Assembly (NCBI RefSeq): GCF_018860635.1
Contig: NZ_JAHKPT010000026.1
Coordinates: forward strand, 186,321-250,320
Length of the DNA stretch: 64,000 nucleotides
From: Aliiglaciecola lipolytica
Lineage (GTDB): Bacteria; Pseudomonadota; Gammaproteobacteria; Enterobacterales; Alteromonadaceae
Direction of reading: 5' to 3'
The notes under the pieces: generated by a model
Databases searched by the model: none
What the model was told of the DNA's origin: nothing
What the model saw: only the letters and a program-made list of their open reading frames with translations
Shown: positions 1 to 64,000 of the stretch, one piece after another
How the letters are laid out: every line of letters begins with the position of its first letter
Numbering within the stretch: the first letter of the stretch is position 1
Made by a program: the position numbers and the translations under genes

Positions 1-1
1 A

Positions 2-451
2 AACCAAATAATTGAACGGGTTAAATCTGCGCAAATTGATCCATCGAATTTAGTGTTTGAGTTTGATGAAAACGAACTAAATCATCGCAGCCAGTTTATG
101 TTACCAGCGATTAAAAAGCTTAAACGTTCCGGGGTAATTTTGGTTTTAGATAACTTTGGAAGTGGTCTTGCTTCTTTAAGTTATTTATACAGCTACCCAT
201 TTGATTACGTAAAAATTGATCATAAATTCGTTAAATCGATAACTCGCTCAAAACGCAATTACAATTTGATTCGTTCTGTATTAGCCATATCAAGTCAGTT
301 GTCATTTAAACTGATAGCGGAAGGCATTGAAAATGAAGATCAGTACAATGCACTAGTCGAGGCGGGCTGCACCTTAGGCCAAGGTCATTATATACAATCA
401 CCCATCAGTATGACGGCGATTTTGGCACAAGATTCACTTCCCACTAGATAG
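2..451 (+). CDS. EAL-domain protein, C-terminal part (5' end outside window)
   Basis: An open frame runs in from the left edge and gives the last 149 residues of an EAL domain, the c-di-GMP phosphodiesterase fold. Visible landmarks are the metal-binding Glu in the LVFEFDEN stretch, a loop reading LDNFGSG, the KIDHKFV strand, LIAEGIEN, and a final GQGHYIQSP segment. In active enzymes the loop normally reads DDFGTG. Here the second Asp is Asn, and the Asp usually four residues before the QG is Thr. These changes suggest weak or absent hydrolase activity, with a possible role as a c-di-GMP receptor or scaffold. That is inference, because the EAL signature itself and any N-terminal GGDEF or sensor domain lie outside the window. 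A GTG at 53 could look like a start, but the frame is open upstream of it. The 3' end overlaps the end of the convergent rep gene by 18 bp. Confidence 0.85.
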
Positions 452-2452
452 AATGTTTCTCAAATTTGCTATTCCAGTTTGACCTTTTTGCTGGCGCACT
501 TCTGCACTGTCTTTTACTTTTTTATGTTCCCAAACAATATCATCTTGAGGCAACTCGTAAAGAAAACGACTTGGTTCAGGTTGAATCACCTCACCAAATT
601 GACGACGTTCTTTGCTTAAGGTAAAAAACAACTCCTTCTGTGCTCGAGTAATACCAACGTAAGTCAATCGTCGCTCTTCTTCGATATTGTTTTCATCGAT
701 GCTACTTTGATGCGGTAATAGTCCTTCTTCCATACCAACCATGAAAACATAAGGAAATTCCAATCCTTTAGACGCATGTAAAGTCATAAGTTGTACCTGA
801 TCTGACTCCTCTGCGTCTTCGTTACGTTCCATCATATCTCGTAAAATCAACCGATTAACAACCTCTTGCAGGGTCATCGGTGGGTCCAGTTCATTGCCTT
901 CGAGCATATCGCTTATCCAACCGAAAAGCGTACTGATATTTGCCATTGCCATTTCAGCTGCTTTGGGACTAGTGCTAGACTCGTAAAGCCATTCTTCGTA
1001 CTGCATAGCTTTGATCATGCCCCGAATGGCAGCAATACCATCACCACGAACGGCGTTGTCAGAAGCTTCAACAATCCAGCGACTAAAGGCCTCGATATTC
1101 TGCTGGGCTTTGCCGCTTAAAACGCTGTGTAATTGCGGATGACACGCGGCCTCAAAAATAGAGCATCCTAACTGATTGGCAAAGCTACCTAACTTTTCCA
1201 AGGAAACACGGCCAATTCCACGGGTAGGAGTGTTAATCACTCTAAGCAGCGCATTGTCGTCATCTTGATTAACTAATAGTCGTAAGTAAGCCATCAGGTC
1301 TTTGACCTCAGTGCGACCAAAGAACGACATTCCGCCATTGATTTTGTAAGGGATTCGATTACTCATCAATATCTTTTCAAACAACCGAGATTGATGATTG
1401 CCACGATACAAAATCGCATAATCTTTAAATTGGGTATTCTTCATAAACTTATGAGCAAGCAGTTCAGCAACAACCCGTTCTGCTTCATGCTCTTCATTCT
1501 TTGCAATCAGCACTTTAAGCGGCTCACCGTACCCTAATTCTGAAAACAACTTTTTTTCGAACACATGAGGGTTGTTTTGAATGAGAATATTCGCGCTATG
1601 AAGTATTCGCCCTGAAGAACGATAGTTTTGTTCCAGTTTTACTAGTTTCAAGCTGGGAAAATCTTGCTGCAAAAGCACTAAGTTTTGCGGTCTGGCTCCG
1701 CGCCACGAGTAAATGGATTGGTCATCGTCCCCTACCACAGTAAACCTTGCCCGTTCCCCAACTAACAATCTAACCAGCTCGTACTGACTCGTATTGGTAT
1801 CTTGGTATTCATCAACCAGCAAGTATTTAATTTTGTTTTGCCATTTTTGCCGAACGGTTTCATTATTTTGTAAAAGCAAGGTAGGCATCAAGATTAAATC
1901 ATCAAAATCTAGTGCGTTGTAGGCTCTAAGATGTGTTTGATATTCATGATAAACTTTCGCAAATTCCACTTCTCCGGGCGACAATGCACGCTTTTGCAAC
2001 TGTTCAGGCAAGATTAGATCATTTTTCCAATTTGAAATACACGACTGCAACAAGCTCAATTGCTCTTTATCACCATCAAGAGAGTCTTCGGTTAGATCTT
2101 TTAGCAAGGCCATGGTGTCTTTGTCGTCAAATAATGAGAATCCAGGTTTGATCCCTAAACTACGAAACTCCGACTTGATGATATTCAGACCCATGGTATG
2201 GAAGGTAGAAACTTTGAGACCGCGAGCGTCTTTTTTGCCCATAGTTTGGGCCACACGCTCTTTCATTTCTCTGGCGGCTTTATTGGTGAAAGTTACCGCG
2301 GCAATTTGACGAGCAGGAATACCACACTGTTGAACCAAGTATGCGATTTTATTTGTAATTACCCGAGTTTTACCACTGCCCGCCCCAGCGAGCACTAAGC
2401 ATGGGCCTGAGATAAATTTGACTGCTTGATTTTGACCGTCGTTGAGTTTCAT
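434..2452 (-). CDS. rep: ATP-dependent DNA helicase Rep
   Basis: This is a superfamily 1A 3'-5' DNA helicase of 672 residues, close to the 673 of E. coli Rep. Rep removes proteins ahead of the replication fork and helps restart stalled forks. The N-terminus [11 protein letters not shown] followed by the Walker [15 protein letters not shown] (about residues 16-29) is nearly the E. coli sequence. The Walker B DEYQDTN, motif [16 protein letters not shown], the QNYRS motif, and the C-terminal [11 protein letters not shown] and VGITRA motifs are all present. The frame stays open 20 codons upstream (to 2512), but the start at 2452 matches the family N-terminus. It diverges from ubiK across about 150 bp and converges on the EAL gene. 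No motif is damaged. Confidence 0.96.
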
Positions 2453-2600
2453 GGGTGTATCTTTAAAAAATGGCCGGGAATTGTAAAAAATTAACGACCG
2501 AATAGCTAGCATCGTTATATCAATTCAGGACTTTTACTACAAATGCAGTAAGTTCAACATTCGTCTGTTACAATCATATTTTTATTTGGAGGCTCTATCC

Positions 2601-2864
2601 ATGTTGGATCCGAAAAAACTGGAAGATATCGCAAAACAAATAACTGATTCGATTCCCCCTGGTGTGAAAACCATGGCTGAAGGAGCGGAGGCAAAAGTAA
2701 AACAGGTTCTTCAATCTCAGTTGAGCCGCCTAGACTTCGTAAGCAGGGAAGAGTTTGATGTACAAAGTCAGGTGCTGATTCGCACACGAGAAAAACTCGA
2801 AGCCTTAGAAGTTAGACTAGATAAGTTGGAAAATCCAAGTCCTTCAACTGAAAAGACTAACTAA
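2601..2864 (+). CDS. ubiK: Ubiquinone biosynthesis accessory factor UbiK (BMFP family)
   Basis: This small protein of 87 residues (formerly YqiC) is an accessory factor. With UbiJ it is thought to support the aerobic ubiquinone-synthesis complex and bind lipid. The N-terminus MLDPKKLEDIAKQI, an amphipathic middle, and a C-terminal heptad-like stretch (VLIRTREKLEALEVRLDKLE) expected to form a coiled-coil trimer all match the family. The frame opens at a TTG at 2586. The ATG at 2601 is preferred because a strong TTTGGAGG ribosome site lies eight bases upstream and the family begins MLDPKK. The gene sits beside ubiCA, transcribed towards ubiA, so ubiquinone genes are clustered here. Confidence 0.93.
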   Translation: MLDPKKLEDIAKQITDSIPPGVKTMAEGAEAKVKQVLQSQLSRLDFVSREEFDVQSQVLIRTREKLEALEVRLDKLENPSPSTEKTN

Positions 2865-2881
2865 ATTCGGTTTTCGAACGA

Positions 2882-3739
2882 CTATAACCAATAGTGACAA
2901 AGCATTCCAATTGCTACGCCCATACCTGCGTAATGGTTGTTTAAAAATGCTTTAAAACAATTCGCTCTGTTTCTATCCTTAATTAGATACTGTTGGTAAA
3001 CAAAAAATCCTGCCATGGCCAAAAGCGAAATATACATTGGCCATGTCATGTTTAAATAGTAAGCCACAAATCCCAGCAACAGCAAAGTGACTATTTGGGT
3101 GATACCCACAGCAAGTTTGTCGGCCTGACCAAATAGCACGGCTGTGGACTTAACCCCAATTTTTAGATCATCATCTCGGTCGACCATCGCATATTCAGTG
3201 TCATAACCCACAGTCCAGATCACGTTTATCAAAAAAAGTAACCAAGCAATCCAATTGAGATGTTCGTTGATCGCCATGAAAGCCATTGGAATTGACCAAC
3301 TAAAAGCAGCACCTAACACCACTTGAGGAAGGTTGGTAAAACGCTTCATAAACGGATAGATAATCGCTAACGCTAACGCCCCAAACGACAAAAGAATTGT
3401 TTGATAGTTGAGGGTTAAAACCAATAAAAGAGAAATAAGTACTAACCCGGCAAACAGTAACAAGGCTTCTTTTTCAGATACTTCTCCACTGACTAATGGC
3501 CGTGATTTAGTACGTTCAACTTTGCCATCCACATGCCGGTCCGCATAATCATTGATAACACATCCAGCACTGCGCATCGCAAAGACACCAATAACAAAAA
3601 CAATAACTATCTGTATTGGTGGATTGCCTTGGGCAGCGATGAGCAATGCCCAGACCGTCGGCCACAACAATAAATAGCTACCTATTGGCTTATCCATACG
3701 GGCCAATCTGATCAATGCGTGAACTTTACTATTCCCCAT
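2882..3739 (-). CDS. ubiA: 4-hydroxybenzoate octaprenyltransferase UbiA
   Basis: This integral inner-membrane prenyltransferase of 285 residues attaches the polyprenyl tail to 4-hydroxybenzoate, the second committed step of ubiquinone synthesis. Both Asp-rich motifs that bind Mg-diphosphate are present: NDYADRHVD at about residues 63-71 and YDTEYAMVDRDDD at about 179-191. Between and after them are hydrophobic segments consistent with eight or nine transmembrane helices. The gene starts two bases after the ubiC stop, so the pair forms a ubiC-ubiA operon in which the lyase product feeds directly into this enzyme. It ends 17 bp from the convergent ubiK. Length and motifs agree with the family and nothing appears damaged. 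Confidence 0.96.
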   Translation of the reverse strand: MGNSKVHALIRLARMDKPIGSYLLLWPTVWALLIAAQGNPPIQIVIVFVIGVFAMRSAGCVINDYADRHVDGKVERTKSRPLVSGEVSEKEALLLFAGLVLISLLLVLTLNYQTILLSFGALALAIIYPFMKRFTNLPQVVLGAAFSWSIPMAFMAINEHLNWIAWLLFLINVIWTVGYDTEYAMVDRDDDLKIGVKSTAVLFGQADKLAVGITQIVTLLLLGFVAYYLNMTWPMYISLLAMAGFFVYQQYLIKDRNRANCFKAFLNNHYAGMGVAIGMLCHYWL

Positions 3740-3741
3740 AT

Positions 3742-4362
3742 TTAGCCTTGTTTAGAGTAAGCTGGACAATCAGGAAGAAATATCTCTGCGACCATCAACT
3801 GTAGTTGCTTAAAATCAAACACCGAGCGACGTCCCCACAATGGACGCTGCGCTGAAATTGCTAGCAAATCAGAAAAGTGACGCGTATCGGGTAACTTTAA
3901 CAGCTGAAATGGACTGCGTACAAACCGACTATCATTGAAGATAATTTTTCCCAATGGTTGATTTCCCAACTCGACTAAATCCATTTCACAAAGTTGTTGC
4001 GGCAAAATCGAACGAGCAAACACCCAAGGCTGGCCATTACCACATAAAATCACTTCTCTAACTTGCCATTGAGTGTCATTTACTAACAGAGAACCTGAAC
4101 GAAGTTGGGTCAATTCCTCAAGCTCTGGCTGCATCTGCCGTTGACCTATTAATTCAAGCTTAAAATCCGCACAGTGTGATTGCAATCGTTCAGTAAGTGA
4201 GCCGGTATCTAAAAGCCAATTTTTTAGATAGGGATCGCTAACAGTAAGATCGTCTGCTGACAACCAATTTGCTGGGATTGAAACGGGAAATTGAGTTTGC
4301 TGAATCAAAATTGCGCTAAGTCCATGAAAATATGACGCTATCATACCAATAGCTGCTAACAT
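3742..4362 (-). CDS. ubiC: Chorismate lyase UbiC (chorismate-pyruvate lyase)
   Basis: UbiC converts chorismate to 4-hydroxybenzoate plus pyruvate, the first step of ubiquinone synthesis, in the cytoplasm. Family features seen are REVILCGNGQPWVFARSILP (compare REILLC and WLAGRTVVP in E. coli), the QPLGKIIF segment with the catalytic-loop Gly, LWGRRSVF, and the C-terminal EIFLPDCPAY. The frame gives 206 residues against about 165 in E. coli. The extra 30 or so N-terminal residues are weakly conserved and the start is uncertain. An in-frame ATG at 4344 is an alternative, and neither has a clear ribosome site. It is directly followed by ubiA, only two bases away. Confidence 0.88.
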   Translation of the reverse strand: MLAAIGMIASYFHGLSAILIQQTQFPVSIPANWLSADDLTVSDPYLKNWLLDTGSLTERLQSHCADFKLELIGQRQMQPELEELTQLRSGSLLVNDTQWQVREVILCGNGQPWVFARSILPQQLCEMDLVELGNQPLGKIIFNDSRFVRSPFQLLKLPDTRHFSDLLAISAQRPLWGRRSVFDFKQLQLMVAEIFLPDCPAYSKQG

Positions 4363-4535
4363 ACTGAAGATAATAGGTTGATAAGATTTATCGCCAAAGT
4401 GTAAAGATTATAATCTTCAGTTTGTAATAGGCAAATTGGTTAAATTAATTCTCTACAATTGCTAAACTAAAGACATTTGAATTGGCACTTAATAAAGCCA
4501 TTAAAATTCGCATTTAAATAATTCGAGATAACAAT

Positions 4536-4940
4536 ATGAAATCTGTGCTTTTTGCGTTCATTCTAGCGATTACTTCAAGTCAATTTATTGGAACCGCCCA
4601 CGGCCAATCAAATTTCGCTTATTATGGATTAGAGCCAGATATCGTTACTAACTTTTTAGGCTCCAACGCGAACAATTTAGGTTTTGTCCGCACGACTATA
4701 GAGCTAATGTTGGAAGATGCGGATTATATTGAAGCTGTTGAGCACCATTCGCCACTATTAAGAGCGACAGTCATAGACATACTCGGCAGACAACCAAAAG
4801 ACAAAGTAAAATCTCTTACCGGCAGAGAAGACTTCCGCAGAAGCAGCCTTGAACGACTTAGAGAGTTAATGGAAAAAGAAACGGGGAAACCGATGATAAA
4901 AGACATCATCATCACTAAATTTATTGTGCAAGGCGGATAG
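4536..4940 (+). CDS. FliL-family periplasmic protein (flagellar basal-body associated-like)
   Basis: This 134-residue protein has a signal-peptide-like N-terminus (hydrophobic residues 2-20, then GTAHG) and a domain like the periplasmic part of FliL. It carries YYGLEPDIVTNF, an FVRTTIELML strand, VEHHSPLLR, VIDILGRQP and LTGREDFR, and ends with a KDIIITKFIV strand. FliL supports stator function around the flagellar motor and belongs to a stomatin/SPFH-like fold group. This copy stands alone between ubiC and glpG, not in a flagellar operon, and lacks a long cytoplasmic N-terminus. It is probably one of the stand-alone FliL-like paralogues that Alteromonadales often carry. Whether it acts at the flagellum is not shown. 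It is divergent from ubiC and convergent with glpG. Confidence 0.75.
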   Translation: MKSVLFAFILAITSSQFIGTAHGQSNFAYYGLEPDIVTNFLGSNANNLGFVRTTIELMLEDADYIEAVEHHSPLLRATVIDILGRQPKDKVKSLTGREDFRRSSLERLRELMEKETGKPMIKDIIITKFIVQGG

Positions 4941-4955
4941 CTAGCCTGTTGTAAG

Positions 4956-5822
4956 TTAGTTTTTACTGTGGTTTTTTTGAGTGAAGTAAACGTAGCACCA
5001 AGCAATTGCGCATCCGCATACCAAGCCTAAAGTATGAGCGGTATTGGCAACCGAAACCCATAATACATCGATGTACCCTAAGACCAACCAGACTAACGAA
5101 AAACCAATAATGTAGTTAGGTAATGCGAGCCCCCATTGTGGACGCAGCCAGCCGCACCACCACACAAAACCAATAATTCCATATACCACACCAGACAAAC
5201 CACCAAAATCAGGACCTGACATCAGTAATTGACCAATATTAGGAATAATTGCAGTTATCAAAAAGACTAACAGTAAGGTGCTAGAACCAAACTTCTTCTC
5301 AATTTCCTTGCCGGCTAACCACCACCAAAGCAGATTAAAAATAATGTGCATTTCGTCAAAGTGAATAAATGCAGGCGTAATAGCTCTCCACCATTCCCCT
5401 GTTTCAATCAGTAAAGACCAGGGCAATAACATCAGGTTCTCTCTGACCCAAATGAAGCCACCCGCGATAGAACCCAAATAAACCAGAATACATATGCCCA
5501 TTATCAGCCACATGAACGGGGTTTGTTGGAACATACTCCAACGCAGTTTGGGGAATACTGATTTTTGTCTAGAACGTAAGAGTTGTTGCTCTAATTCCCA
5601 AGCGTGTTTCTGATACTTAGGATCTGTCGGGTTATCGACAAATTCCTTAACAATAAACGCGGCTTCTTGAAGGCAGGCAGGATCGTCAAGTAAAACTTGA
5701 TGGTTTAAGTCTCCTTCTGCATAAGCATAACTAGCTGGGATATTCTGGCTAATTAAGTAAGTAACCAACAACATTGCAGGACTTTCATGGCCAAAGCTAA
5801 CTAACTCGAGAGATTTACTCAC
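4956..5822 (-). CDS. glpG: Rhomboid intramembrane serine protease GlpG
   Basis: GlpG cleaves transmembrane substrates inside the inner membrane. Starting at the GTG at 5822 the protein has 288 residues: a cytoplasmic N-terminal domain (1-100) and six hydrophobic segments. The catalytic dyad is Ser210 in GGLSGVVYG and His263 in ANTAHTLG, matching Ser201/His254 of E. coli. The oxyanion helpers HxxxN (His159/Asn163, HIIFN) and the loop WWRAITPAFIHF are also present. The frame is open to 5885, but that would overlap glpE deeply. The GTG four bases after the glpE stop gives the normal N-terminus, with AGGAAG some 15 bases upstream. It is probably co-transcribed with glpE. Confidence 0.93.
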   Translation of the reverse strand: MSKSLELVSFGHESPAMLLVTYLISQNIPASYAYAEGDLNHQVLLDDPACLQEAAFIVKEFVDNPTDPKYQKHAWELEQQLLRSRQKSVFPKLRWSMFQQTPFMWLIMGICILVYLGSIAGGFIWVRENLMLLPWSLLIETGEWWRAITPAFIHFDEMHIIFNLLWWWLAGKEIEKKFGSSTLLLVFLITAIIPNIGQLLMSGPDFGGLSGVVYGIIGFVWWCGWLRPQWGLALPNYIIGFSLVWLVLGYIDVLWVSVANTAHTLGLVCGCAIAWCYVYFTQKNHSKN

Positions 5823-5826
5823 AATT

Positions 5827-6153
5827 TTAGTCTGCTTCCTGAGAAACGAAAGGCATGGCAGCCTTCCAAGCTTCAAAACCACCATCCATGCTATAAACTT
5901 GCTCGAAGCCCTGATGAATCAAAAATTGAGCCGCTTGTTGGCTACTAATACCATGATAACAACAAACAATAACCGGGGTTTCGAATTCAGTTTCTGACAT
6001 AAACTGCTGCAAACTACCATTGGTTAAATGCACCGCACCTTCAATATGACCAGCCGCAAATGACTGTTCATCTCGAATGTCTACTAGTTGCGCTTTTTTG
6101 TCTAACAAAAGAGCTTGTGTTTGTTCTACGGAAATATGTTCGAACTGCTCCAA
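5827..6153 (-). CDS. glpE: Thiosulfate sulfurtransferase GlpE (single-domain rhodanese)
   Basis: This single-domain rhodanese of 108 residues is identical in length to E. coli GlpE and transfers sulfane sulfur from thiosulfate to cyanide or thioredoxin-like acceptors. The active-site loop is CYHGIS with the catalytic Cys at residue 65, as in E. coli. Other family segments are [15 protein letters not shown] near residues 23-37 and [10 protein letters not shown] near the C-terminus. It lies four bases upstream of the glpG start. E. coli has the same glpE-glpG order, but here no glpR follows. It begins 33 bp after the tdh stop on the same strand, so read-through from kbl-tdh is possible. Confidence 0.94.
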
Positions 6154-6186
6154 ATCGCCCCCTATTTACTATTGTTTAGTTAACGA

Positions 6187-7209
6187 CTACCAATTTAATA
6201 TCACTTTACCAGATTGTCCCGACTCCATAGCATCAAAGCCTTGTTGGAAGTCGTCGATAGAAAACTGATGGGTAATAATAGGATCTAAGTTCAATCCTGA
6301 CTGCAAGAGACTAGCCATTTTATACCAAGTTTCAAACATTTCACGGCCATAAACACCTTTAATGGTTAAACCTTTGAAAATCACTTGGTTCCAGTCTATT
6401 GCCACATCTTTAGGTGGAATGCCCAACATGGCAACTTTACCACCATTATTCATTTTAGCCAGCATATCTCGTAATGCAGAGGGGACGCCTGACATTTCTA
6501 AACCAACATCAAAGCCTTCGGTCATCCCTAATTCAAGCATCACATCTTGCAAATTTTGAGTGGCGACATTTACCGTGCGAGTTGCGCCCATTTTGTTAGC
6601 CAAATCTAAGCGATAATCGTTGATGTCGGTGATAACCACATACCTAGCACCAGCATGCTTTGCCACAGCTGCAGCCATAATACCAATAGGACCAGCCCCG
6701 GTGATCAATACATCTTCGCCAACCAAGTCAAATGACAAAGCAGTGTGAACTGCATTGCCAAAAGGGTCAAAAATCGACGCTAGCTCATCGCTGATATTGT
6801 CGGGAATTTTAAATGCATTAAACGCAGGAATCACCAGGTACTCAGCAAAAGCCCCTGGGCGATTTACACCAACACCTTCGGTATTGCGACACAAGTGGCG
6901 TCTACCAGCACGACAGTTTCGACAGTGCCCGCAAGTTATGTGTCCTTCACCAGAGACCCGATCCCCTATGTTAAAACCTCTGACTTCCTGACCAATTTCA
7001 ACCACTACGCCAACATATTCATGACCTACAATCATCGGCACAGGAATGGTATTTTGTGACCATTCGTCCCATTGATAAATATGCATGTCTGTGCCACATA
7101 TTGCGGTTTTATTGATTTTAATTAGTAGATCATTGTGACCAACTTCAGGGACAGGAGCATCGTTCATCCATATCCCTTTTTCGGGGTATAATTTCGCAAG
7201 TGATTTCAT
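6187..7209 (-). CDS. tdh: L-threonine 3-dehydrogenase
   Basis: This NAD-dependent, zinc-containing medium-chain dehydrogenase (340 residues) oxidises L-threonine to 2-amino-3-ketobutyrate in the cytoplasm. The catalytic zinc ligands Cys38 (ICGTD) and His63-Glu64 (VGHEYVG) are present. The structural zinc Cys residues 93, 96, 99 and 107 are all there (CGHCRNC then RHLC), and the Rossmann motif GAGPIG follows. The start overlaps the kbl stop by four bases (ATGA), implying translational coupling. The product is unstable and is passed to Kbl, which makes glycine and acetyl-CoA. All catalytic residues are present. Confidence 0.97.
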
Positions 7210-8402
7210 GAGATCACCTTCAATTCACGACCGACATCGATAAAAGCATCGATTGCACGATCAACCTGCTCGATTGAGTGAGCGGCAGACATTTGCGTGC
7301 GAATTCGCGCTTGCCCTTTTGGTACAACAGGAAAAGAGAAGCCAACCACATAAATGCCTCGTTCTAACATCTTGTCAGCCATTTCACTGGCTAGCTTCGC
7401 GTCACCTAACATCACCGGAATAATTGCATGGTCTTTGCCTGACAAGGTAAAACCGGCACTTTCCATACGGCTTCTAAAATGTTTAGCATTTCGGTTAAGT
7501 TGCTGGCGTAATTCATGCCCTTGCTCCAGCATCGAAAATACTTTCAATGACGCGGCAACAATTGGAGGTGCAACAGAATTAGAAAACAAATATGGTCGAG
7601 AGCGTTGACGCAACCATTCGACGACTTCTTTTTTACCTGATGTGTAACCACCTGATGCACCGCCAAGCGCTTTACCAAGAGTACCGGTAATGATATCTAC
7701 CCGCCCCATAACATCATTGTATTCATGGCTACCGCGTCCGTTTTCACCGACAAACCCAGTAGCATGACAATCATCGACCATTACCATGGCATCGTATTTG
7801 TCAGCTAAGTCGCAAATACTATGCAAATCGGCTATCACACCATCCATCGAGAAAACGCCATCGGTGGCAATTAATTTAAAACGTGCGCCATCTTTTTCGG
7901 CTTGAATCAATTGCTCTTCCAACGCTTGCATGTCGTTATTCGCATAACGATATCGCTTGGCTTTACATAGACGAACACCGTCAATAATACTGGCATGATT
8001 CAAAGCATCAGAGATAATGGCATCTTCAGGACCCATAATAGTCTCAAACAAACCGCCATTAGCATCAAAACATGATGGATATAAAATGGTGTCCTGCATT
8101 CCCAAAAAAGCACTGATTTTTTGCTCTAACTGCTTATGGATATCTTGGGTTCCACAGATAAAGCGCACCGAGGCCATACCAAATCCATGCTCATCTAAAC
8201 CGTCTTTAGCGGCGGCAATTAACGCCTCATGATTGGCTAATCCTAAATAATTATTAGCACAAAAATTAAGTACATGTTCACCGCTTTGAACAACTATATC
8301 AGCGCTCTGGGCTGAAGTAATTACACGCTCGGATTTATACAAGCCATCTTGTTTGACTTGCTCAATTTGCTGATTGAGATGTTGGTAGAATGATTGACTC
8401 AT
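7206..8402 (-). CDS. kbl: Glycine C-acetyltransferase (2-amino-3-ketobutyrate CoA ligase)
   Basis: This PLP-dependent alpha-oxoamine synthase of 398 residues cleaves 2-amino-3-ketobutyrate with CoA to glycine and acetyl-CoA. The Schiff-base Lys is residue 244 in TLGKALGG, the same number as in E. coli Kbl. The [11 protein letters not shown] cofactor segment and the [11 protein letters not shown]-terminal motif are also conserved. It is the first gene of the kbl-tdh operon and overlaps tdh by four bases. The ATG at 8402 has GGGGGC just upstream as a ribosome site. The 180 bp before it, towards the GGDEF-EAL gene, hold no recognisable riboswitch. Confidence 0.97.
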
Positions 8403-8582
8403 ATTGCCCCCAATGAATTAGATGGCGCTATATTAAAAGAAATTTTCGCTAGGTAATACGTTGTGCCACTGCTTTGGCACTAATTATAGGACATGTTGAG
8501 GTGTAAGGATTTAATTACACACGGAATTTAGCACAGAAGGCGAAGTGGACATGGCAGTCACAATCGCAATCTTTGCACGCAA

Positions 8583-11027
8583 TTAATGCGACTGACCGTA
8601 TTGCCAAATTCCATTTTTACAGTACTTTTGTAACTCTTCGAACAACAAATCTTCGGGGATAGGTTTTGCAATATAGAAACCTTGCGCCATGTTGCAATCA
8701 AACTGTTTGAGTAAATCAATCTGCAATTGTTCTTCTATCCCTTCGGCAATTACTTTCATTTTTAAGTTTTGCACCATGGACACAGTCGCCGCCACTATCT
8801 GCCTATCGGCATCATTGGATAACATACCGTCAATAAACGCGCGGTCTATTTTAATAAAATTCGCGGGCATTGTTTTCAAGTAACTTAAGGAAGAATAGCC
8901 GGTGCCAAAATCATCAATAGAAATTAAGAAGCCTTTATCAATTAACCTTTGCATAATCTCGTTGGTACGCTGGATATCAGACACTAAGGTTCTCTCGGTC
9001 AATTCCAATTCGATTAAGCTGGGTTTCAACCCAGAACTTTTTATTTTTTCCTCTAAATAGGGGACTAAATCGGGATCAAGAAATTGAATACCGGCCAAAT
9101 TGATTGCTATTTTTAAATCGGGATATCCTTGTTGTTTAAACGTTTGCAGCAAACTAAACGCATTTTCAATACACCAATATCCAAGGGTCAACATAAACTC
9201 AGTGTTTTCTAGGATAGGGATGAAATCGCCCGGTGAAATAGGTCCCCTGTCAGGGTGGTTCCAGCGCAACAAGGCTTCAAACCCCACAAGACGTCCAGTT
9301 TTTAGCTCTATCTGGGGTTGTAAGGAAAAACTAAAATTATCGTTTATAAGAGCAATTCGGGCCTCATCTTCTAGGGCTACTTTATCTATGGCATTTTTCG
9401 ACATAGATTCGATATATAGCTTGATACAGTTACCGCCATCGTTCTTCGCGTGGTACATAGCAATGTCTGCACAACGAATCAGTTCATTGACGTTAGTTTC
9501 TGCCGATGATGTGTGAGCAAAGCCGACACTGGTTGATACATAAAAACGCAATTGCGCCACGTTTATCGGCGCTCTAAAGCGATCCAGAAGTTTCTCGGCA
9601 ACTTTGATGGCACTTTTGATATCCTCTACATTGTTCAATAAAATTGCAAATTCATCACCACCTAGTCGACAAACGATGCCATTTTCATCTAATGCACTTT
9701 GGAAACGAGCTGCAGCCTCTCTTAATAATTCATCACCAATTGTATGCCCATAACTATCATTTACTTTTTTAAAGTCATCTAAGTCGAACATCATTAACAC
9801 GACAAACTTTTCACTCTCGACTAACTTTGCCACCGCCTCTTTAGTTTTACTCACCAACATATTCCGGTTGGGTAGATTAGTTAGCTGGTCATACATAGCC
9901 ATTTTTTCTAATTCATTGGCTTTGGTTAAAACTTCATTATCAAGTTGCTCAAGGCGATCAGCCAGTTTATTAGCGGAGGCATTTAGGGTGTCCAGCTCAT
10001 CTTTAAAATAATGTGTAGTCACTCTGTTTCGGAGTCTAAATTGTTGATACTCCCGCAACGCTAACAGCGGCAAGCGTTCGCTGAAATCAATTAAGCGCTG
10101 ACGTACGCTGTTGGTAATCAAATAGAATAACAACATGGCCAGCACAAACACCACAGATGCAGTGATCAGTATAGTTTGTTGGTAAGCCCGGTGGGCTAAC
10201 ATCATTGGCGTAATATCGTATGCTGCCAAAATATAATCATCATCGGCATTTACAGTCGACATTGGAATAACCACAGCAAAATAATGTTTATTGTTGATAT
10301 TTAACTGGGCTCCTTCAACGGTAAGTTTATCAATGGTTAGCTTTGCCGGAAACGAATCAATTAAGGGTTCAAATAAGTCAAAATGTTTAACCGCCAATGG
10401 TTCTCTTATTCGGAAATCCCGAGCATATTTAGCCTCAGTTTTATTAGACACATAAACTAATGCAAGGGTGGCATCTGTAGACTGATTAAGAAATGCTAGT
10501 GTATCAATTAGACTTAGACTCAATGTAATGACTGCTACACTTCCATCTGCCTGAAACAGAGGAATAGACAAAATCTGTGAACACTGAGGTACACAAAATG
10601 TGCTTTCTTTAGGTGACTGATTTTCAAAAACATACTCCGTATTTTTCAGAATATGCGGTGGTATATCCGATTCAGAGGAATACATTAGGTTTTTTTGGCT
10701 ATCGAAAAGCCAACCTTCTTCCACTTGCATGTTCAATTGCAAAAACTCAAAACGAGAAGATAAGGTTTTAGCTAGTGCTTGAATCGGTTCAGGCTCGTTC
10801 TGATGTAACTGAACCAACATCTCAACCCAAGACTCAATGCGGGCGCCAAATATCTTGTTTAATAGCAGATATTGACTTTGATTTTGATGCTTGATTTCTT
10901 GTTGTTTGAGTATGAAGTCCTGATTGGTTTTTTGTAACCAAAGAAAGGACATAGATATTCCCAAAACCAATAAAAAAACCAGCAACAGTAGGAGCATTTT
11001 GTTGGTAAGGCTAAGAAAAGACTTCAT
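8583..11027 (-). CDS. Membrane GGDEF-EAL protein with periplasmic sensor region
   Basis: This 814-residue c-di-GMP enzyme has a transmembrane helix at about residues 11-30, a periplasmic region to about 283 and a second helix at about 285-305. A HAMP/coiled-coil-like stretch follows, then a GGDEF domain (GGDEF at 456-460, preceded by the FDLDDFK metal site) and an EAL domain (EAL at 584-586). The EAL catalytic set looks intact: ELTER, DDFGTGYSSL, KIDRAF, AEGIEE and an MAQGF loop. Both activities are therefore possible and the net direction cannot be read from sequence. Two Cys four apart (145 and 149, CVPQC) in the periplasmic region might form a disulfide. It is the last gene of an operon with a PstS-like binding protein and a beta-barrel protein, beginning one base after the barrel gene ends. 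Confidence 0.92.
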   Translation of the reverse strand: MKSFLSLTNKMLLLLLVFLLVLGISMSFLWLQKTNQDFILKQQEIKHQNQSQYLLLNKIFGARIESWVEMLVQLHQNEPEPIQALAKTLSSRFEFLQLNMQVEEGWLFDSQKNLMYSSESDIPPHILKNTEYVFENQSPKESTFCVPQCSQILSIPLFQADGSVAVITLSLSLIDTLAFLNQSTDATLALVYVSNKTEAKYARDFRIREPLAVKHFDLFEPLIDSFPAKLTIDKLTVEGAQLNINNKHYFAVVIPMSTVNADDDYILAAYDITPMMLAHRAYQQTILITASVVFVLAMLLFYLITNSVRQRLIDFSERLPLLALREYQQFRLRNRVTTHYFKDELDTLNASANKLADRLEQLDNEVLTKANELEKMAMYDQLTNLPNRNMLVSKTKEAVAKLVESEKFVVLMMFDLDDFKKVNDSYGHTIGDELLREAAARFQSALDENGIVCRLGGDEFAILLNNVEDIKSAIKVAEKLLDRFRAPINVAQLRFYVSTSVGFAHTSSAETNVNELIRCADIAMYHAKNDGGNCIKLYIESMSKNAIDKVALEDEARIALINDNFSFSLQPQIELKTGRLVGFEALLRWNHPDRGPISPGDFIPILENTEFMLTLGYWCIENAFSLLQTFKQQGYPDLKIAINLAGIQFLDPDLVPYLEEKIKSSGLKPSLIELELTERTLVSDIQRTNEIMQRLIDKGFLISIDDFGTGYSSLSYLKTMPANFIKIDRAFIDGMLSNDADRQIVAATVSMVQNLKMKVIAEGIEEQLQIDLLKQFDCNMAQGFYIAKPIPEDLLFEELQKYCKNGIWQYGQSH

Positions 11028-11028
11028 G

Positions 11029-12210
11029 TTAGAACCAATGGGCTAATTGAACACCCCAAATATTCCAATATTTGTGGTCGTTCTGGATCGTATTGGGCAT
11101 AAAAACAGGAGCTAAACGCCCAGTGCCTTTGACACGATGAAATTCGGCTTGGACTTGCCAATTTTCTGAAAAAGTCCAGCTAGTCCCTAAGGTGAATTGA
11201 TCTTGATAGCCAAAGTACGCTGGCACAATGCCACCAGATAGCGCCGACCTAGCTTCACCACTTCGATCCTTGCGATCTAAATCAAAAATGTCCAATCTTG
11301 CAGTTAAGCTAATGTCTTTACTTACATTGTAACGACCTTGAATATACCCCCCCTCACCGTGGGAGTCGTTATTGAACCCCAAATAAACTAGGTTGCTATA
11401 GATACTCCGTTCCCTGAATAATTCCATAGCTAACTGCCAATTTTGAGTCTCATAAGTGCCCTGAAGCATAAAACGTTGGATTTGTGCGTCACCATCAAAA
11501 AATGCATCATTTTCGCCACTATTATACTTAAATTTGGAATCCAACAATCCGACGCTAAACTTCACAGCTTGGTTGTGCCAAACGAAATTCCCTTGATGCA
11601 CAAACTTTTGTTCAATGTCTCCTGTGGCAATCTCTGCAATCAAATTCTTAGTTTGTTCCTGACTGATGGGCGAGCTTCCATAACTCCAATTGAATTCCCA
11701 GTCTCCCAAAGTATTTGATGTGTTGGCAACTAACGCCACACCATCAACTCCAAGGGCCACATCTCTGAAGGCGTCAAAATAGATGGACTGAGGTAGAATG
11801 ATGGTTGGTCTAGTATGGGGTACATCCCGAGTGGATGAGTACAACCAATGATAGTTTTTCACTCTGCCTAAATGCACGTTGACCTGCCAATCTAGTGTAC
11901 TAATAGCGCGCCAATCTAGAAATAAATAGTCAACTCGGAATCCCTCAGGATAACGATTACCCCCGTTTAAATAAACGACCTGTCCCGCAACTCTAAAGTT
12001 GGAATCTAAAGTATAAGATCCATTGAGACCTATCTCTGTCAGTTTCAAGGTGACGTCGCCTTCGTCATCAATGTAATTAGAGTTTTGTGCCTGAATCACT
12101 CCTTGAGCAATAAAGCCACGCCAATTAAAGTTGTCTGAACTACTCGCGCTAAACGAAAAAGCGGATAAGGTAAAACCAAATAGAGCTAGCAAATTTACCG
12201 ATAATTTCAT
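11029..12210 (-). CDS. Outer-membrane beta-barrel (porin-like) protein
   Basis: This 393-residue protein has a signal peptide (hydrophobic residues 4-22) and many alternating amphipathic strands. It ends in a terminal Phe (LAHWF), the usual C-terminal signature of BAM-assembled outer-membrane barrels. Stretches such as GLNGSYTLDSNFRVAGQVVY and FVWHNQAVKFSVGLLDSKF look like barrel strands. It does not match a classical general porin that I can name. It resembles porin-like proteins encoded beside small phosphate-binding-like proteins and c-di-GMP enzymes. It sits three bases after the PstS-like gene and one base before the GGDEF-EAL gene, so the three are very likely one transcript. A role as a receptor or channel feeding the periplasmic binding protein is inference. 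Confidence 0.8.
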   Translation of the reverse strand: MKLSVNLLALFGFTLSAFSFSASSSDNFNWRGFIAQGVIQAQNSNYIDDEGDVTLKLTEIGLNGSYTLDSNFRVAGQVVYLNGGNRYPEGFRVDYLFLDWRAISTLDWQVNVHLGRVKNYHWLYSSTRDVPHTRPTIILPQSIYFDAFRDVALGVDGVALVANTSNTLGDWEFNWSYGSSPISQEQTKNLIAEIATGDIEQKFVHQGNFVWHNQAVKFSVGLLDSKFKYNSGENDAFFDGDAQIQRFMLQGTYETQNWQLAMELFRERSIYSNLVYLGFNNDSHGEGGYIQGRYNVSKDISLTARLDIFDLDRKDRSGEARSALSGGIVPAYFGYQDQFTLGTSWTFSENWQVQAEFHRVKGTGRLAPVFMPNTIQNDHKYWNIWGVQLAHWF

Positions 12211-12213
12211 CTG

Positions 12214-12660
12214 CTATTCTCCTATTACTTTTATTTTTTTGACTTTCTCGGTGCTGCTAACATCGAGTACATAACCTATGGCACCGGGGGTAGAGCGGAG
12301 TTTTTTAAGCATTTCTTTGGTACTTTTCAGCTCTTTGGGTTTATCTCCTAATCCAGAATAAGCTAACTTATTCCACAGTCTTTCTATTTGGTAAGGGAAC
12401 ATTTTAAGGACATCTTTACAAAGTGCTTGATGGGCTGGATTATCGGTTTTTAGTACAAACACAGATATAGGCTGTCCATCAGGCCAGACAGTTTGTCGCA
12501 TCGAAAATATTTTGCGCAATTGAGCGGGGGTCAGTTCTTCCGTTTTTACATCACTGTTAACTAAAACACTGATTGACCTATCCTCTGCCAGAGTTGCAGT
12601 TGATAATATGGTCAATAAAATAAAAGTGACCTGAGCCAGTCTACTTAACAATCCTTTCAC
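12214..12660 (-). CDS. Small PstS-like periplasmic substrate-binding protein
   Basis: This 148-residue secreted protein has a signal peptide ending near LAEDRS. Its domain belongs to the short PBP-like group often annotated as phosphate ABC transporter substrate-binding protein. Recognisable parts are LTPAQLRKIFSMRQTVWPDG, near the domain start, and the C-terminal STPGAIGYVLDV segment, which normally contacts ligand. It has about half the length of true PstS and no ABC transporter genes lie nearby. It leads an operon with a beta-barrel protein and a GGDEF-EAL protein. The simplest reading is a ligand-sensing module for c-di-GMP signalling, not transport. The ligand is not known; phosphate is only the family association. 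Confidence 0.82.
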   Translation of the reverse strand: MKGLLSRLAQVTFILLTILSTATLAEDRSISVLVNSDVKTEELTPAQLRKIFSMRQTVWPDGQPISVFVLKTDNPAHQALCKDVLKMFPYQIERLWNKLAYSGLGDKPKELKSTKEMLKKLRSTPGAIGYVLDVSSTEKVKKIKVIGE

Positions 12661-12848
12661 CTTTCCTCTAAACAGGATTTCTCCTGAGAAATTAAGATTA
12701 GTTTATCTTTTTAGAACTTGCGCATGCTTTTTTGAGTTAATATTAGTTTCGTTTACTGTTTTCAGTCACTTTGGCTAAAAAACGACCTTTAAACGCGATT
12801 ATTCGACTTTTACTAATCATATGCCGACAGAGTATAATAATTACCAGC

Positions 12849-14168
12849 ATGACTCAATCACCCTCTCAACAGTCTTCATTTTTAAATTCTACGAAGCTAG
12901 TTTGTAGCCGCTGGCTGTACTCATTAACTTTATCGTTGGTTATTCCTATTTTATTTATACATTGGTTAGTCAATTTTAGTTTGCGCAAAAAACAATTTAA
13001 TTTACATCGTTTAAGCCGTTTCTCGATTTACACCAAAGCTGTAAAGGGATCGGAGATATTAATTCACTGTGTTTCAGTGGGCGAAGTCGCTGTAGCTGCT
13101 AGTTTAATTGAAAAATTATTTCGCGAAGATCCAAACCTAAACGTAACAGTCACGACCACTACCCCTACAGGGGCAGCTAATGTGAAAAATCTTTTAGGTG
13201 AGAAAGTGCAGCATTTATATTTACCTTTTGATTTGGGATGGATGATGAAACGAATGTTAAACAAAATTCGTCCAAAACAAGTTTTGGTGGTAGAAGTTGA
13301 ATTGTGGCCGAATATGATAAGGCAATGTGTGAAAGGTCAAATTCCGGTAATTTTGGTCAACGGCAGAATGACCGATCGCTCTGTTCGCGGATATCAAAAA
13401 ATGGCTGCGTTGATCAGTCCAATGATGCAATCCATCAAACACGTTTGTGCCCAATCAGAAAGAGATTACCGAAATTACCTTAGCCTGGGCATCCCCGCAG
13501 ATAAACTGACGATTACCGGCAATATTAAATTTGAATTGGAAAATACTATTAGTGGTGCAGCTGAACCCTTAGTCACGAAATTTAAGCATGAAAAGCGAAA
13601 AATACTTATTGCTGGAAGTACCCACGATCCAGAAGAGCAAATTTTAGTTGAAGCCACTAAGTCTCTTATCAAACAGTTTCCTGAATTACTGTTAATGATA
13701 GTTCCGCGCCATCCTCAGCGTTTTGATAAAGTTTATGAGTTGCTCAGCGGCTCTGGATTAAGCGTCTCCAGAACGTCTCAAACAAACAAGAGTGTGCGCC
13801 ATACCGACATTGTTTTAGTTGACCAAATGGGTGTTTTAACCGACCTATATCATTATGCTGATTTTGCGTTCATCGGTGGTAGCATTGCAGCGAAAGGCGG
13901 ACACAATCCACTGGAAGCGGCAGTGGCTGCAATCCCCACAATGATGGGAAACCACATTCACAATAACCCTGCTATATGTGAATCTTTAAAACAAAGCGGT
14001 AATCTATTCTTAGTCACTACTAGCCAAGATATTGTTGATTTAGTTAGTCATTGGCTTGTTGACGATAAAGCGCGTATTTCCGCCGGCCAGAAGGGTTACG
14101 ATGTTATAAAATCCAATAGAGGAGCGCTGCAAAAAACCATTGAACTAATAAATACTCATCGGCCTTGA
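12849..14168 (+). CDS. waaA: 3-deoxy-D-manno-octulosonic acid transferase WaaA (KdtA)
   Basis: WaaA adds Kdo from CMP-Kdo to lipid A precursor at the inner face of the cytoplasmic membrane. The protein has an N-terminal membrane anchor (about residues 17-35), a GT-B fold, and family motifs SVGEVAVA, TVTTTTPTGA, VEVELWPN, TGNIKFE, AGSTHDPEE and the nucleotide site GGHNPLEAA. The frame opens at a TTG at 12771. The ATG at 12849 gives a 439-residue protein of usual size and is preferred, though its ribosome site is weak. The 3' end overlaps the convergent GT9 gene by 13 bp. KdkA nearby suggests the Kdo is phosphorylated, so a monofunctional transferase is likely, but sequence alone does not show whether one or two Kdo are added. 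Confidence 0.94.
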   Translation: MTQSPSQQSSFLNSTKLVCSRWLYSLTLSLVIPILFIHWLVNFSLRKKQFNLHRLSRFSIYTKAVKGSEILIHCVSVGEVAVAASLIEKLFREDPNLNVTVTTTTPTGAANVKNLLGEKVQHLYLPFDLGWMMKRMLNKIRPKQVLVVEVELWPNMIRQCVKGQIPVILVNGRMTDRSVRGYQKMAALISPMMQSIKHVCAQSERDYRNYLSLGIPADKLTITGNIKFELENTISGAAEPLVTKFKHEKRKILIAGSTHDPEEQILVEATKSLIKQFPELLLMIVPRHPQRFDKVYELLSGSGLSVSRTSQTNKSVRHTDIVLVDQMGVLTDLYHYADFAFIGGSIAAKGGHNPLEAAVAAIPTMMGNHIHNNPAICESLKQSGNLFLVTTSQDIVDLVSHWLVDDKARISAGQKGYDVIKSNRGALQKTIELINTHRP

Positions 14169-15196
14169 GCAGATAACAGCCTGTCAATTTGCTCAACAAC
14201 CTTTTCCACTTCAATTAACTTCATCAAATCTTGACCTTTTGCCCGGGTTCCCCAAGGAAGCTGCTGCCAAGTTTTACCGGTTTGTTGCAAAATAACCTGG
14301 TCGTAAACTGAAACCACATATTGCAAACTTAAATATGGCCCCGTCCGGCGAGGATTACTGTGTGCATACAGGCCAATTACGTCAGTGCCAACAGTAGTCG
14401 CCATATGGGCTGGCCCAGTATCAGGAGCAATCACAAATTTCGCGAACTTAAGCACTGCTAGCATTTGTTTTAGCGAGGTTTTACCAATCAAATTTGTAAC
14501 TTTATGCTTACTATGAGTTTCAATTTGCTGACCTAAACTTTTATCTAAATCAGCTGGACCTCCGCACAAAACAACGTTAATCCCTTTTTCAGTTAAATAA
14601 TCCGCTATGCTCGCATATCGCTCCGGTAACCAGTTTCTTTCCGCTTTACTGGCAGCGGGGCTGATTACCACATAGGATTTAAGCTCTGCTTGCAGATCTT
14701 TAGCCAACTTTTGCTCGTCATCAGCAAGTGGAATGGACCAACTCACGTTGTTAGGTGAAGGCACATTTATGCTATCAGCAAACCCCATAAAGCCCTCTAA
14801 AACATGGGCGTGCTGCTGTGCGGCTATGCGCCGATTAGCAAACAACCAATGTAATTCTTTGCTTCGAGCCCAATCAAAGCCTATTTTCGTTGTAGCATTG
14901 ATTAATCTCGCCGCCCAGTTGGCACGAAATGCCACCTGCATTAAAAACAAGGCATCAAACTTTTCTCCATTCAAATCATCTTTGAGTTTGACATAGGCAT
15001 CTTTTCCCATTTTTTTATCAAAAATGATGAAACGTACATTTGGCATACCTTTCAATAATTGATACTCAATCTTGCCAATGATCCAAGTAATTTGGATGTT
15101 AGGAGCATGTTTAACAATTCGGTCTACCATAGCTGCGGCATGGCAAACATCACCAATCGCTGATAGACGCAGAAGACAGAGTTTTTGGACATTCAC
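14156..15196 (-). CDS. GT9-family heptosyltransferase (WaaC-like)
   Basis: This 346-residue glycosyltransferase of family 9 probably transfers L-glycero-D-manno-heptose to the Kdo of the inner lipopolysaccharide core. Family signs are the N-terminal LLRLSAIGDVCHA, the ADP-heptose-binding ISPAASKAERNWLPERYA segment, VVLCGGPAD, and the C-terminal APDTGPAHMATTVGT with the HSNPRRTGPY loop. Whether it is heptosyltransferase I or another family member cannot be settled by eye. Position beside waaA and kdkA favours an inner-core, WaaC-type role. It is convergent with waaA (13-bp overlap) and divergent from kdkA. Confidence 0.9.
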   Translation of the reverse strand: MNVQKLCLLRLSAIGDVCHAAAMVDRIVKHAPNIQITWIIGKIEYQLLKGMPNVRFIIFDKKMGKDAYVKLKDDLNGEKFDALFLMQVAFRANWAARLINATTKIGFDWARSKELHWLFANRRIAAQQHAHVLEGFMGFADSINVPSPNNVSWSIPLADDEQKLAKDLQAELKSYVVISPAASKAERNWLPERYASIADYLTEKGINVVLCGGPADLDKSLGQQIETHSKHKVTNLIGKTSLKQMLAVLKFAKFVIAPDTGPAHMATTVGTDVIGLYAHSNPRRTGPYLSLQYVVSVYDQVILQQTGKTWQQLPWGTRAKGQDLMKLIEVEKVVEQIDRLLSAQGR

Positions 15197-15279
15197 AATA
15201 GTAGGTTCGATTGCTGCTGTAATATGTGTCCAATTTCATTACAATTCATACCATTACACAAGGGCGAATCAGAATTTAT

Positions 15280-15996
15280 ATGACAGATGCAGAGCAAACC
15301 AATAAAAAAGGAGAAATAATCTACTTTGATCCGTGTTTTTTGCCTAATTGTCAGTCTGATTACTTTTCACCAATATTTTGGCAGCAAAAAAATGCGATTA
15401 TCGGCTCAGCAGTTGGTCGCGGTACAACACACTTTATTCAAACCGAACAACATGAATTGGTGCTCAGACATTATCGTCGTGGTGGTTTGATTGGTAAATT
15501 GCTCAGCGATCAATATTTATATTTAGGCCTTGAGTCTACTCGCGCATTTCAAGAATATAATTTATTGGCAAAGATGAACGCTATGGGTTTGCCTGCCCCC
15601 ACTCCGGTTGCCTATCGCATTATTAAAAAGGGCATCTATTATCAAGCCGATTTGCTCACTGTTAAAATTGCAAATGCCCAAGATATTCATCATGTTTTGC
15701 AAAATCGGGCGTTATCTGAACAAGAATGGAAAAACATCGGGAAAACCATTGCTCAATTCCACCAGCAACAGATTTATCATCACGACTTAAATATCCACAA
15801 CATCATGCTCGATGATGCTGGTAAAATCTGGTTGATTGATTTCGATAAGTGCGCAGAAAAAGCCGGGGAGTCGTGGAAACAGAGTAATTTAGAACGACTT
15901 CTGAGATCGCTTAATAAAGAGACAAATAAAATCGATAATTACAACTTTCAACAAAGCGATTGGCTATTTTTGCAAGCCGGCTATAAAAACCACTAA
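15280..15996 (+). CDS. kdkA: 3-deoxy-D-manno-octulosonic acid kinase KdkA
   Basis: KdkA phosphorylates the 4-position of the Kdo residue attached to lipid A, as known in Haemophilus and Vibrio, where a single phosphorylated Kdo replaces the Kdo disaccharide. The protein has a kinase-like fold with the catalytic segment HHDLNIHNIMLDD and the metal-binding WLIDFDKC. The N-terminal GRGTTHFI and LVLRHYRRGGLIGKLLSD segments are also typical. The frame opens at a GTG at 15226. The ATG at 15280 is preferred, giving 238 residues, close to the known size of about 240. Convergent with the GT2 pair, it fits the inner-core block around waaA. Confidence 0.92.
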   Translation: MTDAEQTNKKGEIIYFDPCFLPNCQSDYFSPIFWQQKNAIIGSAVGRGTTHFIQTEQHELVLRHYRRGGLIGKLLSDQYLYLGLESTRAFQEYNLLAKMNAMGLPAPTPVAYRIIKKGIYYQADLLTVKIANAQDIHHVLQNRALSEQEWKNIGKTIAQFHQQQIYHHDLNIHNIMLDDAGKIWLIDFDKCAEKAGESWKQSNLERLLRSLNKETNKIDNYNFQQSDWLFLQAGYKNH

Positions 15997-16012
15997 TTTC
16001 ACAATCACTCGC

Positions 16013-16789
16013 TTACTTCTTCCTGTTATTTTTATTCACAAAATGCAATTCGTGTAATTTCGCTTCTTTTAAAAAGCCATACATTGCTGAAATATAGGCA
16101 TGAACGAGCCCTCGACGACCGGAAAGAAACATTCGTTCAATAAAATAAGCTTTTACAAACATCAGAGGGAACACCAAAAACAATTTTAGCCAAGAAGGCT
16201 TTTTGCCTTTATTAAACTTTTCTTGGGCTTTCAAAGAAGAGTATTTATTCTGCTTTTCCATGAGCACTTCAGTGCTTTGATATCCATAATGTATGACCAA
16301 GCCTGACATATCTTGTTGTTTCGCGCTTTTACTTACCTTTACGTTTTCATGCACTAAGCGATCGGTTGGAAATTGGACTTTATGTTTGTTGTAGAGCCTA
16401 ACGATAGAGCGTTTTTTCGAATTGGCGGACATTGGTAATTGCCAAAATATATCTTCAAAATACAATCGATAGGCATCCGCACTTTTTTCATCCACTACCG
16501 ATTGAATCCGACTAACATATTCAGAGCTAAGAATCTCATCACCATCAACATTTAGTACCCAGTCGTTACGGCATAAAGACATTGCGTAGGACTTTTGTTT
16601 AGCAAACCCCAACCAATCTTGGTGATACACTTTGGCACCATATTGTTTAGCGATTTCAACCGTATTGTCAGTACTGCCTGAATCGACAAGTATAATCTCA
16701 TCAAAATTTCGAAGGTTCTCTAACACTTGGTTAAGGTACTTTTCTTCGTTGAGGGTAATAATAAAAACGCTAATGGGTGTATGAGACAT
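16013..16789 (-). CDS. GT2-family glycosyltransferase, WaaE/KdtX-like (second of pair)
   Basis: This 258-residue family 2 glycosyltransferase has the N-terminal GT-A domain: VFIITLNEEKYL, ILVDSGSTDNT, and the metal-binding DxD-like site in NVDGDE. A C-terminal hydrophobic segment (LKLFLVFPLMFVKAYF) may lie on the membrane. It resembles WaaE (KdtX), which adds beta-1,4-glucose to inner-core heptose in Klebsiella and Serratia, where waaE lies between waaA and coaD. It begins five bases after the neighbouring GT2 gene, with which it shares architecture, so the pair looks like an old tandem duplication. The exact sugar and acceptor are not shown by sequence. Confidence 0.87.
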   Translation of the reverse strand: MSHTPISVFIITLNEEKYLNQVLENLRNFDEIILVDSGSTDNTVEIAKQYGAKVYHQDWLGFAKQKSYAMSLCRNDWVLNVDGDEILSSEYVSRIQSVVDEKSADAYRLYFEDIFWQLPMSANSKKRSIVRLYNKHKVQFPTDRLVHENVKVSKSAKQQDMSGLVIHYGYQSTEVLMEKQNKYSSLKAQEKFNKGKKPSWLKLFLVFPLMFVKAYFIERMFLSGRRGLVHAYISAMYGFLKEAKLHELHFVNKNNRKK

Positions 16790-16794
16790 GACGA

Positions 16795-17574
16795 TTAATC
16801 TTCTTCGGTTGAGTCAGGTTGTTGATTGACTGCCCACAAAGCGGCGTATTTATGAAAAGCATACTGCCCTAAAATTATCGCCATTAAAAATCCACGTTTT
16901 CCGTCCAAAAAACCCAATCGAAAAATATATTGCTGAATGAAGTCGACAAAGAATCGCAGTACAGCAAAGCTCAAAGACGATTTTTTATTTTTCTTAGCTT
17001 TATCACCGGCACCTAAAACCGCATATTTCAGGTGTTTTTCTTGAACATGATAATAATCTCGCCAACTATAATGAAGTAACGGCGATTTCAATATGCGGAC
17101 TTTTTCTACCGGCATTTCTAAAGATTCATGTACACTTCGATGTTTGAAATTAGCGCCCTCTTTGAGAAATAGCTTACCTTGCGGCGATGCATAACGACCG
17201 TGTTTGAGGGTTTTGCCGAATAAAAAGGTGTGCCAAGGAAATTTGATAAAAGTAGCATCTAGGTTAGGTTCGCTTAGCACATCATCAATTTCTTGTTTGA
17301 GCTCTTCGGTAATAACCTCATCAGCATCAATATTCAGCACCCAATCATGTTCACAATAGGTAAGAGCACGATTACGCTGTGCGCCAAATCCTGGCCAATC
17401 GGTCTGATAGACCTTGTCCGTGTATTTTTTGACCAGTTCTACTGTGTTATCTGTACTGCCAGAATCGAGCACTACCAGTTGGTCAACCCAACCCGCTAGG
17501 GGCTTTAAACTTGCTTCAATTCTGTCAGCTTCATTACATACGATCATGAAACAGGATATTTTGCGTCTAGTCAT
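16795..17574 (-). CDS. GT2-family glycosyltransferase, WaaE/KdtX-like (first of pair)
   Basis: This 259-residue family 2 glycosyltransferase has ISCFMIVCNEADRI, VVLDSGSTDNT, NIDADE (metal site) and a HYSWRDYYHV segment typical of the WaaE/KdtX group. The C-terminal part has a hydrophobic stretch (about residues 205-240, around LRFFVDFIQQYIFRLGF). The HRSVHESLE segment is a conserved acceptor-side feature. It is upstream of and almost contiguous with a second GT2 gene and lies 32 bp downstream of the Wzi-like gene on the same strand. The three may therefore form one surface-polysaccharide transcript. Its location between waaA and coaD matches waaE in Klebsiella/Serratia. Donor and acceptor remain inferred. 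Confidence 0.88.
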   Translation of the reverse strand: MTRRKISCFMIVCNEADRIEASLKPLAGWVDQLVVLDSGSTDNTVELVKKYTDKVYQTDWPGFGAQRNRALTYCEHDWVLNIDADEVITEELKQEIDDVLSEPNLDATFIKFPWHTFLFGKTLKHGRYASPQGKLFLKEGANFKHRSVHESLEMPVEKVRILKSPLLHYSWRDYYHVQEKHLKYAVLGAGDKAKKNKKSSLSFAVLRFFVDFIQQYIFRLGFLDGKRGFLMAIILGQYAFHKYAALWAVNQQPDSTEED

Positions 17575-17606
17575 TGGCGGCTCTTATTCATTCGAATTTC
17601 TAATAG

Positions 17607-19055
17607 TTACAGGCTGTATTTAATTTCAGAAAAAACTGTAAAGTCGTTTTCAGAGTCCTGCTGATTCACCTTACTTGCATCAAGAACAGCGCCTAGCTTG
17701 ACTTGCCAGTGTCCCCACACAGTTTGATAATATCCGCTTAGCTGAGTAATTTTTTCAGTAAGTCCGACTTGCTCTACATCAGCACCAGCATCGTCAATTT
17801 TAATATAACGAATGGCGGCTTCGAACACATCACCATCGGCAAAGTGTTTTAGAATACCTAAGGATGTCATACGTGCATCGGTTTGGCGATCTTCGCCCAG
17901 TTCTCGGGTGTAATAACGATACCCAGAGGAATAGGTGCCACTTTCATAATAGCAATGGGTTACGTCTACAATGGCGTCGTCGCAAGATACGTTGGTATCG
18001 CTATTTTCTAGGTAGACTTTTGCATCCCACAGGTAACTAGATATACCAACACTGCGAGCTTGGTTACTGACGTTAAATTCACTGGAGTCTCCTTCATCTA
18101 CATATTGACCGTAGATACTGACTGGATGTTGTAGAACGCGAAATGTGTATTTAGCATCAAGGCCTGCTAAATGACTGCCGATATGAGTTTCCATAGATGG
18201 CTCACATTCATCAGCACCATCAGAACAACGTTTTTGAAAAGTAAGCACTCTGAAAAAGTCATTCATTCGGTCTGGTTGGCCATCACCACCCCATACAGCT
18301 AACCAAGAAAGGCCGACTTCTAGTCCTGGAATGGGACGGGAGGTAAAGCGGCTAGCCCATATTTTTGCATCGGGTACATCACGGCTATCTTCTAACTGTC
18401 CAACCTGCGCAGTGGCGTACCAAGGACCCAAGAATGACAACCAGTTAGAATCAGACTTTGAGGTTCGAGAGCGAGATAATGCCAATGTGGGTATTGGACG
18501 TGCATTGTTGGATAATATTAAGCTATTGCCGTGAGATGGTCCCCACCACTGATCGATAGAGCCTAAACGAAGATTCCAATCACCAAGTTGGTATGCCAAA
18601 TAACTTTGATCTAAATTCTGCTCGCCATTAGGCTCAAAATTGACTGATAGTTTCCCAGCCAATCTTCCTACTCGCGTTTCAGAATTAATATTGAGACGTC
18701 CCTTTTCCCCCTGCTGACCATCAAAACTGGCATAACGGGTGCGTTCAGTCGCACCGTATGCGGTCACCGACGAAAATGTATCTTTATGCTTTTGCAGCAC
18801 TAAATAGTGTTTTAAGCGATTCGCTGCGATGGCTGCAGACGGATGCATAGAGGCAGTATCAAGCTGCGATAGCTGCTCCGAGATGCCTTTCCAAGGAATA
18901 GGAAAAGTCGTGGTAACGCTATCTAAATAACCAAATTCACTGAGTATTTGCACATCATAATGCAATTGCGGATCTGTGGTACCAACCCAAGGAGATGCGG
19001 AACTCTGTCCAGAAAAAATTAAAAACAATAAGCAAAACTGAATGCACTTAGGCAC
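17607..19055 (-). CDS. Capsule assembly protein Wzi family
   Basis: This 482-residue outer-membrane beta-barrel protein has a signal peptide (hydrophobic residues 5-20, cleavage near SSASP). It matches the Wzi family, which attaches group 1 or related capsule polysaccharide to the cell surface and whose E. coli member is about 480 residues. Family-like stretches are SPWVGTTDPQLHYDVQIL, FPIPWKG, and the strand pair around GDWNLRLGSIDQWWGPSHG. Internal Cys residues occur in pairs (about 281/286 and 354/363), possibly forming extracellular disulfides. No wza/wzc/wzx export genes are present in this window, so the cognate polysaccharide cannot be stated. It is divergent from coaD and upstream of the two GT2 genes. 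Confidence 0.85.
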   Translation of the reverse strand: MPKCIQFCLLFLIFSGQSSASPWVGTTDPQLHYDVQILSEFGYLDSVTTTFPIPWKGISEQLSQLDTASMHPSAAIAANRLKHYLVLQKHKDTFSSVTAYGATERTRYASFDGQQGEKGRLNINSETRVGRLAGKLSVNFEPNGEQNLDQSYLAYQLGDWNLRLGSIDQWWGPSHGNSLILSNNARPIPTLALSRSRTSKSDSNWLSFLGPWYATAQVGQLEDSRDVPDAKIWASRFTSRPIPGLEVGLSWLAVWGGDGQPDRMNDFFRVLTFQKRCSDGADECEPSMETHIGSHLAGLDAKYTFRVLQHPVSIYGQYVDEGDSSEFNVSNQARSVGISSYLWDAKVYLENSDTNVSCDDAIVDVTHCYYESGTYSSGYRYYTRELGEDRQTDARMTSLGILKHFADGDVFEAAIRYIKIDDAGADVEQVGLTEKITQLSGYYQTVWGHWQVKLGAVLDASKVNQQDSENDFTVFSEIKYSL

Positions 19056-19152
19056 TAAAAACGCTCCATAATATAAGTAACCTTAACGCCAGTTAAGTAC
19101 CAACAAAGCTAATAAGTGAAAAATCACCGGTATATTCTGTTAGTTGATGAAT

Positions 19153-19178
19153 ACTCATCATAAACTCTGATGATGAGT
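19153..19178. other. Perfect 9-bp inverted repeat between wzi-like gene and coaD
   Basis: ACTCATCAT and ATGATGAGT face each other across an 8-base loop in the 205-bp gap between two divergent genes. There is no T-run on either side, so it is not a clear terminator. It could be an operator or an mRNA 5' hairpin of either transcript. No regulator is implied by sequence. Confidence 0.4.
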
Positions 19179-19251
19179 TAGGGCTATTCACCCTTGGATT
19201 TATGCTTAGGTCTATTATAAGCTGTGTGCTTTAATTATTGAACTTCATTGA

Positions 19252-19749
<498 letters not shown>

Positions 19750-19754
19750 TAGAT

Positions 19755-19911
19755 TGTAGGCGGATGCGTTAGCCCCGCCGCTCTAACCTTGTCCATTTTT
19801 GTCAACAATCCATGGCCTAAAGGCCATGCTACATGAGAAATGTCTGTTGTAGGCGGGTGTTTTAACCCCGTGCAATTGTGCGACCTTCTATGGCCTAAAG
19901 GCCATGCTACA
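19755..19911. repeat. Two copies of a palindromic intergenic repeat (GGCCTAAAGGCC type)
   Basis: Between the coaD stop and mutM stop lie two related units (19755-19833 and 19848-19911). Each starts TGTAGGCGG(A/G)TG, continues with a GTT(A)..CCCCG half, and ends with the perfect palindrome TGGCCTAAAGGCCA followed by TGCTACA. This end is the same design as the GGGGCTAAAGCCCC-TGCTACA elements elsewhere in the window. They resemble REP/BIME-type extragenic palindromes and sit between convergent genes, where they could stabilise 3' ends. No transposase accompanies them. Confidence 0.75.
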
Positions 19912-19913
19912 AC

Positions 19914-20726
19914 TTAACGCTGGCAGGTGGGGCAATAGAAGGTATTACGTTGCCCGATAACCACTGATTTGAGTGGCGTTTCACAACTCACACATGGTTG
20001 TTTAGCGCGACCATAAACCCGTAATTCTTGGGCAAAGTACCCAGGACTACCGTCGGCTTGGGCGAAATCTTTCAAGGTAGTTCCACCTTGTTCAATGGCC
20101 TTGGACAAAACGTCTTTAATAATGGGGGTTAACGCAAAATAACGCTTTTTACTGACTTTCCCCGCATGACGCCGCGGATCTATTCCAGCCAAAAATAATG
20201 ATTCATTTGCATAAATATTTCCCACCCCAACAACAACTTTGTTATCCATGATAAAGCTCTTCACAGGCACCAGCTTTCCCCGTGACATATCAACAAGCCG
20301 CTGAGCGTCAAAGTCATCGGTGAGTGGCTCAGGTCCAAGATTACTAAATAATGCATGAGACTCTTGCTGCTTATCTAACCATAAACACGCGCCAAATCGA
20401 CGGGCATCATTGAGACGTAAACACAATCCATCAGTTAATTGAATATCCACATGATCATGCTTTTGCAAGGGTGTATTAGTAGGAATAACCCGCAACCGCC
20501 CTGACATTCCTAAATGCAGAATTATGCTGCCTGCATGAGTATCAATTAACAGGTACTTAGCACGACGGCGAATATTTTCGATTACCAAGCCATGAGTTAA
20601 ATGCACTTCATCGGGTATCGGCCAACGAAGTTGTTTATGACGAACAACGACTTGGCTAATGGTCTTGCCAATCATATGGGGAGAAATACCTAGGCGGCTC
20701 ACTTCAACTTCGGGTAACTCAGGCAT
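19914..20726 (-). CDS. mutM: Formamidopyrimidine-DNA glycosylase MutM (Fpg)
   Basis: MutM removes 8-oxoguanine and formamidopyrimidines from DNA and nicks the abasic site. The 270-residue protein begins MPELPEVE, with the catalytic Pro2 and Glu3. It has Lys57 in the [10 protein letters not shown] region, the GVGNIYANE helix-two-turn-helix, and the C-terminal zinc finger with Cys at 245, 248, 265 and 268. The start codon overlaps by one base (TAATG) the stop of the upstream membrane-protein gene, so the two are translationally coupled. Further upstream on the same strand are rpmB and rpmG, ended by a terminator. E. coli has the same rpmB-rpmG-mutM grouping. Confidence 0.97.
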
Positions 20727-21184
20727 TAATAAGTCTCTAGTAGCAATGTTGTAATGGGTATATCGCGAATCTCAAATAACTGTTGTTGATGTAACACCAA
20801 GGTATTATCACCATCTTCGTAAAGCTGAAATACACGACCACTATTTTCTCCTGCCAACCAAGCAATGGCTATTTTTGGCATTTGTTGCGGAAGATCACCC
20901 TCGAAGGGTGTCATTTTTGCAGTTTCCCAATTTTTCGCTATCGCTAACATCTGCGCTTCGGTGATTTTTTCAGATGGCCTAGCTCGCCAACCTTGGCCAA
21001 TTCGCTCCATGGTCACTATGGGCATTTGCAAAGTCATCAATTTAGAACCGCTTGGAAGCATGCTGGCTTGCAGCTCGCCATCATCCCCACCGGTGAGAAT
21101 ATTATTGGTGGAGTTGAATAAAAAAATCATTAACAACATGCTGATGATAATGACATTGTTCCAAGCTTTTCGTGATAAACGCAT
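20726..21184 (-). CDS. Conserved membrane-anchored protein of unknown function
   Basis: I do not recognise a named family. The predicted protein has 152 residues from the ATG at 21184, with one strong transmembrane helix close to the N-terminus (about residues 9-27, [12 protein letters not shown]). The rest is a soluble domain of mixed strands, including ITTLLLET at the end, presumably periplasmic. The frame is open 20 codons further upstream (to 21244), but the chosen ATG puts the charged MRLSRK before the helix, as expected for a signal anchor. Its stop overlaps the mutM start by one base, so it is co-transcribed with mutM. A link to DNA repair is not implied by sequence. Confidence 0.7.
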
Positions 21185-21272
21185 TTTTAACCTGAATTGA
21201 GGATAAGTAGAATCAATAAAGAATGAATTATAGCGATTATTCAAAAGTTATGAACAAATAGTTAAATAACGC

Positions 21273-21300
21273 AAAAAACCCGGCATAAACCGGGTTTTTC
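21273..21300 (-). terminator. Rho-independent terminator after rpmB-rpmG
   Basis: AAACCCGG and CCGGGTTT pair across a short CATAAA-type loop, with A-runs and T-runs on both sides, so it could work in both directions. It lies 22 bp after the rpmG stop and before the promoter region of the membrane protein-mutM pair. Confidence 0.85.
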
Positions 21301-21321
21301 GGGAGACAAAAACAAGCAGGT

Positions 21322-21477
21322 TTACTTGATTTTGGCTTCCTTGAACATAACGTGTTGGCGAATTTTAGGATCAAACTTTTTGATCTCCATTTTGCCAGGC
21401 ATGTTACGTTTATTTTTGTCAGTGGTGTAGTAGTAGCCAGTACCCGCTGAAGAAACTAATTTAATTTTATCACGCAT
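21322..21477 (-). CDS. rpmG: 50S ribosomal protein L33
   Basis: This short gene was found by reading the reverse strand. It encodes 51 residues beginning [17 protein letters not shown] and ending FKEAKIK, with the typical TTDKNKR and KKFDP segments. L33 binds 23S rRNA near the E site. The protein lacks the paired Cys zinc ribbon found in some L33 forms, so it is the zinc-free type. The ATG at 21477 has AAGGAGCCC upstream as ribosome site. It follows rpmB by 11 bp and is closed by a strong terminator. Confidence 0.97.
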
Positions 21478-21488
21478 GGTCGGGCTCC

Positions 21489-21725
21489 TTAAATTTTCTC
21501 GCCACGGGCACGAATATCAGTAAGAACTGAATCAATACCTTTTTTATCGATGATACGCATGCCTTTTGGCGTTAGGCGTAATTTAACGAAACGGTTTTCA
21601 CTTTCAACCCAAAAACGGTGGGTTTGAAGATTTGGCAAAAAGCGACGACGGGTCGCATTTTTCGCGTGAGAGCGGTTGTTTCCTACCGCTGGGCGCTTAC
21701 CAGTTACTTGACATACTCTGGACAT
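21489..21725 (-). CDS. rpmB: 50S ribosomal protein L28
   Basis: L28 is a small protein of the large subunit needed for 70S assembly. From the ATG at 21725 the product has 78 residues, as in E. coli, with [30 protein letters not shown] and RFWVESE as conserved blocks. The frame extends ten codons further, but MSRVCQVTG is the universal start. It is followed by rpmG 11 bp later and forms the rpmB-rpmG operon. Upstream, where E. coli has radC divergently placed, this genome carries the 16-kb catabolic region. Confidence 0.97.
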
Positions 21726-21942
21726 CGTATTTGTCTCCAAAACAACTTTTAACAATTAGCTTCGCTATATTTAAGAAAAGCAATAAATCACACTAAACGC
21801 ATAGCGGTAGTGACAAGAGGGCGCATTTTATACAGCATATAACCGTCACGATCAAGGCTTTTGTGTGAAAAAGATCTTATCTTTACTCAGTTGCAAGCCA
21901 GCTTACAACCCTAGTTACATGGGATATCCGGTGCTTTGCCAC

Positions 21943-22749
21943 TCAATATGGTTTATCCCCGCCTATTGTAACTCGATAGCCAGAACGCGTTTCAGGGAAG
22001 TAATCCCAAACCGCAAAATGTTGGGTACATCGATTATCCCATAACGCAATTGAGTGAGGCTGCCAGCTAAAACGCACTTGGAAATTGGGATCTTTTGCCA
22101 GTTCAAATAACATTTTAAGAATGCCATCGCTTTCGGTTTTCGATAGACCCACAATTCGAGTAGTGTAAGAAGCGTTGACAAAAATGCCTTTTCTTCCGGT
22201 CACCGGATGGGTTCTTACAATTGGATGGCGGCTACATGGATAGGCCGTACCATAATCACCATAGATACTGTGATAGACAGGATTTGCGTCATGTTCGGCT
22301 TCGAGTCCACTTAAATAGTCTTGCATGGCTGGAGATAACGAATCGTATGCTGCGTACATCGATGAGAACAGCGTATCGCCACCAATTGATGGCAGAGTAT
22401 GTAAATACAACATCGAGCCCATAGGAGGCTCTGGGTTGCAACTCAGGTCAGAGTGCCAATTATCGCCTGCCACATATTTGGACTCTTTATCTGCATGTAT
22501 CGCCACAATATCTTTGTACCCTTCAATGCTTGGTGCTCCTGGATGCACAATAAGATCACCAAAAACTTGCCCGACTTCTCGATGTTGGTCGTGACTCAAT
22601 GGTTGGTCACGAAAGAAGATAACTTGATGATCCATCAATGCTTGATTTAAATCCGCACGCTGTTGTTCAGATAATGGTTGAGTTAAATCCACATTTCCGA
22701 TAATCGCCCCAATATTTTTTGTCATTGGCGTGACAGTGATGCTGCTCAT
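21943..22749 (-). CDS. TauD/TfdA-family 2-oxoglutarate-dependent dioxygenase (1)
   Basis: This 268-residue Fe(II)/2-oxoglutarate dioxygenase has the iron-binding HxD at His99 and Asp101 (WHSDLS) and a distal His at about 244 (CTQHFAVWDY). The 2-oxoglutarate-binding Arg is at about 255 (ETRSGYRV). The N-terminal GNVDLTQPLS and the HQVIFFRDQ segment are typical of the taurine-dioxygenase branch. Such enzymes hydroxylate carbons next to sulfonate, ether or amine groups and so release the group; the substrate here is not known. It lies 31 bp after the FMN-reductase gene on the same strand, transcribed away from the Rieske gene. A second TauD-type enzyme closes the other end of the cluster, and the two are not near-identical. 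Confidence 0.9.
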   Translation of the reverse strand: MSSITVTPMTKNIGAIIGNVDLTQPLSEQQRADLNQALMDHQVIFFRDQPLSHDQHREVGQVFGDLIVHPGAPSIEGYKDIVAIHADKESKYVAGDNWHSDLSCNPEPPMGSMLYLHTLPSIGGDTLFSSMYAAYDSLSPAMQDYLSGLEAEHDANPVYHSIYGDYGTAYPCSRHPIVRTHPVTGRKGIFVNASYTTRIVGLSKTESDGILKMLFELAKDPNFQVRFSWQPHSIALWDNRCTQHFAVWDYFPETRSGYRVTIGGDKPY

Positions 22750-22780
22750 GTAATTACCTTTAAGTTGAATACGATTGTGC

Positions 22781-23389
22781 TTACATACCGTATTGATAGG
22801 TTTTGTAATCTGCCACTTGGCTATTTCTAACTGCGCTCAACGCCTTAGCATATTCGGTTAACAAATTAATAGAATGCTGTAATCGACTACGAATATAAAT
22901 GTCATCTTGGTTTTCAGGTGGATTTGTATCATTCATACAAAGCTTTACGTTGCGCACGATAATATGATCAGGTATCCAACAAATTCTATTATTTTTGTAA
23001 CTGCTAATGCGCAATTCTGCCACCGGTAAATATCCCCCGACGGAAGCAGATATTGCGACTATCAAACCGGGTTTATTGGCCATTTCTGCGGCGCTACTGA
23101 ATAAGAAAAAGTTTTTTAAACAACTAGGTACCATTCCATGCCAATCAGGAGTGAGAACAATAAATCCATCGCAACTTTGTAATTCTTTAGCAATGGGTTG
23201 CCAGGCTGTTTGTAAACTACCTTGTTTTTCATACCAAAAGCTATCATCGAAATTAGCCAGGGGCTGTTTACCTAAGTCTAATAAAAAAGTGTTCACATCT
23301 TGCGAGTTTAACGTTTGTTGAATATATAAACCCACTTTACTGGTTTGCGATTTAACCCGTTGGCTACCGCAGATAATACCTATTTTCAT
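22781..23389 (-). CDS. NAD(P)H-dependent FMN reductase (flavodoxin-like)
   Basis: This 202-residue flavodoxin-fold reductase of the NADPH-dependent FMN reductase family starts MKIGIICGSQR, the FMN phosphate loop. LTPDWHGMVPSCLKNFF at about residues 79-95 is the second FMN-contact segment of the family. The frame opens further upstream at 23443, but the ATG at 23389 places the beta-strand start correctly. Its neighbours include a RutA-like flavin monooxygenase, which needs reduced FMN supplied by a partner. In the rut operon that partner is RutF, a different fold. This protein is the natural candidate supplier, as inference. It is divergent from the Rieske gene across 355 bp. Confidence 0.85.
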   Translation of the reverse strand: MKIGIICGSQRVKSQTSKVGLYIQQTLNSQDVNTFLLDLGKQPLANFDDSFWYEKQGSLQTAWQPIAKELQSCDGFIVLTPDWHGMVPSCLKNFFLFSSAAEMANKPGLIVAISASVGGYLPVAELRISSYKNNRICWIPDHIIVRNVKLCMNDTNPPENQDDIYIRSRLQHSINLLTEYAKALSAVRNSQVADYKTYQYGM

Positions 23390-23744
23390 ATTTACGTCTT
23401 CATTAGCTATGTTTAAGTTAAATTTAAACAAGCCATGCCACAAGTTCTTGATTTTTTACGCCCGATAAATTGTGTTTGCCAAAAGAGTTGCGCTAATTTC
23501 GCATTGCATCAGTGCAGTTGCGCACAAGCCTGGTGCATTGGACCATCATCCCCCCGAAATAAAGCAAACCCAAAGACGTCTTTTTACAACTTGTTTGACG
23601 GATACGTCCAAGATACGCCGCTATGAAATTTTTATACTAGAGCCAGTTTGGGAAGTAATCAGTTTCTGTTTCAAAGAGACTGTATCGATATTCTCTTCAA
23701 CAAAAATACTAAACAAGTATAAAAATAGCATTGGGAAATAGCGC
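23390..23744. promoter_or_regulatory. Divergent intergenic control region of the catabolic cluster
   Basis: These 355 bp separate the two leftward genes from the rightward catabolic genes and hold no credible gene. Two copies of AGTTGCGC lie 30 bp apart in the same orientation (23486-23493 and 23516-23523), a spacing of about three helical turns as AraC-type activators often use. A GGATACGTCC near-palindrome follows at about 23600-23609. No confident -35/-10 pair was found, which would fit an activator-dependent promoter. Function is inference. Confidence 0.35.
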
Positions 23745-24947
23745 ATGATGAAAAAAGTATTCGACGAAGAGTTTTTTGCCAGTTTGGCCAGCTCCACATT
23801 AGAAGTTGAGCAAGCGGAAACGTTACCTCCAGAATGTTATTCTGATCAAGCATTTTTTGAATTCGAAAAAGAAGCTTTATTTAACCACGAGTGGCTGTGT
23901 GTTGGGCGTGAATCGTTGATTCCCAAAGTCGGTGATTTTTTCACTGTCACTCACGTCAACGAACCTTTGATTATATGTAGAGATAGAACCCAAGAAATTC
24001 ATGCTTTGTCGGCGGTGTGTCAACATAGAGCAATGTTAGTGGCTGAGGGCCACGGTAACGCACAGGCCTTCTTGTGTCCTTATCATCACTGGGGTTATCG
24101 TTTAGATGGCACTTTGTCAGGAGCTCCTGCAATGAATAAGACCTGTGACTTTAGTCGTGATGATATTGCATTGCCAAAACTAAAAGTTGAAGTCTGGTTA
24201 GGCTTTATTTTTGTTAATTTTGACCTAAATGCAGCGCCATTGGCATCAAGATTAACCGAAGTCACTAAATATCTAAAAAATTACGACTTGGAAAAAGCCG
24301 AAGGCCCCAGACCCATGACGCCAGAGAAATACAACTGGAACTGGAAAGTGATGATGGAAAACAATAATGACGGATATCATGCAACCAAACTTCACAAAGG
24401 TCCCCTGCACGACTTTATTCCTAGCGAAAAGTCAGTTTTTCCAGAAATGCCTGCAGGTGAAGCAGGTTATGTTAGATTAAATGGAACCAATCACCCTGAC
24501 GCAGCTTTTAATCCACTGCAAAAAGCGATATTACCAATTTTTCCTAATTTAACTGACGAAGACCGCCACCAAGCGGTGTTTGCCAACTTGCCGCCAACTC
24601 TATCTTTGGTGATGACTAGCGACATGATTATTTACTTAATCTTGCATGCAGAATCCGCTGACAGTCATAGTATGACCATTGGCTACTTGGTTGCTCCTGG
24701 AGCAATGAAAGATCCTTTGTTTGAAGACAAAATAGATTTTAATATGAAAGCTGCCATGGAAATTACAGAGCAGGACTTGCATGTCGATAGATTAGTACAA
24801 GTTGGCTTAACCTCTAGATTCGCTCCCAGAGGCCGCTATTCTTGGCAAGAAAAGGCACAACAACTATTAAATGAATGGTTAGTAGAGCGTTATCAATCTT
24901 GTTGGGACAAGTCTAAACAGATCATTCCGATTAAACAGAGTGCTTAA
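23745..24947 (+). CDS. Rieske non-heme iron oxygenase, alpha subunit
   Basis: This 400-residue aromatic-ring-hydroxylating or N/O-demethylating oxygenase carries the [2Fe-2S] Rieske ligands Cys92-x-His94 and Cys111-xx-His114 (CQHRAM and CPYHHW). Its mononuclear-iron site shows Asp209, His212 and His217 (NNDGYHATKLH), Asp209 being the usual electron-bridge residue. Length and order (Rieske domain, then catalytic domain) fit the alpha subunit. No ferredoxin, reductase or beta subunit gene is in the cluster, so electrons must come from elsewhere in the cell. Two in-frame ATGs occur at 23745 and 23748, with GGGAAA upstream. It is the first gene of the rightward block, upstream of a ring-cleavage dioxygenase. 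Confidence 0.92.
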   Translation: MMKKVFDEEFFASLASSTLEVEQAETLPPECYSDQAFFEFEKEALFNHEWLCVGRESLIPKVGDFFTVTHVNEPLIICRDRTQEIHALSAVCQHRAMLVAEGHGNAQAFLCPYHHWGYRLDGTLSGAPAMNKTCDFSRDDIALPKLKVEVWLGFIFVNFDLNAAPLASRLTEVTKYLKNYDLEKAEGPRPMTPEKYNWNWKVMMENNNDGYHATKLHKGPLHDFIPSEKSVFPEMPAGEAGYVRLNGTNHPDAAFNPLQKAILPIFPNLTDEDRHQAVFANLPPTLSLVMTSDMIIYLILHAESADSHSMTIGYLVAPGAMKDPLFEDKIDFNMKAAMEITEQDLHVDRLVQVGLTSRFAPRGRYSWQEKAQQLLNEWLVERYQSCWDKSKQIIPIKQSA

Positions 24948-25033
24948 TTAATATCGTAATTTCTACAGTACGCAAAAATAAATTTCGTCATATGCCATGC
25001 AAATGGTATATGACTTTTTGGTAGGTAAAATCC

Positions 25034-25834
25034 ATGCAAAATCAATCTGATAATCAATCAACGAACACCATGCCATCGATTTTTTTCGGTCATGGCAGTC
25101 CAGGTAACATTCTTGAAGACAATGAAGCAACAAGAATGTGGCAACGTCTAGGGCAAGAGTTCCCAGCCCCAAAAGGCATAATATGTATTTCAGCCCATTG
25201 GTACACTCAAGGTGTGGGCGTTACTTCGATGCTTAAACCTCGCACGATTCACGACTTTGGGGGCTTTCCACCAGCCATGTATGAAATGCAATATCCAGCC
25301 CCAGGATCACCGGAATTAGCTGAAAAGTTGGTCTCCATTTTATCTGAAGAAGGCGCGGCACTGGATGACAGTTGGGGATTTGACCACGGCGCTTGGTGCG
25401 TCTTAGCTAAAGTCTACCCCAAAGCCAATATTCCCGTAGTGCAACTCTCGATTAATCGTCAACAAACACCAGAGTTTCATTTTAGAATAGGTCAAAAGCT
25501 TGCGCAACTTCGCCAGCAAGGATACTTGATAATGGGAAGTGGCAATATAGTACACAACTTACCAGCCATGGATTGGGGTGGTCGCAATAGAACCTATGCT
25601 TGGGCGAAACGTTTTGGTGATGCGATGCGTACTGCGATTGTCGAGAATACCCCCGAAAAAGTAGTGCAGTACACTGCCCTTGGTGCAGATGCCAATGAGT
25701 CAGTTCCGAGTCCAGATCACTTTTTGCCGATACTTTATGTATTGGGCGCACGCTTGCCTGACGATAAATTGCGCTTTGAAACTGCTTACGTTGAATACGG
25801 CTCATTAGATATGACGACGGTAGTATTTAGCTAA
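25034..25834 (+). CDS. DODA/LigB-type extradiol ring-cleavage dioxygenase
   Basis: This 266-residue class III extradiol dioxygenase is similar in layout to YgiD (4,5-DOPA dioxygenase). Metal-site and catalytic candidates are His in FFGHGSPGN, His in ISAHWYT, the FDHGAWC His, and the GNIVHNL His. These enzymes use Fe(II) or Zn(II) to open catechol-type rings next to the diol. Being directly after a Rieske oxygenase (87 bp gap) suggests ring hydroxylation followed by ring opening, though this pairing is inference. The ATG at 25034 has a weak GGTAGG-like ribosome site. The ORF reads cleanly to 25834, and nothing is missing relative to the family length of about 260-270. Confidence 0.88.
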   Translation: MQNQSDNQSTNTMPSIFFGHGSPGNILEDNEATRMWQRLGQEFPAPKGIICISAHWYTQGVGVTSMLKPRTIHDFGGFPPAMYEMQYPAPGSPELAEKLVSILSEEGAALDDSWGFDHGAWCVLAKVYPKANIPVVQLSINRQQTPEFHFRIGQKLAQLRQQGYLIMGSGNIVHNLPAMDWGGRNRTYAWAKRFGDAMRTAIVENTPEKVVQYTALGADANESVPSPDHFLPILYVLGARLPDDKLRFETAYVEYGSLDMTTVVFS

Positions 25835-25951
25835 AAGGTTATTTCACACAACTAAGCTGGCGTAAACAGTCAAGTAATAAACCTCCTCAGCCCTTAATCT
25901 GGAAAAATACTATTTCCATTAAGACAAACTAAATAATTGAAAGGAGAGTTT

Positions 25952-27040
25952 ATGTCACTGTTGAAAACTGACGATTTGTCAGAACAGGATCGTTGTCAAG
26001 CAAGCGCTATGCACACCTTAAAAGCCACAGTGGAAAACTGTCATTGGGGTTACTTTTCTGCAACCGAAGCGCCAGCATTAAAGGTGAAAAGTGGTGATAT
26101 CATTCAGGCGGAAGCCATAACCCATCATGCTGGCGATGCGCCTGACTTGATGATGGATGATAGTCTCAAAGCCATATGGGACGGCATTCCAGAAGCAGAC
26201 AGAAACCCTGGTGTCCACCTAATGACAGGACCAATATTTGTCGAAGGTGCTCAACCTGGTGATATCCTAGAGGTTCGTTATTTGTCGATGCGTCCGCGCT
26301 TTTCTTATGGTTCAAACTTAGCAGCTAACTGGGGACACTTATATGATGAATTCGAACAAAAAGAACGAGTCACCATTTACCGTTTAGACATGGCGAGTAT
26401 GCAAGCTCATGGTCACTATGCTTATGACTTTAAGGGAAAATATTTAACGCCTGGAACGATAACTAAGTGTCCTGAATGTGAACGAGAAACGACTTTAAAT
26501 GGCGTCCGAGTGCCTGTTCGCCCTCACTTAGGCACTGCTGGAGTGGCACCGGATGTCAGTGGCAGAGTGAGCACTATTCCACCTGGTAAACATGGTGGTA
26601 ACATTGATAACTGGCGGATTGGTGCAGGTTCTACCATGTATTATCCGGTGCAGGTAGAAGGTGGATTATTTTCTATTGGCGACCCCCACGTATCACAAGG
26701 TGATGGTGAAATCAGTGGCACTGCAATTGAAGCCTCATTGGATGTCACCATGCAAATCATTGTGCGCAAAGACTTTGTATTCCCTTCCCCGCTGTTAGAA
26801 ACACCAAATTATTTTGTGGTACATGGCTTTGACGAAGATCTCAATGTCGCTATGAAAAATGCCTCAATCGATATGCTTGAATTGCTTTCAGAACATCGAG
26901 GTTTGAGCCGCGACGACGCCTACTCTTTGATGAGTGTTGCCAGTGATTTCGGGGTAACTCAAGTGGTAGATAGTGTACAGGGTGTTCACGTTAAAATACC
27001 ACGTAGTATCGTAGACACCGGTGAGCCTGATTCAGACTAA
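25952..27040 (+). CDS. Acetamidase/formamidase family protein (stand-alone)
   Basis: This 362-residue amidohydrolase of the FmdA/AmdA family hydrolyses short amides such as formamide or acetamide to the acid plus ammonia. Family signs are the THHAGDAPD segment, GVHLMTGPIFVEGA, RPHLGTAGVAP, PGKHGGNIDNW, and the SIGDPHVSQGDGEISGTAIE block. The C-terminal SVASDFGVTQVVD helix is also conserved. A TTG-initiated frame starts at 25937, but the ATG at 25952 follows the ribosome site AAGGAGAG by four bases and is preferred. Next comes a terminator, then a second protein whose C-terminal half is a homologue of this one. A pair of Cys (about 174 and 177, CPEC) in a loop may bind metal. Confidence 0.9.
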   Translation: MSLLKTDDLSEQDRCQASAMHTLKATVENCHWGYFSATEAPALKVKSGDIIQAEAITHHAGDAPDLMMDDSLKAIWDGIPEADRNPGVHLMTGPIFVEGAQPGDILEVRYLSMRPRFSYGSNLAANWGHLYDEFEQKERVTIYRLDMASMQAHGHYAYDFKGKYLTPGTITKCPECERETTLNGVRVPVRPHLGTAGVAPDVSGRVSTIPPGKHGGNIDNWRIGAGSTMYYPVQVEGGLFSIGDPHVSQGDGEISGTAIEASLDVTMQIIVRKDFVFPSPLLETPNYFVVHGFDEDLNVAMKNASIDMLELLSEHRGLSRDDAYSLMSVASDFGVTQVVDSVQGVHVKIPRSIVDTGEPDSD

Positions 27041-27062
27041 AGGCTGTTGAATCCTCACACTG

Positions 27063-27091
27063 AACGCATACTCTTTGAGCGTGCGTTTTTT
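27063..27091 (+). terminator. Rho-independent terminator after formamidase gene
   Basis: AACGCA and TGCGTT pair around an inner CTC/GAG stem with TTT loop, followed directly by a T-run. It would end the Rieske-dioxygenase-formamidase transcript before the AraC-fusion gene, which then needs its own promoter in 27092-27256. Confidence 0.75.
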
Positions 27092-27256
27092 ATAATCATT
27101 CTCATTTCATGCTTTGCTTCACAACTCCCCTGCTGTGGTATGTAACTTGCTTTGCTACCTAACCTTAAAGAAAAAGTTTTCCTAGTAACACCAATCCGTT
27201 ACGTAAAAATACAAATTGCTATCCGTGCAGTCACGAGAATTTGAAGAGAGAAAATT

Positions 27257-29626
27257 ATGCTTAGTCGAAGTTGGGAATATTCCACCGATGCCCATTCTAA
27301 AATTGAACGACTTCCTAGTTGGCAGGGGGCGTTAGAAAAACTCGGTTTATTTTGTGAATATAAGGGCAAGTTAGAGGATTTTTATGCTGTGATGCATAAT
27401 TTAACCACGCCTAACGGGATTGAATTCACTCGAATTAGTTCGGCATCGCAGAATATTATTGCTAAAAAAGAAAATACCAATAATGGTGTTTGGGTTGCTT
27501 TCCCCCTCGAAGGGCGAATGACAATTAGAGAGGGGAATCGGTCTTTTGAGGTTTTACCTGGTGATATTGTATTTGGCGCTATGGGTTCCAAAACCTCACT
27601 AACCTTACATTCTGATTTCAGACAATTATTCGTGACCGTACCAAATATCGCATTCAATGCACGTTTAATCGCTCCTCTTCCTTCACACATGCTGCATTTA
27701 CCGGGGCATTCAGGTCCTGCTCAAACATTAGCCGCGATGCTAGTTTCAGTGGCTAATAATTTGGAAAAAATGACTGAAGATCAGCTACGTCCACTAGAAA
27801 TGGCTATTCCTGAATTTCTAATCGCAGCGCTATTTCCAGAAGCAGATACCCGCTCTCTCGGCGGTTCGGCTGGAGTAAAAGCCGCTTTATTACATCGAAT
27901 TTGCCAAAGTATAGAAGTCCGACTATCCAATCCAGATTTGAACTTAAATGAAGTAGCCAGTGAACATAAAGTGTCTCCCCGATACTTGCAGAAATTATTT
28001 GAATCGGTAGATCAGAGCTTCAGCCGCTACATTCGAAATCGGCGTTTAGAGCGCTGTAAAGATGACTTCGATAGTCCAGTGCATGCGCAATTATCTATTT
28101 CTGAAATTTGTTTCCGCTGGGGATTTAACGATTCAGCTTATTTTAGTCGTTCTTTTCGTGATTACGTAAAAATGTCTCCCAGAGAATATCGTAAACGTTC
28201 TAAACAGAAGGCCGCGAAAGAGCATGAATTAAAGCAGAGCAGAGGCCGCCCCATAGGTGTGAGTACCACCGAAAACCGCGAAGACACCGGCAATAAGCCT
28301 CAAGTTGATGTGGCGGCAATGGCCAAACAGTCGCAAGCGCTTAAATTAGCCCAAGACAAAGCATCTTCGGTTCATCATTACATTCCAGTCAATAAAGATA
28401 CTATTCACTGGGGCTTTTTCGACCGTGAACTGACTCCAGTGCTGTATATGAATTCCCATGAAAAGGTAACAATAGAGACCCTCACCCACCACGCCTACGA
28501 CGACTATGAACGGATGATAAAAGATGATCCCGGTGCCGAGAGTGTTTTTAAATGGACATCTAAACAGAAAAATGTTGATCGCAGAGGTGCAGGTCCCATG
28601 GATGCCTCCATTTACGGTCGAGGCGCGGGGGAAGGATTTGGAGTCCACGTTTGTACTGGCCCCATATACATAAATGAAGCCATGCCTGGGGATGTAATCG
28701 AGCTACGAATATTAGATATTCATACTCGACACAATCACAGTGACCAGTTCAAAGGCCGCAGTTTTGGCTCTAACGCCGCTACTTTCTGGGGATTTCATTA
28801 CAATGATTTGCTCACTGAACCTAAGCCTAGAGAAGTGGTTACTATCTACGAAATTGACGAATCAGACAAACCCAGCTGTGCGCACGCTGTGTATAATTAT
28901 CGTTGGATACCGCAAACAGATCCATTTGGGGTTACCCATGAGCGCATAGATTATCCAGGTGTACCAGTTGACCATAGTAAGACCCAAAAAAACTTCGACA
29001 TTTTACAAAATGTAGAAATACCTCTTAGGCCACATTTTGGTACTATTGGGTTAGCACCTAATCATGCTGACTTGGTCGATTCTGTTCCACCATCTAATCA
29101 AGGTGGCAATTTAGACAATTGGCGTTTAGGCAAAGGCTCCAGAGTATTTTTACCTGTGGCCGTTAAGGGAGGTATACTGTCAGTGGGTGATCCTCATGCG
29201 AGTCAAGGAGACTCTGAGCTATGCGGAACGGCGATAGAGTGCTCATTAACGGGAGAATTCCAAGTTATTTTGCACAAACAAGCCGACTTACCCGGACAAT
29301 ATTTTGATATGGACTTCCCGTTAATCGAAACTGACGATGAATGGGTTGTTTTAGGGTTCAGTCACCCTAATTATTTAAAAGAACTGGGCAGCAATGCCCA
29401 AAGTGAAATTTATAACCAATCAACAATTGACTTGGCTATGCGAGACGCGTTTAGAAAAGCGCGTCGATTTTTAATGAATTCGCAAAACCTAAGTGAAGAT
29501 GAAGCTATTTCGTTATTGTCTGTTGCTGTGGACTTTGGCGTGACTCAGGTGGTTGATGGTAATTGGGGAGTGCATGCAGCTATCCCGAAAGGAATATTCA
29601 CGAATTTGGCTGAAAACACAGATTAG
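27257..29626 (+). CDS. AraC-family regulator fused to acetamidase/formamidase domain
   Basis: One uninterrupted frame of 789 residues joins two normally separate proteins. Residues 1 to about 200 look like an AraC-type ligand-binding/cupin-like domain (VAFPLEGRMTIREG, then FEVLPGDIVF). Residues about 213-318 are a typical AraC/XylS double helix-turn-helix, with LNEVASEHKVSPRYLQKLFE, then ISEICFRWGFNDSAYFSRSF and SPREYRK. A charged linker follows to about 370. Residues about 371-789 are a formamidase domain with THHAYDD, GVHVCTGPIYI, RPHFGTIGLAP, NQGGNLDNW, SVGDPHASQGDSE and VAVDFGVTQVVD. The enzyme half is homologous to the preceding stand-alone formamidase but has insertions. Likely role: ligand- or product-responsive control of this cluster, with the enzyme half either catalytic or acting as a sensor. 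That split is inference. Confidence 0.9.
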   Translation: MLSRSWEYSTDAHSKIERLPSWQGALEKLGLFCEYKGKLEDFYAVMHNLTTPNGIEFTRISSASQNIIAKKENTNNGVWVAFPLEGRMTIREGNRSFEVLPGDIVFGAMGSKTSLTLHSDFRQLFVTVPNIAFNARLIAPLPSHMLHLPGHSGPAQTLAAMLVSVANNLEKMTEDQLRPLEMAIPEFLIAALFPEADTRSLGGSAGVKAALLHRICQSIEVRLSNPDLNLNEVASEHKVSPRYLQKLFESVDQSFSRYIRNRRLERCKDDFDSPVHAQLSISEICFRWGFNDSAYFSRSFRDYVKMSPREYRKRSKQKAAKEHELKQSRGRPIGVSTTENREDTGNKPQVDVAAMAKQSQALKLAQDKASSVHHYIPVNKDTIHWGFFDRELTPVLYMNSHEKVTIETLTHHAYDDYERMIKDDPGAESVFKWTSKQKNVDRRGAGPMDASIYGRGAGEGFGVHVCTGPIYINEAMPGDVIELRILDIHTRHNHSDQFKGRSFGSNAATFWGFHYNDLLTEPKPREVVTIYEIDESDKPSCAHAVYNYRWIPQTDPFGVTHERIDYPGVPVDHSKTQKNFDILQNVEIPLRPHFGTIGLAPNHADLVDSVPPSNQGGNLDNWRLGKGSRVFLPVAVKGGILSVGDPHASQGDSELCGTAIECSLTGEFQVILHKQADLPGQYFDMDFPLIETDDEWVVLGFSHPNYLKELGSNAQSEIYNQSTIDLAMRDAFRKARRFLMNSQNLSEDEAISLLSVAVDFGVTQVVDGNWGVHAAIPKGIFTNLAENTD

Positions 29627-29777
29627 GTTGATAAATTTACCAACGTTAAAAGGATAAAGCGTCGAGTTACACAAATAGTCAAGTACTTAGACGGATAACT
29701 ACAAAAGTGATGACACGTAAGTTGTTAGTGTAATACCCAGCAGCAAAAACGAAAATAAAAACAGAAGGGTTCACACT

Positions 29778-32237
29778 ATGTTCAAATTGAATAAGCTCTT
29801 TAAATCAGTTTCGTTAGCTGTAGTTGCGATGCATGGCGCTAGCACTGAGTTAATGGCACAAGAGTTAACAACACAAAATGAAGAAAATTTAGACTCTATC
29901 GAGGTGGTATCAGTAGTCGCAAAAAGAGATATTGCGGGCTTTCTTGAGAATCAACCCAGCGGCTTATTGTTCGGCTTCGAGAAGTCATTACTCGAAACGC
30001 CTCGTTCGGCAACATTCGTCAGTGATGAAACATTGAAGGCATTTGGGGTAACTACTGTAGATGATCTTACTGCTGTAGCTCCAGGTACATTTACCGCTTC
30101 TTTCTACGGTGTAGAGGGTGCTTTAAATGTGAGGGGAACATTGGCAGAGACCTATTTCCATGGCTTTAAACGCATTGAAAACCGCGGTACTTATCAAACT
30201 CCAATCGGCTCAACATCCAGAGTTGATATTCTTCGAGGTCCTCCTACGGCTAATTTTGGTCCAGGTAAAATTGGTGGCTTGCTTAACCTTGAACCGAAAA
30301 CAGCCAGATTAAGTCAAAGTGGAGGCTACTTGCCAGAAACGGTTGGTGAAGTACAACTGACCCTAGGTTCATACGACAAAAAGAATTTAAGCTTCCAATT
30401 TGGTGTACCTGTTAATGTGGGTGACGCAGAAGGCGGCATTTATACCTATGTTGAAATAGAAGATTCAGGTAGTTATTACGACGGTATTGAGCCAGAGCAT
30501 CAAATGCTGCAAGTAACTGCAGACTTTGAGTTAAGCAATAACTGGACATTAGTTGCTGGCCTAATGGCATATAATGCCGAAGGCTACGTGCAAACTCCTG
30601 GATGGAATCGTGTAACCCAAGAATTAATTGATAATGGGACTTATATTACCGGCCGTGATACGGATTTAGTGGATACCAATGGTAATGGTCAAATGGAATG
30701 GGCGGAACTATCTGCACAAGATCCTACCTACTTTGCCAAATTGACGTCTTATCCAGACTTTTATTTATATGCTGATGCGAACGTCGCAGCTTTAGATAGC
30801 AATGTAGGCACCACACAATTATCTCGTCACAATGTGTATACAAGTGACAGCGACTTTTCTGATACATCAACCTTTACTGGATTTGTCGATCTTATCAAGA
30901 CCTATGACGATGACAGCCAACTAAAACTGCAACTATTTGCTGATTACTTAGATAATCAACGTTTTGTTAGTTATGGGTTCCCCGCAGATTATTTAGCCAA
31001 AACAGCGGAGCTTCGTGTTTCATATATCAGTGCCTTTGGCAGCAGTAGTGACGCAATTCAAGGTTCCTATAACGTAGGTGTAAGCAGCCGTTATTATGAT
31101 GCGCGTAGAAAAGAATCCTATAATGGTGGTCAAATTGCCATCAACCGCAGAGATATTTCTGTAGGTGCGATGCCAAACGACATTATTGGCTCTCCATTTA
31201 ACTCTGATTTTTTCTGGGACTTAGATACCCAATCAAAATGGAGCTATAACTCTGCGTTTGCGATGGTCGACTTAACCGCAATGGATATTTGGAATTTGTC
31301 ATTAAGTGGTCGCTACGATTACTACGACGTCGAGTCTACTGAGAATGGCGATCCTACCTATTCTTACGCGACAGAAACCTACGCTGAAGATACAGACGGT
31401 GAGTTTACCTTCAGTGCGATGTTGTTATTAGACCTAGAGTCGGGTATTCGACCTTATATAAGCTACGCAGAATCTTCAGCCATCGAGTTTAGTCAAGCAG
31501 GTGACGTATCACCGGACTTGATTGCGAATGGCGAGTGGTTATCTGACGGCGAATTGCTCGAAGGCGGTGTTAAACTCGAATTATTCGAAGGCATTGTCAC
31601 CGGCTCTATCTCTGGCTATCGACAAGAAAGAACCGAGTTGAGCACTGTCGGGGGAAGCACCGTTAGCCGCACTCGAAGTGAAGGTACTGAATTGGAACTG
31701 CGTATTCTAGCCAGTGAAAATTTAAGTTTTAGCATTACCAGTAACAAACAAAAAACCGAATACATTGACGGCTTTGCCGGTTATTACATTGTTAATCCGC
31801 GAGATATTGGCTTGAACGATATCGATAACTATGGCATCTCGGTGGCAGCATTGAGCTTTGCTAGCAGCATGTATGCAGCAACGGGTAGCGACTACTACTT
31901 AGGAGAGTTAGAAGATACGCGCATACCGGATGCAGTCACTAGTATCTATGCGACTTATGCCAGTGAAGCAGGAGTTTTTGACAGTATTGGTTCAACTTGG
32001 GGGGTACGATACGTATCAGAATCCTCCGGCTTGGTAGAAAATTCTGTTAAGTATCCAAGCTATTTGACTGTGCAGGGTTCGTTCTTCGCTCACTATGGTG
32101 ATTGGTCGTTGATGTTGAATATAGACAATGTATTTGACGAAACCTACTTTACATCACTACAGGATTTATACGGAGACGTGGCCGTATTACCTGGTAAGGG
32201 ACGTGAATGGCGAGCAACAGTCAATTACGCTTTTTAA
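29778..32237 (+). CDS. TonB-dependent outer-membrane receptor (cluster-associated)
   Basis: This 819-residue TonB-dependent receptor has a signal peptide (about residues 10-27), a TonB-box-like SIEVVSVVAKRD near the N-terminus, a plug domain and a 22-strand-type barrel. The plug shows LETPRSATFVSDE, NVRGT and RVDILRGPPTANFG. The protein ends in Phe (RATVNYAF) as such barrels do. The plug is closest in feel to siderophore-type receptors, but the catabolic neighbourhood argues for import of the substrate degraded here. The MFS transporter follows 63 bp later and could complete uptake across the inner membrane. The 151 bp upstream separate it from the AraC-fusion gene and may hold its regulated promoter. 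Confidence 0.92.
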   Translation: MFKLNKLFKSVSLAVVAMHGASTELMAQELTTQNEENLDSIEVVSVVAKRDIAGFLENQPSGLLFGFEKSLLETPRSATFVSDETLKAFGVTTVDDLTAVAPGTFTASFYGVEGALNVRGTLAETYFHGFKRIENRGTYQTPIGSTSRVDILRGPPTANFGPGKIGGLLNLEPKTARLSQSGGYLPETVGEVQLTLGSYDKKNLSFQFGVPVNVGDAEGGIYTYVEIEDSGSYYDGIEPEHQMLQVTADFELSNNWTLVAGLMAYNAEGYVQTPGWNRVTQELIDNGTYITGRDTDLVDTNGNGQMEWAELSAQDPTYFAKLTSYPDFYLYADANVAALDSNVGTTQLSRHNVYTSDSDFSDTSTFTGFVDLIKTYDDDSQLKLQLFADYLDNQRFVSYGFPADYLAKTAELRVSYISAFGSSSDAIQGSYNVGVSSRYYDARRKESYNGGQIAINRRDISVGAMPNDIIGSPFNSDFFWDLDTQSKWSYNSAFAMVDLTAMDIWNLSLSGRYDYYDVESTENGDPTYSYATETYAEDTDGEFTFSAMLLLDLESGIRPYISYAESSAIEFSQAGDVSPDLIANGEWLSDGELLEGGVKLELFEGIVTGSISGYRQERTELSTVGGSTVSRTRSEGTELELRILASENLSFSITSNKQKTEYIDGFAGYYIVNPRDIGLNDIDNYGISVAALSFASSMYAATGSDYYLGELEDTRIPDAVTSIYATYASEAGVFDSIGSTWGVRYVSESSGLVENSVKYPSYLTVQGSFFAHYGDWSLMLNIDNVFDETYFTSLQDLYGDVAVLPGKGREWRATVNYAF

Positions 32238-32249
32238 ATAGAAATATCT

Positions 32250-32287
32250 GTGTGCAGCTGAAAAATTGTTGTATTCACACTGCACAC
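32250..32287 (+). other. Intercistronic hairpin between receptor and MFS genes
   Basis: GTGTGCAG (32250-32257) and CTGCACAC (32280-32287) form a perfect 8-bp stem with a 22-base loop, ending just before the MFS ribosome site GAGGA. Only three Ts follow, so full termination is doubtful. It could protect the receptor mRNA or lower expression of the downstream genes. Confidence 0.4.
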
Positions 32288-32300
32288 TTTGAGGATCATT

Positions 32301-33602
32301 ATGGGTAAGTTAAGCGCTGACAAACAAGCATGGTTTGTTTTATGCACCTTCAGTTTAAGCTTTTTTGTCGTCACCGCCGCAACCTTTACTTCACTGGGCG
32401 TTATTCTACCAGCAATGGTCACTGAGTTAGGTTGGGATTGGACCACAGCAGGCCTAGGATTTACTTTTCTGGGCGTGGCTTGCGGGCTAAGTGGGTACTT
32501 ACCTACAGTGACAATTAGAAGATGGGGTGTTGCCACTACGCTGATTATTGGTCTATTGCTATTGGCGGTTGGTTTTGTTGTTTTGTTTTTAACAACGGAA
32601 CCTATAACTTACTTTTTAGGATGCATTCTCACTGGCACTGGATATACCTTTGTAGGTTCAGTACCAGGTACTTATATCATCACTCACTTTTTCAAAAGAC
32701 GTTCAACGGCCTTCGGTTTTTATTATACCGTAGGCGGTCTAGGTGGCGTGGTTGGACCCATTGTTGTTTGGATGGCAACCAATGTGCTAGGAAACTGGCG
32801 GCTGCATTGGCTGGTTATGCTGGCAGCAATTGTAATCTCAGTAGGGCTAATGCTGCTATCGCTGTTATTCACGGACGCCAATCGATTAAGAACACCTCCT
32901 AAACAAGAAAAAGTGGATACCGAAAAACAACGGGTTTACGAAACCGAACAAACTTGGACATTTAAACAAGCGGTTCGCACCCCTCAATACATTTTACTAC
33001 TCGTAGCGTATTCCACAGTGTTATTTGTGGGAATTACAGTCAACAGCTTCTCGGTAGCACATATGACTGAAGTGGGAATCACTTTCGCTTTAGCCAGTAC
33101 TTTGTTGTCCGCAGAAGCTTTCTGTAATGCTATTTCCCGTGTCGTTGGCGGCTTTATCGGTGAGTTTTTTGATCCAAAAGTAATGCTTCAAGTTGCACTA
33201 CTTCTATTGGCCGGCGGAATGTTTGCCTTAAGTTTTGGTCAAACATTAGTGACCTTAGGTTTCTTCGCCTTTGCCATAGGTTTTGGATTTGGTCTTACCT
33301 TCCTATCCTGCACAGTTTTACTTGTAAGATACTTTGGAACCGGACCTTATTTACCTCTATTTTCATTAATGAACATTGGTGCAACTATCGCATCTGCAGC
33401 ACCAATAATTAGTGGTCGTATGCGCGATGTATCAGGTACCTTTGTACCGCCTTTCGTAATGATTGGTATATTGCCCATGCTGGTTTTAGTTGGCATTGCA
33501 TTCATGCGTCCGCCAAGACTAAATCAGAAAAAAGTAACCGAAACGCCCCCATCTGACCCATCAATTAATAATATGCTTGCCGCTAAAGTAGCCAGCAAAT
33601 AG
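32301..33602 (+). CDS. MFS transporter
   Basis: This 433-residue major facilitator superfamily transporter has about 12 hydrophobic segments in two halves joined by a charged loop (about residues 195-225). The first half has an ITHFFKRRSTAFGFYYTVGG loop resembling motif A-like regions of monocarboxylate and oxalate/formate-type carriers. The start is set by a GAGGA ribosome site before the ATG at 32301; a TTG at 32289 in frame lacks one. It lies between the TonB receptor and the RutA-like gene, with only 22 bp to the latter, so it likely moves the cluster substrate or an intermediate across the inner membrane. The substrate is not known. Confidence 0.88.
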   Translation: MGKLSADKQAWFVLCTFSLSFFVVTAATFTSLGVILPAMVTELGWDWTTAGLGFTFLGVACGLSGYLPTVTIRRWGVATTLIIGLLLLAVGFVVLFLTTEPITYFLGCILTGTGYTFVGSVPGTYIITHFFKRRSTAFGFYYTVGGLGGVVGPIVVWMATNVLGNWRLHWLVMLAAIVISVGLMLLSLLFTDANRLRTPPKQEKVDTEKQRVYETEQTWTFKQAVRTPQYILLLVAYSTVLFVGITVNSFSVAHMTEVGITFALASTLLSAEAFCNAISRVVGGFIGEFFDPKVMLQVALLLLAGGMFALSFGQTLVTLGFFAFAIGFGFGLTFLSCTVLLVRYFGTGPYLPLFSLMNIGATIASAAPIISGRMRDVSGTFVPPFVMIGILPMLVLVGIAFMRPPRLNQKKVTETPPSDPSINNMLAAKVASK

Positions 33603-33624
33603 TTGTTATTCAGGAGTTTATAAT

Positions 33625-34680
33625 ATGACGACCAACACTAAAGAATTTGGCGTGTTTTTACCGATCGCAAATGGCGGTTGGATTGTTTCAGAAAACACCC
33701 CCACACTCGATGCTTCATATCAGCAAAATAAAACTGCCGCAGTGATTGCTGACAGTTACAAAATGGATTTCATTATGTCGATGGCAAAGTGGCGTGGTTA
33801 TGGCGGTAAAACTGAGCATTGGGGAACGTCATTAGAATCAATCACCATGATGGCTGGGTTAGCGGAAGCGACTAATCACGCCAAAATTATTGCCACTGTG
33901 CATACTTTAATGATGAATCCTGGAGCGGTAGCCAAAATGATGAGCACCCTCGACCAGATTTCCGGTGGCCGTGCCGGTTTAAATATTGTTTCAGGTTCTT
34001 TCAGAGATGAGCTTAACCAAATGGGCGCGTGGCGTGATGATATCGACCATGACGAACGTTATGTTTATGCCCAAGAGTGGAGTGACTTAGTTCATAAACT
34101 CTGGCAAGAAGATCATGTGGATTACGATGGTAAATACTTCAAGTTTGAAGATTGTGTGTCACAGCCTAAACCCCAAAACAAACCATTCACGGTTTGTGCA
34201 GGCCAATCAGAACGCGGTTTGCGCTTTTCAGTAAAAAATACTGATGCATGTTTCGTGGGCGGAAAGGACGATGAAGAAACCTTAAAAATTACTCGTATGG
34301 CACGCAAGATTGCCGATGAGCTTGATACGCCAGTGAAATGTTTTTGTATGGCAACGCTTATCATTGAGGACACTGAAGAAGAAGCTCAAGCCAAAGCTGA
34401 CTATTATCGCGAGGGTAAAGATCTAGGCGCAATTGAAGGCATGATGCGTTCTTACGGAATTGACCCAGCTTTAAAAGATAACGCCATGGTAATTCGTGCT
34501 CAAGGTGCATTTATGAGTCGCGAGATCGTAGGCACTGTAGAGTCAGTGAAAAAGCAGCTTATCGAAATGATTGATAACACTGAAATGGACGGTGTCATGG
34601 TGATTTTTGATGATTACGAAAAAGGGCTGCACAAATTTGGCAAAGATATTTTACCCGCGGTAAGAGCCCATTATGGCTGA
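33625..34680 (+). CDS. RutA-like flavin-dependent monooxygenase (LLM class)
   Basis: This 351-residue luciferase-like flavin monooxygenase is clearly related to RutA, the pyrimidine monooxygenase that opens uracil using a flavin-N5-peroxide. Matching segments are FGVFLPIANGGWI, the MAKWRGYGGKTEHWGTSLES block (RutA has KLRGFGGKTEFWDHNLES), DQISGGRAGLNIVSG and FTVCAGQSERG. It is not assigned as RutA itself: no rutC, rutD, rutE, rutF or rutG genes are here, and the neighbours differ. Such enzymes cleave amide C-N bonds in heterocycles. Reduced FMN would have to come from a separate reductase, for which 22781-23389 is a candidate. The start overlaps nothing upstream; its 3' end overlaps the RutB-like gene by eight bases. 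Confidence 0.9.
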   Translation: MTTNTKEFGVFLPIANGGWIVSENTPTLDASYQQNKTAAVIADSYKMDFIMSMAKWRGYGGKTEHWGTSLESITMMAGLAEATNHAKIIATVHTLMMNPGAVAKMMSTLDQISGGRAGLNIVSGSFRDELNQMGAWRDDIDHDERYVYAQEWSDLVHKLWQEDHVDYDGKYFKFEDCVSQPKPQNKPFTVCAGQSERGLRFSVKNTDACFVGGKDDEETLKITRMARKIADELDTPVKCFCMATLIIEDTEEEAQAKADYYREGKDLGAIEGMMRSYGIDPALKDNAMVIRAQGAFMSREIVGTVESVKKQLIEMIDNTEMDGVMVIFDDYEKGLHKFGKDILPAVRAHYG

Positions 34681-35320
34681 TTCTGATTTAACAGAGCTTC
34701 AGCCTGATTGGATAGCACCTGCTCGAACCGCGTTGTGCATCGTCGATGTGCAAAACGACTTCGCCAGTCCAGACGGCCTTTTAGGCCAGTTTGGACTGGA
34801 CATGAGTGTGCTGCAACCCGCTATTGAAAATATCAAAAAGCTAGTTGCCAGTGCTCGTTCAAAGGGTATCGCGGTTATCTTTGTTGGCTTAAAAACCACT
34901 GAACAAGATGACTCTCCTGCTTGGCAAGAATGGATGACCAGACAAGGCAGAGATGCTAAAGCAGAAAGCGCAATCTGCCGTGCAGATACCTCAGGTATGG
35001 ATTTTTATGGTATTCAGCCTCAAGACGGTGATGTGGTAATTTATAAAACACGTTATAGCGCTTTTTTTAATACCCAACTGGATGAGGTGTTAACACAAAA
35101 GCAGTTAGATACGTTGGTGTTTTGTGGCGTTACTACTGAATGTTGTGTTGAGTCTAGCGTTCGAGATGCTTTTCACCATGATTACCATGCCATTGTTGTG
35201 ACTGATGGTTGCGGCGCATACGAACCAGAGTTGCACGACGCTAGCCTGCGAGCGATGGCGATAAACTTCGCTTTACTAAGCGATACCCAATCTATTCTTA
35301 AACGTTGGGAGGCAGCATGA
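34673..35320 (+). CDS. RutB-like isochorismatase-family amidohydrolase
   Basis: This 215-residue cysteine hydrolase of the isochorismatase superfamily is similar to RutB, which hydrolyses the ureidoacrylate product of RutA. The catalytic triad is visible: Asp25 in CIVDVQNDF, Lys125 in VVIYKTRYSAF, and the Cys in GVTTECCVESS (Cys158). It overlaps the RutA-like gene by eight bases and the M20 gene by four, so all three are translationally coupled. RutA/RutB adjacency as in the rut operon suggests the first breaks an amide bond by oxygenation and this one hydrolyses the resulting acyl-N product. The true substrate is inference. Confidence 0.88.
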   Translation: MADSDLTELQPDWIAPARTALCIVDVQNDFASPDGLLGQFGLDMSVLQPAIENIKKLVASARSKGIAVIFVGLKTTEQDDSPAWQEWMTRQGRDAKAESAICRADTSGMDFYGIQPQDGDVVIYKTRYSAFFNTQLDEVLTQKQLDTLVFCGVTTECCVESSVRDAFHHDYHAIVVTDGCGAYEPELHDASLRAMAINFALLSDTQSILKRWEAA

Positions 35321-36642
35321 CCAGCCCATTGTACCCATCTGATACACAAGTAAATTACTCTGTTACAGATGAAGATGTTGCAGCAATTAAAGCCGCCATC
35401 GACATCCAAGAAATAACTGAACTGGCGCTAACCCTTGGTAATATTCCTAGCCAATCTGGCTATGAAGCAGAATCGGGTAAATTTGTGTTTGACTGGTTAC
35501 AAACAAATGGTTTCAAAGCCCGTCAATGTGGCGCGACACCAGAGCGCCAAAACATCATCGGTGAATATGGCGGTAAAGGTGTTGGTAAAAATTTGTTGTT
35601 TACCGCCCATCTTGATACCGAAAGCCCCAGCGATGACCCGCATATAAATCAACATAAATTTTCACAAAAAACCTTAGATAATCCCGAATGGAACAAGTGT
35701 TGGTTGGAAGATGGTAAATTTCACGGCTTTCCTATTAGTAATGATCGCGGCCCTATGAGTTGTTTTTTAATTGCCGCTAAAGCATTAAAACAAGCCGGTT
35801 TCGAATTAGCGGGTAAGTTATATTTAACGGCTTGCCCGGGAGAAATTGGTCCTGAGCCAATGGAACACTGGCAGGGCGTGGACTATATGGGCAAAGATAT
35901 AGGTGCACACTACCTATTTCATCATGGAGGCGTAATAGCAGATTATGCCATCGCTGCAGAAGGTTGTGACTGGGGCGTTACATGGCAAGGAAATGGTTAT
36001 GCGTTGTATCGTATTCAGTTGTTCGGCGAGGGGGTATTTACACCAATATTGGAAGCTCCTGTAGAAACGAACAAACATCCAAATCCGATATACAAATTAG
36101 GCGCTGTGATTGATGCCTTACATGGCTGGTCACAACAATATGAAGCTGAAAATAAATATGTGACTACAGGTGGAGTGTCTGTCCCTAAAGTACAAATTGA
36201 TTCTATTAAAGCCGGTTCGCCATTGACCTTTGGTGCCGGTACAGATGTTTGCTCAGTGTATATCGAAGTGGGCCTTACCGCTCAACAAACAGCGGCGCAA
36301 CCATACCACCAGCTAAAGCAACTAATGGCATCTTTAGATGTTGATGATTACGACATAGAACCAATGGTTGTTAGAAATGGTTTCGAGGCAGATGCGCAAG
36401 CCGTAGCGCCATTAGTCAAGTCGCTGTGCGACGCCACTAAGGCAACCAAAAATGAACCAATTGAACTTGCCCATCCCGCTTATTCAAGCATGTGGCGTGA
36501 CCACAATGTATTTAATATGCAGCGGATTCCGGCCGTAACTTCCGGTATGCCCAGATGGCGCGCCACTCCACAAGATTTAGTAGACAGTGCATTAATTTAT
36601 GCATTAACTGCTTTGTCGGTGTGTGGCAAACGTGAATCTTAA
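35317..36642 (+). CDS. M20-family metallo-hydrolase
   Basis: This 441-residue member of the M20 family (dipeptidase, N-carbamoyl- and N-acyl-amino-acid hydrolases) normally uses two Zn ions. Metal-ligand candidates are His and Asp in LLFTAHLDTE, Asp in SNDRGPMS, the acidic CPGEIGPEPMEHW segment, Glu in AAEGCDWG and a C-terminal His in IELAHPAYSS. The dimerisation domain lies in the middle. The start is the ATG at 35317, sharing ATGA with the RutB-like stop and preceded by GGGAGG; a TTG at 35305 is in the same frame. In this cluster it probably cleaves an amide or ureido intermediate. I cannot tell whether it hydrolyses a peptide-like or carbamoyl bond. Confidence 0.87.
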   Translation: MTSPLYPSDTQVNYSVTDEDVAAIKAAIDIQEITELALTLGNIPSQSGYEAESGKFVFDWLQTNGFKARQCGATPERQNIIGEYGGKGVGKNLLFTAHLDTESPSDDPHINQHKFSQKTLDNPEWNKCWLEDGKFHGFPISNDRGPMSCFLIAAKALKQAGFELAGKLYLTACPGEIGPEPMEHWQGVDYMGKDIGAHYLFHHGGVIADYAIAAEGCDWGVTWQGNGYALYRIQLFGEGVFTPILEAPVETNKHPNPIYKLGAVIDALHGWSQQYEAENKYVTTGGVSVPKVQIDSIKAGSPLTFGAGTDVCSVYIEVGLTAQQTAAQPYHQLKQLMASLDVDDYDIEPMVVRNGFEADAQAVAPLVKSLCDATKATKNEPIELAHPAYSSMWRDHNVFNMQRIPAVTSGMPRWRATPQDLVDSALIYALTALSVCGKRES

Positions 36643-36659
36643 AATGAGTGAGCCAAATT

Positions 36660-37547
36660 ATGAATAAGTCATTAGCTAAAACGTCAAAAGAATTAACCAT
36701 AGAGCATTTAAAGGGCGACTTTGGTGCGCAAATAGTCGATGTAGACTTACCATCAGCAGACCAAGAAACCTTGACCAAAGTAGTCGCGGCGTTTCATCAA
36801 CATGGCGCAATTTTATTACGCAATCAAACAATGGAGCCCGATGACCTAATGCGTTTTATTAACGCTTTTGGTGAGCCGGAGCTGCATACTCAAACCAAAT
36901 TTTGTTTACCTAACTATCCGCATATTTTTAAAATTTCTAATATGCTTGACAAAAATGGTGAACCCATTGGCGCACATAACGACGGTTTAGGCTGGCACAC
37001 TGATTATTCTTACAAAGAAGAACCGGTAATGTGCACTATGCTCTACGCGGTTACCGTTCCTGATGAAGGGGGCGACACCCTGTTAGCTGACCAAGTGGCT
37101 GCCTATGAAGATTTACCAGAAGAGCAAAAAGCACGATTAGATCCGTTAAAAATTCATCATTCATTGGTGCATTTTATTCAAAATCGTGAATTCAATAGCT
37201 ATGAAATTACCGATGAATTGCGTCGCGAAAACCCTGATGTCATTCATCCAATGATCCGCGTCCACCCCGCCGATGGCCGTAAGGCATTGTGGGTTAGTAC
37301 AGGTACGGTAAAGCATATTCTAGGCATGGAAGATGACGAAGCCATGGCTTTGGTCGATGAGCTAGTTGAATACATTACCCAACCTAAGTATGTGTATGCC
37401 CACAAGTGGCAGAAAGGCGACGTGTTAATGTGGGACAACCGTTGCACATTGCATACAGGCACCGTTTACGATGATAAAAAATATCAACGTATGGCACATC
37501 GATTATGGGTCAAAGGTGAAAAACCGATTTCAGTAGGTGACCTGTAG
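36660..37547 (+). CDS. TauD/TfdA-family 2-oxoglutarate-dependent dioxygenase (2)
   Basis: This 295-residue Fe(II)/2-oxoglutarate dioxygenase has iron ligands His113 and Asp115 (GWHTDYS), a distal His at about 265 (CTLHTGTVYDD) and an Arg at about 277-281 for 2-oxoglutarate. The start is the ATG at 36660, with GAGTGAG as ribosome site. A GTG at 36648 is in frame but less likely. The gene ends the rightward catabolic block, 17 bp after the M20 stop. Its stop codon lies inside the first unit of a 70-bp tandem repeat. With the other TauD-type gene at the far end, the cluster holds two oxygenases of this class, likely for different steps. Substrates are unknown. Confidence 0.9.
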   Translation: MNKSLAKTSKELTIEHLKGDFGAQIVDVDLPSADQETLTKVVAAFHQHGAILLRNQTMEPDDLMRFINAFGEPELHTQTKFCLPNYPHIFKISNMLDKNGEPIGAHNDGLGWHTDYSYKEEPVMCTMLYAVTVPDEGGDTLLADQVAAYEDLPEEQKARLDPLKIHHSLVHFIQNREFNSYEITDELRRENPDVIHPMIRVHPADGRKALWVSTGTVKHILGMEDDEAMALVDELVEYITQPKYVYAHKWQKGDVLMWDNRCTLHTGTVYDDKKYQRMAHRLWVKGEKPISVGDL

Positions 37548-37890
37548 ACTGGTATTTATGCCAGTGCAAATTAAATGGATTTCAGGGGCTAGAGCCCCTG
37601 CGACACAACACCTGTAGACTGGCATTTATGCCAGTGGAAATTAAATGGATTTCAGGGGCTAGAACCCCTGCTACACAACACCTGTTGACTGGCATTTATG
37701 TCAGTGGAAATTAAACGGATTTCAAGGGCTAGAGCCCCTGCTACACAAAACCTGTAGACTGGTATTTATGCCAGTGCAAATTAAACGGATTTCAGGGACT
37801 AGAACCCCTGCTACACAACACCTGTAGACTGGCATTTATGTCAGTGGAAATTAAACGGATTTCAGGGGCTAAAGCCCCTGTTACAATTAT
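37541..37890. repeat. Five tandem 70-bp units, each with two hairpins
   Basis: Units begin at 37541, 37611, 37681, 37751 and 37821 and differ by only a few bases. Each unit carries a first inverted repeat, GACTGGCATTTATGCCAGT (sometimes broken, as GGTATTTATGCC or GGCATTTATGTC). A second, CAGGGGCTAGAGCCCCTG, precedes CTACACAACA. Unit 1 covers the TauD stop codon and unit 5 reaches the stop of the convergent VOC gene. It is not a CRISPR array, because the units touch with no varying spacers. It looks like a REP/BIME-type palindromic repeat expanded in tandem. Confidence 0.95.
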
Positions 37891-38378
37891 TCTTGGGTAA
37901 AATGAGCAGGTATCTGAGGTGCATCACCACCTTTTACCCACAATATAATTTCATTACCCCAAGGATCTTGAAAGGCTGCGTTAATACCATTAAATTCAGC
38001 CCAAAAATGATCCTTCCATAAAATACTTGCACCTCGAGACTCTGCACGGGCTAAAATGTCGTCAATATTGTCATCATCACTGACTAAAATCCAAACTCTA
38101 GGCTTACGCCCTTCGGTGGATATAGAGCGGGGCTCAACGCCATCAGGACTGGGATGAGGACGGGCATTTTCAGCTTTATGTATGCCAAGGTGAAAGTTTC
38201 CAATCGTGGTTTCATTGCCTTCACTGTCGTGCATAACACCACCGGGAACCATGCGATGATAAACCCCCATTGGACGAGGGTCATTTTCCCAACCAAACAC
38301 CTCGGCGTAAAACTCACCAGCAGCAGCGGGATCATCAGCGCTGAGATCAACAAAAATAAGGGTATTGGGGTAAGTCAT
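37887..38378 (-). CDS. VOC-superfamily protein (glyoxalase/dioxygenase-like)
   Basis: This 163-residue protein of the vicinal oxygen chelate superfamily has two beta-alpha-beta-beta-beta modules. Recognisable are IFVDLSADDPAAAGEFYAEV with FGWE, a middle NFHLGIHKAENARPH, and a C-terminal FQDPWGNEIILW that carries the usual Glu metal ligand. Such proteins include glyoxalase I, extradiol dioxygenases and resistance proteins; the reaction here is not known. It is transcribed towards the repeat array, and its stop lies inside the last unit. It is separate from the catabolic block by orientation but close enough (340 bp) that a link is possible. Confidence 0.8.
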   Translation of the reverse strand: MTYPNTLIFVDLSADDPAAAGEFYAEVFGWENDPRPMGVYHRMVPGGVMHDSEGNETTIGNFHLGIHKAENARPHPSPDGVEPRSISTEGRKPRVWILVSDDDNIDDILARAESRGASILWKDHFWAEFNGINAAFQDPWGNEIILWVKGGDAPQIPAHFTQE

Positions 38379-38483
38379 TATACTATCCTGTGTTTTACAT
38401 GAATTTACACCTATGATGAATTATTCCTTTACCAATACTTTCATTCATATGCCTTTTTAATTGATTTTATGCATCTGATTGCC

Positions 38484-39158
38484 TTATACCAATCCCCGTT
38501 CAGCAAAAGACACGCAGTCACCATCGCCGACAATAATATGATCCAGTACAGTGACATCAATCAACTCTAAGGCGTGTTTGATACGTTGAGTAATATGTTG
38601 ATCTGCTTGACTAGGCTCTGCGATGCCCGACGGGTGGTTGTGACTTAATATAATTGCCGCTGCATTACACTCTAAGGCTTGTTGAACAATGACTCGAGGG
38701 TAAACACTTGCTGCGTTAATCGTCCCAAAAAACAGTTTTTTGAAGGTAATAAGACGATGTTGGCTGTCGAGCATTAATACCGCAAAGACCTCGTTAGGTT
38801 CGTCACGTAGTTGACTCAGCAGATACTGTTTAGTGCGATTGGCGCTATCAAATGTGTGTGTTCGCGTGAGTGATTGAGCAAAATAGCGTTTCGACATTTC
38901 CAAAGTCGCTTGTAACTGCACATATTTCACTTCGCCCAAACCTTTACCCAAGCAAAATTGGCTTTTACTGGCATTCAGTAAACTGCGCAAAGAGCCAAAC
39001 TGAGTGAGTAATTCACGAGCTAAATCAACAGCACTGCTTCCTTGTACTCCAGTTCTCAAAAAAATAGCGAGAAGTTCTGCGTCTGAAAGAGCTTCACTGC
39101 CCATGGATAGGAGCTTTTCTCTTGGCCGCTCCATTTTTGGCCATTCTGATAGTTTCAT
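38484..39158 (-). CDS. radC: RadC-family JAMM-domain protein
   Basis: The 224-residue protein has the same length as E. coli RadC (YicR). The N-terminal part has the helix-hairpin-helix-like region, and the C-terminal JAMM metalloprotease-like motif is complete: His173, His175 and Asp186 in [15 protein letters not shown]. Its function is not established; a DNA-repair role was once proposed and then withdrawn. The gene is divergent from coaBC, as in E. coli. In E. coli rpmB lies next to radC, whereas here a 16-kb block separates them. Confidence 0.93.
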
Positions 39159-39334
39159 GCATCCGTGCCTGAATTAGGGTTAAAATTACTAGCAATTAGT
39201 CGTATATCACTAATTAAACCTAGCAAATGATCGCCGATCAGGCCAATATTAAGTCATATCAAGTACCTAAGTGTTTTGTCTAACCTTTATATTAGGTAAA
39301 ATGCAGCACAGATTTTTAGTGAATATTTAGACAC

Positions 39335-40543
39335 ATGGCCATTCAAAAGCACAAGGTTTTACTCGGAATTACAGGTGGCATTGCCGCTTATAAAACCCCA
39401 GATTTAATACGCAAACTAACCGTCAAGGACGCTGAGGTACGAGCAGTATTAACCGCTTCAGCCGAACATTTTGTTAGTCCTTTAGCATTGCAAGCAGTAT
39501 CAGGCAATCCGGTTTCTAGCGATTTACTCGATCCGGCTGCAGAAGCAGCTATGGGTCATATAGAGTTGGCGAAATGGGCTGATAGCATTCTTATCGCCCC
39601 TGCCACCGCAAACTTTATTGCTAAACTTGCCCATGGCATGGCCGACGATTTGTTGTCGACGTTATGCTTGGCCAGTACTGCTGAGGTATATATTTCTCCT
39701 GCCATGAATCAGCAAATGTGGAAGGCTGATGCTACGCAGAAGAACCTTTCCATCTTGTCCAATCGTGGGGTCACTATTATTCCACCCGACTCAGGTGAGC
39801 AAGCTTGTGGCGATATTGGGCAAGGACGTATGCCTGAACCTCAGTACTTGGCAGACCTAATCACCCAACCCAAGCCGCCTCAATGCTTGACTGGCAAAAA
39901 AATAGTGATTACGGCAGGACCGACCCGAGAAGCAATTGATCCCGTGCGTTACATCAGCAACCACAGCTCGGGCAAAATGGGTTATGCACTAGCCAATGCG
40001 GCAATAGCCATGGGTGCTGAAGTGACTTTGGTGAGTGGCCCAGTAAATTTAAGCGCTCCTAACAAAGCGAACCTGATTAATGTTGAAAGTGCGCAACAAA
40101 TGCATGATGCCGTTATGGGAAATATACAAAGCGCGGATATTTTCATTGGCTGTGCAGCCGTAGCCGACTATCGTCCTTTAGAAGCGGTAAATCAAAAAAT
40201 CAAGAAGAACAATCAAGAGTTGACCCTTACTTTTACTAAAAACCCTGATATTCTTGCAGATGTCGCAAAACAACAACGGTCAGTGTTCACTGTCGGCTTC
40301 GCTGCCGAAACACAAGACGTTAGTCGTTATGCAAAAGAAAAGCTGGAGCGTAAACAGCTTGATATGATCGCTGCTAATGATGTTTCAAATAGCAACATTG
40401 GATTCAATAGTGATCAAAATGCTTTGACGGTTTTTTGGAAAGAGGGTGAAAAATCTCTCGATGTTGCCGATAAAAAGCAACTTGCTTTTAAATTGATGCA
40501 ATTAGTATCTGAAAAATATAGAAATAAACATGCAACAAAATAA
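39335..40543 (+). CDS. coaBC: Bifunctional CoaBC (phosphopantothenoylcysteine synthetase/decarboxylase)
   Basis: This 402-residue bifunctional enzyme joins cysteine to 4'-phosphopantothenate and decarboxylates the product to 4'-phosphopantetheine, two steps of CoA synthesis. The FMN-dependent CoaC half starts [18 protein letters not shown] and has [14 protein letters not shown] and PAMNQQMW. The CoaC catalytic Cys sits in [14 protein letters not shown]. The CoaB half begins near [17 protein letters not shown] and holds [18 protein letters not shown]. It is divergent from radC and 45 bp upstream of slmA. E. coli has dut between coaBC and slmA; that gene is absent at this position here. Confidence 0.97.
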
Positions 40544-40588
40544 CTCTAAGAATAATAATATGGTCCTACAGACAGGGAGACATGATTA

Positions 40589-41179
40589 ATGCCCGCGATT
40601 AAACGTCCAAACCGCAGAGCGCAAATTCTGCAATGTCTAGCAAGTATGCTAGAAAACAACCCTGGACAGCGTATCACTACGGCTAAATTGGCAACAGAAG
40701 TAGGCGTGTCAGAGGCTGCTTTATACCGCCACTTTCCCAGTAAAGCACGGATGTTTGAAGGTTTAATTGAGTTTATCGAAGAAACCTTGTTTTCACGTAT
40801 CAATAAAATTATTAATGAAGAAAAAGATAGCGCTGTGCGTATTCAATTGATTATTCATTTGATTTTAGGTTTCTCAGAAAAAAATCCAGGTATTACCCGC
40901 ATTTTGAACGGTGATGCCTTAATGGGAGAGCAGGAACGTTTACGTGGCAGAATTGCACAGATTTTTGAGCGCCTTGAAACGCAAATAAAACAGGTTTTAA
41001 GAGAACGTAAACTTCGTGAAGGAAAATCATTACCTGCGGATGAAGGTGTGATTGCAAATATGCTGATCTGCTATACCGACGGTCGTATTAATTTGTTTAT
41101 CCGTAGTGATTTCAAACGCCGCCCCACCGAAGATTTTAAAGAAACTTGGCAGTTCATCAACAAACAGTTTTTTTCTTAA
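40589..41179 (+). CDS. slmA: Nucleoid occlusion factor SlmA (TetR family)
   Basis: SlmA binds specific chromosomal sites and blocks FtsZ polymerisation over the nucleoid. The 196-residue protein has the N-terminal helix-turn-helix [19 protein letters not shown] and the family-typical [35 protein letters not shown], and [11 protein letters not shown] segments. It follows coaBC by 45 bp. The genomic order coaBC-slmA is as in many gammaproteobacteria except that dut is missing between. Two or three palindromic repeats follow its 3' end. Confidence is high because nearly every conserved SlmA block is present. Confidence 0.96.
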
Positions 41180-41245
41180 ATTCGTTTCGATAATATAATC
41201 CGGTTGCTGATGTTTATTCAATCTGGAAACCGGACATCAGTCAGG

Positions 41246-41372
41246 GGCTAAAGCCCCTGCTACAATTTATACCCGCAGAAAATCGAACATAGCTCAAAGG
41301 CTAAAGCCCCTGCTACAATTTGTACCCGCAAAAAATCGAACATAGCGCAAAGGCTAAAGCTCCTAATACAAT
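41246..41372. repeat. Short tandem array of 53-bp units with GGCTAAAGCC core
   Basis: Units of 53 bp start at 41246 and 41299, with a partial, mutated third from 41352. Each reads GGCTAAAGCCCCTGCTACAA, then TTTATACCCGCAGAAAATCG-like sequence and AACATAGC(T/G)CAAA. A preceding CAGGGGCTAAAGCCCC hairpin covers 41242-41257. The core equals that of the 70-bp repeats at 37.5 kb, but the spacer differs. The array lies between slmA and the TetR gene. Confidence 0.85.
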
Positions 41373-41405
41373 GTCTTGACACAATCTAATTCTCGACTAA
41401 CCTAT

Positions 41406-41423
41406 AAAGAACATATGTTCTTT
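41406..41423. promoter_or_regulatory. Perfect 18-bp palindrome upstream of TetR gene (probable operator)
   Basis: AAAGAACATATGTTCTTT is a perfect inverted repeat 20 bp before the ATG of the TetR-family gene. Such a site beside a TetR gene is typically the regulator's own operator. No second gene diverges from here, so autoregulation is the simplest reading. The regulator's other targets are unknown. Confidence 0.6.
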
Positions 41424-41443
41424 TTTATTTAAGCGAATTTGAT

Positions 41444-42013
41444 ATGCCTCGTAAGGCCCTATACAACGTTGAAGAGGTGCTTGAACAAGCAATTGCGGTC
41501 TTCTTGGAGCATGGTTATCATGGTGCTGCAATGGACGAAATTATCGCCAGAACCGATTTCAACCGACGTGGATTCTATATTGAATTCGGTTCTAAACAGC
41601 AGTTTTTATATATTGTGCTAGCCCATTATCAAGAGCAGCATTTATCCAAAGCGTTTTCACACCTAGAACACAACCAAGGTATGCTTTCTATTCAAGGTTT
41701 TTTCTCAGCTTATATTGATTTGGTTAGAGGTCGAGGCTGTTTGTTAATCAATATTATTACTGAATTAGGCTTCGATGACCTCAAGATCCGAGATATTGGT
41801 CGGCATTATCTGGATCGTCTCCAGATTGACTTTATTGGTTGTTTGGAAAAAGCCCAAAAGCTAGGAGAAGTTAGGCAGGATATCAATATTGAGTCCACCG
41901 GTTTACAGTTATGCAGTTACGTACAAGGATTTGCCGTTAATGGGATTTTAGCCGGTGACACTGATGAACTAATGTTGGCTACTCAGGCCATTTTAGGGCC
42001 ACTGAAACCTTAA
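41444..42013 (+). CDS. TetR/AcrR-family transcriptional regulator
   Basis: This 189-residue TetR-family repressor has an N-terminal three-helix DNA-binding domain, residues about 8-54: EVLEQAIAVFLEHGYHGAAM, then ARTDFNRRGFYIEFGSKQQF. The all-helical C-terminal domain would hold the ligand pocket. An 18-bp perfect palindrome lies 20 bp upstream. The cell ligand and regulated genes are not evident. It is downstream of slmA but separated by 264 bp containing repeats, so it is not in that operon. The following DUF1820 gene is 140 bp away, and a connection is not shown. Confidence 0.88.
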   Translation: MPRKALYNVEEVLEQAIAVFLEHGYHGAAMDEIIARTDFNRRGFYIEFGSKQQFLYIVLAHYQEQHLSKAFSHLEHNQGMLSIQGFFSAYIDLVRGRGCLLINIITELGFDDLKIRDIGRHYLDRLQIDFIGCLEKAQKLGEVRQDINIESTGLQLCSYVQGFAVNGILAGDTDELMLATQAILGPLKP

Positions 42014-42154
42014 TTAAATAGCCTAGTCTTCTCACTTCTGGTTTTCATATTTAATAACCTATATGGTTTTATCAATAGCCTTCGAATTTCACTTGGCGAT
42101 TGTCTCAGTTGTCGTTAGAATTCATGCCCGTTTTGATATCTAAAAGTGAGTAAG

Positions 42155-42478
42155 ATGACAACTAAAAATCCTTTATTTAGGGTACAGTTTGTTAGTAATG
42201 GCGAACGTTATGAAGTTTATGTGCGTGAAGTCAGTCAAGGCAGTATGTTTGGATTTGTGGAGATAGGTGATTTTGTCTGGGATACCCACACAACGCTGGT
42301 ATTAGACCCGAGCCACGAAAAATTAAAAACCGAATTTGCTGATGTAAAACACACTTATATACCTATGCACAGCGTGTTAAGAATTGACGAAGTGAAGAAA
42401 CAAGGTACGGCAAAAATTACTGAATTGTCAGATAAAGTAACGGCATTTCCGAGTCCGATTTACACACCTAAAAATTAG
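42155..42478 (+). CDS. DUF1820 family protein
   Basis: This 107-residue protein matches a family of small proteins of unknown function found in Pseudomonas and relatives. Shared segments are PLFRVQFVSNGERYEVYVREV, GFVEIGDFVWDT and VLDPSHEKLKTEF. YIPMHSVLRIDEV and the terminal proline-rich tail (FPSPIYTP) match as well. It is probably cytoplasmic, with no signal peptide or membrane segment. The frame can also start at a GTG at 42146; the ATG at 42155 is preferred because GTGAG just before it could serve as ribosome site. Neighbours give no functional clue. Confidence 0.85.
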   Translation: MTTKNPLFRVQFVSNGERYEVYVREVSQGSMFGFVEIGDFVWDTHTTLVLDPSHEKLKTEFADVKHTYIPMHSVLRIDEVKKQGTAKITELSDKVTAFPSPIYTPKN

Positions 42479-42587
42479 TACTTTTCCGTACAGCACCTAA
42501 CATACCGTCAATTACAGTTTCAGTACGTTTTGTATTGGAGCCGTTTTGCCTTAAGCTGTAACTATAATAATTAGGAAAAAGTCCAAC

Positions 42588-44345
42588 ATGCATATAGTTT
42601 TGAACAGAGTATCGATATTTTTCTTGCTGTTTCTATGTCTTCCAGTTACCGCATCTGAACAGCAAAAATTACTTCAATTGATGGATGATATTTGGCAATA
42701 CGAGCTATCTATATCACCTGTTTACGCAAGCTCTCAAGGAGTACATGACTTCGATGACAAACTTGCCGATATTTCGCCTGATGGGCTCGCCAAACAAAAC
42801 TCTCAATTCAAAAAATTCTTAAACCAACTAGACCAAATAGATAAACAGCAGTTAGCTCGAACAGATCAAATTAATTTGCTGATGCAGCGTTATCGGGTGC
42901 AAAATTATGTTGATGAATATCATTTCAACGCACATTATGTGCCGTTAACGTCGGAGTACGGTTTTCATAGTGCAATGGCTGGACTCCCCCGTTCGAGTCG
43001 CTTCGCGGATCTAAAAGACTACCAAAATTATCTCACTCGACTTCGTTTAATCCCCGCTTATTTTGCGCAACAAATTGCGTGGATGAAAAAAGGGATGGAA
43101 GTGGGAATGGTTCAACCCAAAACGGTTATGCTGGGGTTTGAAAAGTCGGTTGAGAGTTTTTTTAACGGCCAGGTAGAAGAAAATACATTTTACAGCCCCT
43201 TCCTAAAAATCGATGATATCAATGTTTCTGAGGCACAAAAACGTGCATTAATAATAGAAGCGAAGCAAGTTATCAAACAAGATGTTATGGGTGCTTATCA
43301 ACACTTTTACGATTTTTTAGTCACCGATTATATTCCTAAAGCAAAGTCAGATGTGGCTTCTAAATCTTGGCCTAACGGCGAACAGATGTACCAAAATCGC
43401 GCCCAATATTATACCACTACAGATCTTTCAGTGGATGAAATCCATCAACTGGGATTAACAGAAGTAGCGCGTATACGAGCCCAAATGCAGAGCATTGTGG
43501 ATGAATTAGAGTTCCAAGGTAGTATTAATGAATTTATCCAATTCTTACGTACCGACCCGCAATTTTATGCAAAAACGCCAGTTGAACTGTTGAAACACGC
43601 ATCTTACGTAGCTAAACGCATGGATGCGCAGTTGCCTAAGCTGTTTTACAAGCTACCTCGTACTCCTTACGGCGTAGCCCCCGTTCCTGATGCCATTGCA
43701 CCGAAATACACCACAGGCAGATATGTATCACCAAGGCGTGACGATGAACCTGGTTATTACTGGGTAAACACCTACGCATTAGATAAACGACCTTTATATG
43801 CAATCCCTGCACTGACAATGCATGAAGCGGTTCCGGGCCATCATTTACAAATCTCACTTGCATCAGAGATGAGTGATTTACCAAATGTACGTCGTTACAC
43901 TTACATCTCAGCTTTTGGTGAAGGCTGGGGCTTGTACTCTGAGTTTCTGGGCAAAGAAGTGGGAATTTATCAAACACCCTACGAAGAATTTGGTCGCTTG
44001 AGTTATGAAATGTGGCGAGCGTGCCGTTTGGTGGTTGATACCGGTATGCACATAAAAGGTTGGTCGCGACAGCGCGCTTTAGATTATATGCTAGAGAATA
44101 CAGCGCTTTCAGAACACAACGTGACCACTGAAATCGACCGTTATATCTCTTGGCCAGCACAGGCGCTAGCCTATAAAATTGGCGAGTTAGAGATTAAAAA
44201 ATTACGCGCTGAAGCTGAAGAAGCCCTTGGTGATAAGTTTGATTTACGTGCATTTCATGATGCAGTGTTGGAGTACGGCTCTATCCCACTGTCTGTACTT
44301 AGAGAAAATATTGCTTTATTTATTGAACAACAGAAAAAGTCATAA
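42588..44345 (+). CDS. DUF885 family secreted metallopeptidase-like protein
   Basis: This 585-residue protein has a signal peptide (hydrophobic 9-21, cleavage near VTASE) and a DUF885 domain of the thermolysin-like HExxH type. The signature MHEAVPGHHLQ (residues about 411-421) supplies zinc ligands, with a Glu downstream in SAFGEGWGLYSEFLG. A conserved QMYQNRAQYYTTTDLSVDEI and a C-terminal SWPAQALAYKIGELEIKKLR are also present. Activity is not known from sequence; related proteins are considered peptidases. It ends near a hairpin shared with the convergent EVE gene. It stands alone in its transcript. Confidence 0.88.
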   Translation: MHIVLNRVSIFFLLFLCLPVTASEQQKLLQLMDDIWQYELSISPVYASSQGVHDFDDKLADISPDGLAKQNSQFKKFLNQLDQIDKQQLARTDQINLLMQRYRVQNYVDEYHFNAHYVPLTSEYGFHSAMAGLPRSSRFADLKDYQNYLTRLRLIPAYFAQQIAWMKKGMEVGMVQPKTVMLGFEKSVESFFNGQVEENTFYSPFLKIDDINVSEAQKRALIIEAKQVIKQDVMGAYQHFYDFLVTDYIPKAKSDVASKSWPNGEQMYQNRAQYYTTTDLSVDEIHQLGLTEVARIRAQMQSIVDELEFQGSINEFIQFLRTDPQFYAKTPVELLKHASYVAKRMDAQLPKLFYKLPRTPYGVAPVPDAIAPKYTTGRYVSPRRDDEPGYYWVNTYALDKRPLYAIPALTMHEAVPGHHLQISLASEMSDLPNVRRYTYISAFGEGWGLYSEFLGKEVGIYQTPYEEFGRLSYEMWRACRLVVDTGMHIKGWSRQRALDYMLENTALSEHNVTTEIDRYISWPAQALAYKIGELEIKKLRAEAEEALGDKFDLRAFHDAVLEYGSIPLSVLRENIALFIEQQKKS

Positions 44346-44355
44346 TTTGTAAAAT

Positions 44356-44389
44356 ATGCAGAGCTTCAATGCTCTGCAATCTATTTTTA
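44356..44389. terminator. Bidirectional hairpin between DUF885 and EVE genes
   Basis: GCAGAGC and GCTCTGC form a perfect 7-bp stem with loop TTCAAT. It is followed by a T-rich stretch on the + strand (ATCTATTTTT) and TATTTTAC on the other. It is well placed to stop both converging transcripts. Confidence 0.75.
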
Positions 44390-44390
44390 A

Positions 44391-44858
44391 TTAAAGTTCG
44401 TTACACTCTTTAAGCAAATAAGCGAACTCTTCTGCATTCACGGGCATAATAGACAAACGATGGCCTTTTTGAACCAGACCAATTTGTTGTATCTGCGGCA
44501 TCGCCTTTATGCTTTTTAAGCTCAGGATTTGATTGAATTTTTTAACCAATTTAACATCTACCATATACCATCTAGGCTGCTCAGGATCTGATTTCGGATC
44601 ATAGTATTTTGACTCTGGGTCAAACTGAGTATGATCCGGATAAGCGCCCTTCACCACTTCGGCCAAACCTGCTATTCCGACATTTTTACAACTAGAATGA
44701 TATATGAATACTTGATCACCAAGTTGCACTTTATCCCGCAAAAAGTTGCGAGCCTGATAATTACGAATACCATCCCAATGCTCTGTTTGATTGGCCTTAT
44801 TCGCTAAATCGTCGATGCTAAATGCATCTGGTTCACTCTTAAATAACCAATAATTCAT
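44391..44858 (-). CDS. EVE domain-containing protein
   Basis: This 155-residue protein is one EVE domain (PUA-like fold, formerly DUF55). It begins MNYWLFKSEPDAFSIDDL and continues EHWDGIRNYQARNFLRDKVQLGD, VFIYHSSCKN, and QPRWYMVDVKL. EVE domains resemble YTH/PUA domains and are thought to bind modified bases in RNA or DNA. The fold does not show an enzyme active site. It is divergent from the imuA cassette with the LexA box in the intergenic region, so a role linked to damaged or modified DNA is possible but only by position. Length is typical for the single-domain form. Confidence 0.9.
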   Translation of the reverse strand: MNYWLFKSEPDAFSIDDLANKANQTEHWDGIRNYQARNFLRDKVQLGDQVFIYHSSCKNVGIAGLAEVVKGAYPDHTQFDPESKYYDPKSDPEQPRWYMVDVKLVKKFNQILSLKSIKAMPQIQQIGLVQKGHRLSIMPVNAEEFAYLLKECNEL

Positions 44859-44954
44859 AACCTACCTTTTATGCTCTTTGGTATTACAGCGGTCCATCAT
44901 AATAACTATTGCTTCAACTTACAGCAAAACTTGCATCTATGAAATTGATCAATA

Positions 44955-44974
44955 TACTGTACATAAATACAGTA
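44955..44974. promoter_or_regulatory. LexA (SOS) box controlling imuA-imuB-dnaE2
   Basis: TACTGTACATAAATACAGTA has the full CTGT-N8-ACAG palindrome of gammaproteobacterial LexA sites and differs from the classic TACTGTATATATATACAGTA consensus at only two positions. It lies between the EVE gene start (44858) and imuA (45132), overlapping a TATAAA-like -10 at 44973-44978. The leader from here to imuA is about 157 nt. This would place the error-prone polymerase cassette under SOS control, as known for ImuABC operons. Confidence 0.92.
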
Positions 44975-45131
44975 TAAATTATACCTGTTTATTATGCTCG
45001 ATAATAAAATTGTTATGGATAGTAGAGCGGGGGTTTGCACGTAATAGCGGACTATTTTTAGAACCTCCAACGCCGTAGGCGTAAAAATAGCATTGTCGAG
45101 ATGCGGTACTTATCCGGAGTTTAAGTTATTT

Positions 45132-45812
45132 ATGAACACACTATTGGAACAACTAAAAAATAAACGCTTAGTATGGCAAGGCAATCAACAAGAACAGTGC
45201 CTGACCTCCGAAAGTACAGGTTATGAAGAACTTGATGAAGCACTTCAAGGCGGCTTCCCACAATCGGGAATGATTGATATCCATACTCCCATAGGCATCG
45301 GCGAATTACGTTTGTTATTGCCAGCTTTGCGATATCGTCAGCAGCATAAGCGCTTATTGGTGTTTATTGCGCCTCCGATGCAAATTAACGGAGAAATGTT
45401 GGCGGAATTTGGGATCACACTTGAACAGGTTCTAATTGTTCAACCAAATAGTGCAGAGCATGCGCTTTGGAGTGCCGAGCAATGCCTTAAGAGCGGCTGC
45501 TGCCATAGTGTCCTAATGTGGCATCAACAGCTTGAAATCGCCCAAACCAAACGTCTACAACTAGCCGCTGAACAAGGTGACGCTTTACATTTTGTAGTGC
45601 GTCAAAATCGACAATTAAGTTTGTCGTTACCGGTGAGCCTAGCGATGAAACTCAGTGCTCATGAACAGGGCTTAGAGGTGCAAATTACCAAACGTAAAGG
45701 CGGTTGGCCAGCCCAACCATTTAATCTCAATATGAGCCACATTTGGCCTGAATTAGCACTCAACCAACGCGCCACTAATGTGCTGACATTTCCACGGGCT
45801 AAAGTCAGCTAA
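45132..45812 (+). CDS. imuA: ImuA-type translesion synthesis protein (SulA/RecA-like)
   Basis: ImuA is the first member of the SOS mutagenesis cassette. Its RecA-like fold resembles the SulA/RecA group, and it works with ImuB and DnaE2. The 226-residue protein starts near STGYEELDEALQGGFPQSGMI, the equivalent of the Walker A region, but the motif is degenerate (IHTPIGIGELRLL lacks a GKT), so ATP binding is doubtful. The C-terminus has ITKRKGGWPAQPFNLNM. The frame opens at 45093 (TTG); the ATG at 45132 has a weak GGAG some 13 bases upstream. The next gene starts one base after this stop. Upstream lies a LexA box. Confidence 0.85.
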   Translation: MNTLLEQLKNKRLVWQGNQQEQCLTSESTGYEELDEALQGGFPQSGMIDIHTPIGIGELRLLLPALRYRQQHKRLLVFIAPPMQINGEMLAEFGITLEQVLIVQPNSAEHALWSAEQCLKSGCCHSVLMWHQQLEIAQTKRLQLAAEQGDALHFVVRQNRQLSLSLPVSLAMKLSAHEQGLEVQITKRKGGWPAQPFNLNMSHIWPELALNQRATNVLTFPRAKVS

Positions 45813-45813
45813 T

Positions 45814-47268
45814 ATGCAATCTCTTTGGTTATATTTACACTTTCCTCATTTGCAATTAGACAGTGTATGTCATGCAATTCCATCGCCTCAGCAAAGGCGT
45901 GTTGAAGACACTAGCGGGCAGATCAATACTCAGCACTCATTGGTCATATTGCATCATCAAACAAATTGCGTATTGCAATTAAATCAAGCTGCTATTGATG
46001 CCGGTATTCGCACAGGAATGGGATTGGGAACCGCCGCGGCACTAGATCAACACCTCCAGGTGTTGCCCTATAAAAGTGATATAGAGCAAAAAAAATTAGT
46101 TGAGATAGCCGAACACTTGTATCTAGTCACCTCTGATATCTGTCTGTTTCCGCCAAATGGCTTGCTGTTACGAATACACAATATGCTGATGTTGTACGGC
46201 GGACTTAATGGCTATTGGCGGGTTGTTAAAAACCAACTAAAAGAGTTCCAGGTAAAATATTATTATGCCAGCGGACAATCCCCTTATGCTGCCCGTATCC
46301 TAGCCCGAACGGCGTGGAATCAAGTCAGCGACCATCTACCTATGTTGCAACACCAAATTGGTATTCGACAACTAGTTGACTCTGAATTAGATAAGAAAAC
46401 CGTTACCAAGTTAGCTAGAGTCGGTATCCACACTCTTGCCGATCTAATGGCAGTGCCATTAAAGGATGTCGCCAAGCGTTTTGATATAGATTTAGTGACT
46501 TACTTGGGTAGACTAAGTGGTGAATTTCATCATCCAATGGATTTCTACCATCCCCAATCTAAGTTTCAACGTTACTTAGAACTACTTTATGAGATAAGTC
46601 ATACCGACACACTTCTATCACCAATAAAACTGTTGTTAACTGCATTAGAGCAGTTTTTAAAAATACGGGATTTGCTTACTCAGAAGATTATTTTTACTTT
46701 CTATCAACGAGATAATAAAGCACTCACCTTAGAGGTAGGTTCTGCGCAAGGAGAATACCAAGCTGACAAGTGGGTTAATCTTAGCATATTGAAATTGGAC
46801 AACTTAGTTTTACAAGCGCCCATATTTGCACTAGAGCTAAGTACCGCCGAAACCCAATTACGTAGCCCCGATAAAGGCGATTTATTCAGTGCCAGCAAGG
46901 GTACTCTCACGTATTTACAATTAATCTCATTGCTACAAGCCAAGCTAGGAGAAGAGGCGATTTCGCAGGTGATGTTAGATGATGATTTTCGCCCCGAAAA
47001 AGTAAATAAATATGTGCAACCCCAACTGGAAACAACACCTAAACACATTTCGACTTACCCATTACGACCAAGCTTTATGCTGCAAACACCACAACCATTA
47101 ACAGAAAAAGTATCCATCATACATGGGCCAGAACGCATAAGTACTGGATGGTGGGACAACCAAGCAATCACCCGAGACTATTTCATCGCGCGTAATCAAC
47201 ATGGCCAGTGGCTATGGATATATCGTACCAGTAATAGCTTGTGGTTTGCCCATGGTTTTTTTAGCTAA
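45814..47268 (+). CDS. imuB: ImuB (inactive Y-family polymerase-like protein)
   Basis: This 484-residue Y-family DNA polymerase relative acts as the hub linking DnaE2 and the beta clamp in SOS mutagenesis. The N-terminus MQSLWLYLHFPHLQLD has the Y-family strand layout but lacks the first catalytic Asp. The usual SIDEAF-type second acidic motif is not seen either, fitting ImuB's lack of polymerase activity. C-terminal blocks FMLQTPQPL, GPERISTGWWDN and RDYFIARNQHGQWLWIYR are typical of ImuB. It begins one base after the imuA stop, 35 bp before dnaE2. No truncation is seen. Confidence 0.9.
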   Translation: MQSLWLYLHFPHLQLDSVCHAIPSPQQRRVEDTSGQINTQHSLVILHHQTNCVLQLNQAAIDAGIRTGMGLGTAAALDQHLQVLPYKSDIEQKKLVEIAEHLYLVTSDICLFPPNGLLLRIHNMLMLYGGLNGYWRVVKNQLKEFQVKYYYASGQSPYAARILARTAWNQVSDHLPMLQHQIGIRQLVDSELDKKTVTKLARVGIHTLADLMAVPLKDVAKRFDIDLVTYLGRLSGEFHHPMDFYHPQSKFQRYLELLYEISHTDTLLSPIKLLLTALEQFLKIRDLLTQKIIFTFYQRDNKALTLEVGSAQGEYQADKWVNLSILKLDNLVLQAPIFALELSTAETQLRSPDKGDLFSASKGTLTYLQLISLLQAKLGEEAISQVMLDDDFRPEKVNKYVQPQLETTPKHISTYPLRPSFMLQTPQPLTEKVSIIHGPERISTGWWDNQAITRDYFIARNQHGQWLWIYRTSNSLWFAHGFFS

Positions 47269-47303
47269 CGTGCTCGTTAAAAAGATAAGTTAGAGACCAA
47301 TCT

Positions 47304-50300
47304 ATGGCCTACGCTGAGTTATTCTGCCAGTCTAATTTTAGCTTTTTGCATGGTGCTTCCCATCCTCAGGAACTCATTCAACAAGCGCATTTTTTAGGCT
47401 ACGAAGCAATAGCAATAACTGATGAATGTTCTGTTGCAGGCGTAGTAAGGGCTTACACCGAAATTAAAGATCACAAGCTTGCAATTAAACTCATCGTAGG
47501 CAGTTATTTTAAACTAGATGACAGCTTGCGGTGTGTTTTGTTATGCCCTAACCGGGAAGCTTATGCTGAATTATGTCGAATCATTACAAATGCTAGACGA
47601 CGCTCACCTAAAGGTGAATATAGCTTGGCTAAATGGGATCTTAAAACCATTAAACATTGCTTAATGTTGTGGTTGCCCAATGGCAAACTAAATGTTGATG
47701 AACCTTGGGCAAATTGGTTAAAAAAGCACTATAAAAATCGTTTATGGATCGCCGCCCAACGTCACCTCACTGCCAATGAGCAATCGATGCTCGACCATTA
47801 TGAAAAGCTCAGCCAGTTATTTGATCTTCCAATCTGTGCTTGCGGCGGTGTGCTAATGCACAATCCAAGTCGCCTCCCTTTACAGCATCTGCTCAGCGCC
47901 ATCAAACACGGTACTACGGTGGCCGCGCTTGGTCGTAAACTACTATCCAATAGTGAACGTTGTTTACGTAGTCATGGCAAGCTCAACAAGCTTTTCAAAC
48001 GGGGTTGGCTGGATAACTCAGTAGAAGTTGCCCGTATGTGCAATTTTAATATGCGAGAGCTGCGTTATGAGTATCCTGCAGAACTTATTCCTGAAGGAAA
48101 ATCCCCCCAACAACACCTTAGAGACTTAGTCGAAGTAGGTATTCAAAAACGCTTTCCAGAAGGCATAAAACCTGACATTCGTAATATTATTGAAAAAGAA
48201 TTGGTACTCATTGAGGAACAAGAATATGAATTCTTTTTTCTCACTATTTATGATGTAGTGCAATTTGCGCAGTCTCAACAGATTTTATATCAAGGACGGG
48301 GTTCGGCGGCGAATTCCGTAGTTTGTTATTGTTTAGAGATCACTTCTGTCGATCCTCGTCAAATTAACGTGCTATTTGAACGCTTCATTTCCAAAGAGCG
48401 AGATGAGCCCCCTGATATTGATGTCGACTTTGAACACCAACGCAGAGAAGAGGTAATTCAATATATCTATACTAAATATGGACGGGAACGCACCGCCATA
48501 GCGGCAACCGTATCCTGCTACCGTTTCAAAAGTGCATTACGGGAAGTGGGTAAGGCATTGGGTATAAACGAAACCCAGCTAGACTTTTTTATTAAAAATA
48601 TTAACCGTCGAGACAGCGGTCTAAATTGGCAGGCACAAATTGCCGAATTAGGTCTAGATCCTGCCTCAGTAAAAGGTAAACACTTCATCTCTTTGGTCAA
48701 TGAAATAATGGGTTTTCCAAGACACCTATCCCAACATGTAGGAGGTTTTATTATTTCATCAGGTCCTTTATATCAGCTTGTACCTATTGAAAATGCGGCC
48801 ATGGTAGAGCGCAGCGTCATACAATGGGATAAAGACGATCTGGAAAGCCTAGGATTATTGAAAGTCGATGTGTTGGCCTTAGGTATGCTCACTGCCATTC
48901 GTAAATCTTTTCAATTAGTCGAAAAGCACTATGGTCACTCCCTCAGCATAGCGCAGATCACCAAACTCGAAGATGATCCACAAGTCTACAAAATGATTCA
49001 ACAAGCCGATACGGTTGGGGTTTTTCAAATCGAATCCCGTGCGCAAATGAGCATGCTGCCTCGCCTTAAGCCGAAAACCTATTATGATTTGGTGATTCAA
49101 ATTGCGATTGTCAGGCCTGGGCCTATCCAAGGTGACATGGTTCATCCATTTTTACGCAGACGTGATGGCAAGGAGCCTATCGAATATCCCTCAGAAGAAG
49201 TCGCTGGGGTGCTTAGTCGAACCATGGGTGTACCCATTTTTCAGGAGCAGGTTATTCAACTGGCTATGGTCGCTGCTGGTTTTAGCGGTGGCGAAGCCGA
49301 TCAACTTAGACGAGCAATGGCAAGTTGGAAGAAAAACGGACAACTCATGCAATTCCAACACAAACTCATCAATGGCATGCTTGAACGAGGTTATACGCAA
49401 GATTATGCCCAACGTATATTCAACCAAATATGTGGCTTTGGTGAATATGGATTTCCAGAGTCCCACTCGGCATCATTTGCGGTACTTGCCTACGTGTCAT
49501 CTTGGCTTAAGTATTATTACCCGCAGGCATTTTACGTGGGTCTGTTGAATAGTTGGCCCATGGGTTTTTATCCACCAGCACAATTAATTCAAGACGCGAA
49601 GCGCCATCACATCAAGATACTCCCCATCTGCATCAATCACTCTGATTATGATCATATCTTGCAAAAAGATGGGGACACCTTCGCCATACGTCTAGGATTA
49701 CGCATGATCAAAGGGTTGTCGAAGAGTGCTGCACAACTACTGGTTAATCAACGCCCCCAAAACGGTTATAAATCTGTTGTTGAATTAAAGCAACTGGCTG
49801 TTCAGCGCGATCACATGGAAGCCCTTGCCAGCGCCAATGCACTATCCTCACTGGCCCAGAACCGTTATAAAGCACGCTGGGCATTAATGGAGAGTGAGTC
49901 GGAATTACCCTTGTTCAAAAATCAGGAACAATCATTCTTATTTGATGTTGCACCAACAGATGTAGAGGAAATGGTTGAAGACTATGCGGCAACAAGCATG
50001 TCGTTAACCCATCATCCGATAAAATTATTACGTAATGCGGGGAAATTAGGTAAGTACACAGCGGCAAAGCAATTGGCTGAAAAGCAGCATAAATCTGTAG
50101 TCAATGTTATCGGTGTGGTCATTGGTAGACAAGCACCAGGCACCGCAGCAGGAGTAACCTTTATGACCTTAGAAGATGATACGGGTTGTTGCAATGTAGT
50201 GGTATGGCAGGCTACCGCTCGGGCACAAAAAAAGGCTTTTTTAAAATCAAAAATAATCAAAGTTAGCGGTATTTTGGAGCGTGGCGATGGTGATGTCACT

Positions 50301-50378
50301 CATATCATTGCAGGGAAAATTACTGACTTGAGTCACTTACTGGAAGATTTAAATACCACTTCCAGAGATTTCCATTGA
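47304..50378 (+). CDS. dnaE2: Error-prone DNA polymerase III alpha DnaE2 (ImuC)
   Basis: This 1024-residue C-family DNA polymerase performs SOS-induced translesion synthesis with ImuA and ImuB. It has a PHP domain (AYAELFCQSNFSFLHGAS at the start), the palm with catalytic aspartates in PDIDVDFEHQ (about residues 370-379) and the fingers. LEDDTGCCNVVVWQ near residues 955-968 marks the OB fold. A clamp-binding-like SELPLFK lies near residue 868. The PHP metal site is incomplete relative to replicative DnaE, as usual in this branch. It is the last gene of the LexA-controlled cassette, with 35 bp between it and imuB. Length is typical. Confidence 0.96.
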   Translation: MAYAELFCQSNFSFLHGASHPQELIQQAHFLGYEAIAITDECSVAGVVRAYTEIKDHKLAIKLIVGSYFKLDDSLRCVLLCPNREAYAELCRIITNARRRSPKGEYSLAKWDLKTIKHCLMLWLPNGKLNVDEPWANWLKKHYKNRLWIAAQRHLTANEQSMLDHYEKLSQLFDLPICACGGVLMHNPSRLPLQHLLSAIKHGTTVAALGRKLLSNSERCLRSHGKLNKLFKRGWLDNSVEVARMCNFNMRELRYEYPAELIPEGKSPQQHLRDLVEVGIQKRFPEGIKPDIRNIIEKELVLIEEQEYEFFFLTIYDVVQFAQSQQILYQGRGSAANSVVCYCLEITSVDPRQINVLFERFISKERDEPPDIDVDFEHQRREEVIQYIYTKYGRERTAIAATVSCYRFKSALREVGKALGINETQLDFFIKNINRRDSGLNWQAQIAELGLDPASVKGKHFISLVNEIMGFPRHLSQHVGGFIISSGPLYQLVPIENAAMVERSVIQWDKDDLESLGLLKVDVLALGMLTAIRKSFQLVEKHYGHSLSIAQITKLEDDPQVYKMIQQADTVGVFQIESRAQMSMLPRLKPKTYYDLVIQIAIVRPGPIQGDMVHPFLRRRDGKEPIEYPSEEVAGVLSRTMGVPIFQEQVIQLAMVAAGFSGGEADQLRRAMASWKKNGQLMQFQHKLINGMLERGYTQDYAQRIFNQICGFGEYGFPESHSASFAVLAYVSSWLKYYYPQAFYVGLLNSWPMGFYPPAQLIQDAKRHHIKILPICINHSDYDHILQKDGDTFAIRLGLRMIKGLSKSAAQLLVNQRPQNGYKSVVELKQLAVQRDHMEALASANALSSLAQNRYKARWALMESESELPLFKNQEQSFLFDVAPTDVEEMVEDYAATSMSLTHHPIKLLRNAGKLGKYTAAKQLAEKQHKSVVNVIGVVIGRQAPGTAAGVTFMTLEDDTGCCNVVVWQATARAQKKAFLKSKIIKVSGILERGDGDVTHIIAGKITDLSHLLEDLNTTSRDFH

Positions 50379-50404
50379 AGACTGATTAACGTCAATAAAA
50401 CGGA

Positions 50405-50836
50405 CTACTCAACCTGAATCAATTTAAGGGCTTCAAGAATATTCAAAGGAATAGCAGTACTCTTGTTAGTTTGTTGTTCAACAAACACATGCACAAAATG
50501 ACCTTGTGCTGACGGTGAACTCTCCCCCTCAACAAAAATTCCAATTTCATAGGTAACCGAGCTATTGCCTAAACGAGAAACTCGCAAACCAATTTGCAAA
50601 GATTGTGGATAAGCAATGGCAGAAAAGTACTGACACTTTGATTCAACAACAAAGCCCACCACTGCATCGCTATGAATATTCAAACCGCCTTCTTCAATTA
50701 AATAACGATTAACTGCAGTGTCGAAATAAGCGTAATACTGAACATTATTAATATGCCCATAGATATCGTTATCAGCCCAGCGGGTTTGCATAGGATAAAA
50801 AACTTTATAATCGTTTCGAGTGTACTTAGTTGACAT
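50405..50836 (-). CDS. Acyl-CoA thioesterase (4HBT hotdog family)
   Basis: This 143-residue hotdog-fold thioesterase has the family's catalytic segment MQTRWADNDIYGHINNVQYYAYFDTAVN, with Asp-Asn-Asp and His-Asn. It also has the long central helix and the strands RVSRLGNSSVTYEIGIFVE. It resembles the YbgC/4-hydroxybenzoyl-CoA thioesterase group. The substrate chain is unknown. It starts about 80 bp before a degenerate palindromic repeat and is convergent with dnaE2 across 26 bp. It is on the same strand as yjbH but separated from it by 78 bp of repeat-like sequence. Confidence 0.85.
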   Translation of the reverse strand: MSTKYTRNDYKVFYPMQTRWADNDIYGHINNVQYYAYFDTAVNRYLIEEGGLNIHSDAVVGFVVESKCQYFSAIAYPQSLQIGLRVSRLGNSSVTYEIGIFVEGESSPSAQGHFVHVFVEQQTNKSTAIPLNILEALKLIQVE

Positions 50837-50854
50837 GTTTAAACCTAAAAATCT

Positions 50855-50875
50855 GAGCGCTAAAGCCCCTAATAC
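50855..50875. repeat. Degenerate copy of the GGCTAAAGCC palindromic repeat
   Basis: GAGCGCTAAAGCCCCTAATAC resembles the core CTAAAGCCCCTGCTACA of the dispersed repeat family, with two or three changes and a broken stem. It lies between yjbH and the thioesterase gene. Confidence 0.45.
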
Positions 50876-50914
50876 TTTGCAATCAGAATATTAGGGACCG
50901 CTTATCATTTTATC

Positions 50915-53035
50915 CTAATCGTAAAATGGTGCTCTCGCTTCGGTCAAATTTTTCAACTTAACTGGGCGTTGCAACATTTGCCCGCCATCACGGCCAATAG
51001 GAATCCATGGAATTTTTCCACGCCCTTTAGCTGGCGCTAACGAGAAGAGATCAAATGGTATGGAAATATAGAATCCTTTGGTAAAGCTACCTTCTCCATA
51101 TTCCTCAGCTGATACATTAGTAAATGCGGCATAGGCACCCACAATAATACCACTATCAAAACGTTTAGCTACATCGATATTAACGCCTTTATCTTTTGCC
51201 AAGAACTGACCAGCATTTACGGTTAGCTGCATGTCAGGTAAAAATTCAGGCGTCCAATAAACACTCGCATGACCAGTGAAGGCTTTATAATCGAAGAACC
51301 CTGTTTCGTTATTAAAGTCACGTTGTTGTACGTAGTTTAGATCAACTCCAAACGCTAGGCTGCTATCTACAGGGCGATATAGCACCTCGGTACCCACACC
51401 ACCAAACATGGTCTCTAAATAACCACCATACACTTGCGCATAAGTATCTTCTGCAATTTTATCGAACCAATGCAGGTACGCATTTTCCATAGTCACTTTA
51501 CTGCGCGTTACATATTCTCGAACTTGCGTGCGCACTCTAGGTAGATGCGAGGTTTCAGAGTCGACTAAAAAATTAAACTTATCGAAGTTTTCAAGCACAG
51601 TCACTTTCAACCCACCACGAACAGAGAAGTTTGGATTAAATTGGTAACCGCCGTTAAGATATGCACCACCTTGATAAAGGTAAAAATCCTCTGGATTACC
51701 AAAAGTTTGAATCCAAAAGCTTTCCATATTGAAAAACGCCCCAGAGTAATCTTTGGGGTGGTAATTATCGACTGTGGATTGAGTAGGGTTTTGACGAACG
51801 TATGCTGATTGAATATCAGTTTCTAAACGCTGATAGTTTGCGGCAACTTTAAATTCTTGCGCATCTATTTTCGTTTCGAGTAATGGAATGTTGGCCAATG
51901 TATCCACCAACTTATAGGTTTTAATAGAATCAGGTAACTCGGAAGCTAATATTCTACCAACTCGCTGAGTTGCCTCATCATGATCACGGTAACCTAACTG
52001 AGTTCCGTAAAACGTCATTTCGTCTTCACCAGTATGAGTAGCATTAATGATAAAACTGCCTTCATTTACTAAATCAGCATACAGGCGATCACGGTTAATC
52101 GTTTCAATTGATTCTGCCGGTTTCGCATTGTTCAGCTCTCTAGGTGGGCGATCAAATTTATGTTGTTTAACCGTGTGCATATTGAAGTTGTATGACACGC
52201 CAAAACCAAAGGTATTGCCCCTTTGGTAACTCACGTTAAAGTCCCAATTATTGTATTTATAAACCGCGCCAACATTCCACTCACTGTCTTGTTCTAGCGT
52301 TCCAGCACGGTCATTTACATAATCATTACCGTCATATTCTAGCTTAAGGGTTAGCCCCTCAATAGGTGTTCTATACTCAATGCCACCAAAAACCGACGCT
52401 GGACCTTTGAAGAACTCGTTGTAGTCAATTTTTCCACCTCGACCACCAAATCCACCAGGACGCTCACAAAATGAATCCTTAATTTCACACAGTGGGTTAG
52501 TGATATTTCCACCTGCGCCAAGGTAACCGGTACCTACACCAAGATGTATGTCAAAGGGGCCAAGATTTTTACTAAAGTTAATAAACTCACTGCTAAAGAA
52601 ACCGGTTCCACCGATATCCGTTAAACCAAATGAAACATCAGGTAAATAATAGCTTTCTTTAATCAGTCGAAACTTAACATCAATGCCTTTGTCTTTTAGG
52701 GTTTGATCACCACTAAAGCTTGGATCTTGGCTATAAAGTTGTGTTCTTACGTCGGTATAACGAACTGTAGACTCCATCCACGGGAAAAGCTGCAGGCTTG
52801 CTGACCAAAATCGATATTGATCAATATCGTTATAGTTTAAAGTGAACGAGCCTTCTTTAGCCATCCGCGCTGTGGGAGTCTGTATTAAACCGGCTCCGCC
52901 CCTAATCATTTGCGACACATCTCCATTATCGTCGTCAAACGATTGCTCAGAGGCATATGCAGTTGATGTAATAAAACTAATTAACGCGGCGTTAGTCATT
53001 ACAACAAGAGCTAACATCCTTTTAATTGTGATCAT
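50915..53035 (-). CDS. yjbH: YjbH-type outer-membrane exopolysaccharide protein
   Basis: This 706-residue protein of the YjbH/GfcD family has a signal peptide (hydrophobic residues 8-26, cleavage near AYASE) and barrel-like strands. It works with YjbE, YjbF and YjbG in making a surface exopolysaccharide; the exact role is not known. Family-like blocks are GGAGLIQTPTARMAKEG, SFTLNYND, a GVSYNFNMHT strand and a C-terminal KGFYISIPFDLFS region. It overlaps the yjbG gene by four bases (ATGA) and is the last gene of the operon. It is larger than a simple porin, so more than one domain is likely. Confidence 0.87.
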   Translation of the reverse strand: MITIKRMLALVVMTNAALISFITSTAYASEQSFDDDNGDVSQMIRGGAGLIQTPTARMAKEGSFTLNYNDIDQYRFWSASLQLFPWMESTVRYTDVRTQLYSQDPSFSGDQTLKDKGIDVKFRLIKESYYLPDVSFGLTDIGGTGFFSSEFINFSKNLGPFDIHLGVGTGYLGAGGNITNPLCEIKDSFCERPGGFGGRGGKIDYNEFFKGPASVFGGIEYRTPIEGLTLKLEYDGNDYVNDRAGTLEQDSEWNVGAVYKYNNWDFNVSYQRGNTFGFGVSYNFNMHTVKQHKFDRPPRELNNAKPAESIETINRDRLYADLVNEGSFIINATHTGEDEMTFYGTQLGYRDHDEATQRVGRILASELPDSIKTYKLVDTLANIPLLETKIDAQEFKVAANYQRLETDIQSAYVRQNPTQSTVDNYHPKDYSGAFFNMESFWIQTFGNPEDFYLYQGGAYLNGGYQFNPNFSVRGGLKVTVLENFDKFNFLVDSETSHLPRVRTQVREYVTRSKVTMENAYLHWFDKIAEDTYAQVYGGYLETMFGGVGTEVLYRPVDSSLAFGVDLNYVQQRDFNNETGFFDYKAFTGHASVYWTPEFLPDMQLTVNAGQFLAKDKGVNIDVAKRFDSGIIVGAYAAFTNVSAEEYGEGSFTKGFYISIPFDLFSLAPAKGRGKIPWIPIGRDGGQMLQRPVKLKNLTEARAPFYD

Positions 53036-53763
53036 TCAATGACTACCCTATTTACTGCAAGTTCAGCGATAAGCTGATTGAGCTGACTATTATCTGCAAA
53101 CCATTGGGACTCTACCAAAGGAATATAAAGTTGTGTACCGGGCATCACCTGGTGGCATTTTTGGTTCCAATAGGCTACAGGTAATTGACGAATAACGCCG
53201 TCAGGTTGAATTGCATAAACAATGTTTGCATCGGCAGATTCTGTTTTACTAATTTGCGCCACGATGTTTTCGATACACTGATTATTCTCATATTCAATCG
53301 TACTTGGCTGTGACACAGCGCCGAAAATAAACAGAGTGGTCATTCGTTTACTAAGGGTTAAACGGTATTTTCCATCATCGAATAGTGGATTATGATTTAG
53401 TTGAAACCGCGCCAAATCGTAATCGATGGCAATGTCGATCCGCTGTGCGAGTGTCCAGCTTTCTATGTGTTTTATAAGTTGGTTAAATGTAGCTGAATCA
53501 GCAACCTTTGATTTAACCGAAAGCTGTTTAACCAGTTCCTGTCTGCTTTTTTCAGCTATGTCGGAATCCAATTTAAATAACTGACTAGCACGCCAATACC
53601 AATTTTGCTCCAGGGCAATTGATTCTAAAACTTGATTCAATCTGGGGTTTTCAGCAAAGTTCAAAATATTGCCATTAACCGTAACTTCGACTTGGGAATT
53701 CGCATAGTTATTAAAGCAGAATGAAAACACGATAACTGTGAAAAGGCTTTTTAATCTATTCAT
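53032..53763 (-). CDS. yjbG: YjbG/GfcC-type periplasmic exopolysaccharide protein
   Basis: This 243-residue secreted protein of the GfcC family has a signal peptide (residues 5-22, cleavage near YANSQ) and two ubiquitin-like (SLBB-like) segments. ILNFAENPRLNQVLESIALEQNWYW and a helical middle are followed by YDLARFQLNHNPLFDDG and PGTQLYIPL. GfcC is part of group 4 capsule or yjb exopolysaccharide export, with an unknown biochemical role. The start overlaps the yjbF stop by eight bases and the stop overlaps the yjbH start by four. The four yjb genes are thus tightly packed. Confidence 0.85.
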   Translation of the reverse strand: MNRLKSLFTVIVFSFCFNNYANSQVEVTVNGNILNFAENPRLNQVLESIALEQNWYWRASQLFKLDSDIAEKSRQELVKQLSVKSKVADSATFNQLIKHIESWTLAQRIDIAIDYDLARFQLNHNPLFDDGKYRLTLSKRMTTLFIFGAVSQPSTIEYENNQCIENIVAQISKTESADANIVYAIQPDGVIRQLPVAYWNQKCHQVMPGTQLYIPLVESQWFADNSQLNQLIAELAVNRVVIE

Positions 53764-54433
53764 GAGTAGACTCCAGCAATCTCATAGCCCTGCTAACATA
53801 TTGTATTTCGTAACGCTCAGATGAGCCAGAGAACTGTTGTGAAGAACGCAATAACTGTCCAGTTTGAGTATGATACCAATACACATTCTGCCAACTATCT
53901 GAAGCAGTTTCGACACTTTGAGTTGTGACGTTTTCGATAACTTTAGTGGTTGTAAATTGCTGATCCAGAATTGTCAGGGGTATATTCTCTTGACGTTTAA
54001 ACTCTGAATACAATCTCACCCCATACTGATGTGGGTCAAAATCTAAATAACTATTCCAATTCGCATTTTCTGCTACATCACTTTTTGACACCATAGGATC
54101 AGTATCTAAGTTAGCCACATAAATTAAATTGTTTTTTAGACCTAAAGTACGTACCAACCTACCATTTTGAGTAACCAATACAGCATTATCTGCGGAAACC
54201 CATTTATATCGACTGTTTTCGATAAAAGCCAGTGCCATAGTAGCGTATGGACGTTCACCCGCTTTTATGTATATGAGATCAATGGGGGTTTCTAAAACGA
54301 TATCTTTAGTTAAAGTGACACTTTGTTTACTACTAAAATACAATTCTATGTTTTGTTTATAAGCTCTTTGTGTAGAAGAGCAAGCCGACAGAAAAAGTGC
54401 ACTACATACTAATAAGCTAAAAGTTATTTTCAT
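53756..54433 (-). CDS. yjbF: YjbF/GfcB-type outer-membrane lipoprotein
   Basis: Starting at the ATG at 54433 this 225-residue protein has a lipoprotein signal with the lipobox LSAC (lipid Cys at residue 18). YjbF/GfcB is a lipoprotein of the exopolysaccharide export set. Segments such as AYKQNIELYF, IDLIYIKAGERPYATMALAFIE and WVSADNAVLVTQNGRLVRTLGL match the family. The frame extends 15 codons upstream to a TTG at 54478, but that region covers the terminator behind yjbE. It overlaps yjbG by eight bases. Confidence 0.87.
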   Translation of the reverse strand: MKITFSLLVCSALFLSACSSTQRAYKQNIELYFSSKQSVTLTKDIVLETPIDLIYIKAGERPYATMALAFIENSRYKWVSADNAVLVTQNGRLVRTLGLKNNLIYVANLDTDPMVSKSDVAENANWNSYLDFDPHQYGVRLYSEFKRQENIPLTILDQQFTTTKVIENVTTQSVETASDSWQNVYWYHTQTGQLLRSSQQFSGSSERYEIQYVSRAMRLLESTHE

Positions 54434-54463
54434 TGTTATCCATAATAGATATTCACAACCAAT

Positions 54464-54490
54464 AAAAAAGCCGCCCAAAGGCGGCTTTAA
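54464..54490 (-). terminator. Intercistronic terminator between yjbE-like and yjbF
   Basis: On the - strand GCCGCC and GGCGGC pair around TTTG, and the stem is followed by a run of six Ts. It sits 15 bp after the yjbE-like stop and 31 bp before the yjbF start. Partial termination here would yield more of the small first protein than of YjbFGH. Confidence 0.85.
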
Positions 54491-54504
54491 ATCTTTTACT
54501 AAAC

Positions 54505-54876
54505 TTAGATCGAAGGCGAGTAAGTATAAGTAACAGGAACAGTTACAGTTGATGTACTAGTTCCAGTTCCAGTAGTAGTCACTGTAATAGTGGTACCGAT
54601 ACATACACCGTCAACTAAATCATCATCGCCTTCACACGTAGGTGTAGGTGTAGGTGGAACAGTAATAGGACGCTCTGGAGCATCACCATTCGAATTTGAA
54701 ATCACACCCGCTAAAATAGTAGCGCCAACAACACCAGCAGCGATAGTACCACCAGCAACACCACCAAATGCACCGCCGCTTGCGCCAGATCCACCTTGTT
54801 GCTCTTGCTGAGCTTGTACACTAACAGAAGCGACTGCTGCAGCTACTGCTAATCCAATTAAACTTTTTCTCATCAC
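54505..54876 (-). CDS. yjbE: YjbE-like small secreted Gly/Thr-rich protein
   Basis: This 123-residue secreted protein has a clear signal peptide (MRKSLIGLAVAAAVASVSVQA). A Gly/Ala-rich, membrane-like stretch follows (GGVAGGTIAAGVVGATILAGV), then proline- and threonine-rich segments. There is a small Cys pair (CEGDDDLVDGVC), and the tail alternates Thr, Ser and Val. It matches the position and style of YjbE, the first gene of yjbEFGH in E. coli, although short low-complexity proteins are hard to assign. A terminator follows before yjbF. A 6-bp inverted repeat (CGGATA/TATCCG, 54907-54924) lies in its upstream region. Confidence 0.75.
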   Translation of the reverse strand: MMRKSLIGLAVAAAVASVSVQAQQEQQGGSGASGGAFGGVAGGTIAAGVVGATILAGVISNSNGDAPERPITVPPTPTPTCEGDDDLVDGVCIGTTITVTTTGTGTSTSTVTVPVTYTYSPSI

Positions 54877-55113
54877 TTTTCCTTGAAAGTATTTGACACC
54901 TGATGTCGGATATTAAAGTATCCGCTCTACGATCTCAATGCCTAATTTACGATCAATGGCTGATTTAAAGAACTTTTTAATCTGAATATTTCAAAAAGTT
55001 TTTAATCGTGTTTTAAAGTAGACATAAACTGTCACTTTATTAACACAGATGCAACATAATCCCGTTATATTTCAATACCTTTATATAATTAAATATACCT
55101 GATAAAGCCGTGT

Positions 55114-55470
55114 TTATTGGCTTTCAGACCAGACTGCAAACTCATTACCGCTGGGTTCACTAAAATGAAAACGGCAACCTCCGGGAAAATCAAAAATAGG
55201 ACGAATGATCTTGCCATTATGCGATTTTATTTTTTGTAATGTTGCTTGTATATCGCTGCTGTAAAATACTAAAAGTGCACCGCCATTTTCAGGTATGTTG
55301 CAAAGCTCAGCTTGATAAAACCCGCCATCAAGCCCTTGATTCGAAAACGACGTGTATTCAGGACCATAATCAACAAACTGCCAATTGAATACCGCACTAA
55401 AAAACTGTTTGGTGGCACTTAGATCTTTTGCAGCAAATTCCACATAATTTAGCTTTTCATTTTCGTTCAT
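55114..55470 (-). CDS. VOC-superfamily protein (glyoxalase-like)
   Basis: This 118-residue VOC domain protein has KLNYVEFAAKDLSATKQFFSAV with FNWQFVDYG and a C-terminal FHFSEPSGNEFAVWS. Glu in GNEFAVW is the usual metal ligand. The start at 55470 is set by AGGAGCT upstream and drops the 14-residue extension that the frame allows to 55512. It is a compact VOC protein of unassigned reaction, similar to small PhnB/glyoxalase-like proteins. No operon partner is close; the divergent nucleoside-permease-like gene starts 146 bp away. Confidence 0.8.
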   Translation of the reverse strand: MNENEKLNYVEFAAKDLSATKQFFSAVFNWQFVDYGPEYTSFSNQGLDGGFYQAELCNIPENGGALLVFYSSDIQATLQKIKSHNGKIIRPIFDFPGGCRFHFSEPSGNEFAVWSESQ

Positions 55471-55616
55471 ATTAGCTCCTGAAATCTGACATTTATGAGT
55501 AACGTAAAGCAAGCATAATCACTGAGTATAAACTTTAGATGTAATTTTAGTTTAGTTTTAATATACGCTATTGCAGAGTTGCAGCATTAAATTGAATCAA
55601 AAAGGTGTGTGACAAG

Positions 55617-56639
55617 ATGATAAGGATACTTCCATCAAAAATCGTCCTTCTATGTATCTGTTATTTTTTATCGATACAAGCGCAAGCGAACGACAAACAC
55701 AAAACAATCGAAGTTAGAGTATTTATCGCGGCCATGTTTGAAATTGGAGCTAACAGTGGTGATAAAGCCGGAGAGTTCCAACACTGGTATGAACATTATT
55801 TTAGCGACAGTAGACCAATAAACGTTAAAGGCGCACATCGTCCGGTATTTTGTAATTCAAACGGTGTTTGTGGCTCAGTATTGGGGATGGGAAAAGTAGG
55901 CTCTTCAGCGTCCATGCAAGCTATTTTACTTTCACCGCAATTTAATTTTACAAATAGCTATTTCATACTCAGTGGCGTTGGCGGTACTCCACCATCTAAG
56001 GGGACTATCGGTGACGTCAGCTGGGCAAGTTGGCTTGTAGATTATGACTTAGGTCATCGCTGGAAAGCAGAAGAAGGGCAAGCAGGCACTCCTACATTTA
56101 TGCCACGCAAAGGATACGAAGATATTCGTCGCTACCAGCTTAATCCAGAATTACTGAAATGGAGTGTTTGGTTAAGTCAATCTGTGACATTAAAAGACTC
56201 CGAATCGGCCAATGCTTATCGCATGCGCTATCCACAAAAAGAAGCGAGACGCAGCCCAGCAATAACGATCGGCACCCATATGACCGGCGACACTTTTTTT
56301 CATGGACCTGGATTATCAAAACAAGCGCAATACATTACACAACTATATGCTGCTGATGACTATATCATAACTGAAATGGAAGCCACGGCTTTAGCTCAGG
56401 TTCTATCAAGAACAGTAGGAATAGATCGAGTCATGAGTCTTCGGGGAGCAGTTAACTTCGACCAAGGAAATCCCAACGAGAGCACTCTTGAGCACTTAGA
56501 TCCAGCGCCAGGGGAAACCGCGGGAGGTTTTGCTGAAACCGTTGAAAATATTGTTTTGGTTGGTAGTAAGGTGGTTGACACTATTGTGGCTAATTGGGAC
56601 GATTGGAAAAACGGAGTGCCTGAATTAATTCAGAATTAA
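55617..56639 (+). CDS. Purine nucleoside permease (NUP) family protein
   Basis: This 340-residue protein of the NUP family has a signal peptide (cleavage near AQAND) and so is likely periplasmic, not a membrane carrier. Motifs seen are VRVFIAAMFEIG at the start, GVGGTPPSKGTIGDVSWASW, IGTHMTGDTFFHGPG and IITEMEATALAQVL near the C-terminus. Despite the name, these proteins lack transmembrane helices and look related to nucleoside phosphorylase folds. A nucleoside-binding or hydrolytic role is therefore plausible; this is inference. The start chosen (ATG 55617) follows AAGGTG by nine bases; a GTG at 55605 is in frame. Confidence 0.82.
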   Translation: MIRILPSKIVLLCICYFLSIQAQANDKHKTIEVRVFIAAMFEIGANSGDKAGEFQHWYEHYFSDSRPINVKGAHRPVFCNSNGVCGSVLGMGKVGSSASMQAILLSPQFNFTNSYFILSGVGGTPPSKGTIGDVSWASWLVDYDLGHRWKAEEGQAGTPTFMPRKGYEDIRRYQLNPELLKWSVWLSQSVTLKDSESANAYRMRYPQKEARRSPAITIGTHMTGDTFFHGPGLSKQAQYITQLYAADDYIITEMEATALAQVLSRTVGIDRVMSLRGAVNFDQGNPNESTLEHLDPAPGETAGGFAETVENIVLVGSKVVDTIVANWDDWKNGVPELIQN

Positions 56640-56685
56640 ATCGCTACCGAATTAACTAGCCCACGGCATTGAGTAACTGGGAAAG

Positions 56686-56715
56686 TCTTGGATGAGTAGT
56701 TATACCCATCCAAGA
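56686..56715. terminator. Inverted repeat between convergent NUP and phosphatase genes
   Basis: TCTTGGATG and CATCCAAGA form a perfect 9-bp stem with a 12-base loop, between the stops of two converging genes. No strong T-run follows on either side, so it is a possible weak bidirectional terminator or mRNA stabiliser. Confidence 0.5.
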
Positions 56716-56726
56716 TGTTAAACTAA

Positions 56727-58421
56727 TTAACGCTCGACGATAATGCGAACGACTTTGTCATACTGGCGATGATCAAACTCACCAGTTGCCGCACCTGTCT
56801 CATCGGTTACCGGGAAGACATAGCGAGGAGTCATAACCACTTCGTAGTTATAATCACCAGAAGGGCGCACTTCTACTTCAAGAAATCCATAATGCTTGCC
56901 GCCAGAGATTAACTGCTCTCCATCCCAAACTTCAGGTGCATCTCCATGGGCACTCCAATGGGTCAACTGTGCTTCGAGAGGCAATAAATCAAAAGGTACA
57001 TAATCAGTAGTCGGCGGGTACCCTGGCCCTCTAAGGCCATCGCCAGCAAAACCGACATCCCAGTAACTCACGCCATTAATGTTTACATATTCCAACAACT
57101 CATCATGGCCAGACAAAACCGCGGTAACATCATACTGTTCAAAAAGCTGCTGATAAATACGCATTGGCACACCAGACTGACTATCTTCAGCATTAGCGAT
57201 ACCCGCACTTCCCGATGGAAGACTATGCACACCAGTGCCAAAAGCAGTGTGGTGGAATTGCACAAAGATTACTTGGCCTTCAGCTTGAGCACTAGCAAGT
57301 TCACGTACAGCCCAATTCCATTGTTCGCTTCCTTGGTTAAAGTCGGGTACTCGTGATTCTTCACCATTGATAAACAAATTGGTATCTTGACTTGGATCCT
57401 CATCATTACCATTAGATGAATCTAAGGTAATTAAAGTTACAGGACCGTAGTCGACACGATAAAATCGTTTTTCGTAGCGTTCATCTGACGCGTCGTTGGT
57501 GGGCAAATCCCAATAGGTATTCCATTTATCATAAGACAACATAGACGCTTCAGCATTATAACCCGGCGCATCTGGATGCCAGTAATTTTCATGATTTCCT
57601 AATGCAGGAAAAATCGGTGTTGTGGAAGCTAGTGTTCCCCACTCACCGGCACTATGTCGCCAAAACTCATCCCAATCGAGTTGTCGCCCACCTTTCTCAA
57701 CTAAGTCACCGGCGATCACCCAAAAATCTGGCGTTCTTTGCGCAGCGTAAACCAAGTTAGCCTTATAACCCGTTGTTTGGTCAACAGGATACTGGCGAGT
57801 ATAAGTATCGGGGTCAGTACCTAGCTTATCACCACCGATCGCCAAAGCATTTGCCGTCCAACGAACAGTTTTTTCAGTCGATTCCGGCTCTGTCTCCATA
57901 TCAGACATAGTAATAAATCTAACAGTTTCACGACTACCTTGATTTGGAGCTGTAGTTAACGTAGCGGTAAAAGCACTAGCCTCAGGTTGCTCGACGGTAT
58001 ATTCATAAGAAGTATTAGCTTCTAAACCTGTAATTCTAACGGAATGCTTATAACTAGATGCCGGAGCTTCACCTTCTGCAACCTCACTATGAGTTTCGCC
58101 AAAATTGGTTTCCCCATGAATATATTCAACTTCAGAGGTTCCATAAGTTAGCGATTCAGCCAGTTGTACATCAGACACAAAAGAACCAATACCTTCAATC
58201 GTAACTGTACCCGGTTGATCAGTGTCACTTAACCAATTCACGGTTATTTCACTCGATGTCGGGTTTTGAAGATATGGAAGAACAGTAAAGTTGATATATG
58301 ATGTTGGTGTAATTTCAGCCTCAGGTGACGATTCATTGTCACTATTACAGCCAGCAAGCGAAACTATACTCACGGCGACAAGCGTTTTAAGAACATATGG
58401 AAATGTAGAGGTAGACTTCAT
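56727..58421 (-). CDS. Purple-acid-phosphatase-like metallophosphoesterase lipoprotein
   Basis: This 564-residue exported lipoprotein has a lipobox LAGC with the lipid Cys at residue 25. An N-terminal fibronectin-like domain of the PAP type (about 45-160) precedes a calcineurin-like metallophosphoesterase domain. Metal-site motifs are SDME (173-176), GDLVEKGG (238-245), GNHENY (275-280), FHHTAFG and GHDELLEY. The classical final motif is GHxH, but here it reads GHDE, so one metal ligand is replaced or supplied elsewhere. Substrate could be phosphate esters of polysaccharides or nucleotides; unknown. It is on the same strand as the halogenase-like gene, about 355 bp further on. Confidence 0.87.
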   Translation of the reverse strand: MKSTSTFPYVLKTLVAVSIVSLAGCNSDNESSPEAEITPTSYINFTVLPYLQNPTSSEITVNWLSDTDQPGTVTIEGIGSFVSDVQLAESLTYGTSEVEYIHGETNFGETHSEVAEGEAPASSYKHSVRITGLEANTSYEYTVEQPEASAFTATLTTAPNQGSRETVRFITMSDMETEPESTEKTVRWTANALAIGGDKLGTDPDTYTRQYPVDQTTGYKANLVYAAQRTPDFWVIAGDLVEKGGRQLDWDEFWRHSAGEWGTLASTTPIFPALGNHENYWHPDAPGYNAEASMLSYDKWNTYWDLPTNDASDERYEKRFYRVDYGPVTLITLDSSNGNDEDPSQDTNLFINGEESRVPDFNQGSEQWNWAVRELASAQAEGQVIFVQFHHTAFGTGVHSLPSGSAGIANAEDSQSGVPMRIYQQLFEQYDVTAVLSGHDELLEYVNINGVSYWDVGFAGDGLRGPGYPPTTDYVPFDLLPLEAQLTHWSAHGDAPEVWDGEQLISGGKHYGFLEVEVRPSGDYNYEVVMTPRYVFPVTDETGAATGEFDHRQYDKVVRIIVER

Positions 58422-58776
58422 GTACTAATACCCTATTTAAGTTATTTAGAAACAGTACAATTCCAAGGAATCAATCTGTTTAATTTAGACTGCGCGTAGG
58501 ATAGAAGTGCTTAATGGCATTTTTGCTACTTATTTATGATAAATAGAAGTCAATTTAGCGTCACAAATGTGACAGAAAATAAAACGTAAAAACAATGAGT
58601 TAAAAATTTAACCTAGGTTTATTTAAGGTTAAATATCAGGGACTAAACGCGCCACGGGTGAGGCATTCCATGGGCTGGACATGCCACGGGCTAAAGCCAG
58701 TGCTACAAGATAAAAAAATTTAGGTTAGCGGTGTAGGCCATTCGTGTATTGACATCTACACCCAAGCTGCAGCCTT
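58422..58776. other. Gene-free stretch with one palindromic repeat element
   Basis: These 355 bp hold no credible gene. At 58651-58709 there is a copy of the dispersed repeat: GCCACGGG, then a GGCATTCCATGGGC stretch, then CCACGGGCTAAAGCCAGTGCTACAAG with the family core CTAAAGCC and end TGCTACA. It lies between the stop of the halogenase-like gene and the start of the phosphatase gene. An upstream AACCT/AGGTT imperfect repeat was seen but not judged meaningful. Confidence 0.6.
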
Positions 58777-60309
58777 TTAGTCATTATTAGAATTGGCATC
58801 CATTGAAGTGGCTGCACAGTGTTGAGCAATAAACTGTGCTTGGCTTGGCATATAGTCGACAGATTTTTCGATCACGCTCTTAACGTTATCCATGCGCTTT
58901 TTTATTTGCTCTTCGCTCAATACGTCAACCATAGGATGATAACCGTCGGGCACAATACCCTGACCCACCATCACACTTAACCAACTAGTTTGATTAAATA
59001 ATTCTTCGTCTTCACGAAATATGCGGCCATTTGCCTTAAATAAGTCTATTTTTCTCTGTAGATATTCTGGTATTTCCATATTGCGAACATAGTCCCAAAA
59101 CGGCGTATCGTCCCTTTCTGTAACTTTGTAGTGCAGAATAATAAAGTCGCGAATGCGCTCCATTTCTAAAGCAGCCTGCTGGTTATAAGTATCTATATCA
59201 GATTTAAAAAACTGCTTTGATGGGAAAAGGCTCATAAGACGAGAAATACCACTTTGTACTAAGTGGATTGCAGTTGACTCAAGCGGTTCGATAAAACCAC
59301 CAGCTAAACCTATCGCCACACAGTTTTTATTCCAGAATTTCCGTCGCATGCCGGTTTTAAACCTAATGATACGTGGCGCGGTTAACGGCTCACCATCTAT
59401 ACCTTCAAGTAGAATTTGTTCAGCTTCTTCATCGCTCATAAACTTCGAGGAGTAAACATGCCCATTGCCAACCCGATGTTGCAAAGGAATGCGCCATTGC
59501 CAGCCAGCTTTTTGCGCTGTTGAACGGGTATAAGGAATAGGCGCTTCGGTGGTTTTACTTTGCACAGCAACCGCACGATCACAGGGCAACCAATGACTCC
59601 AATCTTCATAACCGGTGTGCAGTGCTTGTTCAATTAATATGCCCCGAAAACCACTACAATCAATAAACAACTCGCCTTCAACCACTTCACCATTGTCTAA
59701 CAACAGGCTTTCTATAAAACCGTCTTCTTTACGCAATTTCACTTCTGTGACTTTTGCATCAGTGCGTTTAACGCCATGTTTTTCTGCAATTTCACGCAGA
59801 TATTTAACATATAAACTAGCGTCGAAGTGGAAAGCATAAGCGATATTATTCAGTGGCGAGTTCGGTGTATCGATTGAGCGCATCATCTTGCCCGATTTAG
59901 CGGCCACACTGTTAAACGAATAATCCTGTAAGTTGCTGGCTTTACCGAGCTTTGCCATCTTCAACCAAAATTGATGAAATTCCACACCTTCAAAATTCAA
60001 GCCTAATGTACCAAAGGGATGCATATAGCTATGATCCAACTTCTTCCAGTTAACGAATTCGATACCATGTTTGAAGGTCGCTTGGGTTTTTCTGACAAAA
60101 TCATCTTCGTCTAATCCAAGCAAGTCATTAAATAGTTTAAGTTGCGGAATGGTTGCTTCACCTACACCTACATTAGCAATATCACTTGATTCTATTAAGC
60201 GGATATTCATGCCCTCTTGGCGCAGTAAAGTGCCCAAGGCTGCGGCCGTCATCCAGCCTGAAGTGCCACCACCCACGATCACAATATTTTTAATTAGGTG
60301 CTCGCTCAT
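58777..60309 (-). CDS. Tryptophan-halogenase family flavoprotein
   Basis: This 510-residue flavin-dependent halogenase-type protein has the FAD-binding GGGTSGWMTA at residues 13-22 and the motif FKHGIEFVNW. Lys80 there matches the active-site Lys79 of PrnA. It also carries the WxWxIP-type motif GWQWRIPLQHRVGNG. These residues bind FAD and form the channel that delivers HOCl to substrate. Such genes frequently accompany TonB-dependent receptors in marine bacteria, and their native substrate is mostly unknown. It lies 154 bp after the receptor gene on the same strand and may be co-transcribed. Whether it chlorinates or brominates, and what, cannot be read. Confidence 0.88.
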   Translation of the reverse strand: MSEHLIKNIVIVGGGTSGWMTAAALGTLLRQEGMNIRLIESSDIANVGVGEATIPQLKLFNDLLGLDEDDFVRKTQATFKHGIEFVNWKKLDHSYMHPFGTLGLNFEGVEFHQFWLKMAKLGKASNLQDYSFNSVAAKSGKMMRSIDTPNSPLNNIAYAFHFDASLYVKYLREIAEKHGVKRTDAKVTEVKLRKEDGFIESLLLDNGEVVEGELFIDCSGFRGILIEQALHTGYEDWSHWLPCDRAVAVQSKTTEAPIPYTRSTAQKAGWQWRIPLQHRVGNGHVYSSKFMSDEEAEQILLEGIDGEPLTAPRIIRFKTGMRRKFWNKNCVAIGLAGGFIEPLESTAIHLVQSGISRLMSLFPSKQFFKSDIDTYNQQAALEMERIRDFIILHYKVTERDDTPFWDYVRNMEIPEYLQRKIDLFKANGRIFREDEELFNQTSWLSVMVGQGIVPDGYHPMVDVLSEEQIKKRMDNVKSVIEKSVDYMPSQAQFIAQHCAATSMDANSNND

Positions 60310-60463
60310 TTACCTCTCCTACTCTTTAACTACTCTGTGTTACTTAATGAAGCTGGTCAACTTTTTGTTGAGGTTATATCTGACTGAAAGATTACAAACA
60401 TATGATTGAATGTAAATGCGCAACCAATAGGTTGCGCATAATTCTTCAGCTTAGTTAGATAGA

Positions 60464-63400
60464 TTAGAAATTCGCTCTAACCACAAAAGAGAATCGTCTA
60501 TCATTTACAAACCAAGAACGTCCAGTTCTAGTTCCTGCATCGTCAATCTGCATGGTCGTCTTGGTAACTGTATCTAACAAGTTAACGGCTTGCAGTCCGA
60601 CTTTAATATTGTCAGTTACGTTGTAAAAAATCGAACCATCAAGAAAACCAGCACTTTCATTATAAATGGGTCTATAAGGCGCGATAACGTCCCTAGCGGT
60701 TAACAAATATGCAGACCGCCAGTTATAGGCCATGCGCGCTGACACATCATTCTTTTCATAAGTCAGCACTAAATTAGCAGTGTGTTTAGACTGTCCCTCT
60801 AACGGCAATGATTCAAATGCCGCTTCCGCTGGTCCATCCTTCGGTTGGCCGTCAGGTTCTGTTTCAAAAGTATTACTATTGGGCACACCTTCAGCTTCAA
60901 TATAAGTGTAGTTTGCCTGTATACCTAAGCCATCAAAAGGTTCTGGCAAGAAATCGAAAAACTGTGAATAAGCAAACTCAATACCTTGCATAGTACCTTC
61001 GTCGGTATTAAGAGGTTTTTGTACCCGCACGGTATTCGTCACACCATTATTGGTATACTGCTCATCTACAGCACCTGTCACAAAGAAGTTACTCAAATCT
61101 TTGTAGAATACCGTTGTGGTTAGTGAGTTTGAGGGGCTGAAATACCACTCCAAAGAGAAGTCATACTGAATCGACTCCATTGGCGCTAAATACGGATTTC
61201 CTGAACTCCCTTCCCAAGTAACTACATCTGAGCTGTTTATGATGGCTTCACCACCAGGTTCTGATGGTTCAGTTCGGTCGGTGATAAAGATGCCATCTTG
61301 AATATTAACGTAGTTTTTTAAGTTGCCAGTGTCTGGGTAAGCAATCGCTTTAGATACCGCAAAGCGAGCAATTAAATCGTCGTCCAATTCTACTTTTATA
61401 TTAAAGCTAGGCAGAATGAAATCATCCTTGTAAACATCGTTAAGTACCGCGGTACCATAGTTACCAAAGGCACTGTCATCCGCGGGTAAAAAGTTTAAGC
61501 GGTCAGAAGTATCCGCTGGATCATTAGGAATTAGGTTAGGAAAGGTAACAGCGCCATCTGTTTCCCGCTTGACTTTAACGTAGCGAACGCCAAAGTTACC
61601 ATTAAATGGGAACTTGTATGCATCAGATTCAAAATCAAATCGTACATAGGCGGCGGTATTTGTTTCCACAAAAGTATTAGTTTCAGCTGGTCTAAAGGGG
61701 CCGTCTAATTGTTCGTAAGTGGGGTTGCCATTGGCATCAACACCGTTTTGTATTTGTCTCTCAGACAAGGGTTCCCAGTCAGAAGCTACTCCAGAGAGTC
61801 GACTTCCCCAATTAGCGTAGTCTTGTACTAATGCAATCGAAGGATGCAGAGTTGTGCCGCCAGGTACTATTACATTGTTGCCACGATGATGATCATCCCA
61901 GCTCACTTGTTGAACTTCGTTAATCAAGCTTTCGTTTGCCGGTAAATCCAGCCATGCAGCGGCATAGCCATCACCATCGACGTCATTACTAAATAGTGCA
62001 CCAAGTGTTTGCCAGTTATATGCAGAAAAGCGCACTGTTTGTTCCCGTTCAGAGTATCGCACACCGGCTTTTATCGAAGAGAAAAAACCTCTATCGAAGG
62101 TATACTTAGTATCATAGCGAAACGCCACCGAATCCCCTTCACTGCGTTCGTAATGATCCATTGCAGAACGCCAATAATACGAAGATTTGGTTTGGAAAAA
62201 GGCCGGATTACTCTCTTGTCCGTTACCACCAGCGTTACCATTCCAAGGCTCTAAAAGTTCGATTTGAGGAACATCACCTTTTAAGTTCAAACTCAAGTTG
62301 GCTTGAGTACCTAAATATAAAGTCACATCATCGTCTTTAGTTGTTGCATCGATATACTGAATGTCAAACTCGTGGGACCAAGTATCATTCGGTCTAAATT
62401 TAACATTAAAAGCATAATCATCAACAACCGTCCGTTGCTCTTTAGCACGGGTGGTCGATTGATAAGTATTACCAAATTGCGGTACAGACGGATTTCCCCA
62501 ATCAGCGGCAATAGGGACTCGCTGTTGGTCACTACCATTTGAACGCCAACCACCATCGCGTTGATCAGTAATTGTGCCATTAATGAAAGTGCCGCTATCA
62601 TCAAATTCATAAGCCGGCGTGCCGTCAAGAGGATAAGTGTCACGTCTTAGGCCATCAGCTTCGTCGCCATTATTTTGATCAGTCTGATAGCTAAACGTAT
62701 TTTCTGTCCAAGCCAAGGTCGCGTCTGAACGCATAAACTGGCCTGTCACTAAGGTACGTCGGTCAGGACTTTCCCATTGAGCGGCGAGTGCAAGCCCTTG
62801 TCGTTCGCGATTTATATTGTTTTTCCCAAAATTGCCGCCGTTAGGAGCAAGGACAGTTTGTCCATCGACTAAATCATCGCGGGTTAAAAACACTTCTGAC
62901 TGCATACTATGAGACAGGCTATCTAACTCTGACTTAGCGACGTTAACTAGAAAACCGAACTTACCAGCGTCGGTATTCCAACTGTCGCTAAACATCGCAG
63001 AAGCACTAGGCGTTGTTTCTTCTATCAGGTCGCTGTATGTGAGATCTGCTGAAACCGCAAAAATACGCTCTTCAGAATCAAAAGGCAGGCGAGTATGTAA
63101 ACTAACAGTACCACCAATCCCTCCTTCGATAAGATCAGCACTCTGATTTTTATAGACTTGTACCGACCCCATTAATTCTGGTGGGACATCTTGGAAACTA
63201 AGACCACGGCCCGAGTTTGCAGTAAATGAGTCCCGCCCGTTAAATTCACTTCGGGTTGCAGACATGCCGCGGATGACCGCGCCACTGCCTTCCACACCAA
63301 AGTGATCAGGATCATTGGCGGCGGCAAAACGTTCAATTGAAATGCCCGGAATACGTTGCATCGCCTCAAGTACGCTTCGGTCAGGAAGCGCACCAATATC

Positions 63401-63646
63401 CGACGCGGTTATTGCGTCGACAAAAGTATCGGCTTCACGTTTTAATTCTTGCGCCTGAATGACGCTTGATCTCACACCTCTGACGTTGATTACTTCAACA
63501 TCATCGCCTTCAACTGCGGTGATTGCCCCAGCTTCTTGTGCCAAGCTTTGGCTGCTAAAACCCATTATTGCTAGTGCAATCATGGATTTATTAAATCTAG
63601 GTATACTCTTACGTTTTAGTTCGGCTAATTCGTTATTATGTTGCAC
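60464..63646 (-). CDS. Large TonB-dependent receptor (carbohydrate-type)
   Basis: This 1060-residue TonB-dependent receptor has a signal peptide (hydrophobic residues 20-34, cleavage near SLAQE), a TonB-box-like EVINVRGVRSSVIQAQELKR, and a plug. The plug shows DAITASDIGALPDRSVLEAM, RIPGISIERFAAANDPDHFG and VIRGMSATRSEFNGRD, followed by a long barrel ending in Phe (FVVRANF). The plug sequence resembles the Xanthomonas/Caulobacter-type receptors for oligosaccharides, not siderophore receptors. The upstream gene (63769 onward) ends in a GH43-like domain, so uptake of xylan- or arabinan-derived sugars is likely. That is inference from family and neighbourhood. Confidence 0.92.
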   Translation of the reverse strand: MQHNNELAELKRKSIPRFNKSMIALAIMGFSSQSLAQEAGAITAVEGDDVEVINVRGVRSSVIQAQELKREADTFVDAITASDIGALPDRSVLEAMQRIPGISIERFAAANDPDHFGVEGSGAVIRGMSATRSEFNGRDSFTANSGRGLSFQDVPPELMGSVQVYKNQSADLIEGGIGGTVSLHTRLPFDSEERIFAVSADLTYSDLIEETTPSASAMFSDSWNTDAGKFGFLVNVAKSELDSLSHSMQSEVFLTRDDLVDGQTVLAPNGGNFGKNNINRERQGLALAAQWESPDRRTLVTGQFMRSDATLAWTENTFSYQTDQNNGDEADGLRRDTYPLDGTPAYEFDDSGTFINGTITDQRDGGWRSNGSDQQRVPIAADWGNPSVPQFGNTYQSTTRAKEQRTVVDDYAFNVKFRPNDTWSHEFDIQYIDATTKDDDVTLYLGTQANLSLNLKGDVPQIELLEPWNGNAGGNGQESNPAFFQTKSSYYWRSAMDHYERSEGDSVAFRYDTKYTFDRGFFSSIKAGVRYSEREQTVRFSAYNWQTLGALFSNDVDGDGYAAAWLDLPANESLINEVQQVSWDDHHRGNNVIVPGGTTLHPSIALVQDYANWGSRLSGVASDWEPLSERQIQNGVDANGNPTYEQLDGPFRPAETNTFVETNTAAYVRFDFESDAYKFPFNGNFGVRYVKVKRETDGAVTFPNLIPNDPADTSDRLNFLPADDSAFGNYGTAVLNDVYKDDFILPSFNIKVELDDDLIARFAVSKAIAYPDTGNLKNYVNIQDGIFITDRTEPSEPGGEAIINSSDVVTWEGSSGNPYLAPMESIQYDFSLEWYFSPSNSLTTTVFYKDLSNFFVTGAVDEQYTNNGVTNTVRVQKPLNTDEGTMQGIEFAYSQFFDFLPEPFDGLGIQANYTYIEAEGVPNSNTFETEPDGQPKDGPAEAAFESLPLEGQSKHTANLVLTYEKNDVSARMAYNWRSAYLLTARDVIAPYRPIYNESAGFLDGSIFYNVTDNIKVGLQAVNLLDTVTKTTMQIDDAGTRTGRSWFVNDRRFSFVVRANF

Positions 63647-63768
63647 GGTTAAGCTCCAAGTTCGTATGATTATTTATGGTTTTATTTTTATTGTGTTTAT
63701 TTGGCAATGCGCTTACCAGCAGCCCAATAAATGCCGCCGTATAAAAGGTCTAAAAACACTCACTCTGT

Positions 63769-64000
63769 CTAGCATTCAATGTATTCAAAATAGTCAAAAT
63801 CAGCTTTGCATTGCTGTCCTGACACATCTTGGCAAGCCATACCGACAAAACCCCCGGTAAAATGACAGCCATCGCCTCCACCTGCTTCATCAGAAATAAT
63901 GGTGTAGTCAAGGTTAATAGGCAGTTTTGTCCAGTGTTTTTCGTCCACTGAAAAAGAGAAGGTGAGTAAGTGATGGTCAACATCTGCTCTTAAATATACA
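63769..64000 (-). CDS. C-terminal end of a GH43-like protein (5' end outside window)
   Basis: An open frame on the - strand runs from the right edge to a TAG at 63769-63771, giving the last 76 residues. They look like the C-terminal beta-sandwich of GH43 beta-xylosidase/arabinosidase proteins. Landmarks are TFSFSVDEKHW, ISDEAGGG and CHFTGGFVGMACQDVSG, then ADFDYFEY. It has no start in view, so it is easily missed by start-based gene finding. It lies 122 bp upstream of the TonB-receptor gene on the same strand, suggesting a carbohydrate-use operon. The catalytic five-blade propeller would be outside the window, so activity cannot be checked. Confidence 0.75.
   Translation of the reverse strand, partial: VYLRADVDHHLLTFSFSVDEKHWTKLPINLDYTIISDEAGGGDGCHFTGGFVGMACQDVSGQQCKADFDYFEYIEC

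Follow-up and report, generated by a model that had tools for sequence, protein, structure and literature searches.

A two-module gene island of Aliiglaciecola lipolytica with candidate enzymes for opening a pyrimidine-2,4-dione-type ring and degrading the remaining arene

Which compound would call for a RutA-like flavin monooxygenase, a Rieske oxygenase and an extradiol dioxygenase encoded side by side? We addressed this question for a gene cluster within 64,000 nucleotides of Aliiglaciecola lipolytica DNA (hereafter the window). A sequence-only reading had assigned positions 21943-37547 to a single undescribed pathway of eleven genes; every enzyme class that it named was found where it had been placed, but the span holds 12 genes, and the VOC gene beyond it brings the cluster to 13 (21943-38378; Table 1). 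We count this gene in because the VOC family lies in 36 clustered loci, several of them from the same genome; the VOC proteins of Alteromonadaceae are 58-61% identical to the Kozakia protein, and the protein has one weak, uninformative match in the PDB. A literature search found no description of the cluster, and one for a homarine operon, considered as an explanation, brought up no paper. As the earlier reading had also held, no standard set matches it: the RutA-like and RutB-like proteins fall below the equivalog cut-offs, and no equivalog of the nicotinate (nic), phenylacetate or kynurenine pathways scored above cut-off among the scanned proteins.

Table 1. Genes and repeat array of the cluster, in window coordinates.
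Feature	Position	Strand	Evidence
TauD1, 2-oxoglutarate/Fe oxygenase	21943..22749	-	Pfam TauD 2.8e-70
FMN reductase (FMN_red)	22781..23443	-	Pfam FMN_red 9.5e-23
Rieske oxygenase alpha subunit	23745..24947	+	Pfam Rieske + Ring_hydroxyl_A
DODA/LigB-type extradiol dioxygenase	25034..25834	+	NF007914 318.2 bits
FmdA1, acetamidase/formamidase family amidase	25937..27040	+	Pfam FmdA_AmdA 2.7e-36
AraC (FeaR-like) + second FmdA domain, 789 aa	27257..29626	+	AraC_binding_2, HTH_18, FmdA_AmdA (Pfam)
TonB-dependent receptor	29778..32237	+	Pfam Plug 1.2e-11
MFS transporter	32289..33602	+	Pfam MFS_1 1.2e-26
RutA-like LLM flavin monooxygenase (LLM)	33625..34680	+	TIGR03612 276.8 bits
RutB-like isochorismatase-type cysteine hydrolase (IHL)	34673..35320	+	TIGR03614 128.7 bits
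M20-fold aminohydrolase, NaaA-like	35305..36642	+	PDB NaaA relatives, best 2.9e-72
TauD2, 2-oxoglutarate/Fe oxygenase	36648..37547	+	Pfam TauD 9e-66
Repeat array, 4.9 copies of 70-bp unit	37540..37885	.	TRF
VOC (glyoxalase-type) protein	37887..38378	-	Pfam Glyoxalase 1.1e-8

The cluster splits a radC-rpmB-rpmG block, which runs unbroken in 5/5 checked genomes of the host genus without the cluster, and the empty site was counted in 7 of 11 other genomes. It is this interrupted block, together with the tree, that makes the case for acquisition; composition and tRNA genes give no support, as the GC content of the cluster (~43%) is near that of its flanks and a tRNA search of the window found none. 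Chance assembly is ruled out because the genes are conserved across lineages. The repeat array lies between the convergent TauD2 and VOC genes, each 70-bp unit carries two palindromes, and nothing similar was found in the rest of the genome. Rfam scans detected no riboswitch of any family in the window and none at 13 related loci, where the only matches were 6S, tRNA and 5S.

The gene-content comparison that the sequence-only reading had proposed returned a conserved set, rather than genes never conserved together, made up of two modules. Module A comprises the MFS transporter, the RutA-like and RutB-like proteins, the M20 protein, the flavin reductase and TauD1; module B comprises the Rieske protein, DODA, FmdA, TauD2, VOC, an SDR (in relatives), and AraC and AraC-FmdA. 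The cluster genes lie together in Alteromonadaceae, Parvibaculum, Caulobacteraceae, Novosphingobium and Kozakia, which places A and B at shared loci in five lineages. The modules were also found apart: five genera (Acinetobacter, Paraburkholderia, Pseudoduganella, Thalassolituus, Paenibacillus) have A but not B, and the order MFS-LLM-IHL-M20-flavin reductase repeats in the first four of these. A weakly RutR-like TetR gene follows the Paenibacillus set (L070). At one locus (L134) the LLM, IHL and M20 genes adjoin sphingolipid-type genes, which we take for a different landing place rather than a sign of function. Near B-only loci there are genes for a GH3 glycosidase and a carboxylesterase.

This separability would suit a division in which module A is a nitrogen-scavenging Rut variant, acting on substituted uracils or small rings, and module B an unrelated neighbouring aromatic pathway. 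In a sample of 199 Caulobacteraceae-type genomes (the f44 family), M20 was not found in 14 of the 51 genomes bearing FmdA1, an LLM or M20 gene adjoined FmdA1 in none of the 8 of those 14 that were inspected, and M20 and FmdA1 lie 36-44 kb apart in five genomes. Conversely, FmdA1 is present in 37/38 M20-bearing genomes of this sample, 25 of them with the two genes at most 12 kb apart (Fisher p for co-occurrence 1.9e-27, kinship not corrected for), and this linkage, with the co-location of A and B in five lineages, makes two unrelated pathways unlikely. Since the modules can travel separately, a single linear route for a single compound is nevertheless unproven, and A and B may serve different substrates. 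Of the single pathway first proposed, the conserved set held up, and an N-heterocycle undergoing RutA-type N-C cleavage plus aromatic ring cleavage is still the most economical reading, but the unit has become two separable modules.

We found the checked metal and catalytic residues intact in the Rieske protein, DODA, both TauDs, the isochorismatase-like hydrolase, the M20 protein and the LLM protein. The RutA-like protein has RutA as its nearest fold and scores 276.8 bits against the RutA equivalog TIGR03612, below the curated cut-off of 498.3. The oxygen/N5 pocket residues T105, N134, V136 and F224 of RutA are kept in 89/89 LLM rows and L65 is Met in 88/89; the substrate-side Trp139 is lost in all 89, being Ser or Ala. 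At the position of Glu292 the window's protein has Arg, and 82 of the 89 rows have R (30), H (23), E (15), A (10) or K (4). The RutB-like protein scores 128.7 bits against the RutB equivalog TIGR03614 (cut-off 377.95); RutB is its nearest PDB relative (7.4e-27), and biuret-type hydrolases come next among named relatives. Isochorismatase-like hydrolases use an Asp-Lys-Cys catalytic triad, which is kept here as D25 and K125 (33/33 rows) and C158 (32/33 rows).

The M20 protein, which had been taken for an amide hydrolase, has 5-nitroanthranilate aminohydrolase (NaaA) as its nearest relative in the PDB. It scores 23.1 bits, just under the Pfam M20 cut-off of 24.6, yet is a full-length homologue of NaaA (best E 2.9e-72), and its PDB relatives at E <= 0.001 are only two sequences, both of this enzyme. 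NaaA departs from the canonical M20 metal residues, with Asn and Glu-Ile in their place, and N146, E180 and I181 of the M20 protein match these unusual site residues in 49/49 rows. The protein is thus related to an aromatic aminohydrolase and not to an amidase, and we predict from this homology that it hydrolyses an aromatic amine. Plasmids yielded only three records of M20, the same ones found with LLM. The FMN reductase, whose family is present in 12 clustered loci and whose likelier start is an ATG 17 codons within the listed ORF, probably supplies FMNH2 to the RutA-like enzyme; flavin reductases scanned in two relatives (L016 and L080) are closer to HsaB/FerA types than to RutF (73-100 bits, cut-off 254.75). 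An MFS homologue is present at 74/84 LLM loci. TauD1 accompanies module A in two relatives (L124 and L126), and the HxD..H motif is kept in 35/35 TauD1 and 31/31 TauD2 rows; against taurine dioxygenase (NF007104, cut-off 313) the two score below cut-off, at 285.4 and 186.6 bits.

Module B supplies enzymes for an arene. The Rieske alpha subunit keeps CxH, CxxH and D209/H212/H217 in 41/41 rows, and neither a beta subunit nor a ferredoxin was found among the 13 genes of the cluster. DODA exceeds the cut-off of the YgiD model NF007914 (318.2 bits against 233), with H20, H55 and H174 in 25/25 rows. Both formamidase domains described earlier are present, the second being fused to an AraC-type regulator as its C-terminal half. 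This fusion is also a single ORF at six related loci (L022, L023, L019, L121, L127 and L129) and is conserved across genera; its AF2 model was of low quality (mean pLDDT 54.6, six sequences) and was set aside. FmdA1 is at least 66% identical in most related clusters. Against formamidase (NF045496, cut-off 500) FmdA1 scores 74.8 and the second domain 65.4 bits; formamide release would follow from the family name, and FmdA1 may act on another substrate.

A substrate of pyridine or pyridone type (betaine, hydroxypyridone or picolinate), in place of a fused pyrimidinedione, could engage much the same enzymes. The RutA-like protein would open a C-N bond to give an N-formyl enamine, IHL and M20 would hydrolyse amides, FmdA would use formamide and DODA would cleave a dihydroxypyridine. 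LLM-type enzymes open the rings of pyridine and trigonelline and set free formamide-type fragments, mimosine's 3-hydroxy-4-pyridone undergoes extradiol cleavage, and the NCBIfam model that the Rieske protein fits best, at 128.6 bits (cut-off 670), is that of glycine betaine monooxygenase. The closeness of M20 to an aromatic aminohydrolase, and of IHL to RutB and then biuret-type enzymes, however, fits removal of ureido and amine groups better, and the window's cluster has no aldehyde dehydrogenase; we regard a pyridine-type substrate as improbable. The TonB receptor raises a further alternative, namely that a siderophore or chelator of catechol type enters through it and is processed by the island: the receptor's best model is the siderophore-receptor subfamily TIGR01783 (100.3 bits, below the cut-off of 223.5), and DODA-type enzymes cleave catechols. 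In several module-A-only lineages, though, the receptor's place is taken by an OmpK-like porin, and in some by an ABC importer (Pseudoduganella L027 excepted, with a receptor-sized gene from the TonB family cluster), and the window's cluster has no esterase, so that a siderophore is very unlikely.

The genes present, their conservation, the division into modules, the intactness of the catalytic residues and the homology to RutA, RutB and NaaA lead us to infer reactions, their order and a type of substrate. There is about an even chance, in our estimate, that the cluster is a horizontally acquired catabolic island in which module A opens a pyrimidine-2,4-dione-type ring and the linked module B degrades the remaining arene. 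Where such a ring forms part of a larger N-heteroaromatic, the RutA-like enzyme would cleave the ring amide and leave a carboxylate. The RutB-like hydrolase would take off the ureido or carbamoyl group, and the M20 enzyme would exchange the leftover ring amine or amidine for oxygen. The Rieske enzyme would then turn the leftover arene into a catechol for extradiol cleavage by DODA, FmdA would hydrolyse a small amide set free, and the 2-oxoglutarate oxygenases may take away side chains or a carboxylate. Such an oxygenase step could, in some relatives, free ribose, to be taken up by a ribokinase.

The leading single candidate substrate, though unproven, is a riboflavin-derived isoalloxazine or lumichrome, because ribokinase-type genes lie within or beside the cluster at 8 loci and the Photorhabdus version has a second gene for riboflavin synthase nearby (at most 10 kb upstream of LLM at 10/10 testable Photorhabdus loci, and also at L054). 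The window's cluster itself has no ribokinase, none was found at most A+B loci, and the Rfam scans gave no riboswitch as a clue to the substrate. The riboflavin synthase is missing at 4 of 11 testable Xenorhabdus loci and partial or fragmented at 3; the link is restricted to a single clade of LLM proteins (Photorhabdus, Xenorhabdus and L054), was found in no other lineage, and could reflect extra FMN supply or shared synteny. We therefore propose only tentatively, as possible but doubtful, that the island encodes a Gram-negative, AraC-amidase-regulated riboflavin/lumichrome catabolism of Stadtman type, in which a RutA-type flavin enzyme oxidatively opens the flavin's pyrimidine ring.

The island is broadly distributed and probably moves horizontally. 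Under the two-module reading, RutA-type flavin-N5 chemistry would extend from uracil to larger heteroaromatics, and NaaA-type aminohydrolases would gain a place in ordinary carbon and nitrogen metabolism. Were the substrate a flavin, the cluster would provide genes for a riboflavin degradation route that was reported in 1958 with no enzymes assigned, and would open the turnover of vitamin B2 by Proteobacteria of marine, freshwater and soil habitats to simple tests. The AraC-formamidase fusion is likewise a regulator-enzyme architecture open to test.

Among known systems, uracil catabolism in E. coli (RutA, RutB, RutF and RutG) likewise combines a RutA-type LLM, a RutB-type hydrolase, a flavin reductase and a transporter. 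In contrast to Rut, the cluster's RutA-like and RutB-like proteins lie under the Rut cut-offs, Trp139, RutC and RutD are lacking, the relatives' flavin reductases are not RutF, the NaaA-like M20 protein occupies the slot of the aminoacrylate step, and Rieske and extradiol enzymes are added. NaaA itself is an ortho-aminobenzoate aminohydrolase (PDB 5k8m, 5k8n, 5k8o, 5k8p); the M20 protein is homologous to it over the full length and shares its Asn and Glu-Ile site residues but is embedded in a RutA/RutB-like module. In the riboflavin route that Stadtman reported in Pseudomonas RF in 1958, as outlined in PMC12746152, the pyrimidine ring is lost before the ribose, and a quinoxalinedione then gives rise to a dimethyl carboxypyrone; urea and oxalamide are among the products. 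No enzymes or genes are known for this route, and its strain was not kept. Set beside the cluster by reaction description alone, this route fits its enzyme classes. Lumichrome degradation (lum) in Nocardioides simplex uses LumH on the ring, LumI on the ureido group and LumM for exchange of amine for oxygen, followed by Rieske and extradiol enzymes (PMC12746152). It differs in its hydrolytic ring opening by LumH and in its P450, TPP decarboxylase, xanthine-oxidase-type enzyme and alpha-beta Rieske (PMC12746152), none of which is among the cluster's 13 genes. Compared by enzyme class, however, the logic is the same, from ring opening through ureido hydrolysis and amine-to-oxygen exchange to the Rieske and extradiol steps, and lum thus offers a precedent from the literature for bonds being broken in this order, which speaks for the two-module reading.

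The catabolic cluster of RutA-like, RutB-like, Rieske, extradiol and TauD enzymes described in the sequence-only reading holds, its span being filled by genes throughout, and it extends by one further gene. To its left lie mutM and two short genes whose translations read as rpmB and rpmG; to its right lie radC, coaBC and slmA. The unit of the tandem array between the last two genes has no match elsewhere in the genome, and the array is possibly a multiplied terminator.

Features of the cluster and of two related loci
Feature	Position	Strand	Remark
Catabolic span	21943-37547		12 genes
AraC-FmdA fusion protein	27257-29626		789 aa
Tandem array	37540-37885		nearly five 70-bp units, two palindromes per unit, between convergent genes
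VOC protein	37887-38378	minus	13th gene, belongs to the set
TonB and ExbB-type genes, Parvibaculum	L031:13714-15265		follow the cluster
Second riboflavin synthase gene	L037:6252-6881		upstream of an OmpK-MFS-LLM set; equivalents at Photorhabdus and Xenorhabdus loci

When radC was used to probe 11 further genomes of this family, rpmB- and rpmG-type genes were found inside the inspected 1.5 kb flank in seven and were not seen within that distance in four. An rpmB-rpmG-radC block (gap at most 1.1 kb) was present in 5/5 same-genus genomes checked, from six that lack the cluster, with radC 94% identical in one of the five; it is also present in G212, a genome whose cluster sits on another contig. 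The inferred point of entry of the island, in the lineage of our genome, is between rpmB and radC. The nearest named relative of the RutA-like monooxygenase (LLM) is from Aliiglaciecola sp. 3_MG-2023 (98% identity), and a quick LLM tree (66 rows) places the Alteromonadaceae sequences as the sister group of those from Parvibaculum, an alphaproteobacterium (SH-aLRT 89).

LLM was matched (E ≤ 1e-70) in 13 of 295 family genomes; six matches, including our own, are 77-100% identical and the other seven only 37-39%. Most of the cluster is present in all six. In Alteromonas lipolytica, tblastn matched neither DODA nor TauD2, and no TonB receptor or fused FmdA either; the last two also gave no match in a second genome (G149). 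The best 80 of 272 relatives from a scan of 84,980 species genomes, together with four plasmid loci, made up 84 LLM loci that were scored at fixed bit-score thresholds. At least three of TauD2, Rieske, DODA, FmdA1 and VOC occur at ≥28 of these (Alteromonadaceae 5/5, Parvibaculum 7/7, Caulobacteraceae ≥14/24, Novosphingobium 1/1, Kozakia 1/1), counts that are lower bounds because loci cut by contig ends were kept; Variovorax has TauD1, TauD2 and Rieske.

The set falls into two modules. At L123/L124 and L125/L126 it is split into two places on the contig, one carrying TonB followed by MFS-LLM-IHL-M20-flavin reductase-TauD1 (module A, with IHL the RutB-like and M20 the NaaA-like hydrolase) and the other VOC-SDR-TauD2-Rieske-DODA-FmdA1-AraC (module B), with M20 and FmdA1 44 kb and 36 kb apart, respectively. 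Module A occurs without B in Acinetobacter, Paraburkholderia, Pseudoduganella, Thalassolituus and Paenibacillus. Five loci of genome family f44 (L117, L118, L120, L121, L122) match Rieske, FmdA1, DODA, VOC, SDR and AraC, with LLM, IHL and M20 not matched. Photorhabdus and Xenorhabdus loci hold an OmpK-like porin (family name from a Paraburkholderia record), MFS and LLM together, and gave no match for IHL, M20 or module B. A further LLM-IHL(-M20) locus type with common neighbours, including sphingolipid-type genes at L134, was seen in Caulobacter-type genomes (L085, L090, L099, L134), and the assemblies of L090 and L099 each have a second LLM locus (L089 and L084).

Independently of LLM, M20 (E ≤ 1e-30) was found in 2 of a sample of 398 phylum genomes; these two, one of them our own, are also the ones with FmdA1 (E ≤ 1e-110). 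The family of the other is f44, which we take to be Caulobacteraceae because its loci L130 and L134 group with named Caulobacter in the LLM tree. Among 199 f44 genomes, 38 have M20, 51 have FmdA1 (E ≤ 1e-80) and 37 have both (Fisher p = 1.9e-27, uncorrected for kinship); the two genes lie ≤12 kb apart in 25 of the 37, at 18-44 kb on one contig in six, and on different contigs in six.

The AraC-FmdA protein is a single ORF in Aliiglaciecola and also in Paraglaciecola (807 aa), Novosphingobium (768 aa) and three f44 genomes (784, 777 and 797 aa), at 53-85% identity to our copy. Its recurrence across several genera shows that the fusion is not an assembly accident. The FmdA motif GDPH..QGD.E is kept in 11/11 Fmd2-type rows scored, ours included, some of which share one genome or are cut by a locus end; the amidase half may therefore be an active enzyme or a ligand sensor.

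We found no description of the cluster in open-licence literature on the gene combination, flavin or pterin catabolism, homarine, NaaA, RutA, RutB or AraC-formamidase fusions. Clues to the substrate come from neighboring genes. A second riboflavin synthase family gene lies ≤10 kb upstream of LLM in 10/10 Photorhabdus loci with enough flank (two of 12 had too little); among 11 testable Xenorhabdus loci of 13 it is nearly whole in four, partial or in pieces in three and absent in four. It also occurs in an enterobacterial MAG (L054) and was found in no lineage beyond these. Of five genomes checked, four also have a higher-scoring copy elsewhere, and the fifth, Erwinia psidii, has a single copy. 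At eight loci (L019, L076, L117, L118, L120, L121, L122, L132) the cluster contains or adjoins a PfkB kinase gene; ribokinase was the best model for 7/7 scanned, one scoring above the cut-off of 299.65 (313.8) and six below (216-293 bits). The TetR protein found at L070 (Paenibacillus) resembles RutR weakly (89.3 bits versus a cut-off of 368). Further finds would suit N-heterocycles but single out no one compound: an NMT1/THI5-type binding protein, SBP_bac_5 binding proteins, an allophanate hydrolase (near L132) and an amidohydrolase of deaminase type (L121). A GH3 glycosidase family (near L117, L118, L119, L120, L122 and L077; scanned in L117 and L120) and a carboxylesterase family (near L117, L118, L120, L122; scanned in L117) do not clearly fit any candidate. 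Taken together, these clues make flavin the leading candidate, fused pyrimidinediones in general being the safer statement.

More distant RutA-like genes (40-41% identity; L020 and L021, on Rhizobium daejeonense and Paracoccaceae plasmids) have neighbors annotated as TenA, as RidA/RutC-type and as either amidohydrolase or deformylase, and possibly represent a separate RutA-type route for the thiamin pyrimidine.
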